This document shows, piece after piece, positions 1 to 64,000 of a stretch of 64,000 bases of DNA. The stretch is taken from contig VIQV01000033.1 of the NCBI GenBank assembly GCA_010206265.1, positions 1-64,000 of the forward strand, in the 5' to 3' direction. Each line of letters starts with the position of its first letter. The first letter of the stretch is position 1. A model generated the notes under the pieces. That model saw only the letters and a program-made list of their open reading frames with translations, had not been told where the DNA came from and ran no database searches. This DNA is from Lachnospiraceae bacterium MD329. Lineage in GTDB: Bacteria; Bacillota; Clostridia; UBA1381. A program made the position numbers and the translations under genes.

Positions 1-3000
1 AATAGCTGGCCAGGTGGAATAGGACCGACAGTAGCAGTAACGGCTGAGGGTAATTTGTTTGGATGGGGACGTTTGGATACAACAAATGGAACTAGTACCT
101 ATGCAACGCCAATTCTGTTAAGTCAGGCGACTGATGAAAATAACAGAATAATACAGGCAGCGATAGGTGGTACATCATATAGTAATAGTTATGAATATAT
201 ATTATATGCAAATGGAACTGTAGGTAACAGAGGTCATAGTGGAATAGACCTTTCATCATTAAATAATGTAACACAGGTAGCAGCAGCGCATAACGGATAC
301 TTTGGAGCAGCCGTAAAAGCAGATGGAACCGTTTGGAGTTGGGGTCAGAATAATGTTGGTCAACTAGGTCAAACCAATTATAATACCCCGGTTAATGAGC
401 CACGTCAAGTTGGTTTCCCGCCGACACGCAGATTTATCATTGACTATGCAAAGGTTTACGAAGATGGCAACCCGACTGCAATCACAACATATGATGAACA
501 GAATCCGATGCCGTCAAGTTTGACAGGCTCATATGCAATTGATGAAGACCATAAGTTGGTAATCGACAAATCAAAAATTACAGGTGAAAAAGTAGATGGA
601 TTTAATCTTATTCAGGATAAGGATTCGAGCTATTCACTTGAAAAGTTCATTAGAATAACGTCATTTGATGAGTCAATGGCAACAATTGAAAACGGAGATA
701 CAATTGTACCTAATTCTGATGGTAAATATGGTATTGTGCCCATTATTGTGCGTGATATAGCGCGCAATTTCACGGGTATTCTTCGCGTGGAAATTCGTCC
801 TGCAGATCGTTATGCAACACCGATGGTTTCTTCAAGCTTGTATTCAACAGTTGCATTAAAGGCGGACGGAACAGTTTGGACTTGGGGTAATAATGTAGTA
901 GGACAGCTTGGTAATGGTGAAACAGCTGATTCGCTTATCCCTGTTCAGGTTAAGAGCGGTGATACCGGTGACGGCAGATTCCTTGAAAGAGTAGTTCAGG
1001 TATCAGCAGGCGGTACATATGATGGCGGTAACCGTTACTTTATGCTTGCACTCCGTGAGGACGGAACTGTCTGGGCGTGGGGTGATAACAGTTACGGACA
1101 ACTTGGTAATGGTGAAACAGGTAACCCTAATGTAAGTAGTATTGACTATTATTCAGAACCAGTGCAGGTTAAAGCCGGCGAAAGCGACAGTATAGACGAT
1201 TATTTACGTAATATAGTTGCAATTTCAGCAGGTTCGAACTTCGCAATGGCAATGGATAGGTACGGTAACGTATTTACTTGGGGTAATAATGCTGTAGGTC
1301 AGCTTGGTAATGATACTAATGAATCTTCCAATACTCCTGTACGTCCGATAGGAGGCGAATCATATACGTCATATCTTGAGGACGCTGTCCAGATTTCAGC
1401 AGGCGGTAACTGGAATAGTGGTACACATGCCTTTGCAATGGTATTAAAGAAAGACGGCAGTGTTTTGACTTGGGGTAGTGACAGCAACGGACAGCTTGGT
1501 ATTGCTAATACAAGAGGTGGAAATAAGCTTTCACCTGTTAGAGTTGTGTCTGTTGATGAAGAAAGTGTTACAACAGGTCTTGAGAATGTTGTCCAGATTT
1601 CAGCGGGCGGTATTTCAGGAGCGGTAGTACACTATGAAATTGATAAAGATTTAACAAGTAAGATTGAAGATACAACTACAGGTCAAGAAGGATATGAAGA
1701 GACTTATATAAATCACAGAGCTTATACTTGGGGTTATAATGCCCAAAGACAGCTTGGTACCGGTTCTACAGCTACTAAGATTGAAAGCCCTGTAATAGTA
1801 AAAACACAGGTAGATGGTGCAGTAGAGGGTGAGAAAGAAGAAAAAATCCTTGATGATGTAGTAGAAATTTCCGCAGGTATGATGCATATGGCTGCACGAA
1901 CAGTTGATGCTGATAAAAATACAGCCGTATATACTTGGGGAAATAATGATAATGGTCAAATTGGTATAGATAAAGTTGACGGTAGAAATCCGCAATTATA
2001 CGCTACACGTGTATTAGGCGGAGAAACAAATAAAGAGTATCTTGAAGATACAGTAATGTTATTTGCCGGAGGCTATCATACAGGTTCGGTTCAGTCGGAT
2101 TATTCTGTATGGGATTGGGGTCATAACGCTTACGGTCAGCTGGGTGATGGTACGGTTGATACAAGACCGACACCTGTACAGGTTGTATCTGATTTAGGTA
2201 GACCTCAGCTGAAAATTACAAATGCTGTATGGAAAACAAACGGTGAAAATAATGATGTAACAATTTATTATGATACCCTTAGAATAGATGCTAAAAACAA
2301 GAGTGTTACAGCAATTCAGGAGGGTGACAAGCTTGAAATAGATTTAAGTACAATTACAGGCGTATCATCATTTAACCTATTAAGAGAATCAGGTTATACT
2401 CCTGAAAATCTGGAATTCCGTTCAATGGATGAAACGGTTGCAACAGTAGGCAATGATGGTGTTGTAGATGCAGTAGGTACAGGTATTACTTATATTATAG
2501 TAACAGATACAAGCAGCGGAGCGGAAGGATTCTTTAAATTGAATGTTGTTCCGCATAACGTAAGATTTATTGCTTATCCTGAAGTACATTCAGGCGTAGG
2601 TCATACTGTAGCGCTTAAAGCAGACGGTACTGTATGGGCTTGGGGCTACAATTATGATGGCGAAGTAGGAAATGGTACAGCAGGTGGTGTTGTCTATGAG
2701 CCTATGCAGGTAATGAGAAAAGAAAATCAGGAAGATCCTGATTCTCAGAACATAGCGCTTACAAATGTTATCAAAATATCAGTAGCGTCATATCACACAA
2801 TTGCTCTTACGGCAGACGGACAGGTATATACCTGGGGTTGGGGCAGATATGGACAGCTTGGTGACGGTCTTGTAACAAACCACAGCTCTGCTGTAGCTCT
2901 AAAAGTAGTAGGACCTACCTATAGTCCTACTAATACAGGAGTATATCTAAATCAGATTATTGATATAGGCGCTGCAGGATACCACGATTATGCAGCATAC

Positions 3001-6000
3001 TCAATGGCGCTTGACCTTCAGGGTAATGTATATACCTGGGGCAGAAACTATTGGTCATCGATTGATCCGAAGTTAGGCGATATTTCACGCGGTGTTCCTG
3101 TAAATATAACAGAATCAAACGGTATGCTGAAAGGTGCGGTAAAGCTTGTTCCTGACTCAATCGGACACGCAAGTAAAGTACTTCGCAGTGACGGACAGAT
3201 TATAGGCTGGGGTCATAATGGTTATGGTACCTTAGGTAACGGTACCACAGGTGGTCAGGTTGTAACAACACAGGCTAACTTAAATGGTAAGAGAGCTGTG
3301 TATGCAAAAGGCGGCTGGCATAATGCATCAGCTATAACAACAGATGGTTCTGTACTGGTATGGGGTTACAATAATGGTTATGGTACATTTGGTGACGATA
3401 AGGTTAGCGTTACATATTCGACACCGACAGTTGTTTCGGGTTATAGTAAACATCAGTATGAAGAGGTTATAACTCCGTTTGCTGCGGATGATTCAGCTCT
3501 TCGTGATGTAAGAGCAGTGCTTACTACAAAGAACACAGCAGAAACCGGAGAAACACCGGAAGTTGTTGCTGTTAAGTCAAACGATACTGAAAATGGTATT
3601 GCAGCAATTTACGATATAGAATTACCGCTTGGTACATTGACAGCTAAGCCGGTTGTGTTTGCTGCGGATAAAAATGCGACAATTCAATTCTACAATGTAG
3701 ATATGTCGGCACTTGAAAGTGATGTCTTTAAAGAAGGCGATAACACAGATTATAAGGGTGCAAGTCTGAATACATATGATGTTGCACCATCAAATAATGA
3801 AAAAGTAACTCAAAAGGTTAAATTACAGGTTGTTTCGGAAGACGGAACAAATACATCTACGTATTTAATCAGAATGATGAATTATCCGTCAGAAACAAAA
3901 ACAGCTGTTCCTGTAATGGTTGATATATCACTCAACTCAGCCGTAACTATGACAGATGGCAGAGTGTATACATCAGGTACAACAAATCAGCCATCGCTTG
4001 GTCGTGGTCCGAGTGTAACAGCAGGAACAATCGGAACAGTTCTTGCAGGTGATTCTGGTAATGAAGGAGAAATGCTAGAGGACATTATATTTGCCTCAGT
4101 AGCAACTTCTTCATCCTCAAGAGCAGACAGACAGTCAACATATGCTATTAAGGAAAATGGTAGTGTATGGTCTTGGGGTAATAATGAATTTGCTCAGCTT
4201 GGCAATGGAGATAAAGAGCCAAGAAATATGCCGGCAAGAGTAGGTACATCTTACCTGTCAATGGATAAGTATCTGTATTCATTAAAGGTTGGCGGACCAA
4301 ATGAAACATTACCTGCTCCATCAGTTGATTCGTTTAATGTATTTGATACGGGTACAGGTGAAGGAACCGATGCAGAGTTGTTGTGGCAGACGTATGATGG
4401 ATTAAATAATGTAGTAGAAATTGTAAACGCAAGTACAGGTGAAATTAAGCCTGTAGGCGTGGGAACTACATATATAATTGTATCTATTGCAAATGATCCG
4501 CTTACAACAGGTCTTGTAAAAGTAGAAGTGCGTCCATCAGATTTAGCTGTAGGTGAAGAAAGCGTTGCATATCCGCAGGTGGCGGCAGGTACAGACTTCT
4601 CTGTAGCTCTAAAGGCAGACGGAACAGTTTGGACTTGGGGCAGCAACGATTATGGTCAGCTTGGCAACGGTGTATATAACGGTTCAGTTGTATATCCGGC
4701 AAAGATAGATAGTTTGTCAAACGTTAAGAAGATTGTGGCAGCAGGTCAGTTTGCCGTAGCTTTAAAGACAGACGGAACAGTATGGACTTGGGGACGTAAT
4801 GACAACGGTCAGCTTGGTAATGATACAACAGATAATTCAAATGTACCTGTACAGGTATTGAAAGGTGAACAGAATGGCAATATTGACGAAAAAGTATATC
4901 TTGAAGATATAGTTGCAATTGCAGCAGGAAGTATATCTGATAATAGAGGCTTTGTGCTTGCACTAAGCTCTGACGGTTCAGTATATGGTTTCGGTTCAAA
5001 TGAATGGCGTCAGCTTAATTCTGAAAATAAAGAATACCATAAAACACCGGTTGTTACACCTGTAGCTAAAGCTGTAGATGTAGCGGCAGGACATGGTTCT
5101 ACAAGTTATGCACTTACTTCAAATGGTTCAATGTACGCTTGGGGTAAAAATAATATGTACGAATATGGAAGCGGCAGTTGGTCAAATTCTTCAACACTGA
5201 CGTTAGTTCCTCTTCCGAATCGTGTAATGGCAATTGGAGCAGGTGATCAGAATGGTATGGCTATAACATACTGGCTTACAGCATCATCAACTCCGAAAAC
5301 AGCTACATATGCTTGGGGTAATAATGCATATAACTCAATATCTGCTCAAAATTCAGCGCAGATTTCTACGCCAAAAGATTTATTAGGACGTACAGACTCT
5401 ATACTGCTTGGCGGTGGTAATGCAATTTATGTAATAGACAAAGACGGCGGACTTAAGATGTCGGGTCTTGGTAATTACGGTCAGCTTTCAAACGGTCAGC
5501 AGTCTGGTTCAAATAGTACAGATTTCTTCTTTGAGGCTATTAGAAATGATAATACAACAGTTGATGACGCTATAGGCGCTGCATCATCAGTTGGCGGTAC
5601 ACATACTTTGTTTATTGATAACCAGGGTAGTGTTTGGAGCGTGGGAAATAACACAATGTCACAGCTTGCATTGCAAAATGCCGGTGACTCTATTTCCAAA
5701 GCTCAAAAAATTGGTGAACAGCCAACAGTTACAATGCCTGAACGTGAAATCCTTATTAAGAAGGGTATACCGCAGGCAATTGGCGGAGGAATTGAGGTTA
5801 ACGGTTCGTTCAACCTGTTCTCTGCTCACGATACTATAGTTAATTATGAAAAGAACTTTAGCATATGGGATGATACCATAGCTGAAATTGATCCGGTAAC
5901 AGGTGTAGTGACAGGCAAGAGCACAGGTCAAACATATGCGGTTGTAACTATAAGTGATACAAATAGAAATGAGATAACAAAACTTCACGTTCTTATCTCA

Positions 6001-9000
6001 GTTGTTCCGGATAAAGATGAATATATTACATTCCCGCAGGTTGGAGCAGGTCTTGACTTTACTGTAGCTCTAAAGGCAGACGGAACAGTTTGGTCTTGGG
6101 GTAACAATGCTTATGGTCAGCTTGGTCTTGGCTATACAGGCGGAATGGAAACAGAACCGCAGCAGGTTAAAGACGGAATTAAGAAGATTTCGGTTGGTGA
6201 CTATCTTGTAGCTGCACTTGATAAAGACGGTAAAGTATGGACTTGGGGTGCAAACAATCAGGTAGGTCAGCTTGGTACAGGCAGCTTTACCGGTTCAGCA
6301 AATGCTCCTCAGCTTGTAGAAACATTTGAAAACAATAATTTAAAAATAACTGATATTTCAGTAGGCGGTTATGTAAACGGCGGTTATATCTATGAATTTG
6401 CACTTGCACTTTCAGATACAATGGATGTTTATGGTTGGGGATATAATGGCAGCAGACAAATTGACGCATCCGGCGCAAACCGTTCAACTCCTGTTTATAC
6501 CGGAGTATCCAGAGCTATTTCAGTAGCTGCTGGACGTAATGCGACAAGCTATGCGCTTTCAGAAACAGGAAAGGTATATGCTTGGGGTTACAACCAGAAT
6601 ATGGAACACGGAACAGAAGGTCTTGCAGGTTCAAACTATGCAAAATCGGAAGTTTCAATCCGTGATAAGGTTGTATCAGTAACTGCCGGAAGCAGCAGCG
6701 GTTTTGCAATTACTGATAATAAAGAAACTTATGTTTGGGGTAAAAATGTAAATCACGAAATAGGTATGACAAATGGTAACGGTATGCCTATGGTGAATCC
6801 ATTTATTCCAAATGCTGTACGCATTAGTGCTGACAGAGCAACATTTGCAATAATGGAAAGTACTCAGCAGCTTAAAGCAACTGGTACAAATACTAATTCA
6901 ATGCTTGGCGTAGGTTCAACTAATGCACAAGAAGGCGCGTTCCAGAATGTAAAAGCAAATGCTGATACTGAATTCGGAAGAACAATCTGGGCAGACGCAA
7001 GTAACAGCGGTGCACATTCGGCAGCTATTGCAAGAGATGGTCAGGTATATTCGTGGGGTCTTGGAACAAGCGCTCAAATGGGTAACGGTTCATTCTCAAA
7101 CAGTGAATATCCGACAGCTGTTGGTTCAATGCATATAGAAACAGATATTGCAGGCAATAAGATTCTTACATATGTAGGCGCAGGTGCAAGAGGCTTTAAT
7201 GCATCTATTGCATCAGGCTTTAACGTATTTACAAGTGAAACTTCACAGGCAGGAAGATTCAGATATGCATCTACAAATGAACAGGTAGTAACAATTTCAG
7301 ATGACGGAAACCATACTCTTAACTTTGTAGGTGTGGGTAAGGCAAAGGTTGTTGTTGCAGATGAAGACAGAGACCTTTACACAATTATTGAGATAGAAGT
7401 ACTGCCTGCTGAATATGAACAGGCTATTGAAGACGGTACGGCAGTGTTCCCGAAGGTTGATGCCGGAACAGAGTTCTCTATCGCCTTGAAGGCAGACGGA
7501 ACAGTTTGGACTTGGGGTTCGAACGGTTATGGTCAGCTTGGTATAAATAATTCAGATTTAACTTATACAACAGGTGCGCCTGAACAAGTTATATTCTCTA
7601 ATGGCGATCCGCTTACCGATATAATTGATATTGCGGCAGGTGATCGTACAGCATATGCTGTAACAAGAGATGGTAAAGTATATTCTTGGGGTGGAAATCC
7701 ATATTCCGCTTTAGGTTATGGCAATATAGGCGACAGCTATAACCAGATATTCCCTGAACGAGTTAAGAGTCAGGATGGCAATGGTTTCTTTGGCGATGAC
7801 CTTTCAAGCCGTGCAATTAAGATTGCGGCAGGTGTATATCAGGCAATGGTTATTCTTGAAAACGGAACAGCCTATGCTTGGGGATATAACTGGAACGGTA
7901 TGGGTCTTGGTGTAAACGGCGGTAATACATCGTTACCGAGGAAGGTAGTTGGTGTAAATAACGCTATTGATGCGGATCTTGGCTTGTATTCAGCAGCAAT
8001 TCTTAACAGAAATGCAACAGCTATGACTGTTGGTCATAACGCATACGGTGAAGGTGGCGTAGGTCATAAAGGTCATTACTCGCTTGTTCAGACAGTACAA
8101 AAATCTAAGGAAGAAGGCACTCTGAAGGGTATAGTAAGCCTTGGCAGAAGTGACCATACAGGTATATTTGCAACTTTCGAGCTTAAAGACGAAGTTACAG
8201 ATGTTAATGACGCATTTAATAACTATGTATATGCTACAGGTTATAACGGAAACGGTATTTACGGTATAGGAAATGACAGCGCATCTAACCTTGAATATCC
8301 TGTACAGGTTATAACAGATACTGAGGATAAAAAACCGCTTACAGGTATTGCTGATGTTGCATCAGGCTATAGATTACAGCTTGCTCTTGCAAACAACAGT
8401 GACAGAAATGTTTATGCTTGGGGCTACAACAATGTAGGTCAGACGGGTAACGGTACTACAGGTCCGAATATTAAGCTTCCGCGACTTGTAAATAAGAGCA
8501 ACGGTTCAACAGAAATGCTGTCGAACATTATGCTTCTTGAATCAGGCGCATATAGTACACACGCTATTGCTGCTGAAGCAAGTAAGGGCGGAGTATATGT
8601 ATGGGGTAATAACAGCAAGTATCAGCTTGGTGACCAAACAAATATGAATAGTGCATACCCTGTTGTAGTGGGCAGCAGCCCTGTACAGCTTAGTACGCAT
8701 ACCGTAAGAATTAATCTTGAGGACGCAGGTGATCACACAGAGGATATTACTGCAAGTGCTTCATCACAGATATTCTCCTTATTCGATATAAACTCAACGG
8801 AAAGCGGTGAGGTTAGCTGGAGAATCCTTGATGAAAGTATAGCATCACTTGTAGGAACTCCGGAAATTGACCAGAATGGTAATATTACAAGCACTACTAT
8901 TAAAGTTCAAGGCTTGAAGAAGGGTACTACAACCATAGTTGCTACTGATTCTCTTACAGGCAGAACAGTATCAGCACGTATAGTTGTATCAGAAGGATTT

Positions 9001-12000
9001 ACAAATCCGAAAGTTGCAGTTGGAAATGACTTTACAATTGCGTTAAAAGCCGACGGTACAATCTGGGGTTGGGGTTCTAATGCAGATGGTAAGATAGGTA
9101 TAGGTACAGCAGCATCAGCTGATTCAATTGTTGCTTCACCGACATTAATTAATGCTTATATTAATCCTGCTAACAATGAAGTGTTTGAACTTCCAAGTGA
9201 AAAGATTGTTGATATAGCAGTTGGTGCAGACCACGCACTTGCTCTTGACATAGACGGAAGAGTATATGCTTGGGGTAAAAATGACAGAGGACAACTGGGT
9301 AATACAAATTACAGTACAGCAAACAGACCTGTTTTGGTTAGAGAGTTTGTAACAAAGCAAATTAAGATTGTTGCAATTGCAGCAGGTGCAGACCACAGCT
9401 TGGCATTGTCAGAAGATGGCTATGTATATACCTTTGGACGAAATAACAGAGGACAGCTTGGTTATAACAATGGCTTGAGAGATTATAATGCAACTCCGAC
9501 TGCAGTAGCAGGTGTAAGCGGCAACGGTTTTATTGGCGGTGTAATAGATATAGCAGCCGGCGCTGCACACTCAATGATTCTTCTCGGCAACGGTTCGGTA
9601 TGGACCTTTGGTGATAATGAGTATAAGCAGCTCGGATTTGACACGTTGAGCAATAGTAATAACTATAGCGAATATATTTCACAGATTACATTACCTGAGG
9701 CTGTTTCAGCGCTTAACGGAGAATATGTAATCAAGCTTTCAGCAGGCGCAGACAACTCGGCATTTGTTACAACAAGCGGTAAGATATACGTATGGGGTGA
9801 CAATGCTTCCGATCAGTTGCTTGATCCGACAATATTCGGTGTAAACGCTGAACCTCGTGAAGTAAAGGTTGACAATAAAGAGATTGCCGATATTCAGTAT
9901 GGCGGTACACGCAGTAATTCAACACACACAATTGTACTGACACGCGACGGTGATATTTATACATGGGGTAAAGGCGCTCAGGGACAACTTGGTAACGGCT
10001 ATACTAACGATGCAAATAAAGCGCAGCTTATTTCTGTAAATGGCGGCGATGACATTTGGGCAATTAGTGCGGGCGGTACAAATACTGTTGTAATCTTAGA
10101 GGACGGATATGTATACGCTTGGGGTTCTGTAGATAAAGGACAAATCGGTGACGGAACCGCAGGTCAGAATGATACAGGTTCAGAATCATATCAGCCTGTT
10201 CCTACAAAGACAGGTGAAGATTATATCTCACTTGATAAATACTTTGTAACATTACATACAGGTGAAACTGCTAATATAGAGGCAGTATATAATAAATTCT
10301 TCAACGTAATGAAGAGTATTAAACCTGGAGTTGTATTCAGTACTGAAGTTCTGAATAATTCAGTTGCGAATGCAGCGGCAACATCAACAGGAATGACAAT
10401 TACTCCTGTTGCAACAGGTAAGACACAGGTTATTATCTCAGGTGACGGTAAACAGGCAACTGTTGAGGTTACTGTTCTTGGCGACGGCTTCTCAACTGTA
10501 CCGCAGGTAGGAGCAGGAGCAGGATTTACGGTTGCTCTTGATAAGGACGGTAAAGTTTACACTTGGGGTGTTAATAATAAAGGACAGCTTGGTAACGGCG
10601 GTAAAGAAGCATCTATTATTCCAACAAATATTAGATTTGATTTCGCTGATCCAAGCACAACATATATTACAAGAATAGAAGTAGGAATCGAACATACTCT
10701 TGCATTGGATAATACAGGTAAGCTATGGGCTTGGGGAAGCAACGACCGTTATGCAATTGGTAATAACAAACGTGATCATGCTTTAAAACCGGTACAAATC
10801 AGACTTCCTGATAATGCTAAGCCTGTAGAAATTGCAGTAGGTGAAACAACAAGCTATGCGATTGATGAAGAAGGTCATATCTATGCTTGGGGTAATGTTA
10901 CAAATAATGAGGGCTACGGTACAACTCCTGTTAAGCTTGACTTATTTGAAAGAATGATTGAAGTTTCAGGCAAGATGGGTCTGAGAGCAGACGGAACTGT
11001 CTGGAACATTCCTACAACAAGTAAAGCAAGCTTAATTATTAAGAAGGATACTGGTGACAGAAGATTTGTACAGATATCATCTAACGACTATTTCGGTACA
11101 AACCAGAACACGGATCCGGATTCAAAACATACATTACTTGTAACAAAGGACGGCAAACTATATGCATTTGGTAATAACCAGAATGGTGAGCTTGGTGTTG
11201 GTTCAGGTAACGTAGGTGAAAATGAGCTGTTAGAGGTAAAAGTAACTGATACAGGTTCGAAAGTCATTGATACTACCACAGGTCGCGGATATAGTGCTGT
11301 TGTAACAGAAGACGGTGAAGTATACGCTTGGGGTACCAATACTTCATATAAGGTAGGTCAGCCGTTTGAAGGCAGAACCTATTATGATCCTGTAAAGGTT
11401 AACTATCCTGAAACAGCTAAGAAACTGACGTTTATTTCAGGCGGTGCAGATCATACTGCTGCGATTGATGAAGACGGTTATGTATGGAGCTTTGGTGCTA
11501 ATAATAACAGCCAGCTTGGTAATCAGGATAATGCAAATTCTTATATACCTGTAATTGCAGGTACAATGAAAATGTACGTTAAACCTCAGGTTCTTCGCAT
11601 TGACAAAGATGGTTCTCTAAATGTGCAGAATGGTGATGCTAATAATGACGGACTTACAGTTACAGTTGCTGAATATCTGAATCTGCTTGGCAGGACAACA
11701 GATGATAATGATAATAAGGCTTATACTGTAAGATCTCTTGATACAGATATTGTGACAGTAGATGGTGACGGAGTTACAATTCACGGTATAAAAGAAGGCA
11801 AAGCTATACTTGAGGTAATGAAGACTGCTACACAGACAATAGGTTATGCTACGGTTTACGTTGGACGTAACGGTGGTATCTATCCTATGGTAGATGGTGG
11901 TGAAAATCATAGTATTGCTCTAAAGGCAGATGGAACAGTATGGACTTGGGGACGTAATCACTCAGGACAGCTTGGAATAAGTGATTCGAGTATTATCCCT

Positions 12001-15000
12001 GTTCAGATAACTCTTCCGGGTAACCAGAAGGCAGTATTGGTATCAGCGGGTGCAAACCACTCACTGGCTATTGGTATGGACAGTCAGGTTTATACTTGGG
12101 GTAATAATGACTTCGGACAGCTTGGTAATAACAATCCATCAAGAACAGATACCTCTATAGATACAGTTAAGGATTCTGCAGGGGTTGCGATTATGGGTGC
12201 GGTTGATATTACAACACACGAGAATACAACCTATATCTTACTTTCAAATGGTACAGTAGCATCATTTGGACGTGAATATGATAACAGAAACACAGCATCA
12301 TTTATAGCTGGTCTGGACGATATTCTGCAGATAAGCGGTAACTACGCGTTGAGTATCGGCGGTACGGTATGGAAGATGTCTAATAACGCTGTACCGACAA
12401 AGGTAATGGGTTACAAGAACAGCCATAATGAAGAGGCAACAATTCTAAAGATTGCTCACGGCAATGATCATCTGCTTGCTCTTGATTCTGAAGGCTATGT
12501 ATGGGCTCTCGGCACAAACAGCAGAGGACAGCTTGGTCAGGGCATAAAGAGCGGAACAAATAATGTTCCTGTAAAGGTTCTGAGAGGTGAACAGTCTAAC
12601 GAGGTCGGTAGTGCAGAGCAATATCTGAGTGATATTAAGGATATTTCTGCAGACAGATATGTTTCAGCAGCTATTGACGAAAATGGCATCGTTTATAGAT
12701 GGGGTGCTAATGAATACGGTCAGCTTGGAACAGGAGATACAACAGATAAGACTGTTCCTGCTAAGATGTTGAATGCTTCAAATACTGTTGAATATGATAT
12801 GGTTTGGGGTGGTTCAACTCATCAGATGGCAGTAGACTCAGAAGGTAATGTATGGGTTTCTGGTAACAACGAATACGGTCAGCTTGGTGACGGTACAAAC
12901 ATCAATAAAAATATTCCGCTTATGGTTGGCGGTAACGAGGTTATTATATACGATGGTACAACACCGCTTTACGGTACTCTCTATATGACAGCGGGAGAAC
13001 AAAAGCTATTAAGAGCAGACTTTAATGTATTTAACCTGTATGAGAACCGTGACTTTGATAACTTTAAGTTTATCTCTAATAATAATGATGTGCTTAGCCT
13101 AAATCAGGATACAGGTCTTGCAACTGCCGGTGAAACGGGAATTGCATATATCCGAGTTACTGAAGATCAGCTAAGTAAGAAGAGTGCGTTTATTAAGGTT
13201 GTTGTAAGAGATACAGCCCTAGATTTTGAACCTAAGGTAGTTACAAAGGGTAATCACGCACTTGCATTGAGAGCAGACGGTACAATCTGGTCTTGGGGTG
13301 TTAATAATAAGGGACAGCTTGCTACAAACACAGATGCTGTTGATGACCCGACAGATGTAACGCCGTCAGGTGTAAGATTTAAGGATATAGCAGTCGGAGA
13401 AGAATTCTCGCTTGCTGTTGACGAGGACGGAAATGTCTGGTCAGTAGGTGATAACAGCTCCGGTCAGTTAGGTGTATCTTCATATAGCTTACCAACACGC
13501 AGCAGCTTTGAAAAGATTAATGGCCTAAACAACATAATGGCAGTTTCAGCAGGAAAGGGCTTTGCTATGGCTCTTGACAAGAATGGACGCGTATGGGTTT
13601 GGGGCGCAAATAATCGAGGACAGCTTGGTATTGGTAATATTGCCACAGAAGCAGAGCCTACACAGTTGTTGTCAATAGATAATGTAACAGCAATTTCAGC
13701 AGGTAATGAGAGCGCTGCAATGCTGCGTTCAGACGGTAAAATTTGGTTTATGGGCGCTAACGGAAACGGTCAGGGCGGTTTAGGATATTCTTCAAATGAA
13801 GTATGGACACCAACTCCTGTAAAAGACCTTAGTGATGTGGTTGCTGTATCCGCAGGTTATGACCATTCGCTCGCACTTGGATTTGATAAGCAGGTATATG
13901 CAACAGGTGACAACAGACACGGACAGCTTGGTACAGAAGCAGGCTCAACCAACGCTTATGCAAGTTCAAAGAATCTGTTTGATATTCTGTTAATAAGCGC
14001 AGGTAATAAATACAGTGGTGCGCTTGCAACAAACGGACAGATGAGAGTGTTTGGCTATAATGCCAAAGGTCAGCTTGGTGTTGGCGATACAAACTCAATT
14101 GTTACTCCTAAAGATAACCAGCTTATGGGTATTGTTAAAAAGGATGTAGAGGCAAATGATGAAATTGCAGGCATAAGTCTTGGTAACGAATACACAGTAG
14201 CTTATACAAGAAATGGTAATGTATACGGATTTGGTGATTACTCACTTGGCGCAGAGGTTGAGAGAAATGAAACAAACAGCTCTGTTCCGGTACTTATCGG
14301 TGAGAGAACACAGCTTATAACAACATATGAGATGGTTATTCGCGTTGGTGACTCAGAGGTATTGAAAACATATCCATGTGATAAGTTTAACCTTATTACT
14401 GATTACTCATCAGCAGGTGATATAAGCTTTGAAAGTAAGAATAATGAGATTGCAACTGTAACTCAGATTGGCAATAACGGAGAAATTGAGGCAAATGGTG
14501 TTGGTGTAACTCACATTGTTGTACATAAAGGACAGCCGACTGATCCTGACTATGTATCATCAGTATGTGTTGTACGTGTTATAAACGATAATGCTTTAAC
14601 TGCACCTATGATTGCTGCAGGTAACGAACACGTTATTGCACTGAGAGCAGACCAGAGTGTATGGGCTTGGGGTCTTAACAGAAGTGGTCAGCTTGGTGAT
14701 GGCGGAACAATTCCTTCTTATGAGCCTATAAGAATAACAGCGCTTGATGATAAAGATATAATCGCAGTTCACGCAGGTGAAAACCATTCAATTGCGCTTT
14801 CACGCGACGGAAGTGTATATACGTGGGGTGAAAACGAAGAAGGACAATTGGGAGTAAATGGTGGTACTATTGTCAGAACACCGACTCTTGTAAGAGGACT
14901 TCCGAAGATTAAGGCTATTTCCGCAGGAACTAAACACACTATTTTGCTCGGTGTAGACGGATATGTTTACAGTTTTGGCGATAACTCAAGCGGACAGCTT

Positions 15001-15770
15001 GGTGCAGGTAAACAGATTGATAAGTCGAGCACACCTGTAAAAGCACAGGGTCTGAATAAGGTTATAAGCATTGGTGTCGGCGCAGGCGGAAACTCAACCA
15101 AAGCAGTTCGTTACGACGGTACTGTATGGGGTTGGGGTGAAAACGACCAGCAGCAGATAAATTCTTCAACAACCAATTCTTATGCGACTCCGACGCAAAT
15201 TGTACTTGGCAGCGAGTTTGATGGTAAGATTATAAAGACATATGACGGTAAGGGTCACGTTATAGCATTGTTGAACGATGGTAGAGTTATTTCGTGGGGT
15301 AAGAATAATCACGGACAGCTTGGTCAGGGTACAAGAACAGATGCTCTACAGCCCGTGGATTATGTTGACGTATTTGACGGCAATAATAATTATGTTGTCG
15401 ATATAGCAGTCGGTGCAAATCATAACTTTGCAATACTGTCTGACGGACGTGTATATGCGTGGGGTGAAGGCACACTGGGACGTCTTGGCTTAAACGACGG
15501 CGGACAGAACAAGACTTCTCCTGTAGAAGTTACGATAGATAACGGCTCACATCCTGCAATCGGTATCGCAACAGGCGGTTCGTCATCATATGTTATTTTG
15601 GACGATGGTTATGTATGGTCAATGGGCTCTAACCCGTATGGTCAGCTTGGTAACGGCTGTGCAGGAAGAGACAATGCATATAACTTTGTATATGATGAAG
15701 ATAAGCAAGAAGACGTGTTATCACCGAATCCGTCTGATGCGGATAGATATGAACCTGTACTTGTATCAGG
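1..15770 (+). repeat. RCC1 repeat array: ten complete seven-bladed propellers plus one partial
   Basis: The RCC1 signature (ALKADGTVWTWG followed by N..GQLG) recurs about every 50-60 residues. Counting blades by eye gives 3 visible in the edge block (1-420), then seven in each of these blocks: 811-2200, 2563-4245 (split 5+2 by an inserted domain), 4561-5715, 6016-7130, 7435-8665, 8996-10205, 10490-11565, 11876-12925, 13216-14300 and 14596-15770. Seven RCC1 repeats is the known blade number of an RCC1-type beta-propeller, so each block should fold as one closed propeller. A few blades have lost the WG core, for example the one near 10990-11030 (VWNIPTT) and the one near 12365 (VWKMSNN), but they keep their place in the count. 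Boundaries are accurate to about 30 bases. Confidence 0.88.
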
Positions 15771-18700
15771 CAGAACAATGAAGCTTAATCCTGAAAGTAT
15801 GATAGTTCTGCTTGGAAGCTCAGGAAAGCAGTTTGAAGTTTCACTTAACAGATTTAATCTTCTGTATGATACTTCAGTAAATAATGATACATATACTTGG
15901 AGTGTAGAAAACGAACTGGATGAAAATGGTAATTCGGTTATTACCATGGGTACTATAATTGATATCAACAATGGTCTTGTAAAGGGTAAAGCGCTTGGTT
16001 CAGGAACTGTTGTCGTTAGAGATACCAAGAATCCGAGAACATATGCAAAAGCAAATGTTGAGGTTAAAGACCCAGGTGAAATGCATCTTGAGGATATTAT
16101 CTTTGAAAAAGATAGACTTGATGAGGTAACAACAGAAATAGCAGTTAAGAGAGATTATCTGCTTGATAACGAATATACTATAACACAAAATCAAGAAGGC
16201 TATGATGTTTATAAACTTGTAGATCCGCTTAAGGGTGTACATGCAGGAACAGTAGCAGCAGAACAGGATACTGTTACAGTATATGTCAAGAGTATTCTTA
16301 ATGATGGTATTGAAGAGCCGGCAGATGTAATTTATCTTGTATCAAATAAAGATGAACTTGAAACATCAGCTACAGCTATAGTTGGCACTTACATCAAGAA
16401 AGATACGGCGGCTGAAGGTGAAGAAGATAAGATTGGATATTACAGATTTGATAATGTTCCTATAGGTGATCTTGAGGATAACTATTATTTCAGATTTGTA
16501 AATACATCACCTACAAAACCATATGTAGGAGTATTTAAAGCTCATACAACAAGATATTCTAACAATACTGCTTTGAATATCTGGGTTGATGAAGATGATG
16601 CAGCAGATTATCTTAATCCTGAAAATCATATCAATATAAAGAGCTCAGGTACAGCAATAAGAGCTATTTATTCAGAATCAACAGGTAACTATTATGCAAT
16701 TATACAGGAAACAGGAGATGTTCCTACAGAAAGAACGTTGTATGTTTATGCCGAAACTCTTGTATCGGGCAGAGTTGACAAGATGGGTGATACAACCTTT
16801 ACAACTGTAAATAGTGACCACGATGCAGCTAATAAGCACGAAGAATTCTATGATTTACAGAAGTTTACACTACCGGCAGATAAATCTTCAACAGCAGTAT
16901 CAATTAAGGTTATTGCTCAGAATGGTGAAGCAAAAGACCACAGACTTGTTATTTACAGACAGTCTGAGGCAACAACAATCAATAAGATAGAAGTAAGCAC
17001 TAAGGATAATGAGGGTAATGTTACAGGTACTTATCCGGCATTTTTGAGCGGTGTAGCTGGTGATACACAAAACTATTCGGTAATTATACCTGAAGGAGAT
17101 TTTGATAAGGTTAATATTACAGCAACACCTAAACTTGAAGATGTTGCGACTGTAACGTTCAATCCACAGTCAGTTTATAATGAAAGCCGTACAAATACAG
17201 AAGTAGGAGCTTACACATATGAGGATTATATCCTTGATAATACTGTTTCTACAGAAGAACCTGTAAGAATAGAAATGGAAGCAGGCGGTCTTGTAGGAGC
17301 GCCATATGTCCTGACAATTATCAAGGTAAAGGCTGATAAAGATCCGTTTGTATCAGTTGATAACAGTAATGCTATTGAGCCTACGCTTGAGGAACAAGGC
17401 GGTCAGAATGTACCTATGTATGTATATTCTGTGGCTGATGATGCTGAAACAGCAAAAGTTACAATAACAACTGTTCGTCCTAGCGGAGTAGTAAATGTAG
17501 ATGGTGCAACTGGCAATTATACCTTAACAACAAATGTTAATGTTACAGGTATAGGCCCTGAAGGTTATATTGATATTCCGATGTCAGTAACATCATTGGG
17601 TACCACTAATTCTTATACGCTTCGTTTGTATAAGGCATCGGCAGACGCTCGTTTGGATAAGATAACTGTTAATAAATTAATAATTGATCCTTACAATGTT
17701 ATAAATCCGCCGTATGAGGCTGAATATGACATTGAAAACGGCAAATATGTCGTAAAAGTCAAGAATGATACTGAATATGTCAAGATAAGTGCGGTAGCTG
17801 AACAGGCAACAAGTCCAAAAGCTAAGGTTGGTATTGGAAAAACGGAAGAAGAAGCTAAAAATAGAGCTCAGATTAACAGCGGCTTGTTCCAGTTCAAGGG
17901 AGAACTTGATGATGCGCTTGATGGTGATACAACCACCTTCTATATCGCAGTAATACCGGCTGGTTCACCGACATATCCGACTAAAGTATATCAGCTTGAT
18001 GTTGTAAGATTATCTAATAATCATAATATTAAGGTAACATTTGGCGGTACTGAAACCGAAGGCGGCGACAGAATTTATCCGGAAGGTATTCAGGGTATCT
18101 ATAAACATACGCTTCCAGCGTCAACTGACGGTACGGATAATACAACTCAATTCCTGAAGGTTGAAGGTTTGACGTATGGTGAGGGCGGAGCAGAAATAGC
18201 TGACGAGTCTATGAAGATAATTATTTCTGATTCAGACGATGCAGACGCAGTATTCGGTGACCGTGCAGCATATGATAAGGCAACATATAAGGCTGCAGAG
18301 CAAAAGACAGCGTCACTTAACCCGACAGTAGTATATATTCACGTTGAGGCAGAAGATGGTTCACGTTGGATGTATACAGTAGAGCTGTCTAAACTTCCGG
18401 AAACTTCTGGTGTAAGCGAGGTTAGATTGACAGAAAATACAGAACCTAATAGAATGACGTATAATTCTGCAACTACTACATTTACCGGTCAGGCACCATA
18501 TAGTCAGGACGGTATAAAGGTTTATGTATATGTAGTTGACGCTCGTTCAGAGGTTGCTGTAGGCAGAACAAATCCGGGTGCCTTTGAAAAGGTTAAGCCT
18601 GAAAATATGGTTGATCCTGATCACCCCGACAGAGGCGGATGGGTAGAACTTACTCTTCCGGTATCAGAAATGGATGATAAATCTGCAGGCAAAACAATAG

Positions 18701-21700
18701 CAACATTGTTCGTCAAGAGAGCTGACGGTATTGTTATTGACAATAATTACAACAAGTATACTCTTGATATTACTTATGCGTCAAACGATGTTGGACTATA
18801 TAAAGTAGAAACTACAGATTACACAGACAACGGTAATCAGGTTCAGAAGGTAACTGATAAAGACGGTAACATATCATATTATCTGGGTATTGACGCGGAT
18901 GATATTGAACCGGATATACCTCTTCCTGGATTTGAAATAAGAAATGTAACAATTAATGCAGAGGCAAATGATAGAAATGCTAAAACATTAATATTCCTTA
19001 AGGGTGGTGTTGAACCGTCTGATAATGAAATTGCAGCAGCAGGATATACTGCAAGCATACAGCTTGGACTTACAAGAGAACTTAATAATGATGTTATTGA
19101 GGCAGTAATCCGAGTTATTGCAGAGGACGGAAATACCTATAAGGATTATCCGCTTATCCTTCGCAAGAAGACAAACAATGCGGAAATTGAATTTGTAAAG
19201 GCTATAGATACAAAGGACGAGGATAGCAACTTAAGCCGTAATGCTCAGGGTCAGTTCTACACATATGCGGAAAGCAACAGAACAACACTTCCGCTTCGTG
19301 TAAAGGCAAATGACCTTCACGCGAAAGTAGCTATTTATCCATCATTTGTAGCGCTTAATGATTATGATCCTACAGATACTACAATTCAGGATAATATATC
19401 ATTCTCACAAAAGAGTGATTTAGAGATTAATGTAGATATCAGAGGAGCAAATCTGACAGAAGGTATACTGATTCCTGTATTTATTAAGTCGGAAGACGGA
19501 AGTAAGATAGAGAAATACCTTGTTCGTGTAGAATCAGTTGCAAGCAATGCAGACCTCCAGAAGGTTGATGTTGTTGTAAACGGTATTACAAGACCTGCTG
19601 TACAGGATTCTACAGATGACAGTCTGTATACAGTTAAGATACCTGATACAGCTTCATATGTAAATATTATTGCTACACCGCAGACACCGCTTGTACAGTA
19701 TGTACATATTAACGGCGGCTACGACAGCAAGAATGAGGAAACAGGCGCAGTTACACTTGAGAACGTACCTGTAAGTTCAAATACGGTTACTGCAACAATT
19801 CAGCTTAAAGCGGCTGATGGCACAGAAAAGCAGTATACACTTAGAATTGAAAAGGTTCGAGTAAATACAGAACTTGATTATGTTCGAGTAAATGATACTA
19901 CTCTTACTGCAACAGGTACTAACCCGATTATTTACACCTATTATAATGAAAACATCTTAGATTATGAAAATGCTAAGGTAGAAATAGGTGCAAGTGACAG
20001 TCAGTCAAAGATTAAGGTAGAGGCGATAAAACTTGATACAACCAAGTCGCCGTATACAATCATTGATCCTACTAATAATTTAGGAGAGACACAGTCACAA
20101 TGGGCAAATGATGAAGTTGAACTGCATACACAGCCTGTAAACAGATATCGTGTAACTGTAACAGCAGCAGATGATTTCACAACTAAGGAATATACACTTA
20201 TTATCAGAGGTAAATCTGATAATACAAATATCGACTACATAAAGATAGGCGATTATATTGCGTCAAGAGGCGCAGATGGTGTAACGTGGACGGTTGAAGT
20301 TCCTGAAACAATGACAGGCGCTGCATTCATAGTTAAAGCAGCAGACGAAATAGCAGGACTTACAAGTCTTGTTCCAAGAAGAGAGGACGCTGTAGCAGGT
20401 TCAACCTCATATGTAGGTACTGCAACAGGAACAGTTTCAAATCTTGACCTGACATTCAACGAAAAGAGATATATCAAGGTAGTATCTCAGGATGGTACGT
20501 CTTCTGCTATTCACGAGGTAATTATCATTGGTACTGATTCAACTCCGATGGTTGATAAAGTCACTGTAAACGGTGACGCTGCAACCGCACCAGCGGCAGT
20601 AGGCGATAGCTATACATATTTGAATGTACTTCCTGACGCAAGCAGTGTTGTAGTAGGGGTTAAGACAGTAAGCAGTTCGCACTTTGTTCAGATTGCGGAC
20701 GGACCTATAACTGCCGGCGGATATGCTGAATACACCTATGAGATGGCATTAACTGAAATGAATACAGCAGAACCTATTCCGTTCCGTTTGTATAAGTCAG
20801 CATATGGAAATCCGACTTATGAAGGTTCGTTATACTTAGAGCGTCTTGGTGATGAGTATAAGCTAAACGTTAAGGTTGATGGTGATGAAGTCAGAACAAG
20901 ACGTCCTGACGGTTCGTATGTACACTATGTAGACGGTACAGCTACAGAAGCGTTAGTTACAGCTATAGCTACTGCATCTTCTAACCACTATGTAGAGATA
21001 AGCGGACTTAACAATCAGGGAGGTACAGTAACAAACAGCAATATGGGCAATACCTCAATTGAGGCAGCTCTTAATGCAGCGCTTAAGGATTCAACACAGA
21101 GCAATGTTACAGAGATAACATTGACAGTTAAACCTACGGATATTACTGATACACATAGTGCAACATATAAGTTATATATCTATAAGAGAAGTAACAATGC
21201 AACAATTCGTTCAGTAACTGCTAATCCGGAAGATAAAGATAATAAGAATACAGATACGTCAGCGGACGATAGAGTTATAGTAGATACAGAAACTTATGAA
21301 GCATATCACGTTTATGTGCCTATAGTTCAGAATGATTATCTGGTATTTGACTTATCAATTCAGCTTGATGATGTAAATGCAACTGTAATAAATATAGACA
21401 ATCAGGATTATACTGAGACGGAAAATGGAGTTGCAAATGTAACTATATCAAACAGATTATTTGCTCAGGCTGAATATGATGCTGATAATGACGGAACAAA
21501 GGATTCATTCCTTGTACCTGTAATTGTTAAGTCACAGAGTGGAAATACAAATAAATATTATGTAATTGTTACTCCGACAGATATGGATCTTAAGCTTGTT
21601 GTTACACCTATAGACTCTGTAACAGAGGTAGAGGAAGATGAAGATGAAAGCAATACAATCAACATTTATGTTGCTCCATCTGCTACAAGTACACAGCTTA

Positions 21701-24700
21701 ACCTTAAATCTGAGAATAGCCGAATTGCTCAGATCAGAAATGTAACAGATCCTGCAAATCAGCAGATTGTATACAACCCTGCTACGGATATAGCAAATTA
21801 TAACTTTACAATAAACGGCTTAAGCGGACTTACAGCAGAAAATCCGTTTGTATATGAAGTTGACATAGTGAAGGGTGACTCATCATTTGTCAAGACATAT
21901 AAACTGGTTGTTATTCCGCAGAATTCAAGTACAGATATTGAAGTAACTGTAAATGGAGTAAATGCTCCGTGGGTACCTGCCGGCGGCGGATATTACAGCG
22001 GAAGTATTTCAACAGAAGCTTTAAATGCAAATGTTATTGTAAAATCAAGCAATAAGAGCGTAAGACTTGCTATTACACGTGCAAGTGATACTACACAGCC
22101 TCTTATGAGCGACAAGGGCACTACAGCTGAACTGTTCAGTATTGCGCTTAATGAAGCACTGACTGATGATACAGCGGCAGAATTTATAATTCATATTCAG
22201 CCGCAAGGTGCTGCAAATATTATTAAACGTAATCTGCGCATTGTAAGAAGAAGTGCGGATAACGGCATTATAAGCGTAAAACGCGGTAGTGTTAACGCAG
22301 ATGTTGAAACGAATGAAGATACAAAAGAAACAACATATGTATTCTATATTGACGATTGGAATGAATCGGCAAACGTTACGATAGAAACAGCAGAAAATTC
22401 AACGCTGAGAGTCGGTTACATTGACGGCGATAACGGATGGCATAATAACGGTGAAACAAATGCAACTCCTGATGCAGATATGGATACAACATGGACAGCA
22501 TTGAACAACTGGAATGAAGTGCTTGAAGTAGCTGCAAACGATGGTAAGTATGTTATAAATGTAAAAGCCGCAAACGGCGATATTAAGACATACAAGCTTG
22601 AATTCCGTCCGAAGTCAGGCGATACAAGTCTAAAGAGTATAATTACAGAAAAGGATAAGGACGGACAATTCAATGTTAATATGAACCTTGTAACAATTTA
22701 CGAGGCAAATGTTCCTAACCGTACATCAACTCTTGAAATCATACCAACAGATAAGAATGCAAGAATTACAGCTATATATGAGGTTGACCTTCCTGATGAT
22801 ACAGGTAATGCAATTAATGGATCAATTCTTCCGATACTGACACCAGGTCAGCAATATCAGAAGGATGAAAATGGTGCATACCAGTTCAAGGTTAGGGATG
22901 GTGTAAACCACGGTCAGCGTAAATACATCAGAATTACAATTACTGCACACGACGGCAGTGTTGCAAATAAATATCTGTTGTTAAAGGGCTTGTCAGACGA
23001 TCTTTCAATTGATAATATTAAGGTTGGTACAGATACAAAGACAAGTGCAGACGCTATAGCTAACGGAACAACGTTTAACTTTGCTATTCCGACAGATACG
23101 ACAGAAGAAGATGTTATAATCACAGCAAATGACTATGCTAAGATTATAAGAGTAGGAGATATCAGACCGTCTGTTGAATCAAATGTATGGTCTAAACTTC
23201 CGTATACTATGTCTTCAGAAGAAGCAACGGAATTTGAAGTAGAACTTCGTTCAGAGCTGTATGTAAATGATACACAGACACCGAACGCAAAGAAGACCTA
23301 CTTTGTAAAGATTTACAAGATGAGCAACAACGCAGAGATGGGCGAAGTTCTTGTAAATGGTAAGTCGGCAATAACACGTAAGAATAATCCTACAATTTAC
23401 GAGGTTACAATTCCGTCTGTTGAGAATCCGAGAGAAGACCCTGTAAGTAAGCGTAGTCCTGCAACAATTACAATTCATACATCAAGCGGTATTGCAGAAA
23501 TTACTATGCCGGCTGAGGTAACGGGCGATCCTGATGATGTAGGTATGGGCGAACTTGAAGTTCCGAGATACCTTGATTCACCGGATGTTTCAACAGTAAA
23601 TGAATTCCACTTTACAATTAAGTCGTCTTCAGGAGCTGTAAAACAAGAATATGTTCTGTATGTATACACTGATTATGAAAATGTAGATGTTAAGGACGTA
23701 TTCGTAAATAAAACTAAGCTTGTAGCAGGCGATAAGGTAGATGCAGATATTTCAGTATTTGAAGATACGCCTGTTCCGGAAGAACGTACTTATACAGCGG
23801 TTGTAGACAGACGTAATCCGTTTGACTTGTCAGTTATCCCTGTAGGAAATATGGCAAAGGTTAGACTTACAGGCTATGGCATTACAACTCCGCTTATAAG
23901 CGACAGAAGTTACGGCTATGTATTCGAAAATCTTGAGCTTGATCCTGTAAAGGATACTGAGTTCTACTTCGAGATTATGAGCCACGACGGTGAGATTGTA
24001 AGTGATCCGTATAAGGTAATAATCACATACGTGGAAGAAACAGATACAGGATTAAAGAGCGTTGTCTTTGACGGCGTAGAGGCGGAAAAGGTACGCGATA
24101 AGATTTATGTTGTAAGAGCAGAAGAAGACGTTACTAACGGTATTCTGTCTATTACAGCGGCAAACGAAGATTCTGTAATCAGACTTAATAATTATACCTC
24201 AGAAAATGGTGTACTGAATATTTCTTATAACCTGACAGGTGATGTTTCAAAGGTTGACTTTACTGCTACTTCAATGGACGGTAATCATACTGTAAACTAC
24301 ACATTGTACATTATAAGAAAGAATACAGGCGCTAAGTCAGTATTTGTAAACAATACAGAACTTACAAAGACAGACGACGGTTATGTTTATGAAGTTAATG
24401 CAGAGGCAACAATTGCCGATGTACGCGTTATCGCTGAAAGCGAAGTTTCTAAAGTACAGATTGGCGGTAATGCACAGGTATTTGGTGAGGATAAGAGAAC
24501 AATCACCCTTACAGGTGATACAACAATTGTTCCTGTAAAGATTTACTCATATCCTTACGGAGAAAATGACGTAATAACAGAAAATGTTAAGATAATCAGA
24601 AGAGATATATCCCTGACACTGCTTACAGTATCTGTTAAGTCGGATTCGGATTTAGCTCCGAGAACTATAAAAGCTGACAGCTACGGAAATTATAAGGTAT

Positions 24701-27700
24701 ATATTCCTGTAGATGATCAGACGATAGATATTGCTGCTGTTGCAAAGACTACAACTTCAAGAGTAGGACTTTTGAGAGTTATAGACGGTGAATCAACAGT
24801 TCTGAATAACAGTGTCGGACAGGTAAATGTAGAACAGATTACAGACCTTGGAAATGAGAATAAGTTCTACATTGTATTGAGTAACGGTTCAAAAACAAGC
24901 CGTTATGACCTTGATGTTATTAAGTACAGCAATAATACAAGTGTTCTTACAGTTATTGCCGAGAGAGGCACAGACGAAGAGTATGTAGCGGCAGACGGCG
25001 CTTGCGGCGGCGGTTCTATAATTACTCCGGAGCAGCCTGACGGAAGTGAACAGCATCCGTTTGAGATTACAACGGCAGATGAACTTCAGGCAATAGCAGA
25101 TCAGCTTGATAAGCATTATATCTTAAAGAATGATATAGACTTGTCAGGATATAACTGGACTCCTATCGGTACAGGCAGAAATCCGTTTACAGGTTCTCTG
25201 AAGGGTAACGGAAAGAAAATTTCAAATCTGACCGTAAGAGTCGGCGGAGCAAATGAAGAATTTGGTCTGTTCGGTTATAACAACGGTAAGCTTGAAAACT
25301 TCAAGCTTGAAGATGTTTCACTGCAGATGTCAGGACAGACAACGCAGACACAGTATACAGGCGCAGTTGCAGGTATAAACGGTTCAAATGCAGCAATGAA
25401 TCAGATTGCAGTATCGTCAGGTACAGTCTATGCTAAGAATTATGCAGGCGGTATCGTAGGTAGAAATAACGGTACAATTAAGGATTCATATAATAAGGCA
25501 AATGTTGAATCAGGCAACTTCGCAGGCGGTATTGCAGCTGAAAACTACGGCGCAATTGAAAATGTATACAGCGTTGGTCTTGTTTCGACAACATCAAGCG
25601 AGGGTGAATTGAAGAGAGTAGGTTCACTTGTAGCAGTGAATGCAAATAACGGTACATTGAAAAATTCATATGCACAGATTCCAAATCAGCTTTATGTTGA
25701 AAGTCTGTCTAATACGAATGTGGATAATGTTAAGGCATATACATCAAATCAGCTTAAGAATAATTCTAAATTTAATAATTGGGATTTCACAGATATTTGG
25801 ACTATCTATTCGGGACAATATCCGACTTTGAAATCACAGTCGTCTGACGCAAGTATTAGTACACTTAATATTCCTGACGGAAGTGAGGAGCGTCCGTATG
25901 AGATTACTTCAGCAATCGGATTTAAGAGTATTGGAAATGACGCAGAAAGCCTAAAGGCACATTATGTATTAAAGAATGATATATCATTTATTCTTGACAA
26001 TGGCGATCAGCTTGTAATGGATCCGATAGGTTCTAAGACTAATGATTTATTTTTGGGTTCGCTTGACGGTAATGGTTATTCAATAAAAGACATTGTTATG
26101 ACAAGCAGAACTACAGCACTATTCCGTGAAAATGCAGGTACAATTAAAAACCTTGTCATTGAAAATGCTGTTATGGGTAATGCAGATACTTCAGACACTG
26201 CAGGATTAACTTTCTTTAACACTGGTTTGATTACAAACGTAGCTATTATCGGCGGAGTATTCACCGGTACCAATAGTGTATCAGGTTTTGCAGGAACAAA
26301 TAAGGGTAATATTAGTCAGTCATATATAAAAGATACAGTATTGACAAGTGATAACGAATCAGCAGGTATTGTTAATCTAAATACCATAGATGGTAGCATA
26401 AGATTTGTATATAGTACCGCCGATATGAGAACATCTCTTAATAAGAAAGCAATGATTGCCATATACAATGTTGATGAAATTAAGGATGTTATTACTAACA
26501 ACAAAGAGAAGTTTATCTATAATGATTCAAGCGATTCAGTATTGAACGATCCAAATAACTTCAATAAGAGTGTTCCTGCTATTCAAATGACGGATAAATC
26601 CACCTTTGATATTTGGGACTTCACAGATACTTGGGGAATTGATGACGGTAATGACACACCATATTTGTTAGTACAGAAGAATATGGGCGGAGCGTCTATA
26701 CAGACATTCAGCGCAGATGATGAAGTTTCAGCATTCTCTGATGATGTAGGTTGTGAGCACGTTGTATACATCAAGGATACAAAGAACTCCGCAAACATCT
26801 ACATTCAGGCTCAGAACCCGACGTCCACAATTATAATGGACGAGGTAGACGGCAAATCATATGTAGGCGTATATGAAGGTCTTGTTACAGGACTTATAAA
26901 TGAAAGAGAAGAAAGACTGTTCACAATCAGATCAACGAGCGGTCAGACTCAGACTCATAAGCTTGTAATAATCAAGGAGCCTACTGTTGCAAGTCTTGAA
27001 AAAGTTGTTGTAGACGGTAAAGAAGTTGAACGCGTAAACAATACATATATTGCGGAAGTTGATCCTAATGCAACAGTTGTTCCTGCAGAGATTATTCCAA
27101 GATCAGGAACAGTTCAGGTACTTGATGCAAGCGGTTCACCTGTAACTGGTGAAACAAGCACAGGTGATGTATGGTCAACAGAAGTTCTTCCGTCAAATCA
27201 GGGTACAACTACAACATATACTTTGAGAGTGACAACAAACAGCGGTTCATCAAGTATTGATTATACTTTGATTCTGAAACCTGCTGTATATCACACAGGC
27301 TTGAAGTATGTTGAAGTTCAGCCGCTTGAAATTGTTGGCGGTAATCCGGTTGGTAACGGATATGAACCTGTAGAAGATATAGTTGAAAATTCATACAACT
27401 ATACAATAAGCAAAGACCTGAGATTCATAGATATTAAGACTGCTGCTGTAAACTCAACTTCAAAGGTTAGGGTTGACGGTCAGTCAAACGGAAATGATAC
27501 ATATGAATATACTCAGTATATGCTTGATCCTGAGATAAAAGAGTTCTATATCCCGATAGATGTAGAAACTCAGGAAGGCGTTATAGAGCATTATGTACTT
27601 CACTTATCAAGAAAGAGTATTGACGCATCACTTAAGTATGTCAAAGTGACTTATGACAGTAATGTTTATACTCCTGACCCTGAAGAAAGAGTAATCGGTG

Positions 27701-30700
27701 TTGACGCAGAAACAGGAGAGGATATAACTATTACTGTATATCCTGTTAAACTGGATAACCCGAGCAATGTTCCGTTTACAAACCCGACACGCGTTGATAT
27801 TTCTATCGAGGCAAACGATACATATACTATCGTAAATGCGGGCAGTCCGGAGGCTCAGGATCCGACAAGCGCTAACACTTATAAGTGGGATGCGGTAAAT
27901 GTACTGCTTGATAATGAAGAACTTACAATTTACCAGATTAAGGCAAAGGCTGCTGACGCAGATGAAATTGAAATTTCATATCTGTATATCTACAAGCAGA
28001 GTAATATTACTGATCTGGAAAGTGTGACAGCAACTTATACTGAAAGAATCGGTGACGAAGATGTTCCTGTAACGGTTAAGGCTGAAAAAGACAGGAATGG
28101 AGCTTATCAGTTATGGCTGCCGATTGATGTTACAGAAGTTGACGTTGAGGCTATAACAAAGGCGCTGATGGCAGAAGTTGCAATAAGAGATCATACAGAG
28201 CTTAAGATGCACATTGACAAATATGAAGACTTCCAGATTACAGCTGCAACTGATGCTATATACATTGATGTTAAGGCGTCAGACGGAGCTGCAACTAAGA
28301 CACATACAATTCATATCAACAGAGTTGATTTGAGTCTTGATGAAGTGCTTGTAACACCGTTCAGTACTACACTTGCTCAAAGAGCAGAGTATAATGACGA
28401 TCAGAAAGCATACATTGCTCGTCTGGTTCCGATGAACGATCCTAAGGCGACAATAGCTGCGACTGCTACAGATTCAAACAACTATGTAAGAATCGGTCAT
28501 CTGACAAGACCTGAACCGCCTTCTCGCGGAGATATGACAGACGCAGAGTATGAGAGAGCGCTTGAGCAGTATCAGATAAAGCGCGATGCGTATAATCTTG
28601 CTGCACAGGGTTATCAGCTTGATAATACAAGCTTCGTTTGGGACGGCGTAGTAGGTGATTCAGAAGGTTGGGTACAGGCAAGTAATTCGGCTGCCGCACT
28701 TCCTCTTATAGATATCAAGGGCAAATCTACTATGATTGTTATTCAGGTAGGTATTGCAAACAACTATTCAGCAGATGATTCTGAAAGTATAGCTAAGAAG
28801 ATTGGTACATATAAGACATATACATTATTAGTTGGTCAGAAGTATATCAATGAAGTTATTGTTGACGAGGATCATCCTGAAAAGAACAAGAATGATGATA
28901 TTGATATTTATGTAGGATTGGATAGCAATCCTCCGAAACTTACTAACGTAAGTGTAGATATGAGTACTGGTGATCCTGTATATGTTTACGAGTACGGTAT
29001 TCCGAAAGATTACCAGATAGATCACGTTCTTATGAAGATAACAGAAAAGGCTCCAAAGCCATATGATCCGGTAGTAACGGTATCTAATCCGTCATTTGGA
29101 GTTACTGTTACAGATTATAACTATGATCCAACTGAAAATAATCTGTTAGAGATAAGGATTCCTCCGGCAAGTGATAATGCTGTAACAAATGTTAATATAA
29201 CATCTGTACCGGAGGCAGGAACTGCATATACCCGTACTTACAGAGTAGTTCTTTACAGATTATCAGATAACGTGAAGATACTTCACGACGCTGACGGTAG
29301 AGAATCAACGGTAAATGACGAAGGCAGAAGCAGAGGTGAAGTAGACAGAACAGGTCTTGTAAAGGATTACTTCGACGTAAGTGAAGCTACTATGACCATT
29401 GATGAAAACGGCAATAAGTATCTGCGCGTATACATCAAGACAGAGTCGAAGAATGCAACAATTACTCTTGGCGGAAAGAATTATAAGGGTATAACGGACA
29501 TTAAAAATGATGTCGATATAAATGGTGATCAGATTAAGGGTATTCTGATACCGGTTAGTGAAGGTGAAACTGAAAAGGTTATTCCGTTTACGGTTACATC
29601 TGAAAGCGGTAGGGAGACTTCAAGAAATGAATTCCACGTTAATATTCGTTCGACAAGTACAGATCTTGAATATATTACAGTAAACGGCGTAAAAGCTTAC
29701 GGACCGTATATTGATGAATGGACGGAGGAGTCATATTATAACGCTTATGTTTCTCAGAGTATAAAAGACAATGCTATAAACAACGGAGAAGAAACATGGG
29801 TAGTTGCACTTGCAGAAGGCAGAGGCGATACATTTGTAACCTTTATGGATGAATTTGGAACAACCGATATTGTTCCTGCAAGTCAGAGAAATGAATCCTT
29901 CCTTGTAGCTTATCAATTCTTATTCGATCAGGTTGAACCTGAAGATTTGGCAATGCCTGTAGTTATTCCTGTTAAGGTAGTTTCTGAGGCAGATGCAACT
30001 AATTATGAGATACATTACTTACGTGTATATCTGGCAGACAGTGATAACAACAGGGTTGAAGTTGATGATGAAACTGGAGAACACAGCGTATGGGTAAGCG
30101 AACTTGGTATGCTTGAAGATACGCCGAAGGCTGAGTATTTAGGTATACAGCAGAGTAAGGATGACGGTCAGTTCTATGAGACCTATGAGGTTAAGATGGA
30201 AATTGGCGTAACAGCGGTAGATATGAAGGTAATTGCTGATTCTGAATTTGCCGGTGTGGATATTTACGATCCGTATACACAGAAGTATTCAAACAACTAT
30301 CAGCTTCACGAAAAGACTGTACGCTTGTCTAAGCTTGAACCAAACGAATCATATGAGTTGAAGTTCAAGATTAAGTCACAGGATGAAATGCTTTCAAATG
30401 AAAGTAATCAGGGTAAACAATATATAGTAAAACTTACAAGACAGTCAAATGACAGACGAATAAAGAGTATTATATCTTATCCTGATGATACAGAACCGGG
30501 CAGATCACAGACATTTAATGATGTGACAACTGATGAACCTGTAATTATTACAGTACCGCACGGCGCGTTGACAGTACCGGTTCAGATAGAGGCTAACTTC
30601 GCGACAGCTCTTGTAGGTGTAACAATAAATGATGAAGATAAGGTATCAAGTACTAATGTTTACCACGGTAATACAGATACAGAACCATCTCTTCCGTTTA

Positions 30701-33700
30701 CTGACCTTGAGGCAGAATCAATAGATTATACTGTAAAAGTATGGGGTTATAACGGTGACATCAGACCTGCATACTATACAATCAGACTTGTACGCAAGAA
30801 GAATAATCTTGACCTGAAGGAAGTTATGTTTAACAATCGTATTGCAACAAGAGTCAAGGATAATGACGGAAATGATACCAATACATATACAATAGATATT
30901 GGTGAATCTGATATGTTAGCTGACACTATTATTGCAACGGCGAAGGATAGTAATAACTATGTAAGAATCGCAGACAATGATTTCAACAGAACATCAGATA
31001 GGCTGGAAAATCTTGACCTGTCAAGCATTGAAGTTGGTCAGCCGATGGAAATCAGAATTGTTGTTGGTTCATCTGATTTAGCAGAAGGAACAGATATTCC
31101 TGACCAGAGAGAGTTCTATACACTGGTTATAAAGAGAATTCCTGCGGGAGAAATCAGAGATGACCTTCGTTTGAAGATGTCTGTAAGTCATCAGAATACA
31201 AATTCAAACTTGTTTGTTACGGCAAACCAAAAAGGTGATCCTACATTTGATAATGAAAGCAGCACATATATTTATCATTATCATAGCTTTATCAATCCAT
31301 CAGCAGTAACGGCATACATAAAGTCTGAAACTAAATCTGCGACGTCAACCATTACATTCTTTACAATGGAAGATATTGCAATAAATGATCCGACACTGCT
31401 TATGGCTGATATTGAACGTGATATGGCAGGATTTGATGAAATACAGGTAAAGGCAGTTGTAACAGCCGGTGACGGTAAACAGCAGAAATACACGTTGATG
31501 ATTCAGAAATCATCAAGTGAAACAGGTCTTGCAAAAGTATTTGCAGACGCACTTATTCCGGGTACAGGCGAACAAGAAGTCAAAGGTGTTGCAAATACAT
31601 ATGTTACAGAGATGTTTAAAACCCCTGATGGAACAAAGAGAGAGGTTACAGCTCTTGAATATGTGATTGAGCTTCCAAGAGGTACAACTGAGGTAATGCC
31701 GTTTGCTTTACCGATAGATCCATATGCAACAGTTAGATTCTATGATGAGTCTGACAATATGCTCGATGCACAAATGCAGGGCGCAGATCCGACATACAGA
31801 GGTGCGCACGGCTATAGACAGCCAATGTCACAGCTCTCTACCCATGAGTATAAACTTGTAGTAACCTCAAGAAGTAATAATGCTCCTGCTTATTATAAGA
31901 TAAGAGTTGTCAACTGTCCTGAGGGTACACAGCTTCTAAAAGTTCAGGTTGGTGACAGAAAAGACGGATTTACTGATGATCCTATAGAGCATTATCATTA
32001 TGACAGAGAAAACGGTGTATTTACAGGAGAACCTAATGGTGGTCCTTCTGATGTAGATAACGTTCTTATGACTAATGCTGTTGAAACAGGTCTTACTACA
32101 TATGTTGGTAATGTTGTTCGCAGACCTGTACAGCCTACGGCATTGTTGAGTCTGGTTACAGAAAATGAATGGGCAACAATCTATATTAAGGAAGGCAATG
32201 ATTATGTACAGAAGGGTATAGGCGAATTTATCGGAGATGTTAAATTAAGTGACGCTACAACAACCACAGTATCTGTAAAGATAGAATCACCGTCAAGAAT
32301 AGCATCTTACTATAAGGTTTATATCTCAAGGTATCTGTATGATTATGAACTGTCGATGCAAGTTAATACGGAATTTACTACAGAACTTAACAGAGATGAA
32401 GTGAACAATATCTTCTATCACGAACGTACAAATCCGCTTCCGTTCTCGTTGACAGAGGCAGAGATGAAGATAGTTCTGGCAAGACCTAAGCAGCATACTT
32501 ACTTTATAAAGGTAGAGGACAAAGATAGAGACTTTATTGAAGTAAATGCAGCCAATAATATGATTTATCTTGATGATATTAAACTATCGGGAGTTTCGAC
32601 AGTAGTTCCTGTTAAGGTTTACAGTGCGGTTGATGAGCAGGGCGGCGGTAAGAAGCCGGGTAATGTAATGGCTACTTACTATGTAACAATTACCCGTAAG
32701 CAGCTTAACGATAACTTGGGTTCAATCCTTGTCAATGACAATGAGGCTTATCCTGTTAACGACCCGAGTGTTAATGCTGACTTTGAGGCATACTCTTATA
32801 GCGCGGCTGCAGATCCTACGGCAAATGTAAAGATATTCTCAGTAAATAACAATGCTATAATATCTATCTTAGGAAAAACAATCGATCAGAACTTTAGCGG
32901 TATAGCTGACGGAAAACTTGAGGCAAATGTTAAGGTTCAGGAGGGAGATAACTTCTTCCAGATTCAGGTTGATAATCCAGGTGAGCCGTCAAGATATTCT
33001 ATGCTTTTGATAAAGCATATTCCTGTAGATGTATATCTCGACGATATGTACATTACTCCTAAAGATGTGAATGACAAGATTCCGTTCTTGAATAACACCT
33101 TTAATAAGAATGTTCTGGATTACTCAATCAGAGCAAATGAAAAAGTTCCTGATTATGATGTATATGCTAATGCGTCATCGACACAGCAAGCATTGCAAAA
33201 TTATGCAAGAAATAAGGGTTATGATGTAAGCGATTGGCAGACAAAGATAAGAATTCTTGATTCAAAGGGCGAACAGATTCAGAACTTTGGAGAATATGTA
33301 AAACAGCTTGTTGAAACTATAACTGAAAGCGGCGGAACAGAAATACCTAATTACTTCACAGTTCCGGTATACCTGATTGTACCGCACTATCAGAAGAAGT
33401 ACAGCATTGAAATTCATGATTTATCTGATAATGCAAAATTAAAGGATTTACGAGTTATAAATTATACTCTTGACCCGGAATTTGATCCGAATGTGGAGGC
33501 GGCTGAAGAATATAAAACCACAGTTCCGTCAGAAGTAAGCAATGTGGACATCTTTGCTCATGCAGATCACGATCATCCGGGGGCGCGTACGTTGGTTACA
33601 TTATTAAATGAAAACGAACAGCCGCTTGGAAGTGAATATGTTGAGATTACAAAGAATGTATCGCTTAAATACGGTGAAAACATATTCTATGTAAAGGTAA

Positions 33701-36700
33701 CAAGTGAAGCGCCTCAATACACGGTACCTGAAGGAGAAGGTGAGGGAGATGAATCGCAGGATAACACAGGTATAAAGATTTACAAAGTAGTAGTATACCG
33801 TACTCCTATTGACGCATCGCTTAAGTCAATCCTTGTTAATGGTCAGCCTCCTGTACTTCAGCAGGACGGTACATATGTAGCATATGTCAAGCCGGGAGTA
33901 ACATCTGTTGTTAAAGCATTGGCAGATGATACAAGAGCCGTTATCAAGGTTACTCAGGGAATGAACACTGATTCTAAGACGATGAAACAGTGGGCACAGA
34001 TTACTACAGATATAATTAATGACGAAACTCTTGTTGATATTAATGTTTCTCTTGAAGAGAGCGGAATAATTGAAGTAAGCAAAGATTATGTTCTTAAGCT
34101 TATTCCTGTAAACGGGGATATTCTGAACATTCAGTTGGATACGCTTTATAGAGGCAGTGATCCTGTAGAAGAAGGTTTCAAACCTACAGTAACTCCATAT
34201 GTTAATCCGATAGGAGCTGTTTGGAATGCTGACGAGCAGCGTTATGAAATAACCATTCCTAAGAATGCAACTATAACACCTTATATTCGTGTAACAACAG
34301 TTGAATCGGATAAACAGGTTCAAGTTGGTTCACAAGCTTGGCAATGGGCAGATAACACAGCACAGGCAGATAACTGGTTCACAACAAGTATCACTCTTAT
34401 GAATGATCCGCAGGAGATGGAAATCTTTGTACGTGGATATGCTCTTGTTCCGGGTACTACAGATCAGTATGTATTTGGTGATTCAAACAGATATAAGTTG
34501 TTAATCAAGAGAGCATCTAATGAAGCAGAGCTAATTGTTCTGAATCCAGAGGATGGTGTTCAGTTTAATGAAAACAACGGACGCTTTGATAACAGCATTA
34601 CAACATATACAATTGACGTTGCAAGCGATGTAAATGATGTTGAGTTTACTGAAATCAGAGCAAGCCAGAATGCGTCAATTGAACTGATGCTTTCATCAAG
34701 TACAGGTGCAAAGCCTGTTATCAACCATAATAACGGTGACGGATTTATCTTTGATAATCTTGAGTATGGAAATAATCTGATGAAGATTAAGGTTATCTCT
34801 GAGGATAAGACTACAACAAAAGAATATCAGGTAACAATCAGACGTCAGCAGCCTATGAAGGATGCAACTCTTGATGATATAAGAGTACAGATTGGCGGTA
34901 AGTATTACAGTTTGATTCCTATGTTCGATAAGAATATAATCGATTATAAAATGATTATTGAGGCACAGAATGATGAAACTGTAGATAATATTGTACTTAC
35001 AGCTACTCCAAGTGCAGGCGCTCAATATACAATTATAAGCAGTGTGAATGAGGAAGATAATGTTACTCATCAAATAGGAAGTCCGGCAGTTGTTACAATA
35101 GATAATAAATTAGCAAGTAAATCAACAACTACAGTCAGATTTGCTATCACTGCAAATAATGATCAGAGCATAAGAGAATATACAATTGAACTTTATAAGA
35201 ATGACAGCACGAATATTAATCCGAACCATAACTTCCTGAACAGCATTGCGCTTGAATCTCATCCGCTTACAATGCTTGATTCTAATACGGATATCGACTA
35301 CAACTACTATACAAGCGTAGACAGTACAATTTCACAGGAGAAATTGACAGTCGTTCCGAATGTGAATGTAACAGGTACGATTGGTGATATAAAGGCATCT
35401 TTATTCTCTGCAAGGGATGAAGGCGCTGGATATGTTCCAATGCAGTCAGGAGTTCCGATGGATCTCAGACTTGATGTTGGTGATAATCTGTTCCTGATAA
35501 AAGTAGAAGATAATGACGATAATAAACGTTATTATTCAGTTATTATTAACAGAGCTGCAAGTCCGACAGCAAATGCGCTTGTTAAGAATCTTGCAATTAC
35601 AGGCGTAAGTACAGCTCCAACCTTTAGTCCGAATGAAACGTCATATAAGATGACGGTTGGCAGCACTACAAACTCAATTTCAATCCACGCAGTTGCAGAC
35701 CGTGATTTAACGGAAATGTGGGTAAGAAGTGAGGCACAGGATTACGACTTAATTAATGCAGGCCGTGTAAATGCTGATAATATTCCGCTTGTAAACGGCA
35801 GCAATAAGATTGTTATTACAGCAACAGCTTCTGATAAACAGACTAAGAAGGTTTATGTATTTAATGTATATAAGACAGCTCTTGAAGAAGATGCAGATCT
35901 TGTTAATATTAAGTACACAACCGGTGGTGTAATGAATCCGCATTTTGACAGTGATCATTTAACATACGATTTAATTTACCAGAATGATACTTCGGAGATT
36001 GAACTTACACCGATAGCTCGTATTCCGAATATTACTGATATTACTGTTCAATTAAATGGAGGTACAACATCTTCAATAGAAAGCGGAGAAGCATTCAGAC
36101 TTGAACTTCCTGAAGGAAAAACAACAGTAACATTCAATGTAAGCCATAAAAACGGAGGCGGAGATAAATCATATACGGTTAATGTTTATCGTAACCCGTA
36201 CGAAACTCCGATACCGTTCTTATCACAGGCTATTGAAGTTTACGACCAGCATCATACACAATATGAATTGACTCCGGCTTATGACAGAGATGAACATTCA
36301 TATTATGTAAGTGTTCCGCCTGAGTTTGAAAAGGCATTCATAAAGGTATATGCAGAGTCAGGCGATTCGAGAAATCCGCAGAATGTTGGAATCACTGTAA
36401 ACGGAAATACCGTAGCAAGCGGTGATGAAACAGAGATGAATAATATTGTCGATGGTGATAATGTTGTTGACATCAAGATAACAAATGGTCAGGGTAATAT
36501 GGAATCTTACACGGTAATTATAAACCGTGCATCTCGTCCGATACCTGAACTTGAAAATCTTGAAGTACTACAGAATTTCGCATTAGTACCGACATATGAT
36601 TCTGACTATGACGGTGGATATTATGTTAATGTTGATTCTGATACAGAATTTATCAACCTTATTCCAACAGCAGCTGAACCTAATAAGGTTAAGATTACTG

Positions 36701-39700
36701 TTAATAACGTAATGGTTGAGAGTGGAAGAGCATCTCAGAATCTGGAGCTTGAAACAGGTAAGAATACAGTAATTGTTACTGTTACAGCACTGGATACAAC
36801 ACAGGATCCTGTACAGGCTACAACAACAAAACGCAGATATCTTGTAAACATATACCGTCCGGAAGTATCTTCAGACAATGTACTGACAAGTCTGCTTCTG
36901 AATAACGGAACTATAGTACCAGCTTTCTCAAGAGAAATTAAGAACTACTATGTAACAGTTCCTTACGGTGTAGACGAAGTAACAATGGAAACATCGGCTA
37001 AGAACAGCGGCAGCGTAATCCGTGTAAACAGCGACGAGTATACAGGACCTATGACCCTGTCACTTGATCCTGAAAAAGATAATATGTTTGCAATAAAACT
37101 GTTCGAGTCTGCTGAGGCTAATACGCCTGACAATGTTTACTCGCTGAAGATATTCAGAAAGAATCTGATTGCAGATAATCCGGACCTTAAGTCATTAGAG
37201 GTAGTTGGAGCAGCTCAGATTCCGGCAGTTCAATCGCGTGAACTTAACTACTATGCATATGTAAGCCCGTCTGTAACAGAAGTAAATGTAAGGGCAGATG
37301 CAAGAAGTGATAGTGCTACAGTTAGCGGTACAGGTACAGTAACGCTGACAGGCGATAAGACACCGCACGTTATTACTGTAAGAAACGGAAACACAGTACA
37401 GAGATACTCAGTAACAATCATTAAGACCGGTGGTTCGGCAGATGTTGTAGGTACTCTTAATGGCAATCAGCTGTCACAGGTAAATACAGTTCAAACAATT
37501 ACAGTACCTGATGGTACAACTGTACTTCCGCTTAACCTTAGTGCAACAAACAGCGATGCAATCATTACTGTAAATGGCAGAGAGTTTACAAGCGGTGACA
37601 CTGTTGACTTTGATATGACAACCGATAAGGAAAGATTTGATATTACGGTAAGACTTGAACAAGGTGCAGTTTATTCGACAAAGGCATATGTTGTATATGC
37701 TGAACGCGATAAGGATAAACCTTATGAACCGTTTATCGAACATTTCTACATTGATCCGACAGCTTCAAAGACAGATAATGAAGCAACATTTACAGAACCG
37801 TTTAATAAAACTCAGTTCATCTATGAGGCAACAAATGACGGTAATACTCCGTATCTGTTTGCAAAGAGTGATGATGAGAATGTTCATATTGAATTGTTCA
37901 ATGAAAAGGATAAGGATTATGCGGTTGTAAAAGACTTAAGTTCTTATATTGAACAGACAATAGGTACTACAGGTTCAGCAACCTTCAGATTTAGAGCAAC
38001 TAAGTTTGCAGCAAGCGGATATGAGCTTGTAAACGAATATGTAATAACTGTATACAATACAGATGCTCCTATCCTGACAAAGTTGTGGACAGAAAATGCT
38101 ACAATGAAGGATACATTTGAACCGCTTAACAGAGGACCTTATGCTGTTGAAATAGGTAAGGATACGACAGAATTTACAGTACACGCTGAACATAACTACG
38201 CTAACGGTATTGTAAGTATGAAGCTTGACACTGGTTTTTATAATGATGGTAAGGATCAGACCTTTAATACTCCACTTGATAAGAACAACTTTACGGTTAA
38301 AGTTCGAATTAAGGTTGGAGATGAAGAAGGTATATACACCTTGAATGTAACACGTCTTGGTGAATTGATTCCTGATATATTCATTGATAATCTGGAGATT
38401 AAAGATGAAACAGATGCAGACGATGGTTTCTATGAGTTAAACAAAGATTTCGATAAGAATTCAACTTCATATGAAACTACAATTGATTATCGTGATAATA
38501 CGGTTATCCTGACTGTAACTGCCGAAGATCCGTCAGATATATTAATCATAAAGACAAGCGATGGCAAAGAAGTGAATGTTGTAAGCGGCAGACAGACAGA
38601 AATCACACTTCCGATAACCTTCTTTGAAAGTGATGACGCTGAAGAGCTTATAAAGATAATTGCTAAGCGCGGCGTTGGTGCGGACGAGAAGACAGGAACG
38701 TATGAGCTGACTGTTAAACGCGGACCTCGCGCACTTGGTACTGCAAGACTTGAAAGTCTGACTACAGATCTTCACGATCTTATGCAGCAGCCAAATCCGG
38801 AATTTGACCCAGACGTATTTGATTATACCGTTTATGTTGCTCCGGATGCGACAGCCATTACTGTAACTGCAGTTGCGGATAAGGAAGATAATATTATCGT
38901 ATTTAATAACGATAAGACTCCTGTTTATACGCATACGGCGGAACAGACATTTACACTTAAGCCTGAGGATAAGGTAAGTTACATATTTATTACTGTTTCA
39001 GGTGATGATGATACTCCGGCTACTTATAAGATTAAAGTAGAGAGAAAGAATAATGCATTCTTAACTAAACTGGAAGTAACTGATACTGATCCTAATGACG
39101 GTTATGAGAAGTTCCTTGCTCCGAACAGTATATTCAATAAGGATGTAACTAACTATGAAGTTCTTGTTGATCCATTGGCATCAAAGATTGAGTTCACAAT
39201 GGGAACTGATGCGGCAGATGCAACGCTTACTATGCTGATGAATGGTCAGGTTCAGGCGCAGGCTAATGGTGAAAATGAGCTTGCACATACCTTTACGCTG
39301 GCATATGACCAGAAGACTTTCAATCTTGAATTTAAGGTTGAATTTATGGAAGGTACAACCAGAAAGAGCGGTACATATTATGTAACGGTTACAAGAGATA
39401 CTGAGCTTGATGAACCTATTATGCAAACTCATATAGAAGGTTTTGCATATACAGTTAATAAGGATGACCACACAGCTAAAATAACAATGTATGATGAAGA
39501 CGGTCAGGTTCCGGTTAATAGCAGCGGCGATATGGTGCTTGAAACACCACCTACAGGTTTCTTCTCAATCGAATTGCCGCACGAAGGTATATTCAGAATT
39601 GTTATGGAGCGTGAGGGTTGTCTGGACAATGAGATTAAAAACATTGTCGGAGTTAAGACTTTTGTAAGAGCCAAGTACGACTTTGGTAATAGAAGACGAC

Positions 39701-40644: not shown

Positions 40645-40650
40645 AGACGA

Positions 40651-40679
40651 AAACCGACGGAGAAATCCGTCGGTTTTTT
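40651..40679 (+). terminator. Rho-independent terminator of the giant gene
   Basis: The arms AAACCGACGG (40651-40660) and CCGTCGGTTT (40667-40676) are perfectly complementary, with a six-base loop, and a T run follows. It starts seven bases after the stop codon, so it ends the giant gene's transcript and makes the next gene depend on its own promoter. Confidence 0.93.
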
Positions 40680-40830
40680 ATTCCTGATTTTAGATATTTT
40701 TCCGTATTTGATATCAGGTAAAATTAGGAAAAAACGGCATAAATTCTATAGATTACCGTATAGTAACAAAAAATTTACTGATTTTAGTTCAAATGTAACA
40801 AAAGATTAACAAACGATACAAAAAAGTAAT
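40680..40830. other. A/T-rich intergenic spacer with no gene seen
   Basis: These 151 bases between the terminator and the inverted repeat are very A/T-rich, with several A runs. I see no open frame with a ribosome site, no riboswitch-like structure and no second promoter that I would defend. Confidence 0.5.
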
Positions 40831-40858
40831 GTATAAGATGAATATTATTCATTTATAC
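40831..40858. promoter_or_regulatory. Operator-like inverted repeat abutting the promoter
   Basis: The left arm GTATAAGATGAAT (40831-40843) and right arm ATTCATTTATAC (40847-40858) are complementary apart from one unpaired G, with a 3-base centre. The repeat ends two bases before the -35 hexamer. Its position suits a dimeric regulator that activates or blocks RNA polymerase. No regulator gene is in the window. Confidence 0.55.
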
Positions 40859-40860
40859 TC

Positions 40861-40889
40861 TTGACAATTGGCAGAAAACGAGGTACAAT
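40861..40889 (+). promoter_or_regulatory. Sigma-A-type promoter for the four-gene operon
   Basis: TTGACA (40861-40866) and TACAAT (40884-40889) are separated by 17 bases, which is ideal spacing. Transcription should start near 40896, giving a leader of about 80 bases before the GTG start at 40977. Confidence 0.85.
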
Positions 40890-40962
40890 TTAATATATAG
40901 AATTGTGTGCAAATACAGTCAGACTACCAAACAAATGGAAAGAAAAATAACATTAGCTTAAT

Positions 40963-40970
40963 GGGGGTGA
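40963..40970 (+). promoter_or_regulatory. Ribosome binding site deciding a GTG start
   Basis: GGGGGTGA ends six bases before GTG at 40977. The next in-frame ATG is near 41013, inside the predicted signal peptide and without a comparable site, so GTG is the chosen start. Confidence 0.75.
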
Positions 40971-40976
40971 CAAGCT

Positions 40977-43900
40977 GTGGCAATCAAAAATAAAAAGATT
41001 ATTTTTTGTGCTGTAATGGTTTTTCTTTTAGTAACAGCCGCGGTCTTAGCCGTAACAATATCGTTTCCTAATGCGACTGTTGCTTTTTCGGGTATTGAAC
41101 TGACAGATAATAAAGGGACAACCCAGGGATTTATTGACATTACATTAAAAAATGTTAACTCTCCGGGTATTTCGTTTTGTCTGAAATATAATCCGGAAAT
41201 AATTAAACTATCGGATGCAAAAACAAATGCCATATTAAGCAATCCATCAGATGATGGAACATTAAAACAGCCCCTTGACATTTATCATAAATACTTTGAA
41301 CAGGATAAGGACAATTTTCCGAACGGATCGTTTAAAGATAAAACAAGCGGTCTTTTTCCTGCTTATTTCAAAAATTATCCGCTTATAGGTATTGCAAACC
41401 TTGACACAGGACTTGCAATAATGAATTTTACACCTGATGATGCGGCTAATGTCCAGACACCTAATTTAGGTTATATTGATGCGGATAATAGAGAGAGATT
41501 GAATATTCTTGCAGATGAATCACAAGGCTTGCGTCTTGGACGTATAAGTTTTAGAGTGGTAGATTATGAAAAATTTTCAACAACAAAAAGAGAAGATATA
41601 ATAGATATTGTTCCGTTTTCTGAATTGGACACTACTTCAAGTGGTGACGATGGAGTGTACATATCATATATTGATGAAAGAGGCGATATACAGTGGTATA
41701 GCCGAAAAGACAGAAATACAAGTTGGGACATTAATATTACAGCCGCACTGACTGACGTATCGTTGCTGACGGATAACCTTACAGTTTCAGCTTATGACAT
41801 TTATAAAACAGGAACAATTCAAGATTTAGTGGATTTTCTTAATGAGCGAATGGGTGATGTTAAGCTTAAGTATGCAGATGGCAAAGAAAAACCTGATAAA
41901 TTTGTTTGGACTGAACCTGCAGGGATAAACTGGGACCCTAAGGGCGGCGAATATACGATAGTACAAAATTACAATAATGATTTTAGCCTCACAGCCACAG
42001 TTACAGTTACACCAGTAACACTAACAGGTTTTGAAATTGAAAATGAGGATATTACTTATTGGACAGGTGCTGATGATTATCCACAAACATTTGAAGACTT
42101 AAATTTGGCGGATAAAGCAAGACCAATATTTGATACATATATACCAAACGGCGGTATACCGGAGCTTGATACTTGGTATTCACCGGAATCAAACGATCAG
42201 CAGATAACGACATTGCCGCAGGAAATAGCCGATAAAATCCCTGGTGAGTATAAATTTTTGGGTCATATTCAGACTACGGATTTGGATCAGTATAAATGGC
42301 TGACAAAAGGCAATCCTGTACCTCAATTTTGGGCAATAAGAAACGTGGTGGAACAGGAAGAGGATTTACCAAACTCACTTGAAGTTTTAAGAGCAGAAAC
42401 AAGCGATGACGGAACTCTTACTATAGAAGTCAAAAATAAAAACGACGCGTTTCCAATACCGCCTAATACGGAGTTTTTTATAAAACTGCCTGATGGTGAA
42501 AAAATAGATTGGGATGTATTAGGTGCAGACCATTATACTATTAATATTGATAATGGCATAGCAACAATAACAATTTCGCCCGATATAAGAATTGACGGGC
42601 ATAAAAAAATAGCGCAGGCGATAAATCTTGGCAAAAGAGGCGGTGCTTTCAGTATAGCTTCAAAAGAGCCTTTAAAAGCACAAGGTGCATATACAGATTT
42701 TGAACCAAATGCAAGAAAGAATATCTATACAGGCACATCATATACGTTTGATTATTCAGGCATAACGGCAGATATGTTTCCTGTAAAAGCCGGTTCGGAA
42801 CTTCCGACAACATTAACACTGCCGTATCCTGAACACGGTGTAGATACTACATATGACGGTTATGACGGAACAGAAACAGGCTTTTTGAGAACATTTACTG
42901 TTGATGAATGGATTCCTCAAACAGGCAGCGGCAACATAAATAATGTCGGTGATGTAATAATTTTGAAAGGTTTGCTTTCTACAACCGAATATACTAATTA
43001 CGGATTAGTTGAAAATCCAAACAATGTAGAAGTAACGATAAAATATCGTGTACAGGAAAATGACAGTATAGATTCAATAGAGAAAATAGATGATTTTGAA
43101 TATGACAAACAACAGGTCGGATATGATTATGACCTTTTGCAAACAGAATCCTTTAAGATAAAGAATACAGGCAGTAAGAATTTGTATGGCTTGTCAGCAG
43201 TTATATCAGTTGCGGAAGGCAACAATATGGAAGCGTTTAATAAAACAAGTCAGTTGCCGCTATATCTTGCTCCGGGTGAGATTGCAAATCTGGACATACA
43301 GACAAAACACGGATTGCCTATAGGAGAATATGTTTCAACTGTTTCGATTTATTCAAACAATAAATTGCTTGATACTTTTACAATAACATTTAAAGTTATT
43401 GAAGAAGAAGTATATAAAATAACGCTTGAATCCAATAATGAAGACTGGGGTACGGCAAAAACCCAAAATGAACAATATACAGCAACAGTGGGAGAAACTA
43501 TTACCATTGTGGCGGAACCCAAGCAGGACTGTAAGTTCGTTGAATGGAAATACACAGGTACTGACGGTGCAGTTACATTTGTGGATGCAACAGCAACAGT
43601 AACAACATTTGTAATGCCGGCTCAAGATGTAAAAATTGAAGCGATTTTTGATGAAACCGACGAGGCAAAGCTGCGTGTAACGGAGCTGTATGTCAAAGAC
43701 GTGACAGAAAAAGACCAAACACTTTTGGATAAGGATTGGAAACCGATAGATTTTGACCCGCTCACCAATGAATACTTTGTTGTTGTAGAAAATGACATAG
43801 ATGAAGTAAACATCTGGTTTAAGGTACGAGATGAGGCAAGTGATGCGGATAAGACGCTTACTGTAACGGTAGATCCGACCCCATCACAGTCGGTAAATAT

Positions 43901-44840
43901 ACAATATGACTCAGGTAGTCAAATTTATAAATCAGATGGAATAACCCTTGAAGAAAAGAAAGATCATATTGCTGATTTAACAATAACAAACAATACTGAC
44001 GCTACTATTAAAAAAGCGTATAAAATACATATAAGAAGAAAAACAGCAAAATCAAAACTTGTAGACTTCAACTTTGGAAATTCACCGTATGGCTTGATAA
44101 TGCGTGATGAAAATATACCTGATAAAGATAATGCTAAACAAAACTTCATAGACAATGGCTATATGTTTACAGCAAGTGACGTTCCTGATGGAGCGACCGC
44201 AGAAGTTGTATATAACTCTGACGCTTGGACAGGTTCCACAAATTATGATTTAAATGATATAGCGCTGTTTGTTACTGATAAAACATCTTTCTTCGATCCC
44301 GGATACATAAAAATTGAAAATTCAATCGGAGAGGCTGTCAATGAAACCGACGTGTCTAAAAAAGTTAAAGTGAATTTATTGAAATTTGAAGATACGGATA
44401 AGCAAAATGGCAGTCCTGATGATTTTGATTTTATAGGTAATGAAACAATAGAATTGTCATCAACAGGCGCAATAACCGAATTAAACGGAAGGAGAATACG
44501 ACCTGACTGCTATGAGCTTGAATATTCCTTTGCTGACTTTGATGATTCGACATTGACGGTAACAAGACCGATAATAATTCTAAGTCCGTTGGGTGATGTG
44601 AATATCAGCGGTACTGCAGATAATGTCGATATTACGAGGATTTTACATCGAAATAGAGTACATCTGGCAGATCAGTATAATGTATTAGATTATACTGTCG
44701 GAGGAAAACTTAATAAATTCCGTATTGGTGATGTCAATAAAGACGGCAGTGTAAATGCTGTAGACGCAAATTATATTCGCGCCGGAAACATAGTTCCGTT
44801 CTATACTAATATAACATCAGGGGGAGGTGGTACCGGATGA
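40977..44840 (+). CDS. Exported protein with cohesin-like N terminus, GNSP module and dockerin-like C terminus
   Basis: 1287 residues. A lysine-rich N terminus and hydrophobic run (IIFCAVMVFLLVTAAVLA) form a signal peptide or anchor. Residues 35-265 look cohesin-like: GFIDITLKNVNSPGISF, LKYNPEIIKLSD, then LRLGRISFRV. A bacterial Ig-like strand set follows, with VTVTPVTLTGF closing near residue 355, and then uncharacterised beta-rich segments. Residues about 815-900 form an InlB-type divergent repeat ending in VKIEAIFDE, and 905-1020 form a cadherin-like domain. Residues 1028-1203 are the shared GNSP module (GNSPYGLIM, FFDPGY, RPDCYELEY). Residues 1204-1275 are a dockerin-like pair: the first loop GDVNISGTADNVD is degenerate, the second GDVNKDGSVNAVDA is canonical. 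It is the first gene of the operon. The C-terminal SGGGGTG codons double as the ribosome site of the next gene. It is probably a connector on the cell surface; no enzyme motif was found. Confidence 0.88.
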   Translation: MAIKNKKIIFCAVMVFLLVTAAVLAVTISFPNATVAFSGIELTDNKGTTQGFIDITLKNVNSPGISFCLKYNPEIIKLSDAKTNAILSNPSDDGTLKQPLDIYHKYFEQDKDNFPNGSFKDKTSGLFPAYFKNYPLIGIANLDTGLAIMNFTPDDAANVQTPNLGYIDADNRERLNILADESQGLRLGRISFRVVDYEKFSTTKREDIIDIVPFSELDTTSSGDDGVYISYIDERGDIQWYSRKDRNTSWDINITAALTDVSLLTDNLTVSAYDIYKTGTIQDLVDFLNERMGDVKLKYADGKEKPDKFVWTEPAGINWDPKGGEYTIVQNYNNDFSLTATVTVTPVTLTGFEIENEDITYWTGADDYPQTFEDLNLADKARPIFDTYIPNGGIPELDTWYSPESNDQQITTLPQEIADKIPGEYKFLGHIQTTDLDQYKWLTKGNPVPQFWAIRNVVEQEEDLPNSLEVLRAETSDDGTLTIEVKNKNDAFPIPPNTEFFIKLPDGEKIDWDVLGADHYTINIDNGIATITISPDIRIDGHKKIAQAINLGKRGGAFSIASKEPLKAQGAYTDFEPNARKNIYTGTSYTFDYSGITADMFPVKAGSELPTTLTLPYPEHGVDTTYDGYDGTETGFLRTFTVDEWIPQTGSGNINNVGDVIILKGLLSTTEYTNYGLVENPNNVEVTIKYRVQENDSIDSIEKIDDFEYDKQQVGYDYDLLQTESFKIKNTGSKNLYGLSAVISVAEGNNMEAFNKTSQLPLYLAPGEIANLDIQTKHGLPIGEYVSTVSIYSNNKLLDTFTITFKVIEEEVYKITLESNNEDWGTAKTQNEQYTATVGETITIVAEPKQDCKFVEWKYTGTDGAVTFVDATATVTTFVMPAQDVKIEAIFDETDEAKLRVTELYVKDVTEKDQTLLDKDWKPIDFDPLTNEYFVVVENDIDEVNIWFKVRDEASDADKTLTVTVDPTPSQSVNIQYDSGSQIYKSDGITLEEKKDHIADLTITNNTDATIKKAYKIHIRRKTAKSKLVDFNFGNSPYGLIMRDENIPDKDNAKQNFIDNGYMFTASDVPDGATAEVVYNSDAWTGSTNYDLNDIALFVTDKTSFFDPGYIKIENSIGEAVNETDVSKKVKVNLLKFEDTDKQNGSPDDFDFIGNETIELSSTGAITELNGRRIRPDCYELEYSFADFDDSTLTVTRPIIILSPLGDVNISGTADNVDITRILHRNRVHLADQYNVLDYTVGGKLNKFRIGDVNKDGSVNAVDANYIRAGNIVPFYTNITSGGGGTG
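44058..44800 (+). other. GNSP module plus mixed dockerin-like pair (copy 1)
   Basis: Motifs in order: GNSPYGLIM, FFDPGYIKI, RPDCYELEY and ILSPLGDV. Then come a degenerate loop (GDVNISGTADNVD) and a canonical loop (GDVNKDGSVNAVDA). Confidence 0.7.
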
Positions 44841-46912
44841 ACAGAACAATGAAAAAAATAATATCCGTAATTACTATGCTCTCGATGTGCACGGCAATAA
44901 TTGGTGTTATACCGGTATTAGCTACTAACAGTGTATCAAACGGCGGTTCAGGAGCAAGAGATGATCCGTATCTTATAAGTACAGCTGAGGATGAAGGTGA
45001 AGCAACAATCCGTAATTTGTATGTTGACTTTATGGGAGTGGGTGATTCGCCTGGTGCGGGTAAGAAATCGGGAAACCTTAACAGCACTAATATAAACAAT
45101 ACTTTTTGGGTTGGTGTTGCAGTTGACAAGGTAAACGATTTAAATCTCTTTACTGAAGGTATATATTCACTTGAGTTGGCATTTGAATATAACCCTAATT
45201 TTGTCAGACCGGATATCAAAGATAGTTCGGGCAGTACGATTGGTACTGAAACGGAAAAAGATGATAGATGGAATGCAAAGATTGCAGGTGTAAATATCGG
45301 CTCAGAAACAGATAAAATTTGGAATAGTAATTATACCTCAATTGCTGTTTATGATACAGATATTGACCCGAATACAGACCGTGCAAATAAAGATTTGCTG
45401 ACAGAAAGGCAAAATTGGAAAATGTGTACAGTAAGTGTTACGCTTACTGCTCAGGATGTTGAGAATCTCAGCTTTAAAGGATTATCATCTCCAGACAAAC
45501 AGTATTTGCTGAAACTGCCGTTTACTTTGGTTGGAGCACCTGCAGAAGGCGCAGCAGATCCTAATCCTATAGTACTAAGTCTTATTCGCGGTCCGGAAAC
45601 CTTTGATATAGGTTCTGGTTCAAACGGAGAATTTCCTAATGCTAAATGGAATGAAACTGAAAATCAAGGAGCATTAAATAACTTAAAGACTTACTTTAGT
45701 TTTGCTGGTGATGTTAGGTTGTTTGGTGAGAGCACATCTATTGAAGATATAACTCCGTTTAGGATGGTGCCTAAACTTGATGATGAGGGTAATCCAGTGG
45801 AAGAAAACGGTGAAATAGTAAAGGTTGAGGAAGAATATAAACTTTCTTACGATAATACTTTGTCAGAGGAAGATTTTAATCCTGAAGTTGATACATATTA
45901 TTTGAGTATATCTAATGATCCGAATAATTTACAACTTAGAATTAAAACAGATTCTCAACCATATATTTATTTGAATGACTCTACAACACCAATTGTTACA
46001 TCATCAGTTACAGGTGGTTTTGTAACAGCAGAAATTCCGCTAAGGGAACTTGATATTAGTACAAAGGATCAGGATAATGGATTTAATAATAAAATATCCA
46101 TTAGGGGAGATCCAAACTCACAGGATTCTCTTTATACTATTTTTGTTCGGCGATTACTTAAACCTATAATTGTACTAAAATATGGTAATTCACCAGTAGG
46201 ACAAATTAGAAAAGATGATGTAAACTATCCTACAGTTGCAGATAAAGAAGCAGCGATAAATACTTTTAACAATTCTTTAAAATTTAATGATTTTACTTAT
46301 TATGAAGAAGCATGGTCAAGTTATGACACCTTTGACAATGGAAATCCTTATAATGGTGATAAAGATGAATTTTCTATATTTATATATCAAAGGCAACCTT
46401 TTAAGGATCCAGGATTTATATTATATGACTGTTTTGGTGATGAATCAGATGCTAGTGAAGTGTCTTTATCATTATCAATGATATCATTTAAAGGTGGAAT
46501 GCCGCAATATACAGATGAAGATTCTCCTAATGTTATAAATGAGGAGGGCAATGGAAGTGAATATATTTTTAAAAATTTTACAAATTATAATATTAGACCA
46601 GACGTTTATATAATAAAATATAATTATAATGATACTGCTACACATTCTTCAGTAACAGCAACAAGAAAGGTAATAGCAATATCACGTTTGGGAGATGCAA
46701 GAATTGATGCTAATAATATTGTAAATAATCTTGATGCAAGTCTAGTTAAGACTTATTCTGGTAAAATGAATGTATCAAATTCCATTTATAAATATAAAAT
46801 ATGTGATGGTAAAAGTGACTTAAATAAAATTATTAATAATCTTGATGCATCAACAATAAAATCTAAAGGAATGTCACTTCCAATTCTTTATGCTGCTTTG
46901 GAAAAAGAGTAA
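44837..46912 (+). CDS. Exported protein with cohesin-like N terminus and noncanonical dockerin-like pair
   Basis: 691 residues. The ATG overlaps the previous stop as ATGA, six bases after GGGGAGGTGG (44821-44830), so translation is probably coupled. The signal peptide is about residues 1-31 (MKKIISVITMLSMC, then IIGVIPVLA). Residues 50-290 read as a cohesin-like module: FWVGVAVDKVNDLNLF, GIYSLELAFEYNPNFV, and an ending like KTYFSFAGDVRLFG. A cadherin-like stretch follows (about 330-440). Residues 443-617 are the GNSP module (GNSPVGQI, DPGFILYD, RPDVYIIKY, TRKVIAISRLGD). Residues 618-685 hold two copies of an unusual loop, GDARIDANNIVNNLDAS and CDGKSDLNKIINNLDAS. The 3' third is much more A/T-rich than its neighbours. 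It is the shortest member of the family and may be a basic adaptor. The function is inferred. Confidence 0.88.
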   Translation: MNRTMKKIISVITMLSMCTAIIGVIPVLATNSVSNGGSGARDDPYLISTAEDEGEATIRNLYVDFMGVGDSPGAGKKSGNLNSTNINNTFWVGVAVDKVNDLNLFTEGIYSLELAFEYNPNFVRPDIKDSSGSTIGTETEKDDRWNAKIAGVNIGSETDKIWNSNYTSIAVYDTDIDPNTDRANKDLLTERQNWKMCTVSVTLTAQDVENLSFKGLSSPDKQYLLKLPFTLVGAPAEGAADPNPIVLSLIRGPETFDIGSGSNGEFPNAKWNETENQGALNNLKTYFSFAGDVRLFGESTSIEDITPFRMVPKLDDEGNPVEENGEIVKVEEEYKLSYDNTLSEEDFNPEVDTYYLSISNDPNNLQLRIKTDSQPYIYLNDSTTPIVTSSVTGGFVTAEIPLRELDISTKDQDNGFNNKISIRGDPNSQDSLYTIFVRRLLKPIIVLKYGNSPVGQIRKDDVNYPTVADKEAAINTFNNSLKFNDFTYYEEAWSSYDTFDNGNPYNGDKDEFSIFIYQRQPFKDPGFILYDCFGDESDASEVSLSLSMISFKGGMPQYTDEDSPNVINEEGNGSEYIFKNFTNYNIRPDVYIIKYNYNDTATHSSVTATRKVIAISRLGDARIDANNIVNNLDASLVKTYSGKMNVSNSIYKYKICDGKSDLNKIINNLDASTIKSKGMSLPILYAALEKE
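46163..46890 (+). other. GNSP module plus noncanonical dockerin-like pair (copy 2)
   Basis: Motifs: GNSPVGQI, EEAWSSYDTFDNG, YNGDKDEFSIF, FKDPGFIL, YNIRPDVY and SRLGDARIDANN. The closest relative is copy 3 (51912-52650), which shares wording along its full length, so the two come from one duplication. Confidence 0.75.
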
Positions 46913-46942
46913 TTTAAAAAAATTTTAAGAAAGGATATAATT

Positions 46943-49900
46943 ATGAATATTAAAAACACACAAAAAGGGCATTTAATAAAAAAATTATTTTCAATATGCT
47001 TGTCAGTAACTATGATTATGAGTTTGATTACATTTCCTACTGTTGTTAATGCTGAGAATCAAAAAGGAAATGTAGAAATGGTATATTTGGGAAATGATGT
47101 AGCTCCTCAAACGACGCCAGTTACAGAACTTCCGAATATTTCAACAATGTCAGTAGGTGAGAAATTTTGGGTAGGTATAAATCTAACAAATTTAGAAAAT
47201 GTTGATCAAAATGCTAAACCAACTGGCTTTAATTCATTCTTTTATGCTTCAGGATCAGAGGCTAAAAACACGGGTGGTATTTTCGGATTAGCAACTGCAT
47301 TTAATTACTTATCTGACTATGTGAAACCAGTGCCTACACAAGATTATGAGGCAGGTTCAGATGCAGATAATATAGCAATGGATTATGATGAATATTTTTA
47401 TCCAGCATTTGCGCAATGGGAGGCAGTTTCTAGTTATTATGCAACAGAAATAACTGTTGATAATAGATTAGAACATGAATCTTCATCACCAACAGAATTA
47501 GATACTAGTAAAAACATACAAAATATATTTATAAACATATCTTCAACAAGACCGGCTTCTAGAGTTTTTTCTAGTAGCTTAGATAATGAGTTAATGGCAT
47601 CTATAATGCAATTTGAAGTTATTCAACAGCCTCCAGAGGGTTTAAAATTGATTGAAATGTCTTTAAACGCTCATGATTTTGTTCTTCAGACTGGTACGGA
47701 AGGAAGCAGATGGGGAGCAAACTGGAATCATAATACAGATGTAACGCCAGATATAAATTTGAATAATTATTTTGTTTATGGCGGTGCTTTAAATTTGAAT
47801 CCTGCAACATACAAAGTTACATACGATGCAAATACAGGTAGTTATTCAGATGCAGGATTTAAAGATGGTGTTGATGAAACAACAGAGGCAGTTGAATCTG
47901 TAAAAGAAGGAGAGAAAGCCACATTAAAAAATGCAAGTGGAACGGAAGTATCTTCATTATTGAAAGATGTACCGAGTAAAGTGTTTGATGGTTGGTATGA
48001 AAATGCTGATCCTCTTAATAAAGGTAAAAAGATTGATCCTGATACAGATGATTCAATTATAACAGCAGATACAACTGTATATGCACATTATGCCGATGGT
48101 TATAAGGTAACATTTAATCTTAATGCAGATGATGCACAATTTGAAGATGGTACAACAGCACAAAAGTCAATTATGGCTGCTGCAGGTGAAAAACTTCTTC
48201 CTGACGGAACAACACTGGCATCGAAAATTGGTACTGACCCAACAAGAACAGGTTATACATTTGAAGGTTGGTATACAAAGAATAATGGCTCATTTGTTCA
48301 GAAATATGAAGAAAGTAATCTAAATGCAGTATTACCGGAATCAATTGATTTATATGCAAGATGGTCAGATGACGATGATGCAAACAAAGATTACAGAATT
48401 ATATTTGATAAAAATAATGGTGATACAGATGCAGATCCTACATCAGTAGGTTATAATGACGGAGATACACTTCAGAAACTTATTGGTGGTCTTCCGGTGG
48501 AACCGACAAAAGCAAATTATAAGTTCCTTGGTTGGTATAAGAATGCAAGCGGTGATGGTGAAAGACTTGAAGCAGATACGGTTCTTAACAACTATATCAC
48601 AAATGGCACAAAAGACCCAGGTACGACCGTATATGCAAGATGGGGTGATGTAACAGATGTTGAACCTCCGGTGCCAAGTTCAACAGCAGTAACAGTACAT
48701 TTTGCAAAAGATGCTGAGGGCAAGTACGATGGCGGTACATACGATTATGATACTGTCAATGATAAGTACATAAAGTATGGAGATACTTTAGGTCCCATTC
48801 CTGATGGTACTACTATGAAAAAGGATGGTAAGGCATTTGATGGTTGGTATACACAGGAGACAGGTGGAGTAAAGGTAGAATCAACTACAACTATAGATAA
48901 CACTCTTGATGCTAATTCAGGATTAGCAGCTGGTGGTACAGTAACATTATATCCGCGTTGGATGGATAAGGTGACTGTAACATATGATGCAAACGGTTTA
49001 CCGGCTAAGTATACAATGCCTGACAGTGTTGAAGGTGTTCCGAATGAGGACTTTACAGTAGGTAATATTGATTTTGGTACAGATACATATGAGCTTGTAA
49101 AGTGGAATACAGAGGCTGATGGTACAGGTACTGATTATACTCCAGATGATGCTACAGCAAAAATACCTGCATCAAGCACAACATTGTATGCAATATGGAA
49201 TTACACGGGAGATGATAAGGTAACAGTTATCTTTAACGGTAATGATACTGATATAAAGAAAGCAGAACTTACTCCTAATGATGATACGGCTAACAATGAT
49301 GTTGACAAGAAACGTGTATATACAATAACACGTAAACCAAATGATACAATTACAGCAGCGCAAATGCCAAGTGCTGCCAGAACAGATTATACATTTAATC
49401 ACTGGAATATTTCAGCAACTGCAGCTACAAAATCAGAACCTGTGACACAGGATTCTATAACAGTTACAACTCAGACTAATAATGATCCAATGAACATTTA
49501 TGCGATTTGGACTGTAGATCCTTCAGCAACAGAAATTACAATAAGTTTTGATGTAGATGGTGCGACTAATCCTACATCAATAGCAGATGTAAAGATAGCA
49601 GAGGGAGATGCACTTGGGTCACAAATGCCTGCAGATCCTGAAAAGGATGGATTTGAATTTGGCGGTTGGTATATACAGCCTGATAATACAGTAGAGGCAG
49701 ATAATACAACAACATTTAATGTGACTACAACATTAAAAGCTCATTGGACAGAGAATGTTACAGTGAAGTACAATGTAAACGGTGCAGATACTCCTGCGTC
49801 AATAGATGATGTAACAAAGGCTGCAAGTGAAATATATGTAGACCCAACCCCTGTTCCTACAAAGACAGGATATAAGTTTATTGGTTGGAATACAAAGAAG

Positions 49901-52675
49901 AGCGGCGGCGGAACATATATTGCTGCTGATGGAACTATGACATATGCTCAGGTTGCAGCTAAGCTTGAAGATGATAAGACATTATACGCTCAATGGGCAG
50001 ATGTTCCTGATGGTACAGAACCGGATGTTAAAGATGATAATCCGGTTAACCCGAATGACGGTGCAGTACATGTAACATTTGATGATAATGTTCCAGCTAC
50101 CACTGTAACTCAAATTATTACACCGACAAATCCGAAGAATAAGTATCCGAAGTTAAATGGAACGCTTGATGATGTTTCAATGCCTGACCATCCAGACAGA
50201 GGAGAAAAATATACATTTGAAGGCTGGAACACTAAGCCGGATGGTTCAGGTAAAACAATTACAGGTACAACAGTTGTTAATAATGATGAGGGTAACTTCA
50301 ATGGAGCAATTAAACCAATTACAGGTGAAACAGATAAGTATGAAGTAACACTATATGCACAGTGGGAAGCTGTACCGGAAAAGCTTGATGAGCCGGTAAC
50401 ACTTACTTTCTATAATTCAACACCTGACGGTAAAAAAGGCGCTGAGTTCAAAACAATCACAGTTGAAAAAGGCGAAGTTTTAGGATACGAAGTTACAGGT
50501 CCGACAAATGATATAGCAGAATTCTTTGCTTGGGCAGAAGGTACTGTAGATGGTAATAATCAAATAACATTTGATAGAGACGGCGAAGCACTGAGAACCT
50601 TTAATCCTAATGATTCGATTACAGTAGATAAGACTTACTATGCTAACTGGACTACTTATGTAGCATTGTATTTACAGGGATATGATCCTGATTCAACTGA
50701 AAATACAGTTGATAAGTTGACTTACACAGGTCAGGCGCATAATCCTAAATATGATTTACGTTACATAAAATATGATGATGATACTCATCAGGCATATCAT
50801 CCGGTTGGTGATGTGATAGAAGCTGATATTGACCCATTCAATTCATCGATTGTGACGGTTAATTATCAAAAAGAGGGTACAACTGTTACAGAGATTAAAG
50901 ATGTTGGAACATATACTATTGATCAGGATACTCTTGAATTAAAGGCTGGTACTATATATGCAAATGCCGGTATGAGCCTTGTAGGAGCAAAACCATCTTC
51001 ATTGATAGTTAAAGAAGCAGGACTTACGTTGAAAGTAAGAGCCGGCGAGCAGACAGACGGTCAGAAGCAGAAGAAGGGTCAGAATACTAAAACTGCACTT
51101 AGCATTGATGGAGCGTTCAACGGTGAAACAATAGATGATCTTTTCGATGTTAAGTATTATAAGGTAAAGAATGATGAAGCTACCACAATTTCGGGTGACA
51201 ATGATTTAGAGCTCGTAACAGAAGCTGATCCGAAAAAGTGGGATATAGGTAAATATGTAATTAAAGTTGAACCAAAGGAAAACGTTAACTATAAAATTGG
51301 TTCGGTTGTTGCCGATAATAACGGTGGAGCAATTCTGTTCTATGAACGTGAACAGAAGGATGGTTATCCGGGCTATCCAAGTATGTATAAAGAGAACCCT
51401 GCAGGTTCAGGAAGATACGAACTAACAGTAATGGGTCAGAATATCGTATATGAGCTTGTTGCAAGCGATCCTGAAATTGCGAATATTACTCTTACAGGTA
51501 ACACTAAGTATGAACCGACTCCAGGTGCAACTCCTGAGCCTACCACTAAGCCGTTAGAGCTTAAGGACTCAGATTATACAGCATCAAAGCCAATTCAGAC
51601 AACACCTAATCCTGATCCGTCAACAAACCCTGATTGGGATAAACATTATGTAAGAGTTGATAAGTATAATGAAAGTATTGACTTTGAAATAACAGCTAAA
51701 TATCCTGATACAACAACTGTTACGGCAACGTACGGAAAAACAGGTGAAACAACAACGACTCCTGCGACAGTAACTCAGGATCCTGTCACTAAGGAGTGGA
51801 CAGTAAATATTCCTACGAATATTAAAGCTCCTGACACAACAACAGTTACTGTTACAATGACGTCGGGCGGCGAAACAAGAGAGTATACATTCGTTCTTCA
51901 AGCATTGGTTGCTGCAAGATTTGAATTAGAACCAGGTAATTCACCTTATGGCGAAATAATGAAAAATAGTACAATTGCAGATAAAGATGCAGCAAAAGCA
52001 GAATTTGATACAAACCTTACATTCTCAGGGTTATCAACAACTTTGCCGTATTATTCAGAAGCCTGGGATAGTTATGCTACATTTAATAATGGTGAAGCTT
52101 ATAATGGAGACAAAGACGATAGCGCGATATTTGTATATCAGAGAAAAGCATTTAAAGATCCAGGATTTAAATTGTATGATTCTACAGGAACTACTATAAA
52201 TGATAGTGATGTTATTAATACAGTTAATCTTTCTCTGGAAATGACATCTTTTGCGGGAGGCGTAGCAAAATATACAGATGCAGATAAACCTGAAGTACAA
52301 CAGGCAACTGGTTCTGGTAACAACTATGTATTCACACAATTTACGGAATTTAACATAAGACCAGATGTATATAGGTTACAATATTCATTTGTTGATTCTA
52401 TTAGTGGAGAGACAGTAACAACGACAAGATTTGTAATTGCAATATCTCGTCTTGGCGATGTGAGAATAGATGCAAATAATATTATAAACAATCTGGATGC
52501 TTCGGAAGTAAAGAAAAATTCGACAGCTATTATGCAATCAAATTCATTATATGCCTTTAGACTTGCTGATGCTAAGTGTGATGCGAATAAGATTGTCAAC
52601 AATTTGGACTCTTCAGAAATTAAAAAGAAAGCAATGGGATTACCATTATTCTATAATGCTTTACCCACAGAATAA
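46943..52675 (+). CDS. Exported protein with ten InlB-type repeats, GNSP module and noncanonical dockerin-like pair
   Basis: 1910 residues. The ribosome site AAGAAAGGAT lies just before ATG, 30 bases after the previous stop. The signal peptide is about 1-37, ending VVNAEN. Residues 45-285 form the cohesin-like module: GEKFWVGINLTNL, GGIFGLATAFNYLSDYVKP, TGTEGSRWGANWN, then YFVYGGALNLNP. Residues about 289-1239 hold ten InlB / Listeria-Bacteroides repeats (47808-50660), each ending in a W.....LYA.W-type strand. Residues 1240-1480 are MBG-like, with YTGQAHNPKY and DVGTYTI. A Pro/Thr-rich linker at about 1520-1570 is followed by a cadherin-like domain ending EYTFVLQA. Residues 1657-1835 are the GNSP module, and 1836-1900 the paired loops GDVRIDANNIINNLDAS and ADAKCDANKIVNNLDSS. 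It is probably a long surface stalk linked at both ends. Confidence 0.9.
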   Translation: MNIKNTQKGHLIKKLFSICLSVTMIMSLITFPTVVNAENQKGNVEMVYLGNDVAPQTTPVTELPNISTMSVGEKFWVGINLTNLENVDQNAKPTGFNSFFYASGSEAKNTGGIFGLATAFNYLSDYVKPVPTQDYEAGSDADNIAMDYDEYFYPAFAQWEAVSSYYATEITVDNRLEHESSSPTELDTSKNIQNIFINISSTRPASRVFSSSLDNELMASIMQFEVIQQPPEGLKLIEMSLNAHDFVLQTGTEGSRWGANWNHNTDVTPDINLNNYFVYGGALNLNPATYKVTYDANTGSYSDAGFKDGVDETTEAVESVKEGEKATLKNASGTEVSSLLKDVPSKVFDGWYENADPLNKGKKIDPDTDDSIITADTTVYAHYADGYKVTFNLNADDAQFEDGTTAQKSIMAAAGEKLLPDGTTLASKIGTDPTRTGYTFEGWYTKNNGSFVQKYEESNLNAVLPESIDLYARWSDDDDANKDYRIIFDKNNGDTDADPTSVGYNDGDTLQKLIGGLPVEPTKANYKFLGWYKNASGDGERLEADTVLNNYITNGTKDPGTTVYARWGDVTDVEPPVPSSTAVTVHFAKDAEGKYDGGTYDYDTVNDKYIKYGDTLGPIPDGTTMKKDGKAFDGWYTQETGGVKVESTTTIDNTLDANSGLAAGGTVTLYPRWMDKVTVTYDANGLPAKYTMPDSVEGVPNEDFTVGNIDFGTDTYELVKWNTEADGTGTDYTPDDATAKIPASSTTLYAIWNYTGDDKVTVIFNGNDTDIKKAELTPNDDTANNDVDKKRVYTITRKPNDTITAAQMPSAARTDYTFNHWNISATAATKSEPVTQDSITVTTQTNNDPMNIYAIWTVDPSATEITISFDVDGATNPTSIADVKIAEGDALGSQMPADPEKDGFEFGGWYIQPDNTVEADNTTTFNVTTTLKAHWTENVTVKYNVNGADTPASIDDVTKAASEIYVDPTPVPTKTGYKFIGWNTKKSGGGTYIAADGTMTYAQVAAKLEDDKTLYAQWADVPDGTEPDVKDDNPVNPNDGAVHVTFDDNVPATTVTQIITPTNPKNKYPKLNGTLDDVSMPDHPDRGEKYTFEGWNTKPDGSGKTITGTTVVNNDEGNFNGAIKPITGETDKYEVTLYAQWEAVPEKLDEPVTLTFYNSTPDGKKGAEFKTITVEKGEVLGYEVTGPTNDIAEFFAWAEGTVDGNNQITFDRDGEALRTFNPNDSITVDKTYYANWTTYVALYLQGYDPDSTENTVDKLTYTGQAHNPKYDLRYIKYDDDTHQAYHPVGDVIEADIDPFNSSIVTVNYQKEGTTVTEIKDVGTYTIDQDTLELKAGTIYANAGMSLVGAKPSSLIVKEAGLTLKVRAGEQTDGQKQKKGQNTKTALSIDGAFNGETIDDLFDVKYYKVKNDEATTISGDNDLELVTEADPKKWDIGKYVIKVEPKENVNYKIGSVVADNNGGAILFYEREQKDGYPGYPSMYKENPAGSGRYELTVMGQNIVYELVASDPEIANITLTGNTKYEPTPGATPEPTTKPLELKDSDYTASKPIQTTPNPDPSTNPDWDKHYVRVDKYNESIDFEITAKYPDTTTVTATYGKTGETTTTPATVTQDPVTKEWTVNIPTNIKAPDTTTVTVTMTSGGETREYTFVLQALVAARFELEPGNSPYGEIMKNSTIADKDAAKAEFDTNLTFSGLSTTLPYYSEAWDSYATFNNGEAYNGDKDDSAIFVYQRKAFKDPGFKLYDSTGTTINDSDVINTVNLSLEMTSFAGGVAKYTDADKPEVQQATGSGNNYVFTQFTEFNIRPDVYRLQYSFVDSISGETVTTTRFVIAISRLGDVRIDANNIINNLDASEVKKNSTAIMQSNSLYAFRLADAKCDANKIVNNLDSSEIKKKAMGLPLFYNALPTE
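47808..50660 (+). repeat. Ten InlB B-type (Flg_new) repeats
   Basis: Each repeat of about 75-105 residues opens with a strand such as YKVTYDANTG, VTVHFAKDAE or VTVKYNVNG. The middle has GYTFEGWYTK or GYKFIGWNTK, and the end has TVYARWGD, TLYAQWAD or similar. I counted ten by the terminal W/Y strand (YAHYAD, YARWSD, YARWGD, YPRWMD, YAIWNY, YAIWTV, KAHWTE, YAQWAD, YAQWEA, YANWTT). Linkers vary in length, so the copies are old and diverged. The fold is a beta-grasp-like rod known from internalin-type proteins. Confidence 0.85.
51912..52650 (+). other. GNSP module plus noncanonical dockerin-like pair (copy 3)
   Basis: Motifs: GNSPYGEIM, SEAWDSYATFNNG, YNGDKDDSAIF, FKDPGFKL, FNIRPDVY, SRLGDVRIDANN and a second loop ADAKCDANKIVNNLDSS. 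Confidence 0.75.
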
Positions 52676-52697
52676 TTAAAGAAAGGATTTTAAATTT

Positions 52698-55600
52698 ATG
52701 AAACAAAAATTATCAACAAAAATACTATCATTAGTATTAGCTTTTTCAATCATTTTAAGTTTTTGTACAGTGATACCTGCAGGAGCTCTTGATTCTAGCA
52801 GTGATACTTCTGATACAAGAGGAAAACTATCAATGGCATATTTAGGTACAGGCGAAATGCCGGAGGCTGAAGCACAGGAAATACCAACAGATACATTGGA
52901 ATGGAATGTAGGTCAAAAATTTTGGGTTGGTCTATACATTTCAGATACAAAGAAAATGGATACTGCTATAGCATCTACACTAACTACTTTTGACCGTGCA
53001 TCTCTATTTGAAATTGGTGACGGAAAAGATGCAACAGGAGGATTATTTAGTATTGCAGCTGGATTAATATACTCTGGCGAATATTTAAAACCTGCTGAAG
53101 TGGATCCAGATTTATATGGAACAGGTAATACAGCAACAGACTTTGGTGAGCATATGATGGCAGGAATACAAATGACTCCACAATGGAATAACCCAACATT
53201 GGGTTCACGATATGCTGTTGACGGAGTTACAGCTTTTGGAGATGCTCCGTTAGCACATGAATCTGCAGAGGATATCGCAATTACTGCAGATCCTAAAACA
53301 TTAGCGTGGAGCGTTACGAGCAGTAATGTTACAAATAGAATATGGAGAAATAAAGGTACATTAACTAATGACCCAGTATATTTAATGGTAGCTCAGTTTC
53401 AAGTAATTAAAAAGCCTGCAGCAGGCGTAAAAGCAATTGCAGCAGCAAGAAATGCAGGTCAATTAACTATACAGACAGGTACAGATGGAAGTAGATGGGG
53501 TGGACAATGGAATAAAACAAGATCTACAACTCCGGAAGAAAACATTAAAAATTTCTTTGACTACACAGGCGATCTTGACTTATTCCCTGCAGGCGCATCT
53601 ATTCAAACAGGTATAAAAGTAAAAGATAGCACAACACCAACACTTACATTTATTGCAGAAAAAGCAATTACAGATCCAATTGCGTCAATTCAGAAAGTAT
53701 TTGATAGTGGTGATCCTGAAGATGTTGCATCAGCTGATGTAAAATATTACTACAGCGCAACAGATAAGGGTGCAGCAAGCTTTGCAGCTGCTGATCTTGC
53801 TACAGGATTTACACAGGTTACACTAACAAACGGTATTCCGAAGGTAGAAAACAACTTCTTATACGCAAGTGATGGTAAGTTTGCTATTAAATTAGGTGCA
53901 CTTACAGTAAACGATGCAACAGTTGATACAATTACAAGTGTAACGGCTACACCGGGTACAGTTTATAATGGTGACAATGTTGTATTTGCAGACGGTAAAT
54001 TCCAAGTAAAAGGTAAGCTAACAAACGGTAAGGATTATACTTATACAACAGCTGCCCAGTTAGCCAGTAGTGGCTTGGCGTTTTATAAGGATAGTAACTG
54101 CACAGTTACTGATTTAGGAACATATACTGTTTCAGCGGGTAAAGATACTACAGATACTAATACTTTCTATATAGCTAAGACTGCTGATAAGACTAAAAAG
54201 AAGGACTTTAATGTTACTGTTACATATAATAAAACAGTAGCACAAGCTACTGGTACACCAACATTAAAGTATAATGAGGGTGATACATTAGCAACAGATA
54301 CATTTAAGGTAAAATTATCAACATTGAAAAATACAACAGGTACAGATACAAACTTTAATGCTTTACCAAGCAATGTCACAATTGTTATTGCAGATAATGA
54401 TAATAACGCAAAAACAGCAACAGCTATAACTGCATCAACAACAGTTAAAGCTAGTGACTTTAATAAATACTTATATATTGTTGTTGATAACAACGGTGTT
54501 AAGACAGTTACAAAGCTAAGCAATACGGCACTGTCACAGAAGGCAGGCGACAATTATGCGCTTACAGGTACATTAAAAGCAACGGCTGCTACATATCCTG
54601 GCAAGTTAAATATTGATGAGCTTAAGGTTAAGATAACAGACGGCGATACAGGCGCAACAAAGAGTGAGAAGTCTCTTGCAGATGCAGGCGCAACAGTACA
54701 GATTGTTGATGGAACAACAGTTCTTGCAAACAATGTAACAAAGGATACTGTTATTACACCGGCTATGAGCGGTAAGACATTAAAGGTAACAGTTGACGGT
54801 AAGGAACTAACAGTGAAAGTACCTACAATTGCTAAGAAGAAGGTTAGTCTTACAGCAACATCAGGAGCAGCTATCACAAAGGTATATGATAAGACAAATG
54901 CTCTTCCGGCAAGCGCTAATATCACATATGGCGTAGATGGTTTGGAAACAGGTGATAATGCAGGAACTGTTACAGCTAATGCTGTATACTCAAATGTAAA
55001 CAAGGGCGAAAATATAGCAATTACTATTTCAGCTCCAGCATCTAATTCAGCTGACTTTAACTCTAAGTATGAGTTCAATACAACAATGCCTACAACAGTT
55101 AAGGGTGCTATAACCCCTGCAACGTTGAAGATTACGAACATTACAAAGATTACAACAGCTCAGCGGAATACATCACAGTCAGGTCCGTTTAAGAAGACCG
55201 GTGAAACAGCAAATCAGGGACAGTTTACAGCAGACGCAACAAAGAAGCTTTATGCAGGCGATCAGGTAACAATTACATATGATGTTGAGTTTACTGAGGC
55301 TGATATTAAAGCAGGTGCAAACACAGAGGTTAATGTAACAGTTTCAAATGTAGCAATTACAGGCGGAACTTCAAAAGATAACTATACATTAGATTCTGCT
55401 GTTCCTACAGCAAAGGGTAAAGTAACAAAGAGAGTTCTTTCATCAATTAAGAATCCTGTAGTTCCGACAGATCTTACATACGGAGATGTATACCCGACAA
55501 TGATTCAGGTAACGGCGACATTCGAAGGCGGCGTTGCAGATGATACAGCAGAGGCTAATATTACAGAACCGACAGGCGGCTGGAAAGTTGGCGATAACAC

Positions 55601-57401
55601 TGTTACAGTAACATATGAAGAAGGCGGCGTTACAAAGACAACTACAGCTACAATTAATGTAGCTCCCAAGAAGATTAACCTGTCATACATTACATTCAGA
55701 GCAACAAAGCAGGCAGGTGCAGCAGAAGTTACAGCTAATAACACAATTGCAGACGGCGTTCTTGTAGGCGACGATGTAGTTACAGTAAAGGCTGCAACAT
55801 ATACATTTGATGAGTCAAAGGTAAATGAAGAGCAGGATATTACTGTTTCAGGTATTACATTAGACGGCGATAACGCAGGTAACTATGTAATCGTTGATGG
55901 TGACGGTAACCCGATTACAGCTGAAACAACAGCTCAGGGTAAGGGTACTATTAATCAGGGTACAACTGAAGCACCGACAGCTATTAATACAAGCGTAAAT
56001 TCTTCAAACGGAAGTATTACAGTTACAGAACCTGTAACAGCAGGTGACAAGAAGGTTGAATATTCATTCGACGGTGGCTTGACATGGACAGACGATGCAA
56101 CTAAGTCAGATATTACACCTGGTACAGAGTACACAATTCAGGCAAGATATAAGGCAGCAGAAGACGGCAGCACAGGTGCGTCAGATGTTGTTACAACAAC
56201 AGTTAAGATTAGTCAGGTAAGATTGTTCTCAGTAGGAGATGACTCTGCAACAGCTAAACCGCAGCAGACATTCTACACAGCAGGTACAGAATTTGTTGAG
56301 AAGAACATCACAATATCAAGAGTTACAGGTACATTCACAGATAAGGAAGGTACAACAGCAGTTACATTCCCACTTACGCTTACATCTGCTACAACTGACC
56401 TTTATGTAACAGTTAAGCGCGGTGGCGGCGGTGGCGGAGGTTCAACTTCGTACACAGTTAAGTTCAGCGCAGGCAGCCACGGTAAGATTACAGAGGGTAA
56501 AGCAACTACATCAGTAGTATTGGGTGCTAAGCTAAAGGCTACAGCTCTTCCGACAATAACACCTGATGAAGGCTACAGATTTATCGGCTGGAGTGCAGAC
56601 GGTGAAACAGTTGTTGATCCTACAACAATTACAGTAAGCAAGGCATTATCACTTACAGCTCTTTATGAAGAGGATAAGGTTGAGCCGACACCAACACCGA
56701 CTCCGCTTATCAAGAATAACTTAAAGCCATACGCTTCAGGTTATGACGATGGTATGTTCCTTCCGAATGACTACATCACAAGAGCAGAGCTTGCTTCTAT
56801 GATTGCAAGACTAATCAATGGCGATGATATTTCAAATTCATACAAAGCATCATTTGCAGACGTAGATGATACTTGGTATAACAAGTACATCGGTTATCTT
56901 GAAGATAAAGATGTTCTAAGCGGATACGAAGACGGTACATTCAGACCGAACAACTCTGTAACAAGAGGCGAAATGTGTGCAATTATTGTAAGAGCACAGA
57001 GATATGGTTTGATTCCGGTAGACGGTATGTTCACAGACGTAACAGATGAAGATTGGGCTAAGACTTATATTACAACTCTTGCTTCAATGAACATCGTTTC
57101 AGGCTATGAGGACGGTACATTCGGTACTTACTCACCGATTACAAGAGCAGAAACTGTTGCTATAATCAACAGAGTTCTTGAGCCATCAGTACCGGTTATC
57201 ACGTTCACACCGCTTGACATTGCAGGTCACTGGGCAGAAGCAGATATTATGCTTGCAGTGAACGAGAGACAGTTAAAAAATGCGGTTACAGAGCCAACAG
57301 CTACCCCGGAGGCAACTCCGGAGGTAACTGCTGAGCCGACAGACGCTCCGGAGACAACTCCTGAAGCAACTGTTGAACCGACAGCTACTCCCGCAGCATA
57401 A
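52698..57401 (+). CDS. SLH-anchored surface protein with cohesin-like N terminus and YDG-type repeats
   Basis: 1567 residues. The ribosome site AGAAAGGA (52680-52686) precedes ATG. The signal peptide is about 1-32, ending VIPAGALD. Residues 45-305 form the same N-terminal module as the previous gene: GQKFWVGLYISDT, GGLFSIAAGLIYSGEYLKP, TGTDGSRWGGQWN, then FFDYTGDLDLFP. The Thr/Ala-rich middle (about 310-1090) includes YDG-type domains (KVYDKTNALPASANITYG at about 729) and other thin Ig-like repeats. Residues about 1095-1170 look fibronectin-III-like. After a run of seven glycines (about 1243), an InlB-type repeat spans 1251-1328. Three SLH motifs occupy about 1338-1528, followed by an unusual Pro/Thr/Glu/Ala tail. 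SLH motifs bind pyruvylated wall polymers, so this is the likely wall anchor of the assembly. It is the last gene of the operon. No dockerin-like pair is present. Confidence 0.9.
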   Translation: MKQKLSTKILSLVLAFSIILSFCTVIPAGALDSSSDTSDTRGKLSMAYLGTGEMPEAEAQEIPTDTLEWNVGQKFWVGLYISDTKKMDTAIASTLTTFDRASLFEIGDGKDATGGLFSIAAGLIYSGEYLKPAEVDPDLYGTGNTATDFGEHMMAGIQMTPQWNNPTLGSRYAVDGVTAFGDAPLAHESAEDIAITADPKTLAWSVTSSNVTNRIWRNKGTLTNDPVYLMVAQFQVIKKPAAGVKAIAAARNAGQLTIQTGTDGSRWGGQWNKTRSTTPEENIKNFFDYTGDLDLFPAGASIQTGIKVKDSTTPTLTFIAEKAITDPIASIQKVFDSGDPEDVASADVKYYYSATDKGAASFAAADLATGFTQVTLTNGIPKVENNFLYASDGKFAIKLGALTVNDATVDTITSVTATPGTVYNGDNVVFADGKFQVKGKLTNGKDYTYTTAAQLASSGLAFYKDSNCTVTDLGTYTVSAGKDTTDTNTFYIAKTADKTKKKDFNVTVTYNKTVAQATGTPTLKYNEGDTLATDTFKVKLSTLKNTTGTDTNFNALPSNVTIVIADNDNNAKTATAITASTTVKASDFNKYLYIVVDNNGVKTVTKLSNTALSQKAGDNYALTGTLKATAATYPGKLNIDELKVKITDGDTGATKSEKSLADAGATVQIVDGTTVLANNVTKDTVITPAMSGKTLKVTVDGKELTVKVPTIAKKKVSLTATSGAAITKVYDKTNALPASANITYGVDGLETGDNAGTVTANAVYSNVNKGENIAITISAPASNSADFNSKYEFNTTMPTTVKGAITPATLKITNITKITTAQRNTSQSGPFKKTGETANQGQFTADATKKLYAGDQVTITYDVEFTEADIKAGANTEVNVTVSNVAITGGTSKDNYTLDSAVPTAKGKVTKRVLSSIKNPVVPTDLTYGDVYPTMIQVTATFEGGVADDTAEANITEPTGGWKVGDNTVTVTYEEGGVTKTTTATINVAPKKINLSYITFRATKQAGAAEVTANNTIADGVLVGDDVVTVKAATYTFDESKVNEEQDITVSGITLDGDNAGNYVIVDGDGNPITAETTAQGKGTINQGTTEAPTAINTSVNSSNGSITVTEPVTAGDKKVEYSFDGGLTWTDDATKSDITPGTEYTIQARYKAAEDGSTGASDVVTTTVKISQVRLFSVGDDSATAKPQQTFYTAGTEFVEKNITISRVTGTFTDKEGTTAVTFPLTLTSATTDLYVTVKRGGGGGGGSTSYTVKFSAGSHGKITEGKATTSVVLGAKLKATALPTITPDEGYRFIGWSADGETVVDPTTITVSKALSLTALYEEDKVEPTPTPTPLIKNNLKPYASGYDDGMFLPNDYITRAELASMIARLINGDDISNSYKASFADVDDTWYNKYIGYLEDKDVLSGYEDGTFRPNNSVTRGEMCAIIVRAQRYGLIPVDGMFTDVTDEDWAKTYITTLASMNIVSGYEDGTFGTYSPITRAETVAIINRVLEPSVPVITFTPLDIAGHWAEADIMLAVNERQLKNAVTEPTATPEATPEVTAEPTDAPETTPEATVEPTATPAA
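56709..57282 (+). other. Three SLH (S-layer homology) motifs
   Basis: Motif pieces: YASGYDDGMFLPNDYITRAE; then FADVDDTWYNKYIGYLED with SGYEDGTFRPNNSVTRGE; then FTDVTDEDWAKTYITTLA with SGYEDGTFGTYSPITRAE; and a last partial half DIAGHWAEADIMLAVN. The ITRAE / VTRGE segments are the polymer-binding signature of wall-anchoring SLH domains. Confidence 0.92.
57283..57398 (+). repeat. Pro/Thr/Glu/Ala tail after the SLH motifs
   Basis: The last 38 or so residues are built from ATPEATPE, TAEPTDAPE and EPTATPAA units. Such tails usually lie between domains and not at the end after SLH motifs. It may be a wall-spanning or glycosylated extension. Confidence 0.8.
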
Positions 57402-57426
57402 TTTAAGCAATAATTGATTTGTAATA

Positions 57427-57448
57427 ACGCGGGGCTTAAGCCCCGTGT
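57427..57448 (+). terminator. Hairpin after the four-gene operon
   Basis: A palindromic hairpin, ACGCGGGGC with TTAA loop and GCCCCGTGT, sits 25 bases after the stop codon. It is GC-rich and stable, but the downstream bases (TGTTGTTGC) are only weakly T-rich, so termination may be partial. Confidence 0.6.
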
Positions 57449-57464
57449 TGTTGCACTTCCAATG

Positions 57465-57494
57465 ACATTAAACAAATTTTTGGTTTAATGTTTT
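57465..57494 (+). terminator. Second hairpin with short T run
   Basis: The arms ACATTAAAC (57465-57473) and GTTTAATGT (57483-57491) pair over a nine-base loop, followed by TTT. It is weaker than the first hairpin. It could be a second terminator or a leader structure for the next gene. Confidence 0.45.
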
Positions 57495-57540
57495 CGGAAA
57501 GGCAGCAACATAAGGTTAAAGCAGGAAAGGGGTTATTATT

Positions 57541-59967
57541 ATGAAAATAAAACATTTGACAGCATTTTTTGTAATGCTATTTGTTGTAGTTTCAGCAGGT
57601 GTGTGTGTAAGTGCGGCTAATATGACTGCTATGGGTGAGGTGAATGGAAGTTTATCTCTTCCTAAAAATGCAGCTGAGGCATATAAACCTTACGAATATC
57701 AAATTGAAATGACAGACGGCAATGATAAATATACATTTAAGCGTCCTACCACTTCTGATGGTTTTGATGATGGTATATGGCCTGATGGTCTTACTATATC
57801 GGAAACAGGATTACTTTCAGGAACAATGACAGCTGATGGTGTATTTATTGATATTAGAGTGCTTGTTATTTCAAAAGAGGATAATAAGAAGAAAGTTTTA
57901 AAGTGTAAACTTACGATAGATAAAAGACAAGTAAAAGCAGTAGTACGAGGCGGTACATATCCATATGATGGTCAGCCTCACCCTGCTGAAGCAGAATTAC
58001 ACGATATGGACGGTAATAAATTGGATGTAAAACCAATAATAACTTATGGTACTGATCATGATGTGAATCCGCCTGTAAATGTAGGTACATATTCTGTGAA
58101 TGTTACTTCTCCGACAGGCTGTACGATTGTGGAACCTGTTACTTCGAGTATAACAATAACACCTATAGGTTCCCCTGCTATATCAATTCAGGACAAGTCT
58201 GTTCCATATACAGGTCAGCCTCAGGGAATTGAGAAAAGCGAGGTTACTATAACTCCGAATGCAGAATTTGTAATTGAATATCAGGCTCCGGGAAGTACGG
58301 GATACACAGAAACAAAACCGACAGCTTCGGGCAAATATAGTGTCCGTGTACGTACAACAGACAGAAATATGCCTGTTACATACGCTTATGCTACATTTAC
58401 TATTCGTCCCGAGGAGATTGACTTCACTGTAACTCCTGTAAGTGTAGTTTATAATAAAAATGAACAGGAGCCATCAATATCTCCGCAGACAACGGAAGAA
58501 ATAGGATACAGTGTATCATATACAGATGAAAACGATATGCCTATAACAGGAAAACCTATAGAGGCAGGCACATATAATATAATAATTACATTTGATAATC
58601 CCGACAGATATGCGGTAGGAAGTATGACAAGCAGAATATTTACAATTGAACCGCAGGAGGTTACGCTTAAAATTCCAGTAAAGTCTTATCCGTATGAAGA
58701 AGGAAAATCATATAAGCCAGTAGTGGAACCGAGTATTGAAGGTTTTGATTCATATACTGTAATGTACCAGTTAATAGATGATGAGTCAAATCCTGTAGGC
58801 GATCCTGTAGAAGAAATCAGCGCTATGGGTACATATAACGTTATATTTACTCTTACTGATTCAAGAAATTATAAATTCGGAACAGGTAACGCGCAATCGG
58901 TACAGGTGGCTACGCAAACAATCAACTTTACATTTACTGACTTGGAAAAAGAATATAATGGTAGTCCCCAGTATGCAACGGTAACTCCTGATAAAGAAGA
59001 ATTCAGAGATTGCTATGAGGTTGTTTATACCCAAAACGGTAATCCTGTTGCAGAACCTACAGCGGCAGGCAGTTATTATATTACTATCAGACCGAAAACA
59101 GGTTACGGTACAGGTACAAAAAATCCCGAATATCCATATCTTATAATTGCTCAGAAACCAATAACTTTTACAGTAACAACTCCAACTGTAAAGTATAACG
59201 GCAAGGCACAGAAAACAACTTTGTCAAATTCAGAAGATATTACAACCGGTTATACTGTAAAATACCGTGATAAGGACGGTAATGTTAGTACAGAAGTAAC
59301 AGAGGCAGGCGAGTATGATGTCCTGGTAGAAATGACAAACAGCAACTATAAGCTTGAAAACAGTGTTGTTGGTAAATTTACTGTTGAAACAAGCGTTTCT
59401 TTAAGCTTGGGTAATTCACCTGCTGCTATGATTTATTTTGATGTTGCACATATAAATGAACCTGAATGGCAGGCTGCAGCACTTGATGCACTGGTACAGA
59501 ACCGTAAGTTCAGTGCAGAGTATGTTCCTGCAGGCTGCAGTGTAGATATATTATATAACAGAATAAACAATATTGATTTAGACGGTGATAAGAATACTGT
59601 AATTGTAAATAACATAAATGATTTTACCGATCCGGGTTTGATGGTAAATTCTACGAAGATAATGGGAAGCGCTCCTGTTAGTGTGGACGGTATGGATAAT
59701 TTATATAAGGTTACATATACATACGAAGGTACTAATTATGAACGTTATGTTATGGTAGTGGGTAAAATAGGTGATACAAATGGTGACGGCAGTGTAAATG
59801 CGGTTGATGCAAATAAACTTGATGGTTTAGACCGTGTTCCCGAAACTGTTAATGAGGCTCGTGTCTGGGACGTAAATAAGGACGGAAAAATAGACAGTAA
59901 AGATGCGGCAGCTATACGTTATAGATTTAGGACAAAACTTACCTCATATTATCCTTGGGTAAAGTAA
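57541..59967 (+). CDS. Exported MBG-repeat protein with GNSP module and canonical dockerin
   Basis: 808 residues. AGGAAAGGGG (57523-57532) precedes ATG by eight bases. The signal peptide is about 1-26, ending VCVSAAN. Residues 27-126 look like a putative Ig (He_PIG) domain with GLTISETGLLSGTMT. Residues about 127-617 hold six MBG-type domains, recognised by Y.Y.G or Y.G....  openings (YPYDGQPHPAE, PYTGQPQGIE, VYNKNEQEPSI, YPYEEGKSYKPV, EYNGSPQYATV, KYNGKAQKTTL) and GTY-type closings. Residues 619-741 are a shorter GNSP module (GNSPAAMI, FTDPGLMV). Residues 742-797 are a dockerin with two calcium loops: GDTNGDGSVNAVDA and WDVNKDGKIDSKDA. It is probably a surface-bound component attached through its dockerin. 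No cohesin-like N terminus is visible, unlike the four upstream proteins. Confidence 0.88.
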   Translation: MKIKHLTAFFVMLFVVVSAGVCVSAANMTAMGEVNGSLSLPKNAAEAYKPYEYQIEMTDGNDKYTFKRPTTSDGFDDGIWPDGLTISETGLLSGTMTADGVFIDIRVLVISKEDNKKKVLKCKLTIDKRQVKAVVRGGTYPYDGQPHPAEAELHDMDGNKLDVKPIITYGTDHDVNPPVNVGTYSVNVTSPTGCTIVEPVTSSITITPIGSPAISIQDKSVPYTGQPQGIEKSEVTITPNAEFVIEYQAPGSTGYTETKPTASGKYSVRVRTTDRNMPVTYAYATFTIRPEEIDFTVTPVSVVYNKNEQEPSISPQTTEEIGYSVSYTDENDMPITGKPIEAGTYNIIITFDNPDRYAVGSMTSRIFTIEPQEVTLKIPVKSYPYEEGKSYKPVVEPSIEGFDSYTVMYQLIDDESNPVGDPVEEISAMGTYNVIFTLTDSRNYKFGTGNAQSVQVATQTINFTFTDLEKEYNGSPQYATVTPDKEEFRDCYEVVYTQNGNPVAEPTAAGSYYITIRPKTGYGTGTKNPEYPYLIIAQKPITFTVTTPTVKYNGKAQKTTLSNSEDITTGYTVKYRDKDGNVSTEVTEAGEYDVLVEMTNSNYKLENSVVGKFTVETSVSLSLGNSPAAMIYFDVAHINEPEWQAAALDALVQNRKFSAEYVPAGCSVDILYNRINNIDLDGDKNTVIVNNINDFTDPGLMVNSTKIMGSAPVSVDGMDNLYKVTYTYEGTNYERYVMVVGKIGDTNGDGSVNAVDANKLDGLDRVPETVNEARVWDVNKDGKIDSKDAAAIRYRFRTKLTSYYPWVK
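59395..59780 (+). other. GNSP module (copy 4, shortened)
   Basis: GNSPAAMI opens the module and FTDPGLMV follows. The NIRPDVY and TR..I.IS segments are reduced to a YKVTYTY strand and a YVMVVGKIGD strand that leads straight into the dockerin. Confidence 0.65.
59766..59930 (+). other. Canonical type I dockerin-like pair
   Basis: Two calcium loops about 35 residues apart keep D-x-N-x-D-G-x-x-N/D-x-x-D: DTNGDGSVNAVD and DVNKDGKIDSKD. This is the clearest dockerin in the window and a good reference for the degenerate ones. Confidence 0.85.
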
Positions 59968-60008
59968 ATTACAGAGAGAGTTAATATCGCGAAAGGCGGC
60001 GGATTGAT

Positions 60009-63000
60009 ATGAAATCAAGAATAATTTCAGCTTTTTTGGCAGTAACGATACTGTTATCGGCAAATGTTCAAGTATTATCGGAGAATGTGTCTGATAGTAC
60101 GGCTGACATTTCAACAGAAACTACAATAACGGAGGCAACTGCTGCGCCCGTTATTACAGTTGCTCCTGAAACAGAGGAATCACCTGATGTAACGGTAGTT
60201 CCTGCAGTAACATTAAAACCGGCTGAAACGGTATTGCCATTAGTTTCGGTAACTCCGGATGTGACGGCAACGCCAAAAGCAGATAAAAAAGACAATATAA
60301 TTCGTGTAAGTGCATTAGAGGCAGGTACTACGGATTTAAGTCAGTCGCTTAAAGATGGTGCTGTTACGGTAGACCAAAGCGGTTCTTATACTATATCTGA
60401 TGTTACAACTACTAATGCTATAGTAATTAAGGCTAATACAAATGTTAATCTGACATTAAAAGACGTATCTATTACTGCAGCGGCAACTTCCCCGATTTTA
60501 ATTGAAACCGGAGCAGTACTGACGATTACTTTAGAAGGAGTAAATACCTTTAATGCTAATGCAAAATACTTTCCGGGTATTGCGGTTATGGCAACAACAA
60601 CGGAGCATGCAAAGCTGTTTATAGAAGGTGAAGGTCAACTCGATATTCATACAACAAATGCTCAAAGTGAAGGTATAGGAACAATTTTCACTTCTGCCAA
60701 TATAACTCCAAAATCAACAGGTATACATGGAGAAATTATAATAAACAGCGGTATATTAAATATTAACGCTGAAAAAAGTACAGCAATAGGCATTACAACT
60801 GCGAAAGCGGTACAAAATGGTTATGATATTATAATAAACGGAGGCAATATAACTGCAAAAGGCTATCAAACCGGTATTGGTGCAAGTGGCAGTGGCTCAG
60901 GTGCTGCAAGAAATGCTAATATAATTATAAATGGCGGTACAGTATCAGCAAGCGGAAGCCTTAGAGGTATTGGAGGTAATAATCCTAATGCAGATAATGG
61001 TACTGTCACAATAAATGGAGGTAATGTAACTGCAACCAGCACAGGAGCAAACTCAAGTGGTATTCAATCAACAAATAATATCACAATTAATGGAGGTAAT
61101 GTAACTGCAGCCGGTTCAGGTACTAACTCAAGCGGTATTAATGTACTTAATCCTACTGATGCAAGAATAGAAATAAATGGCGGAAGTATCAAAGCTACAG
61201 GAACTCCAACAGGAACAAATTCTATGACTTCGGGTTCTGGCAAAAATATCAAGGCACAAACTCCTGTAAATAAATATGATAAACCTCTTAAAGCGACTGA
61301 TATATCTATACCCGGTCTGGGTAATGCGGAAGTCGGTCTTGGAGCAGGTAAATCAACAACTGAGGCAGACGGTTCTCTTATATGCTATATACCTGAAAAC
61401 ACAAAAGCATTTTATGTTACTCATACAAATGATGAAGGTAAACAGGTAATATATTATACGGAAGATATTTTTGGAGAGAACGGAAATGAATTAAAACTTT
61501 ATGATGGTCCTCCCTGCAGCTGCGATGAAGATAGTTTGCAGGCAGTAATAGATTTGCCTTCGGAAATAATCGTAAACCGACTGGCAGGACAAAAAATAGA
61601 AACTCTTAGTGCTCAGCTTGAACATCCCAATTGTACGTTCCCGATACACGAATATGAATTGTATTATGAACTTACTTTAGCAGACGGAAGTACTGTTGAT
61701 TCATCTTTGGCATATCTTGACGGTAATCAGCTTGTAATAAAGTATGCGGCAAAAGGTAATACGCTGAGATTACAAGCAGTATTTGCTATAAATGATATGG
61801 AAATCAAAGGTGTACACGATATTCAGATACAGGGTGATGATGTATCAAAATTTGACCTTTCAAAAGGTAATATAACAATAAGTTCTGATAAATTAACTAA
61901 TAATCCTGATTGGATGTGTGTAACAGTAAGCACACCGTTAAAGACTGATCAGTATATTCTTCCAAGAAGTGACGAAGTAACAATATATCAGTCTTCTTCT
62001 GTTGCAACAAGCTATAATATCCGTATCAGTGTAGATGCGTCTGTTGTTCTGGATAATATTAATATACAAACAAACAATTCAGAAGTTACAAGCGGTTACA
62101 CATTAAAATTAGACGATAATTTAACTGCGACTGTTTCACTGAAAGGTGATAATAAAATGCTTGCCAGACAATGTCAGGCAATTGTTGCAAATGATACTTC
62201 TAATCTAATTATAAAAGGTGAAGGTTCACTGAATGTAACTTCAAACGACGGTGCCGCAATAAGCGGAATGAATACGCTTACAATAAACGGAGGTACTGTA
62301 ACCGCGAAAGGCGGTCAGGGCGGCGCAGGTATCGGCGGTGATAATCATAATATAAACGGAATAAATGTTGTTGTAAACGGCGGACGTGTTTATGCTACGG
62401 GCAGCGGCAACGCGGCAGGTATTGGCGGCGGTGACGGCGGTCAGGGCGGCAGCTTTATCATAAACGGCGGTATGGTAAAAGCAGACAGCGGCAGTCCGAC
62501 AGGTAACGGCATCGGCGACGGAGGCAGTCCGAGAAATCCGGGTACTATAACCATAAACGGAGGAAGTGTAAATGCAGTTCTTCCAAGCCGCGATGGTACA
62601 TACTATAATGCAGATTTGTCGTATGTAAATAATCCTCAATATCTGCTCGTAATTCAGCCGGAGGGTATTAAAGGTCAGCAGAATGTTACATATACTATTG
62701 ACGAATCGGCTCCGATTATGACGAGCACAGATTCAGAAGGCAAGCTGTATTTGTATCCCGATAAGGGTCAAAGATGGATACGCATATATGCTGAGGGCAA
62801 AACGTATTATCGTTATCTTCTTGTTAACGCAGACAAGACAGAAAAGGAAATTGCAGTTCTTAATCCTGTACCAAAGCTTAAAACATTTGAAATAGCAGGA
62901 CAGATAGGTGAAACTGAAATAAATGAAACAAACAGTACAGTTAGTGTAACTGTGCCGTATAATATTCTTCTTGATAGTATTAAGCCCATATTTACATATG

Positions 63001-64000
63001 ACGGCGCGCTTATGTCAGATAATACAACACTTGATTTTAATAACAATTCTCATACAGCAGAGCTTACTATCCTTGGAGATGACAAAAATGAAAAGAAATA
63101 TACAATAACTCTTACGCTTGCACCGGCTCCGTCTGAGCCTCAGGCAGAAGTACTTGATATTTCAAAAGGCAGTATATGGATTACAGATAATTATGTAACT
63201 TATGCAGGCGTACGTTATGCGGTGAATCCAATGGGTTATATTATAACCGGAACAGCTGCGGATAATGTTATTATAGTAAATAATATTGACGGCGGAACAA
63301 TACCGCCGATAACTCTTCGTGATATTCATATGACAAATAATTCATCTATACCGCTGCGTTTCAATACTGCGGCAGATATAACTGTTGAGGGCGAATGTGT
63401 TATAAATACAAATAATAATTATGCTTTAAGATGTGAACAGGGTGAACACGGTACCACTACGGTAAATATTACAGGTGAAGGCAAACTGTTTATACAGAGT
63501 GCCTCAAACAGTTGTTATATTGATTCTCAGAGTACGGCATCAATAAATCTGCCTGTAACATCTATTGTATCAGAAAGAAAAGCAGCTGACGGAAACGGCA
63601 AATTGATTTTTGGCAGTGACTCATATACAAAATTCTCGGGTAAGATTGACAGTAGCATAAGTACGGTAAATGTTGCAGATGAGCCTCTTTATCAGCTTAC
63701 GGCACATCTTGATACTGACAGCAGGGTAGGAAACGAGTGCACATATAATGATAAGACATATTATCTTGATGATAATAACGATATTTGTTTAATGCTGACT
63801 GACGGTCAGTATACGATGAGTGTTGAATATGATAATACTCAGTTTGACGGTACGGCGGAAATTAACGGTGCGCCTGTTAATATAACGCTTAAAACTATGA
63901 AGGTTGATAAAGTCGAATATGATAATGCTCAAATTCCTTTTACAGGAAAAGATATAGACTTTACAATAACAACAAGCAGTGTGCCGGAGGGTACACCTGT
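60009..64000 (+). CDS. Exported protein with three Cthe_2159-like beta-helix modules (3' partial)
   Basis: About 1330 residues are visible and the frame runs off the right edge. GAAAGGCGGCGGA (59991-60003) precedes ATG, 41 bases after the previous stop, so it is probably co-transcribed with that gene. The signal peptide is about 1-24 (MKSRIISAFLAVTILLSA). A Thr/Pro/Val linker follows (about 30-95). Right-handed beta-helix modules occur at residues about 97-417, 616-870 and 1050-1220, each rich in the coil motif INGG (for example IIINGGNITAKG and TINGGTVTAKGGQG). Between helices 2 and 3 sits a cadherin-like domain (LKTFEIAG, then KKYTITLTLA), and an MBG-like opening (PFTGKDIDF) begins at the edge. 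The INGG helix is the hallmark of the Cthe_2159 family, whose founder binds cellulose and pectin-type sugars. Glycan binding here is inferred from the family. Confidence 0.87.
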   Translation, partial: MKSRIISAFLAVTILLSANVQVLSENVSDSTADISTETTITEATAAPVITVAPETEESPDVTVVPAVTLKPAETVLPLVSVTPDVTATPKADKKDNIIRVSALEAGTTDLSQSLKDGAVTVDQSGSYTISDVTTTNAIVIKANTNVNLTLKDVSITAAATSPILIETGAVLTITLEGVNTFNANAKYFPGIAVMATTTEHAKLFIEGEGQLDIHTTNAQSEGIGTIFTSANITPKSTGIHGEIIINSGILNINAEKSTAIGITTAKAVQNGYDIIINGGNITAKGYQTGIGASGSGSGAARNANIIINGGTVSASGSLRGIGGNNPNADNGTVTINGGNVTATSTGANSSGIQSTNNITINGGNVTAAGSGTNSSGINVLNPTDARIEINGGSIKATGTPTGTNSMTSGSGKNIKAQTPVNKYDKPLKATDISIPGLGNAEVGLGAGKSTTEADGSLICYIPENTKAFYVTHTNDEGKQVIYYTEDIFGENGNELKLYDGPPCSCDEDSLQAVIDLPSEIIVNRLAGQKIETLSAQLEHPNCTFPIHEYELYYELTLADGSTVDSSLAYLDGNQLVIKYAAKGNTLRLQAVFAINDMEIKGVHDIQIQGDDVSKFDLSKGNITISSDKLTNNPDWMCVTVSTPLKTDQYILPRSDEVTIYQSSSVATSYNIRISVDASVVLDNINIQTNNSEVTSGYTLKLDDNLTATVSLKGDNKMLARQCQAIVANDTSNLIIKGEGSLNVTSNDGAAISGMNTLTINGGTVTAKGGQGGAGIGGDNHNINGINVVVNGGRVYATGSGNAAGIGGGDGGQGGSFIINGGMVKADSGSPTGNGIGDGGSPRNPGTITINGGSVNAVLPSRDGTYYNADLSYVNNPQYLLVIQPEGIKGQQNVTYTIDESAPIMTSTDSEGKLYLYPDKGQRWIRIYAEGKTYYRYLLVNADKTEKEIAVLNPVPKLKTFEIAGQIGETEINETNSTVSVTVPYNILLDSIKPIFTYDGALMSDNTTLDFNNNSHTAELTILGDDKNEKKYTITLTLAPAPSEPQAEVLDISKGSIWITDNYVTYAGVRYAVNPMGYIITGTAADNVIIVNNIDGGTIPPITLRDIHMTNNSSIPLRFNTAADITVEGECVINTNNNYALRCEQGEHGTTTVNITGEGKLFIQSASNSCYIDSQSTASINLPVTSIVSERKAADGNGKLIFGSDSYTKFSGKIDSSISTVNVADEPLYQLTAHLDTDSRVGNECTYNDKTYYLDDNNDICLMLTDGQYTMSVEYDNTQFDGTAEINGAPVNITLKTMKVDKVEYDNAQIPFTGKDIDFTITTSSVPEGTP
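60300..63670 (+). repeat. INGG-type beta-helix repeats in three blocks
   Basis: The coils recur as (I/V)xINGGx(V/I)xAxG every 22-40 residues. Block one (about 60300-61260) and block two (about 61855-62620) carry most of the motifs. Block three (about 63160-63670) has fewer and is more diverged. Blocks one and two each begin with a SGSYTI-like or EVTIYQ strand and a non-INGG cap. Confidence 0.75.

Follow-up and report, generated by a model that had tools for sequence, protein, structure and literature searches.

In a window of 64,000 bases from a bacterium that probably comes from an animal gut, one real and intact gene, cut at its 5' end by the contig edge, takes up the first 40,644 bases. 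Its product combines an array of RCC1-type beta-propellers with a long stalk of cadherin-like domains, and it ends, by predicted fold, in what looks like an X-module followed by a dockerin-like segment; the adjacent gene starts with a predicted cohesin fold. We propose that the giant protein is an adhesive fibre tethered to the cell wall by a cellulosome-like anchoring that does without enzymes, and that the fibre's reach is set by its number of propellers. We put the probability of this reading at roughly 60%.

Results

The giant frame and its missing start

The window comprises bases 1-64000 of contig C3 (75,956 bp), in a genome of 2.74 Mb and 86 contigs. One plus-strand frame (1..40644; 13,547 codons) fills 63.5% of it and is stop-free until its own end, as an earlier note had described (a single uninterrupted frame of over 13,500 codons, filling 63% of the window and still open upstream). 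About 965 stops would be expected in this frame from base composition, against none observed; in 200 shuffles no stop-free run exceeds 165 codons, and the remaining five frames hold 494-1793 stops each. Since base 1 of the window is also base 1 of the contig, the gene is truncated by the assembly and not by a stop. Within the frame we find no DNA self-match of at least 95% identity over at least 60 nt, so that collapse of identical repeats inside the window is unlikely.

The N-terminal 1,468 residues of the giant are probably encoded on another contig, C18. An RCC1 search of the genome found there, on the minus strand, a frame of 1,468 aa that begins with ATG and runs open off the contig end. 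Its start reads by eye as a signal-peptide-like sequence, preceded by AAGGGGAG, which resembles a ribosome site (Shine-Dalgarno); acidic and Thr/Val/Glu-rich stretches follow, and then RCC1 repeats. The upstream start and signal peptide to which the earlier note had pointed are in this way supplied, the latter by eye only. The frame lies divergent from genes that we read by eye as L7Ae-like, rpsL, rpsG, fusA and tuf.

The end of C18 and its interior share a near-exact repeat (157 bp, 99.4%), a stretch of 180 bp is exactly duplicated in tandem, and bases 1-351 of the window have a counterpart of 351 bp within the contig at 95.4% identity; the assembly therefore broke within near-identical propeller copies. 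Residues 1-1466 of the C18 frame align to residues 13-1532 of an intact homologue (G010), on which the start of the window maps to about residue 2240, so that some 70 to 700 residues would be missing and the whole protein would, by this homology-based estimate, measure about 15.1-15.7 thousand residues. If the inner copy on C18 were itself the start of the window, the summed length would be about 14.6 thousand residues; against this, protein identity over a longer stretch is only 47%. C18 contains 13 N, which makes its inner part unreliable. The two contigs were kept separate and not joined, and there are no long reads from the strain.

Homologues, length variation and selection

The C-terminal 748 residues are matched in 9 of the 16 genomes of the genus, the source genome included, and a profile of the N-terminus finds matches in 12 of these 16, in 14 of 70 genomes of the family, and in 8 of a set of 40 that comprises G016 and genomes around it. 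Thirteen of 14 carrier genomes have one N-terminus, and G003, with 8% contamination, has two. Eight homologues are intact, each beginning and ending within a contig and free of N, and range from 15.7 to 37.7 thousand residues when counted from an early start codon: G010 (15,713), G005 (17,616), G001 (29,377), G085 (32,701), G012 (33,033), G009 (33,065), G016 (34,107) and G079 (37,709). G016 is the closed genome AP025582.1, a single contig of 3,230,334 bp. Related bacteria have versions that exceed twice the length of the window's, among the larger bacterial proteins known. The giants of G008, G015 and the window itself are cut by contig ends. Also left out of the intact count are G017 (18,501 + 13,329 codons with one stop between, on a contig with 945 N) and G076 (32,936 codons with 100 N near the 3' end), the latter also absent from the blade table, and the lengths listed do not cover fragments in G003, G006, G011, G014, G032, G033 and others, which were read only in part.

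Two close pairs of giants are on average under purifying selection. In an alignment of the full chain, G009 and G012 are 93.2% identical with a dN/dS of 0.214 over 33,007 codons, and G015 and G008 are 82.7% identical with a dN/dS of 0.099 over 13,391 codons (dS 1.02). Three further comparisons (G010 with G008, G010 with G015, G005 with G010) give 0.15-0.18 at a dS of 2.0-2.8, near saturation. All of these values are averages and not zone by zone. For the window's own giant, synonymous sites are saturated against both G008 and G010, hence no ratio is given; its residues 10-13539 align with G008, and residues 11-13544 with G010, each in one collinear alignment (47.6% and 48.2%).

In light of these data it is scarcely credible that the frame arose by misassembly or is a decaying gene, even though the assembly does break at near-identical repeats on its left side, C18 combines its N with an exact tandem duplication, and the G017 homologue is split by a stop on a contig rich in N. 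The window frame has no near-identical self-matches, the eight intact homologues include one from a closed genome, and dN/dS is 0.10-0.21 in the two close pairs. On chance expectation, the internal DNA repeat scan, the intact homologues and the dN/dS values we reject an artefact. A pseudogene fragment cut upstream is likewise rejected: the cut is the contig edge, and a fitting 5' part lies on C18. Those of the earlier note's refuting conditions that could be put to the data have not overturned its reading.

Propellers, spacers and stalk

The first part of the frame (1..15771, plus strand) is an array of about 10-11 RCC1 beta-propellers with Ig-like (Big_2-type) spacers, recognised by the Pfam families RCC1, RCC1_2, WD40_RLD and Big_2 and by a profile of our own; the number of propellers was judged by eye, from clusters with no more than 7 detected blades each. 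The genome has 59 RCC1 places, all above the Pfam cut-off (PF00415/PF13540), and 49 of them lie in this frame. Our blade profile, built from the window frame and iterated over the family, detects 58 blades at 10 bits or more between residues 108 and 5257. Clusters often contain 7 or 6 blades; others are smaller and probably hold undetected ones. Big_2 scores above its cut-off in one piece of the frame (28.3 versus 22.8 bits) and below it in another (17.8). The propellers and Ig-like spacers that the earlier note had read from the letters are accordingly present.

A stalk of cadherin-like beta-sandwich domains follows (16636..39396, plus strand). PF12733 is found at 14 places at E<=0.001, 13 of them above the cut-off, including one that passes only together with its neighbours, and our own profile detects 41 domains at 10 bits or more and 50 at a domain E<=0.01. 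The zone has room for about 65, so that the "some 60" domains claimed earlier remain possible, but 41-50 are detectable. Within the stalk lies a GLUG-type beta-helix (24988..26670, plus strand; limits approximate, by eye), for which PF07581 scores 25.8 bits against a cut-off of 20.5, its best stretch at about 25438-25506; here too the earlier reading stands. The same is true of the absence of enzymes: no enzyme family appears among the Pfam matches in any of the 15 pieces into which the giant was divided, and a weak match to Glucodextran_B is one that we take to be a non-catalytic domain. Sortase or membrane anchoring was considered and rejected, with no LPxTG within the last 100 residues of any of nine giants scanned and, in a simple hydropathy scan of nine giants, only 0-9 scattered marginal segments in each (maximum 1.92; one in the window frame, and most, 9 each, in G016 and G085).

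Length differences among the homologues fall on one part of this architecture. Blade counts are 58 for the window's giant, 63-64 for G008 and G015, which are also cut, and 80-228 for the eight intact homologues, whose propeller zone spans 6.7 to 26.1 thousand residues. The chain after the last blade measures 8.1-11.0 thousand residues in all 11 proteins. With the stalk constant and the propeller zone variable, length differs almost only in the RCC1 array. How the array grew is less clear. In a nearest-copy test, the best partner of a propeller window lay within 700 residues oftener than random in three giants (G005, 7/17 versus 17%; G001, 9/45 versus 7%; G009, 6/51 versus 6%), with no clear excess in G016 (5/51 versus 6%) and none in G000 (2/11 versus 25%) or G079 (3/57 versus 5%). 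These mixed results allow no firm conclusion on whether propellers were gained by recent tandem copying. Alignments of G000 with G016 and with G005 place the array differently from those of G000 with G001 and with G009, which leaves the site of expansion unsettled.

A predicted X-module-like domain and a split dockerin-like segment

The last 410 residues contain two dockerin-like loops with some 200 residues or more of acidic linker between them, one loop right behind a carboxypeptidase-regulatory-like domain and the other at the extreme C-terminus. An AlphaFold model and Foldseek place the X-module-like (carboxypeptidase-regulatory-like) domain and first dockerin-like repeat at 39409..39858, the linker, predicted to be disordered from its sequence and from a pLDDT below 50 at model residues 168-339, covers 39868..40440, and the second, terminal EF-type loop lies at 40519..40554, all on the plus strand. 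The terminal loop is recognised by its pattern and by an EF-hand_6 match below the cut-off (E 0.018); the same pattern is found in the giants of six of seven operons, not in G001. Type I dockerins are defined by two adjacent calcium-binding repeats, and with its repeats about 200 residues apart the giant does not meet this definition.

Sequence support for a dockerin is weak. CarboxypepD_reg and Dockerin_1 matches in the C-termini of relatives are below the cut-off, and Dockerin_1 (PF00404) never exceeds it in the giants (best score 20.5 versus 22.9 bits, in G016) and has no match in the window giant's own end. The AlphaFold model has a mean pLDDT of 56.5, poor overall, with 36-42 for the other four models; it is mostly good at residues 1-100, moderate at 111-130 and good again at about 361-411, with poor values between, and the first dockerin-like loop (residues 106-110) is under 50. 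For this model Foldseek returns 11 matches at E<=1e-3: six to the dockerin-side chain of type II cohesin complexes, four to chains of scaffoldins, 303-309 residues long, that hold an X-dockerin, and one to a putative carbohydrate-binding protein. TM-scores for the X-dockerin match 2b59_B are low, at 0.21 and 0.49 by query and target. We infer from the 133-143 columns of the fold match that it covers the X-module and first repeat only, and docking of the second repeat is not demonstrated by it. The "dockerin-like end" of the earlier note thus finds support in relatives and in predicted fold, and not in a Dockerin_1 match of the window's own protein.

A predicted cohesin in the adjacent gene

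Gene 2 (40977..44840, plus strand; 1,287 aa) encodes a cohesin-like N-terminus, an InlB-type repeat, a cadherin-like domain and a dockerin-like C-terminus. Its N-terminus was modelled from seven homologues, and the cohesin-like module (41055..41741, plus strand) reaches a pLDDT of 76 and a pTM of 0.80. Foldseek gives 27 matches at E<=1e-3; judged by title and chain length every one is a cohesin, and 22 carry type II in their title. The best is 5g5d_A (E 3e-6), and the top match has low to modest TM-scores (0.43 by query, 0.59 by target) and an rmsd of 7.7. Eight PDB entries occur in the Foldseek lists of both the giant's C-terminus and gene 2, each time through different chains: 2b59, 5g5d, 4u3s, 4wi0, 5m0y, 5k39, 4fl4 and 3kcp. 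Cohesin is the known partner of X-module-dockerin, and the two adjacent genes would therefore, by predicted fold, encode both sides of a known complex.

At the sequence level the case that gene 2 starts with a cohesin fold is weak and only suggestive. Pfam Cohesin (PF00963) scores 13.8 bits against a cut-off of 24.1 (E 0.07) in one of seven members, another match in one of the seven is to the unrelated MORN_DRC7 (E 0.0053), and a profile search of the PDB returns a single match, a cellulosome-anchoring protein, that is not significant (E 0.11). A cohesin-like module is present in the gene directly after the giant in all seven operons read, by a profile built from these same operons. A profile search of the other genes of the row found no convincing cohesin module, the best weak matches being a 372-aa ORF outside the row (E 0.0068) and the SLH gene 7 of G001 (E 0.0088). 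Other Pfam cohesins are encoded elsewhere in the genome, on contigs C6 and C45, so that the giant could have a partner other than gene 2.

The row continues on the plus strand with five further genes. Gene 3 (44837..46912; 691 aa) has no Pfam family and a degenerate paired repeat at its C-terminus, gene 4 (46943..52675; 1,910 aa) has Listeria-Bacteroides (Flg_new) repeats, and gene 5 (52698..57401; 1,567 aa) has three SLH domains (PF00395, E 1.5e-33) and is a predicted wall anchor. Gene 6 (57541..59967; 808 aa) combines MBG domains with a canonical Dockerin_1, and gene 7 (60009..64000, continuing to C3:67274; 2,421 aa) has a Cthe_2159-like carbohydrate-binding domain and, by eye, an SLH-like C-terminus. 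Neither a dockerin-bearing glycoside hydrolase nor a CBM scaffoldin is found among the six window neighbours, gene 7 being considered only to the window edge and the genome beyond it excluded. Gene 2 has no SLH domain; this and the lack of a convincing cohesin in the SLH proteins leave the final connection to the wall unaccounted for.

Discussion

We propose a model in which the giant is secreted as a fibre, with N-terminal RCC1-type propellers on Ig-like linkers, then the cadherin-like stalk with its beta-helix, and finally the 410-residue end made of an X-module-like domain and a dockerin-like pair split by the acidic linker. Because export begins at the N-terminus, the propellers would exit first and the C-terminus would remain near the cell, an inferred orientation in which the fibre would most likely be held through its C-terminus. 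The X-dockerin-like end would be caught by the cohesin-like module of the gene 2 product, and the dockerin-like end of that product, or other contacts, would join the complex to the SLH-bearing products of the row; this pairing, too, is inferred. Facing outward, the propellers would offer numerous sites at which glycans or proteins of the gut surface, plant fibre or other cells could bind, with both the adhesion and its ligand being inferences at present. Protein domains are about 4 nm in size, from which we infer a fibre contour of some hundreds of nanometres, and its propellers, a dozen or more, would be displayed well away from the wall. Species may alter reach through the number of propellers while keeping the stalk and anchor.

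This model assumes that no cleavage divides the protein, which we infer. A secreted precursor could instead be cut after export into a stalk and many units of propeller plus Ig, in which case a full-length fibre would not exist, and the regular repeating units with linkers would suit such a polyprotein; the collinear orthology is compatible with both. We consider this quite unlikely, in that no protease domain appears among the giant's Pfam matches, a C-terminal anchor would keep only the last unit on the cell, and the array is held in a single frame of up to 37.7 thousand residues though separate genes would suffice. Unlikely as well, in our view, is that the giant is no adhesin and instead provides the backbone for a surface coat, extracellular matrix or S-layer-associated, built with its large dockerin-like and SLH neighbours. 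SLH- and dockerin-bearing proteins do stand in the same row, and a giant protein of V. archaeovorus has been proposed to form a coat (PMC10066038). A constant stalk with a variable head fits a projecting fibre better, however, and nearly all carrier genomes have a single N-terminus, although the number of copies per cell is not known. Predation or contact killing, as proposed for the giants of Omnitrophota, would accord with a similar size class and surface location (PMC10066038 and PMC12057145), but is very unlikely here: the Pfam matches of all 15 pieces include no enzyme or toxin domain, and the marginal hydropathy segments of each giant, nine at most, compare with 42 helices reported for V. 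archaeovorus. We thus favour the wall-tethered adhesive fibre.

The proposed tether resembles cellulosome anchoring (CipA/ScaA of Clostridium thermocellum and Acetivibrio; PDB 2b59, 5g5d) in that adjacent genes encode, by predicted fold, a type II-like cohesin and an X-module-dockerin-like end, with SLH proteins near the giant gene. It differs in that the window neighbours include neither enzymes nor a cellulose-binding scaffoldin, both modules fall under Pfam cut-offs, the dockerin repeats are split by an acidic linker, and the tethered protein is a fibre of 15-38 thousand residues. RCC1 repeats are also found in a cohesin-dockerin setting in Cthe_0258 of C. thermocellum, a 51-kDa protein of composition (RCC1)5 listed among cellulosomal proteins in PMC6083626, from which listing its dockerin is assumed; it has about five repeats, compared with 80-228 in the intact giants, and no cadherin-like stalk.

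Giant proteins are known from other bacterial lineages. The large ORFs of Chlorobium chlorochromatii measure about 36.8 thousand residues. They resemble the giant in size and in a proposed role in adhesion (the role according to PMC10066038). Apilactobacillus kunkeei encodes in a row Giant1-5, secreted surface proteins of 3,000-8,000 residues under purifying selection, with a median dS 4-8 times dN (PMC12863079). Like the giant described here, these are Gram-positive secreted surface proteins with a long repeat region; they differ in the beta-solenoid head of Giant1-4 and an SH3b-like end, and the sections of that report open to us mention no propellers or dockerin. Omnitrophota share the size class and a proposed surface role: the V. 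archaeovorus giant ORF has 39,678 residues and 42 helices (PMC10066038), proteins of up to 85,800 residues are cited from a preprint (PMC12057145), and one giant carries nine non-cellulosomal dockerins. For Omnitrophota giants, membrane helices and domains that degrade carbohydrates have been described, and most of those in Velamenicoccia are said to be poorly conserved and to have few domains, whereas the Clostridia giant is conserved and defined by its domains; with no enzyme by Pfam and a single marginal hydrophobic segment in the window frame, it is not of the Omnitrophota type. These published lengths rule out a record, and size by itself is no novelty. According to a survey of huge proteins, those of 26-35 thousand residues rarely have signal peptides (PMC11573180); the giant family apparently has one, by eye.

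Our coverage of the literature was partial and confined to open-licence texts, and within it we found no description of giant RCC1/cadherin-like/X-dockerin fibres. Whether these proteins form an undescribed class of Clostridia fibre is, in our judgement, an even bet; such a class would combine a cadherin-like stalk of 8-11 thousand residues, about 12 to at least 30 RCC1 propellers that set reach and valency, a non-covalent type II cohesin/X-dockerin tether encoded by two adjacent genes, and a dockerin split by an acidic linker.

With domains recognisable over most of its length and conserved orthologues of very different length, the family makes the purpose of bacterial proteins of 10-40 thousand residues, a long-standing question, testable. 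The anchor hypothesis can be tested with two small recombinant modules, and AP025582.1 offers a relative whose genome is closed. Because lengths range naturally from 15.7 to 37.7 thousand residues on a constant stalk, one can ask what is gained from extra propellers. If our proposal is true, these secreted chains of 33-38 thousand residues would be the largest known use of cohesin-dockerin outside cellulosomes, extending this chemistry beyond enzyme complexes to adhesive fibres. The family also sets demanding limits on translation and export, with chains exceeding 30,000 residues that would each pass through one translocon.

Assembly and neighbourhood of the giant gene

The probable N-terminal piece of the giant gene lies on the complement strand of another MD329 contig, C18 (positions 1-4404; locus L001), and contains a 180-bp segment repeated exactly in tandem, as well as N at 13 dispersed positions. 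A 351-bp stretch within this piece is 95.4% identical to window 1-351, and we conclude that the duplication, the N and the window-like stretch together mark where the assembly was scarred by propeller copies that are nearly identical. Divergent from the giant gene are L7Ae-like, rpsL, rpsG, fusA and tuf genes (C18 4820-9718), which we identified by eye; fusA and tuf also adjoin the giant gene in loci L057, L059, L060 and L063. The giant homologue in CU972 (genome G017, C2:60001-80000; L081), which lies on a contig rich in N, is interrupted by one stop near 67.4 kb, leaving pieces of 18,501 and 13,329 codons.

Related modules elsewhere in the genome

MD329 encodes an additional small cohesin-dockerin set, made up of Pfam cohesin frames on contigs C6 and C45 (401 aa; 843 aa with two cohesins; L054, L055 and L056) and a 1,629-aa frame with a Dockerin_1 domain (C23:110513). 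By eye, region 311-9932 of L002 (C34:60000-79000) also encodes a secreted protein of 1,042 aa that combines a subtilase with RCC1 repeats, next to a 2,157-aa RHS-repeat protein.

The downstream row

Genes 3 and 4 (window 44837-52675) both carry two copies of an ‘NNLDAS’ repeat at their ends, resembling a dockerin that has degenerated, and their homologues in the related genomes G010 and G015 have paired repeats as well; the dockerin-like loop pattern was not detected in these repeats. Further along the row, the window's SLH genes, gene 5 (52698-57401) and gene 7 (from 60009; SLH-like end judged by eye), encode 1,567 and 2,421 aa, whereas their counterparts in long-fibre species are very large: 5,730 and 3,948 aa in G012 (C6:113425-142594; L021, L022 and L085), and 4,960 and 3,443 aa in G001. 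Anchor-gene size and array length may be linked across species.
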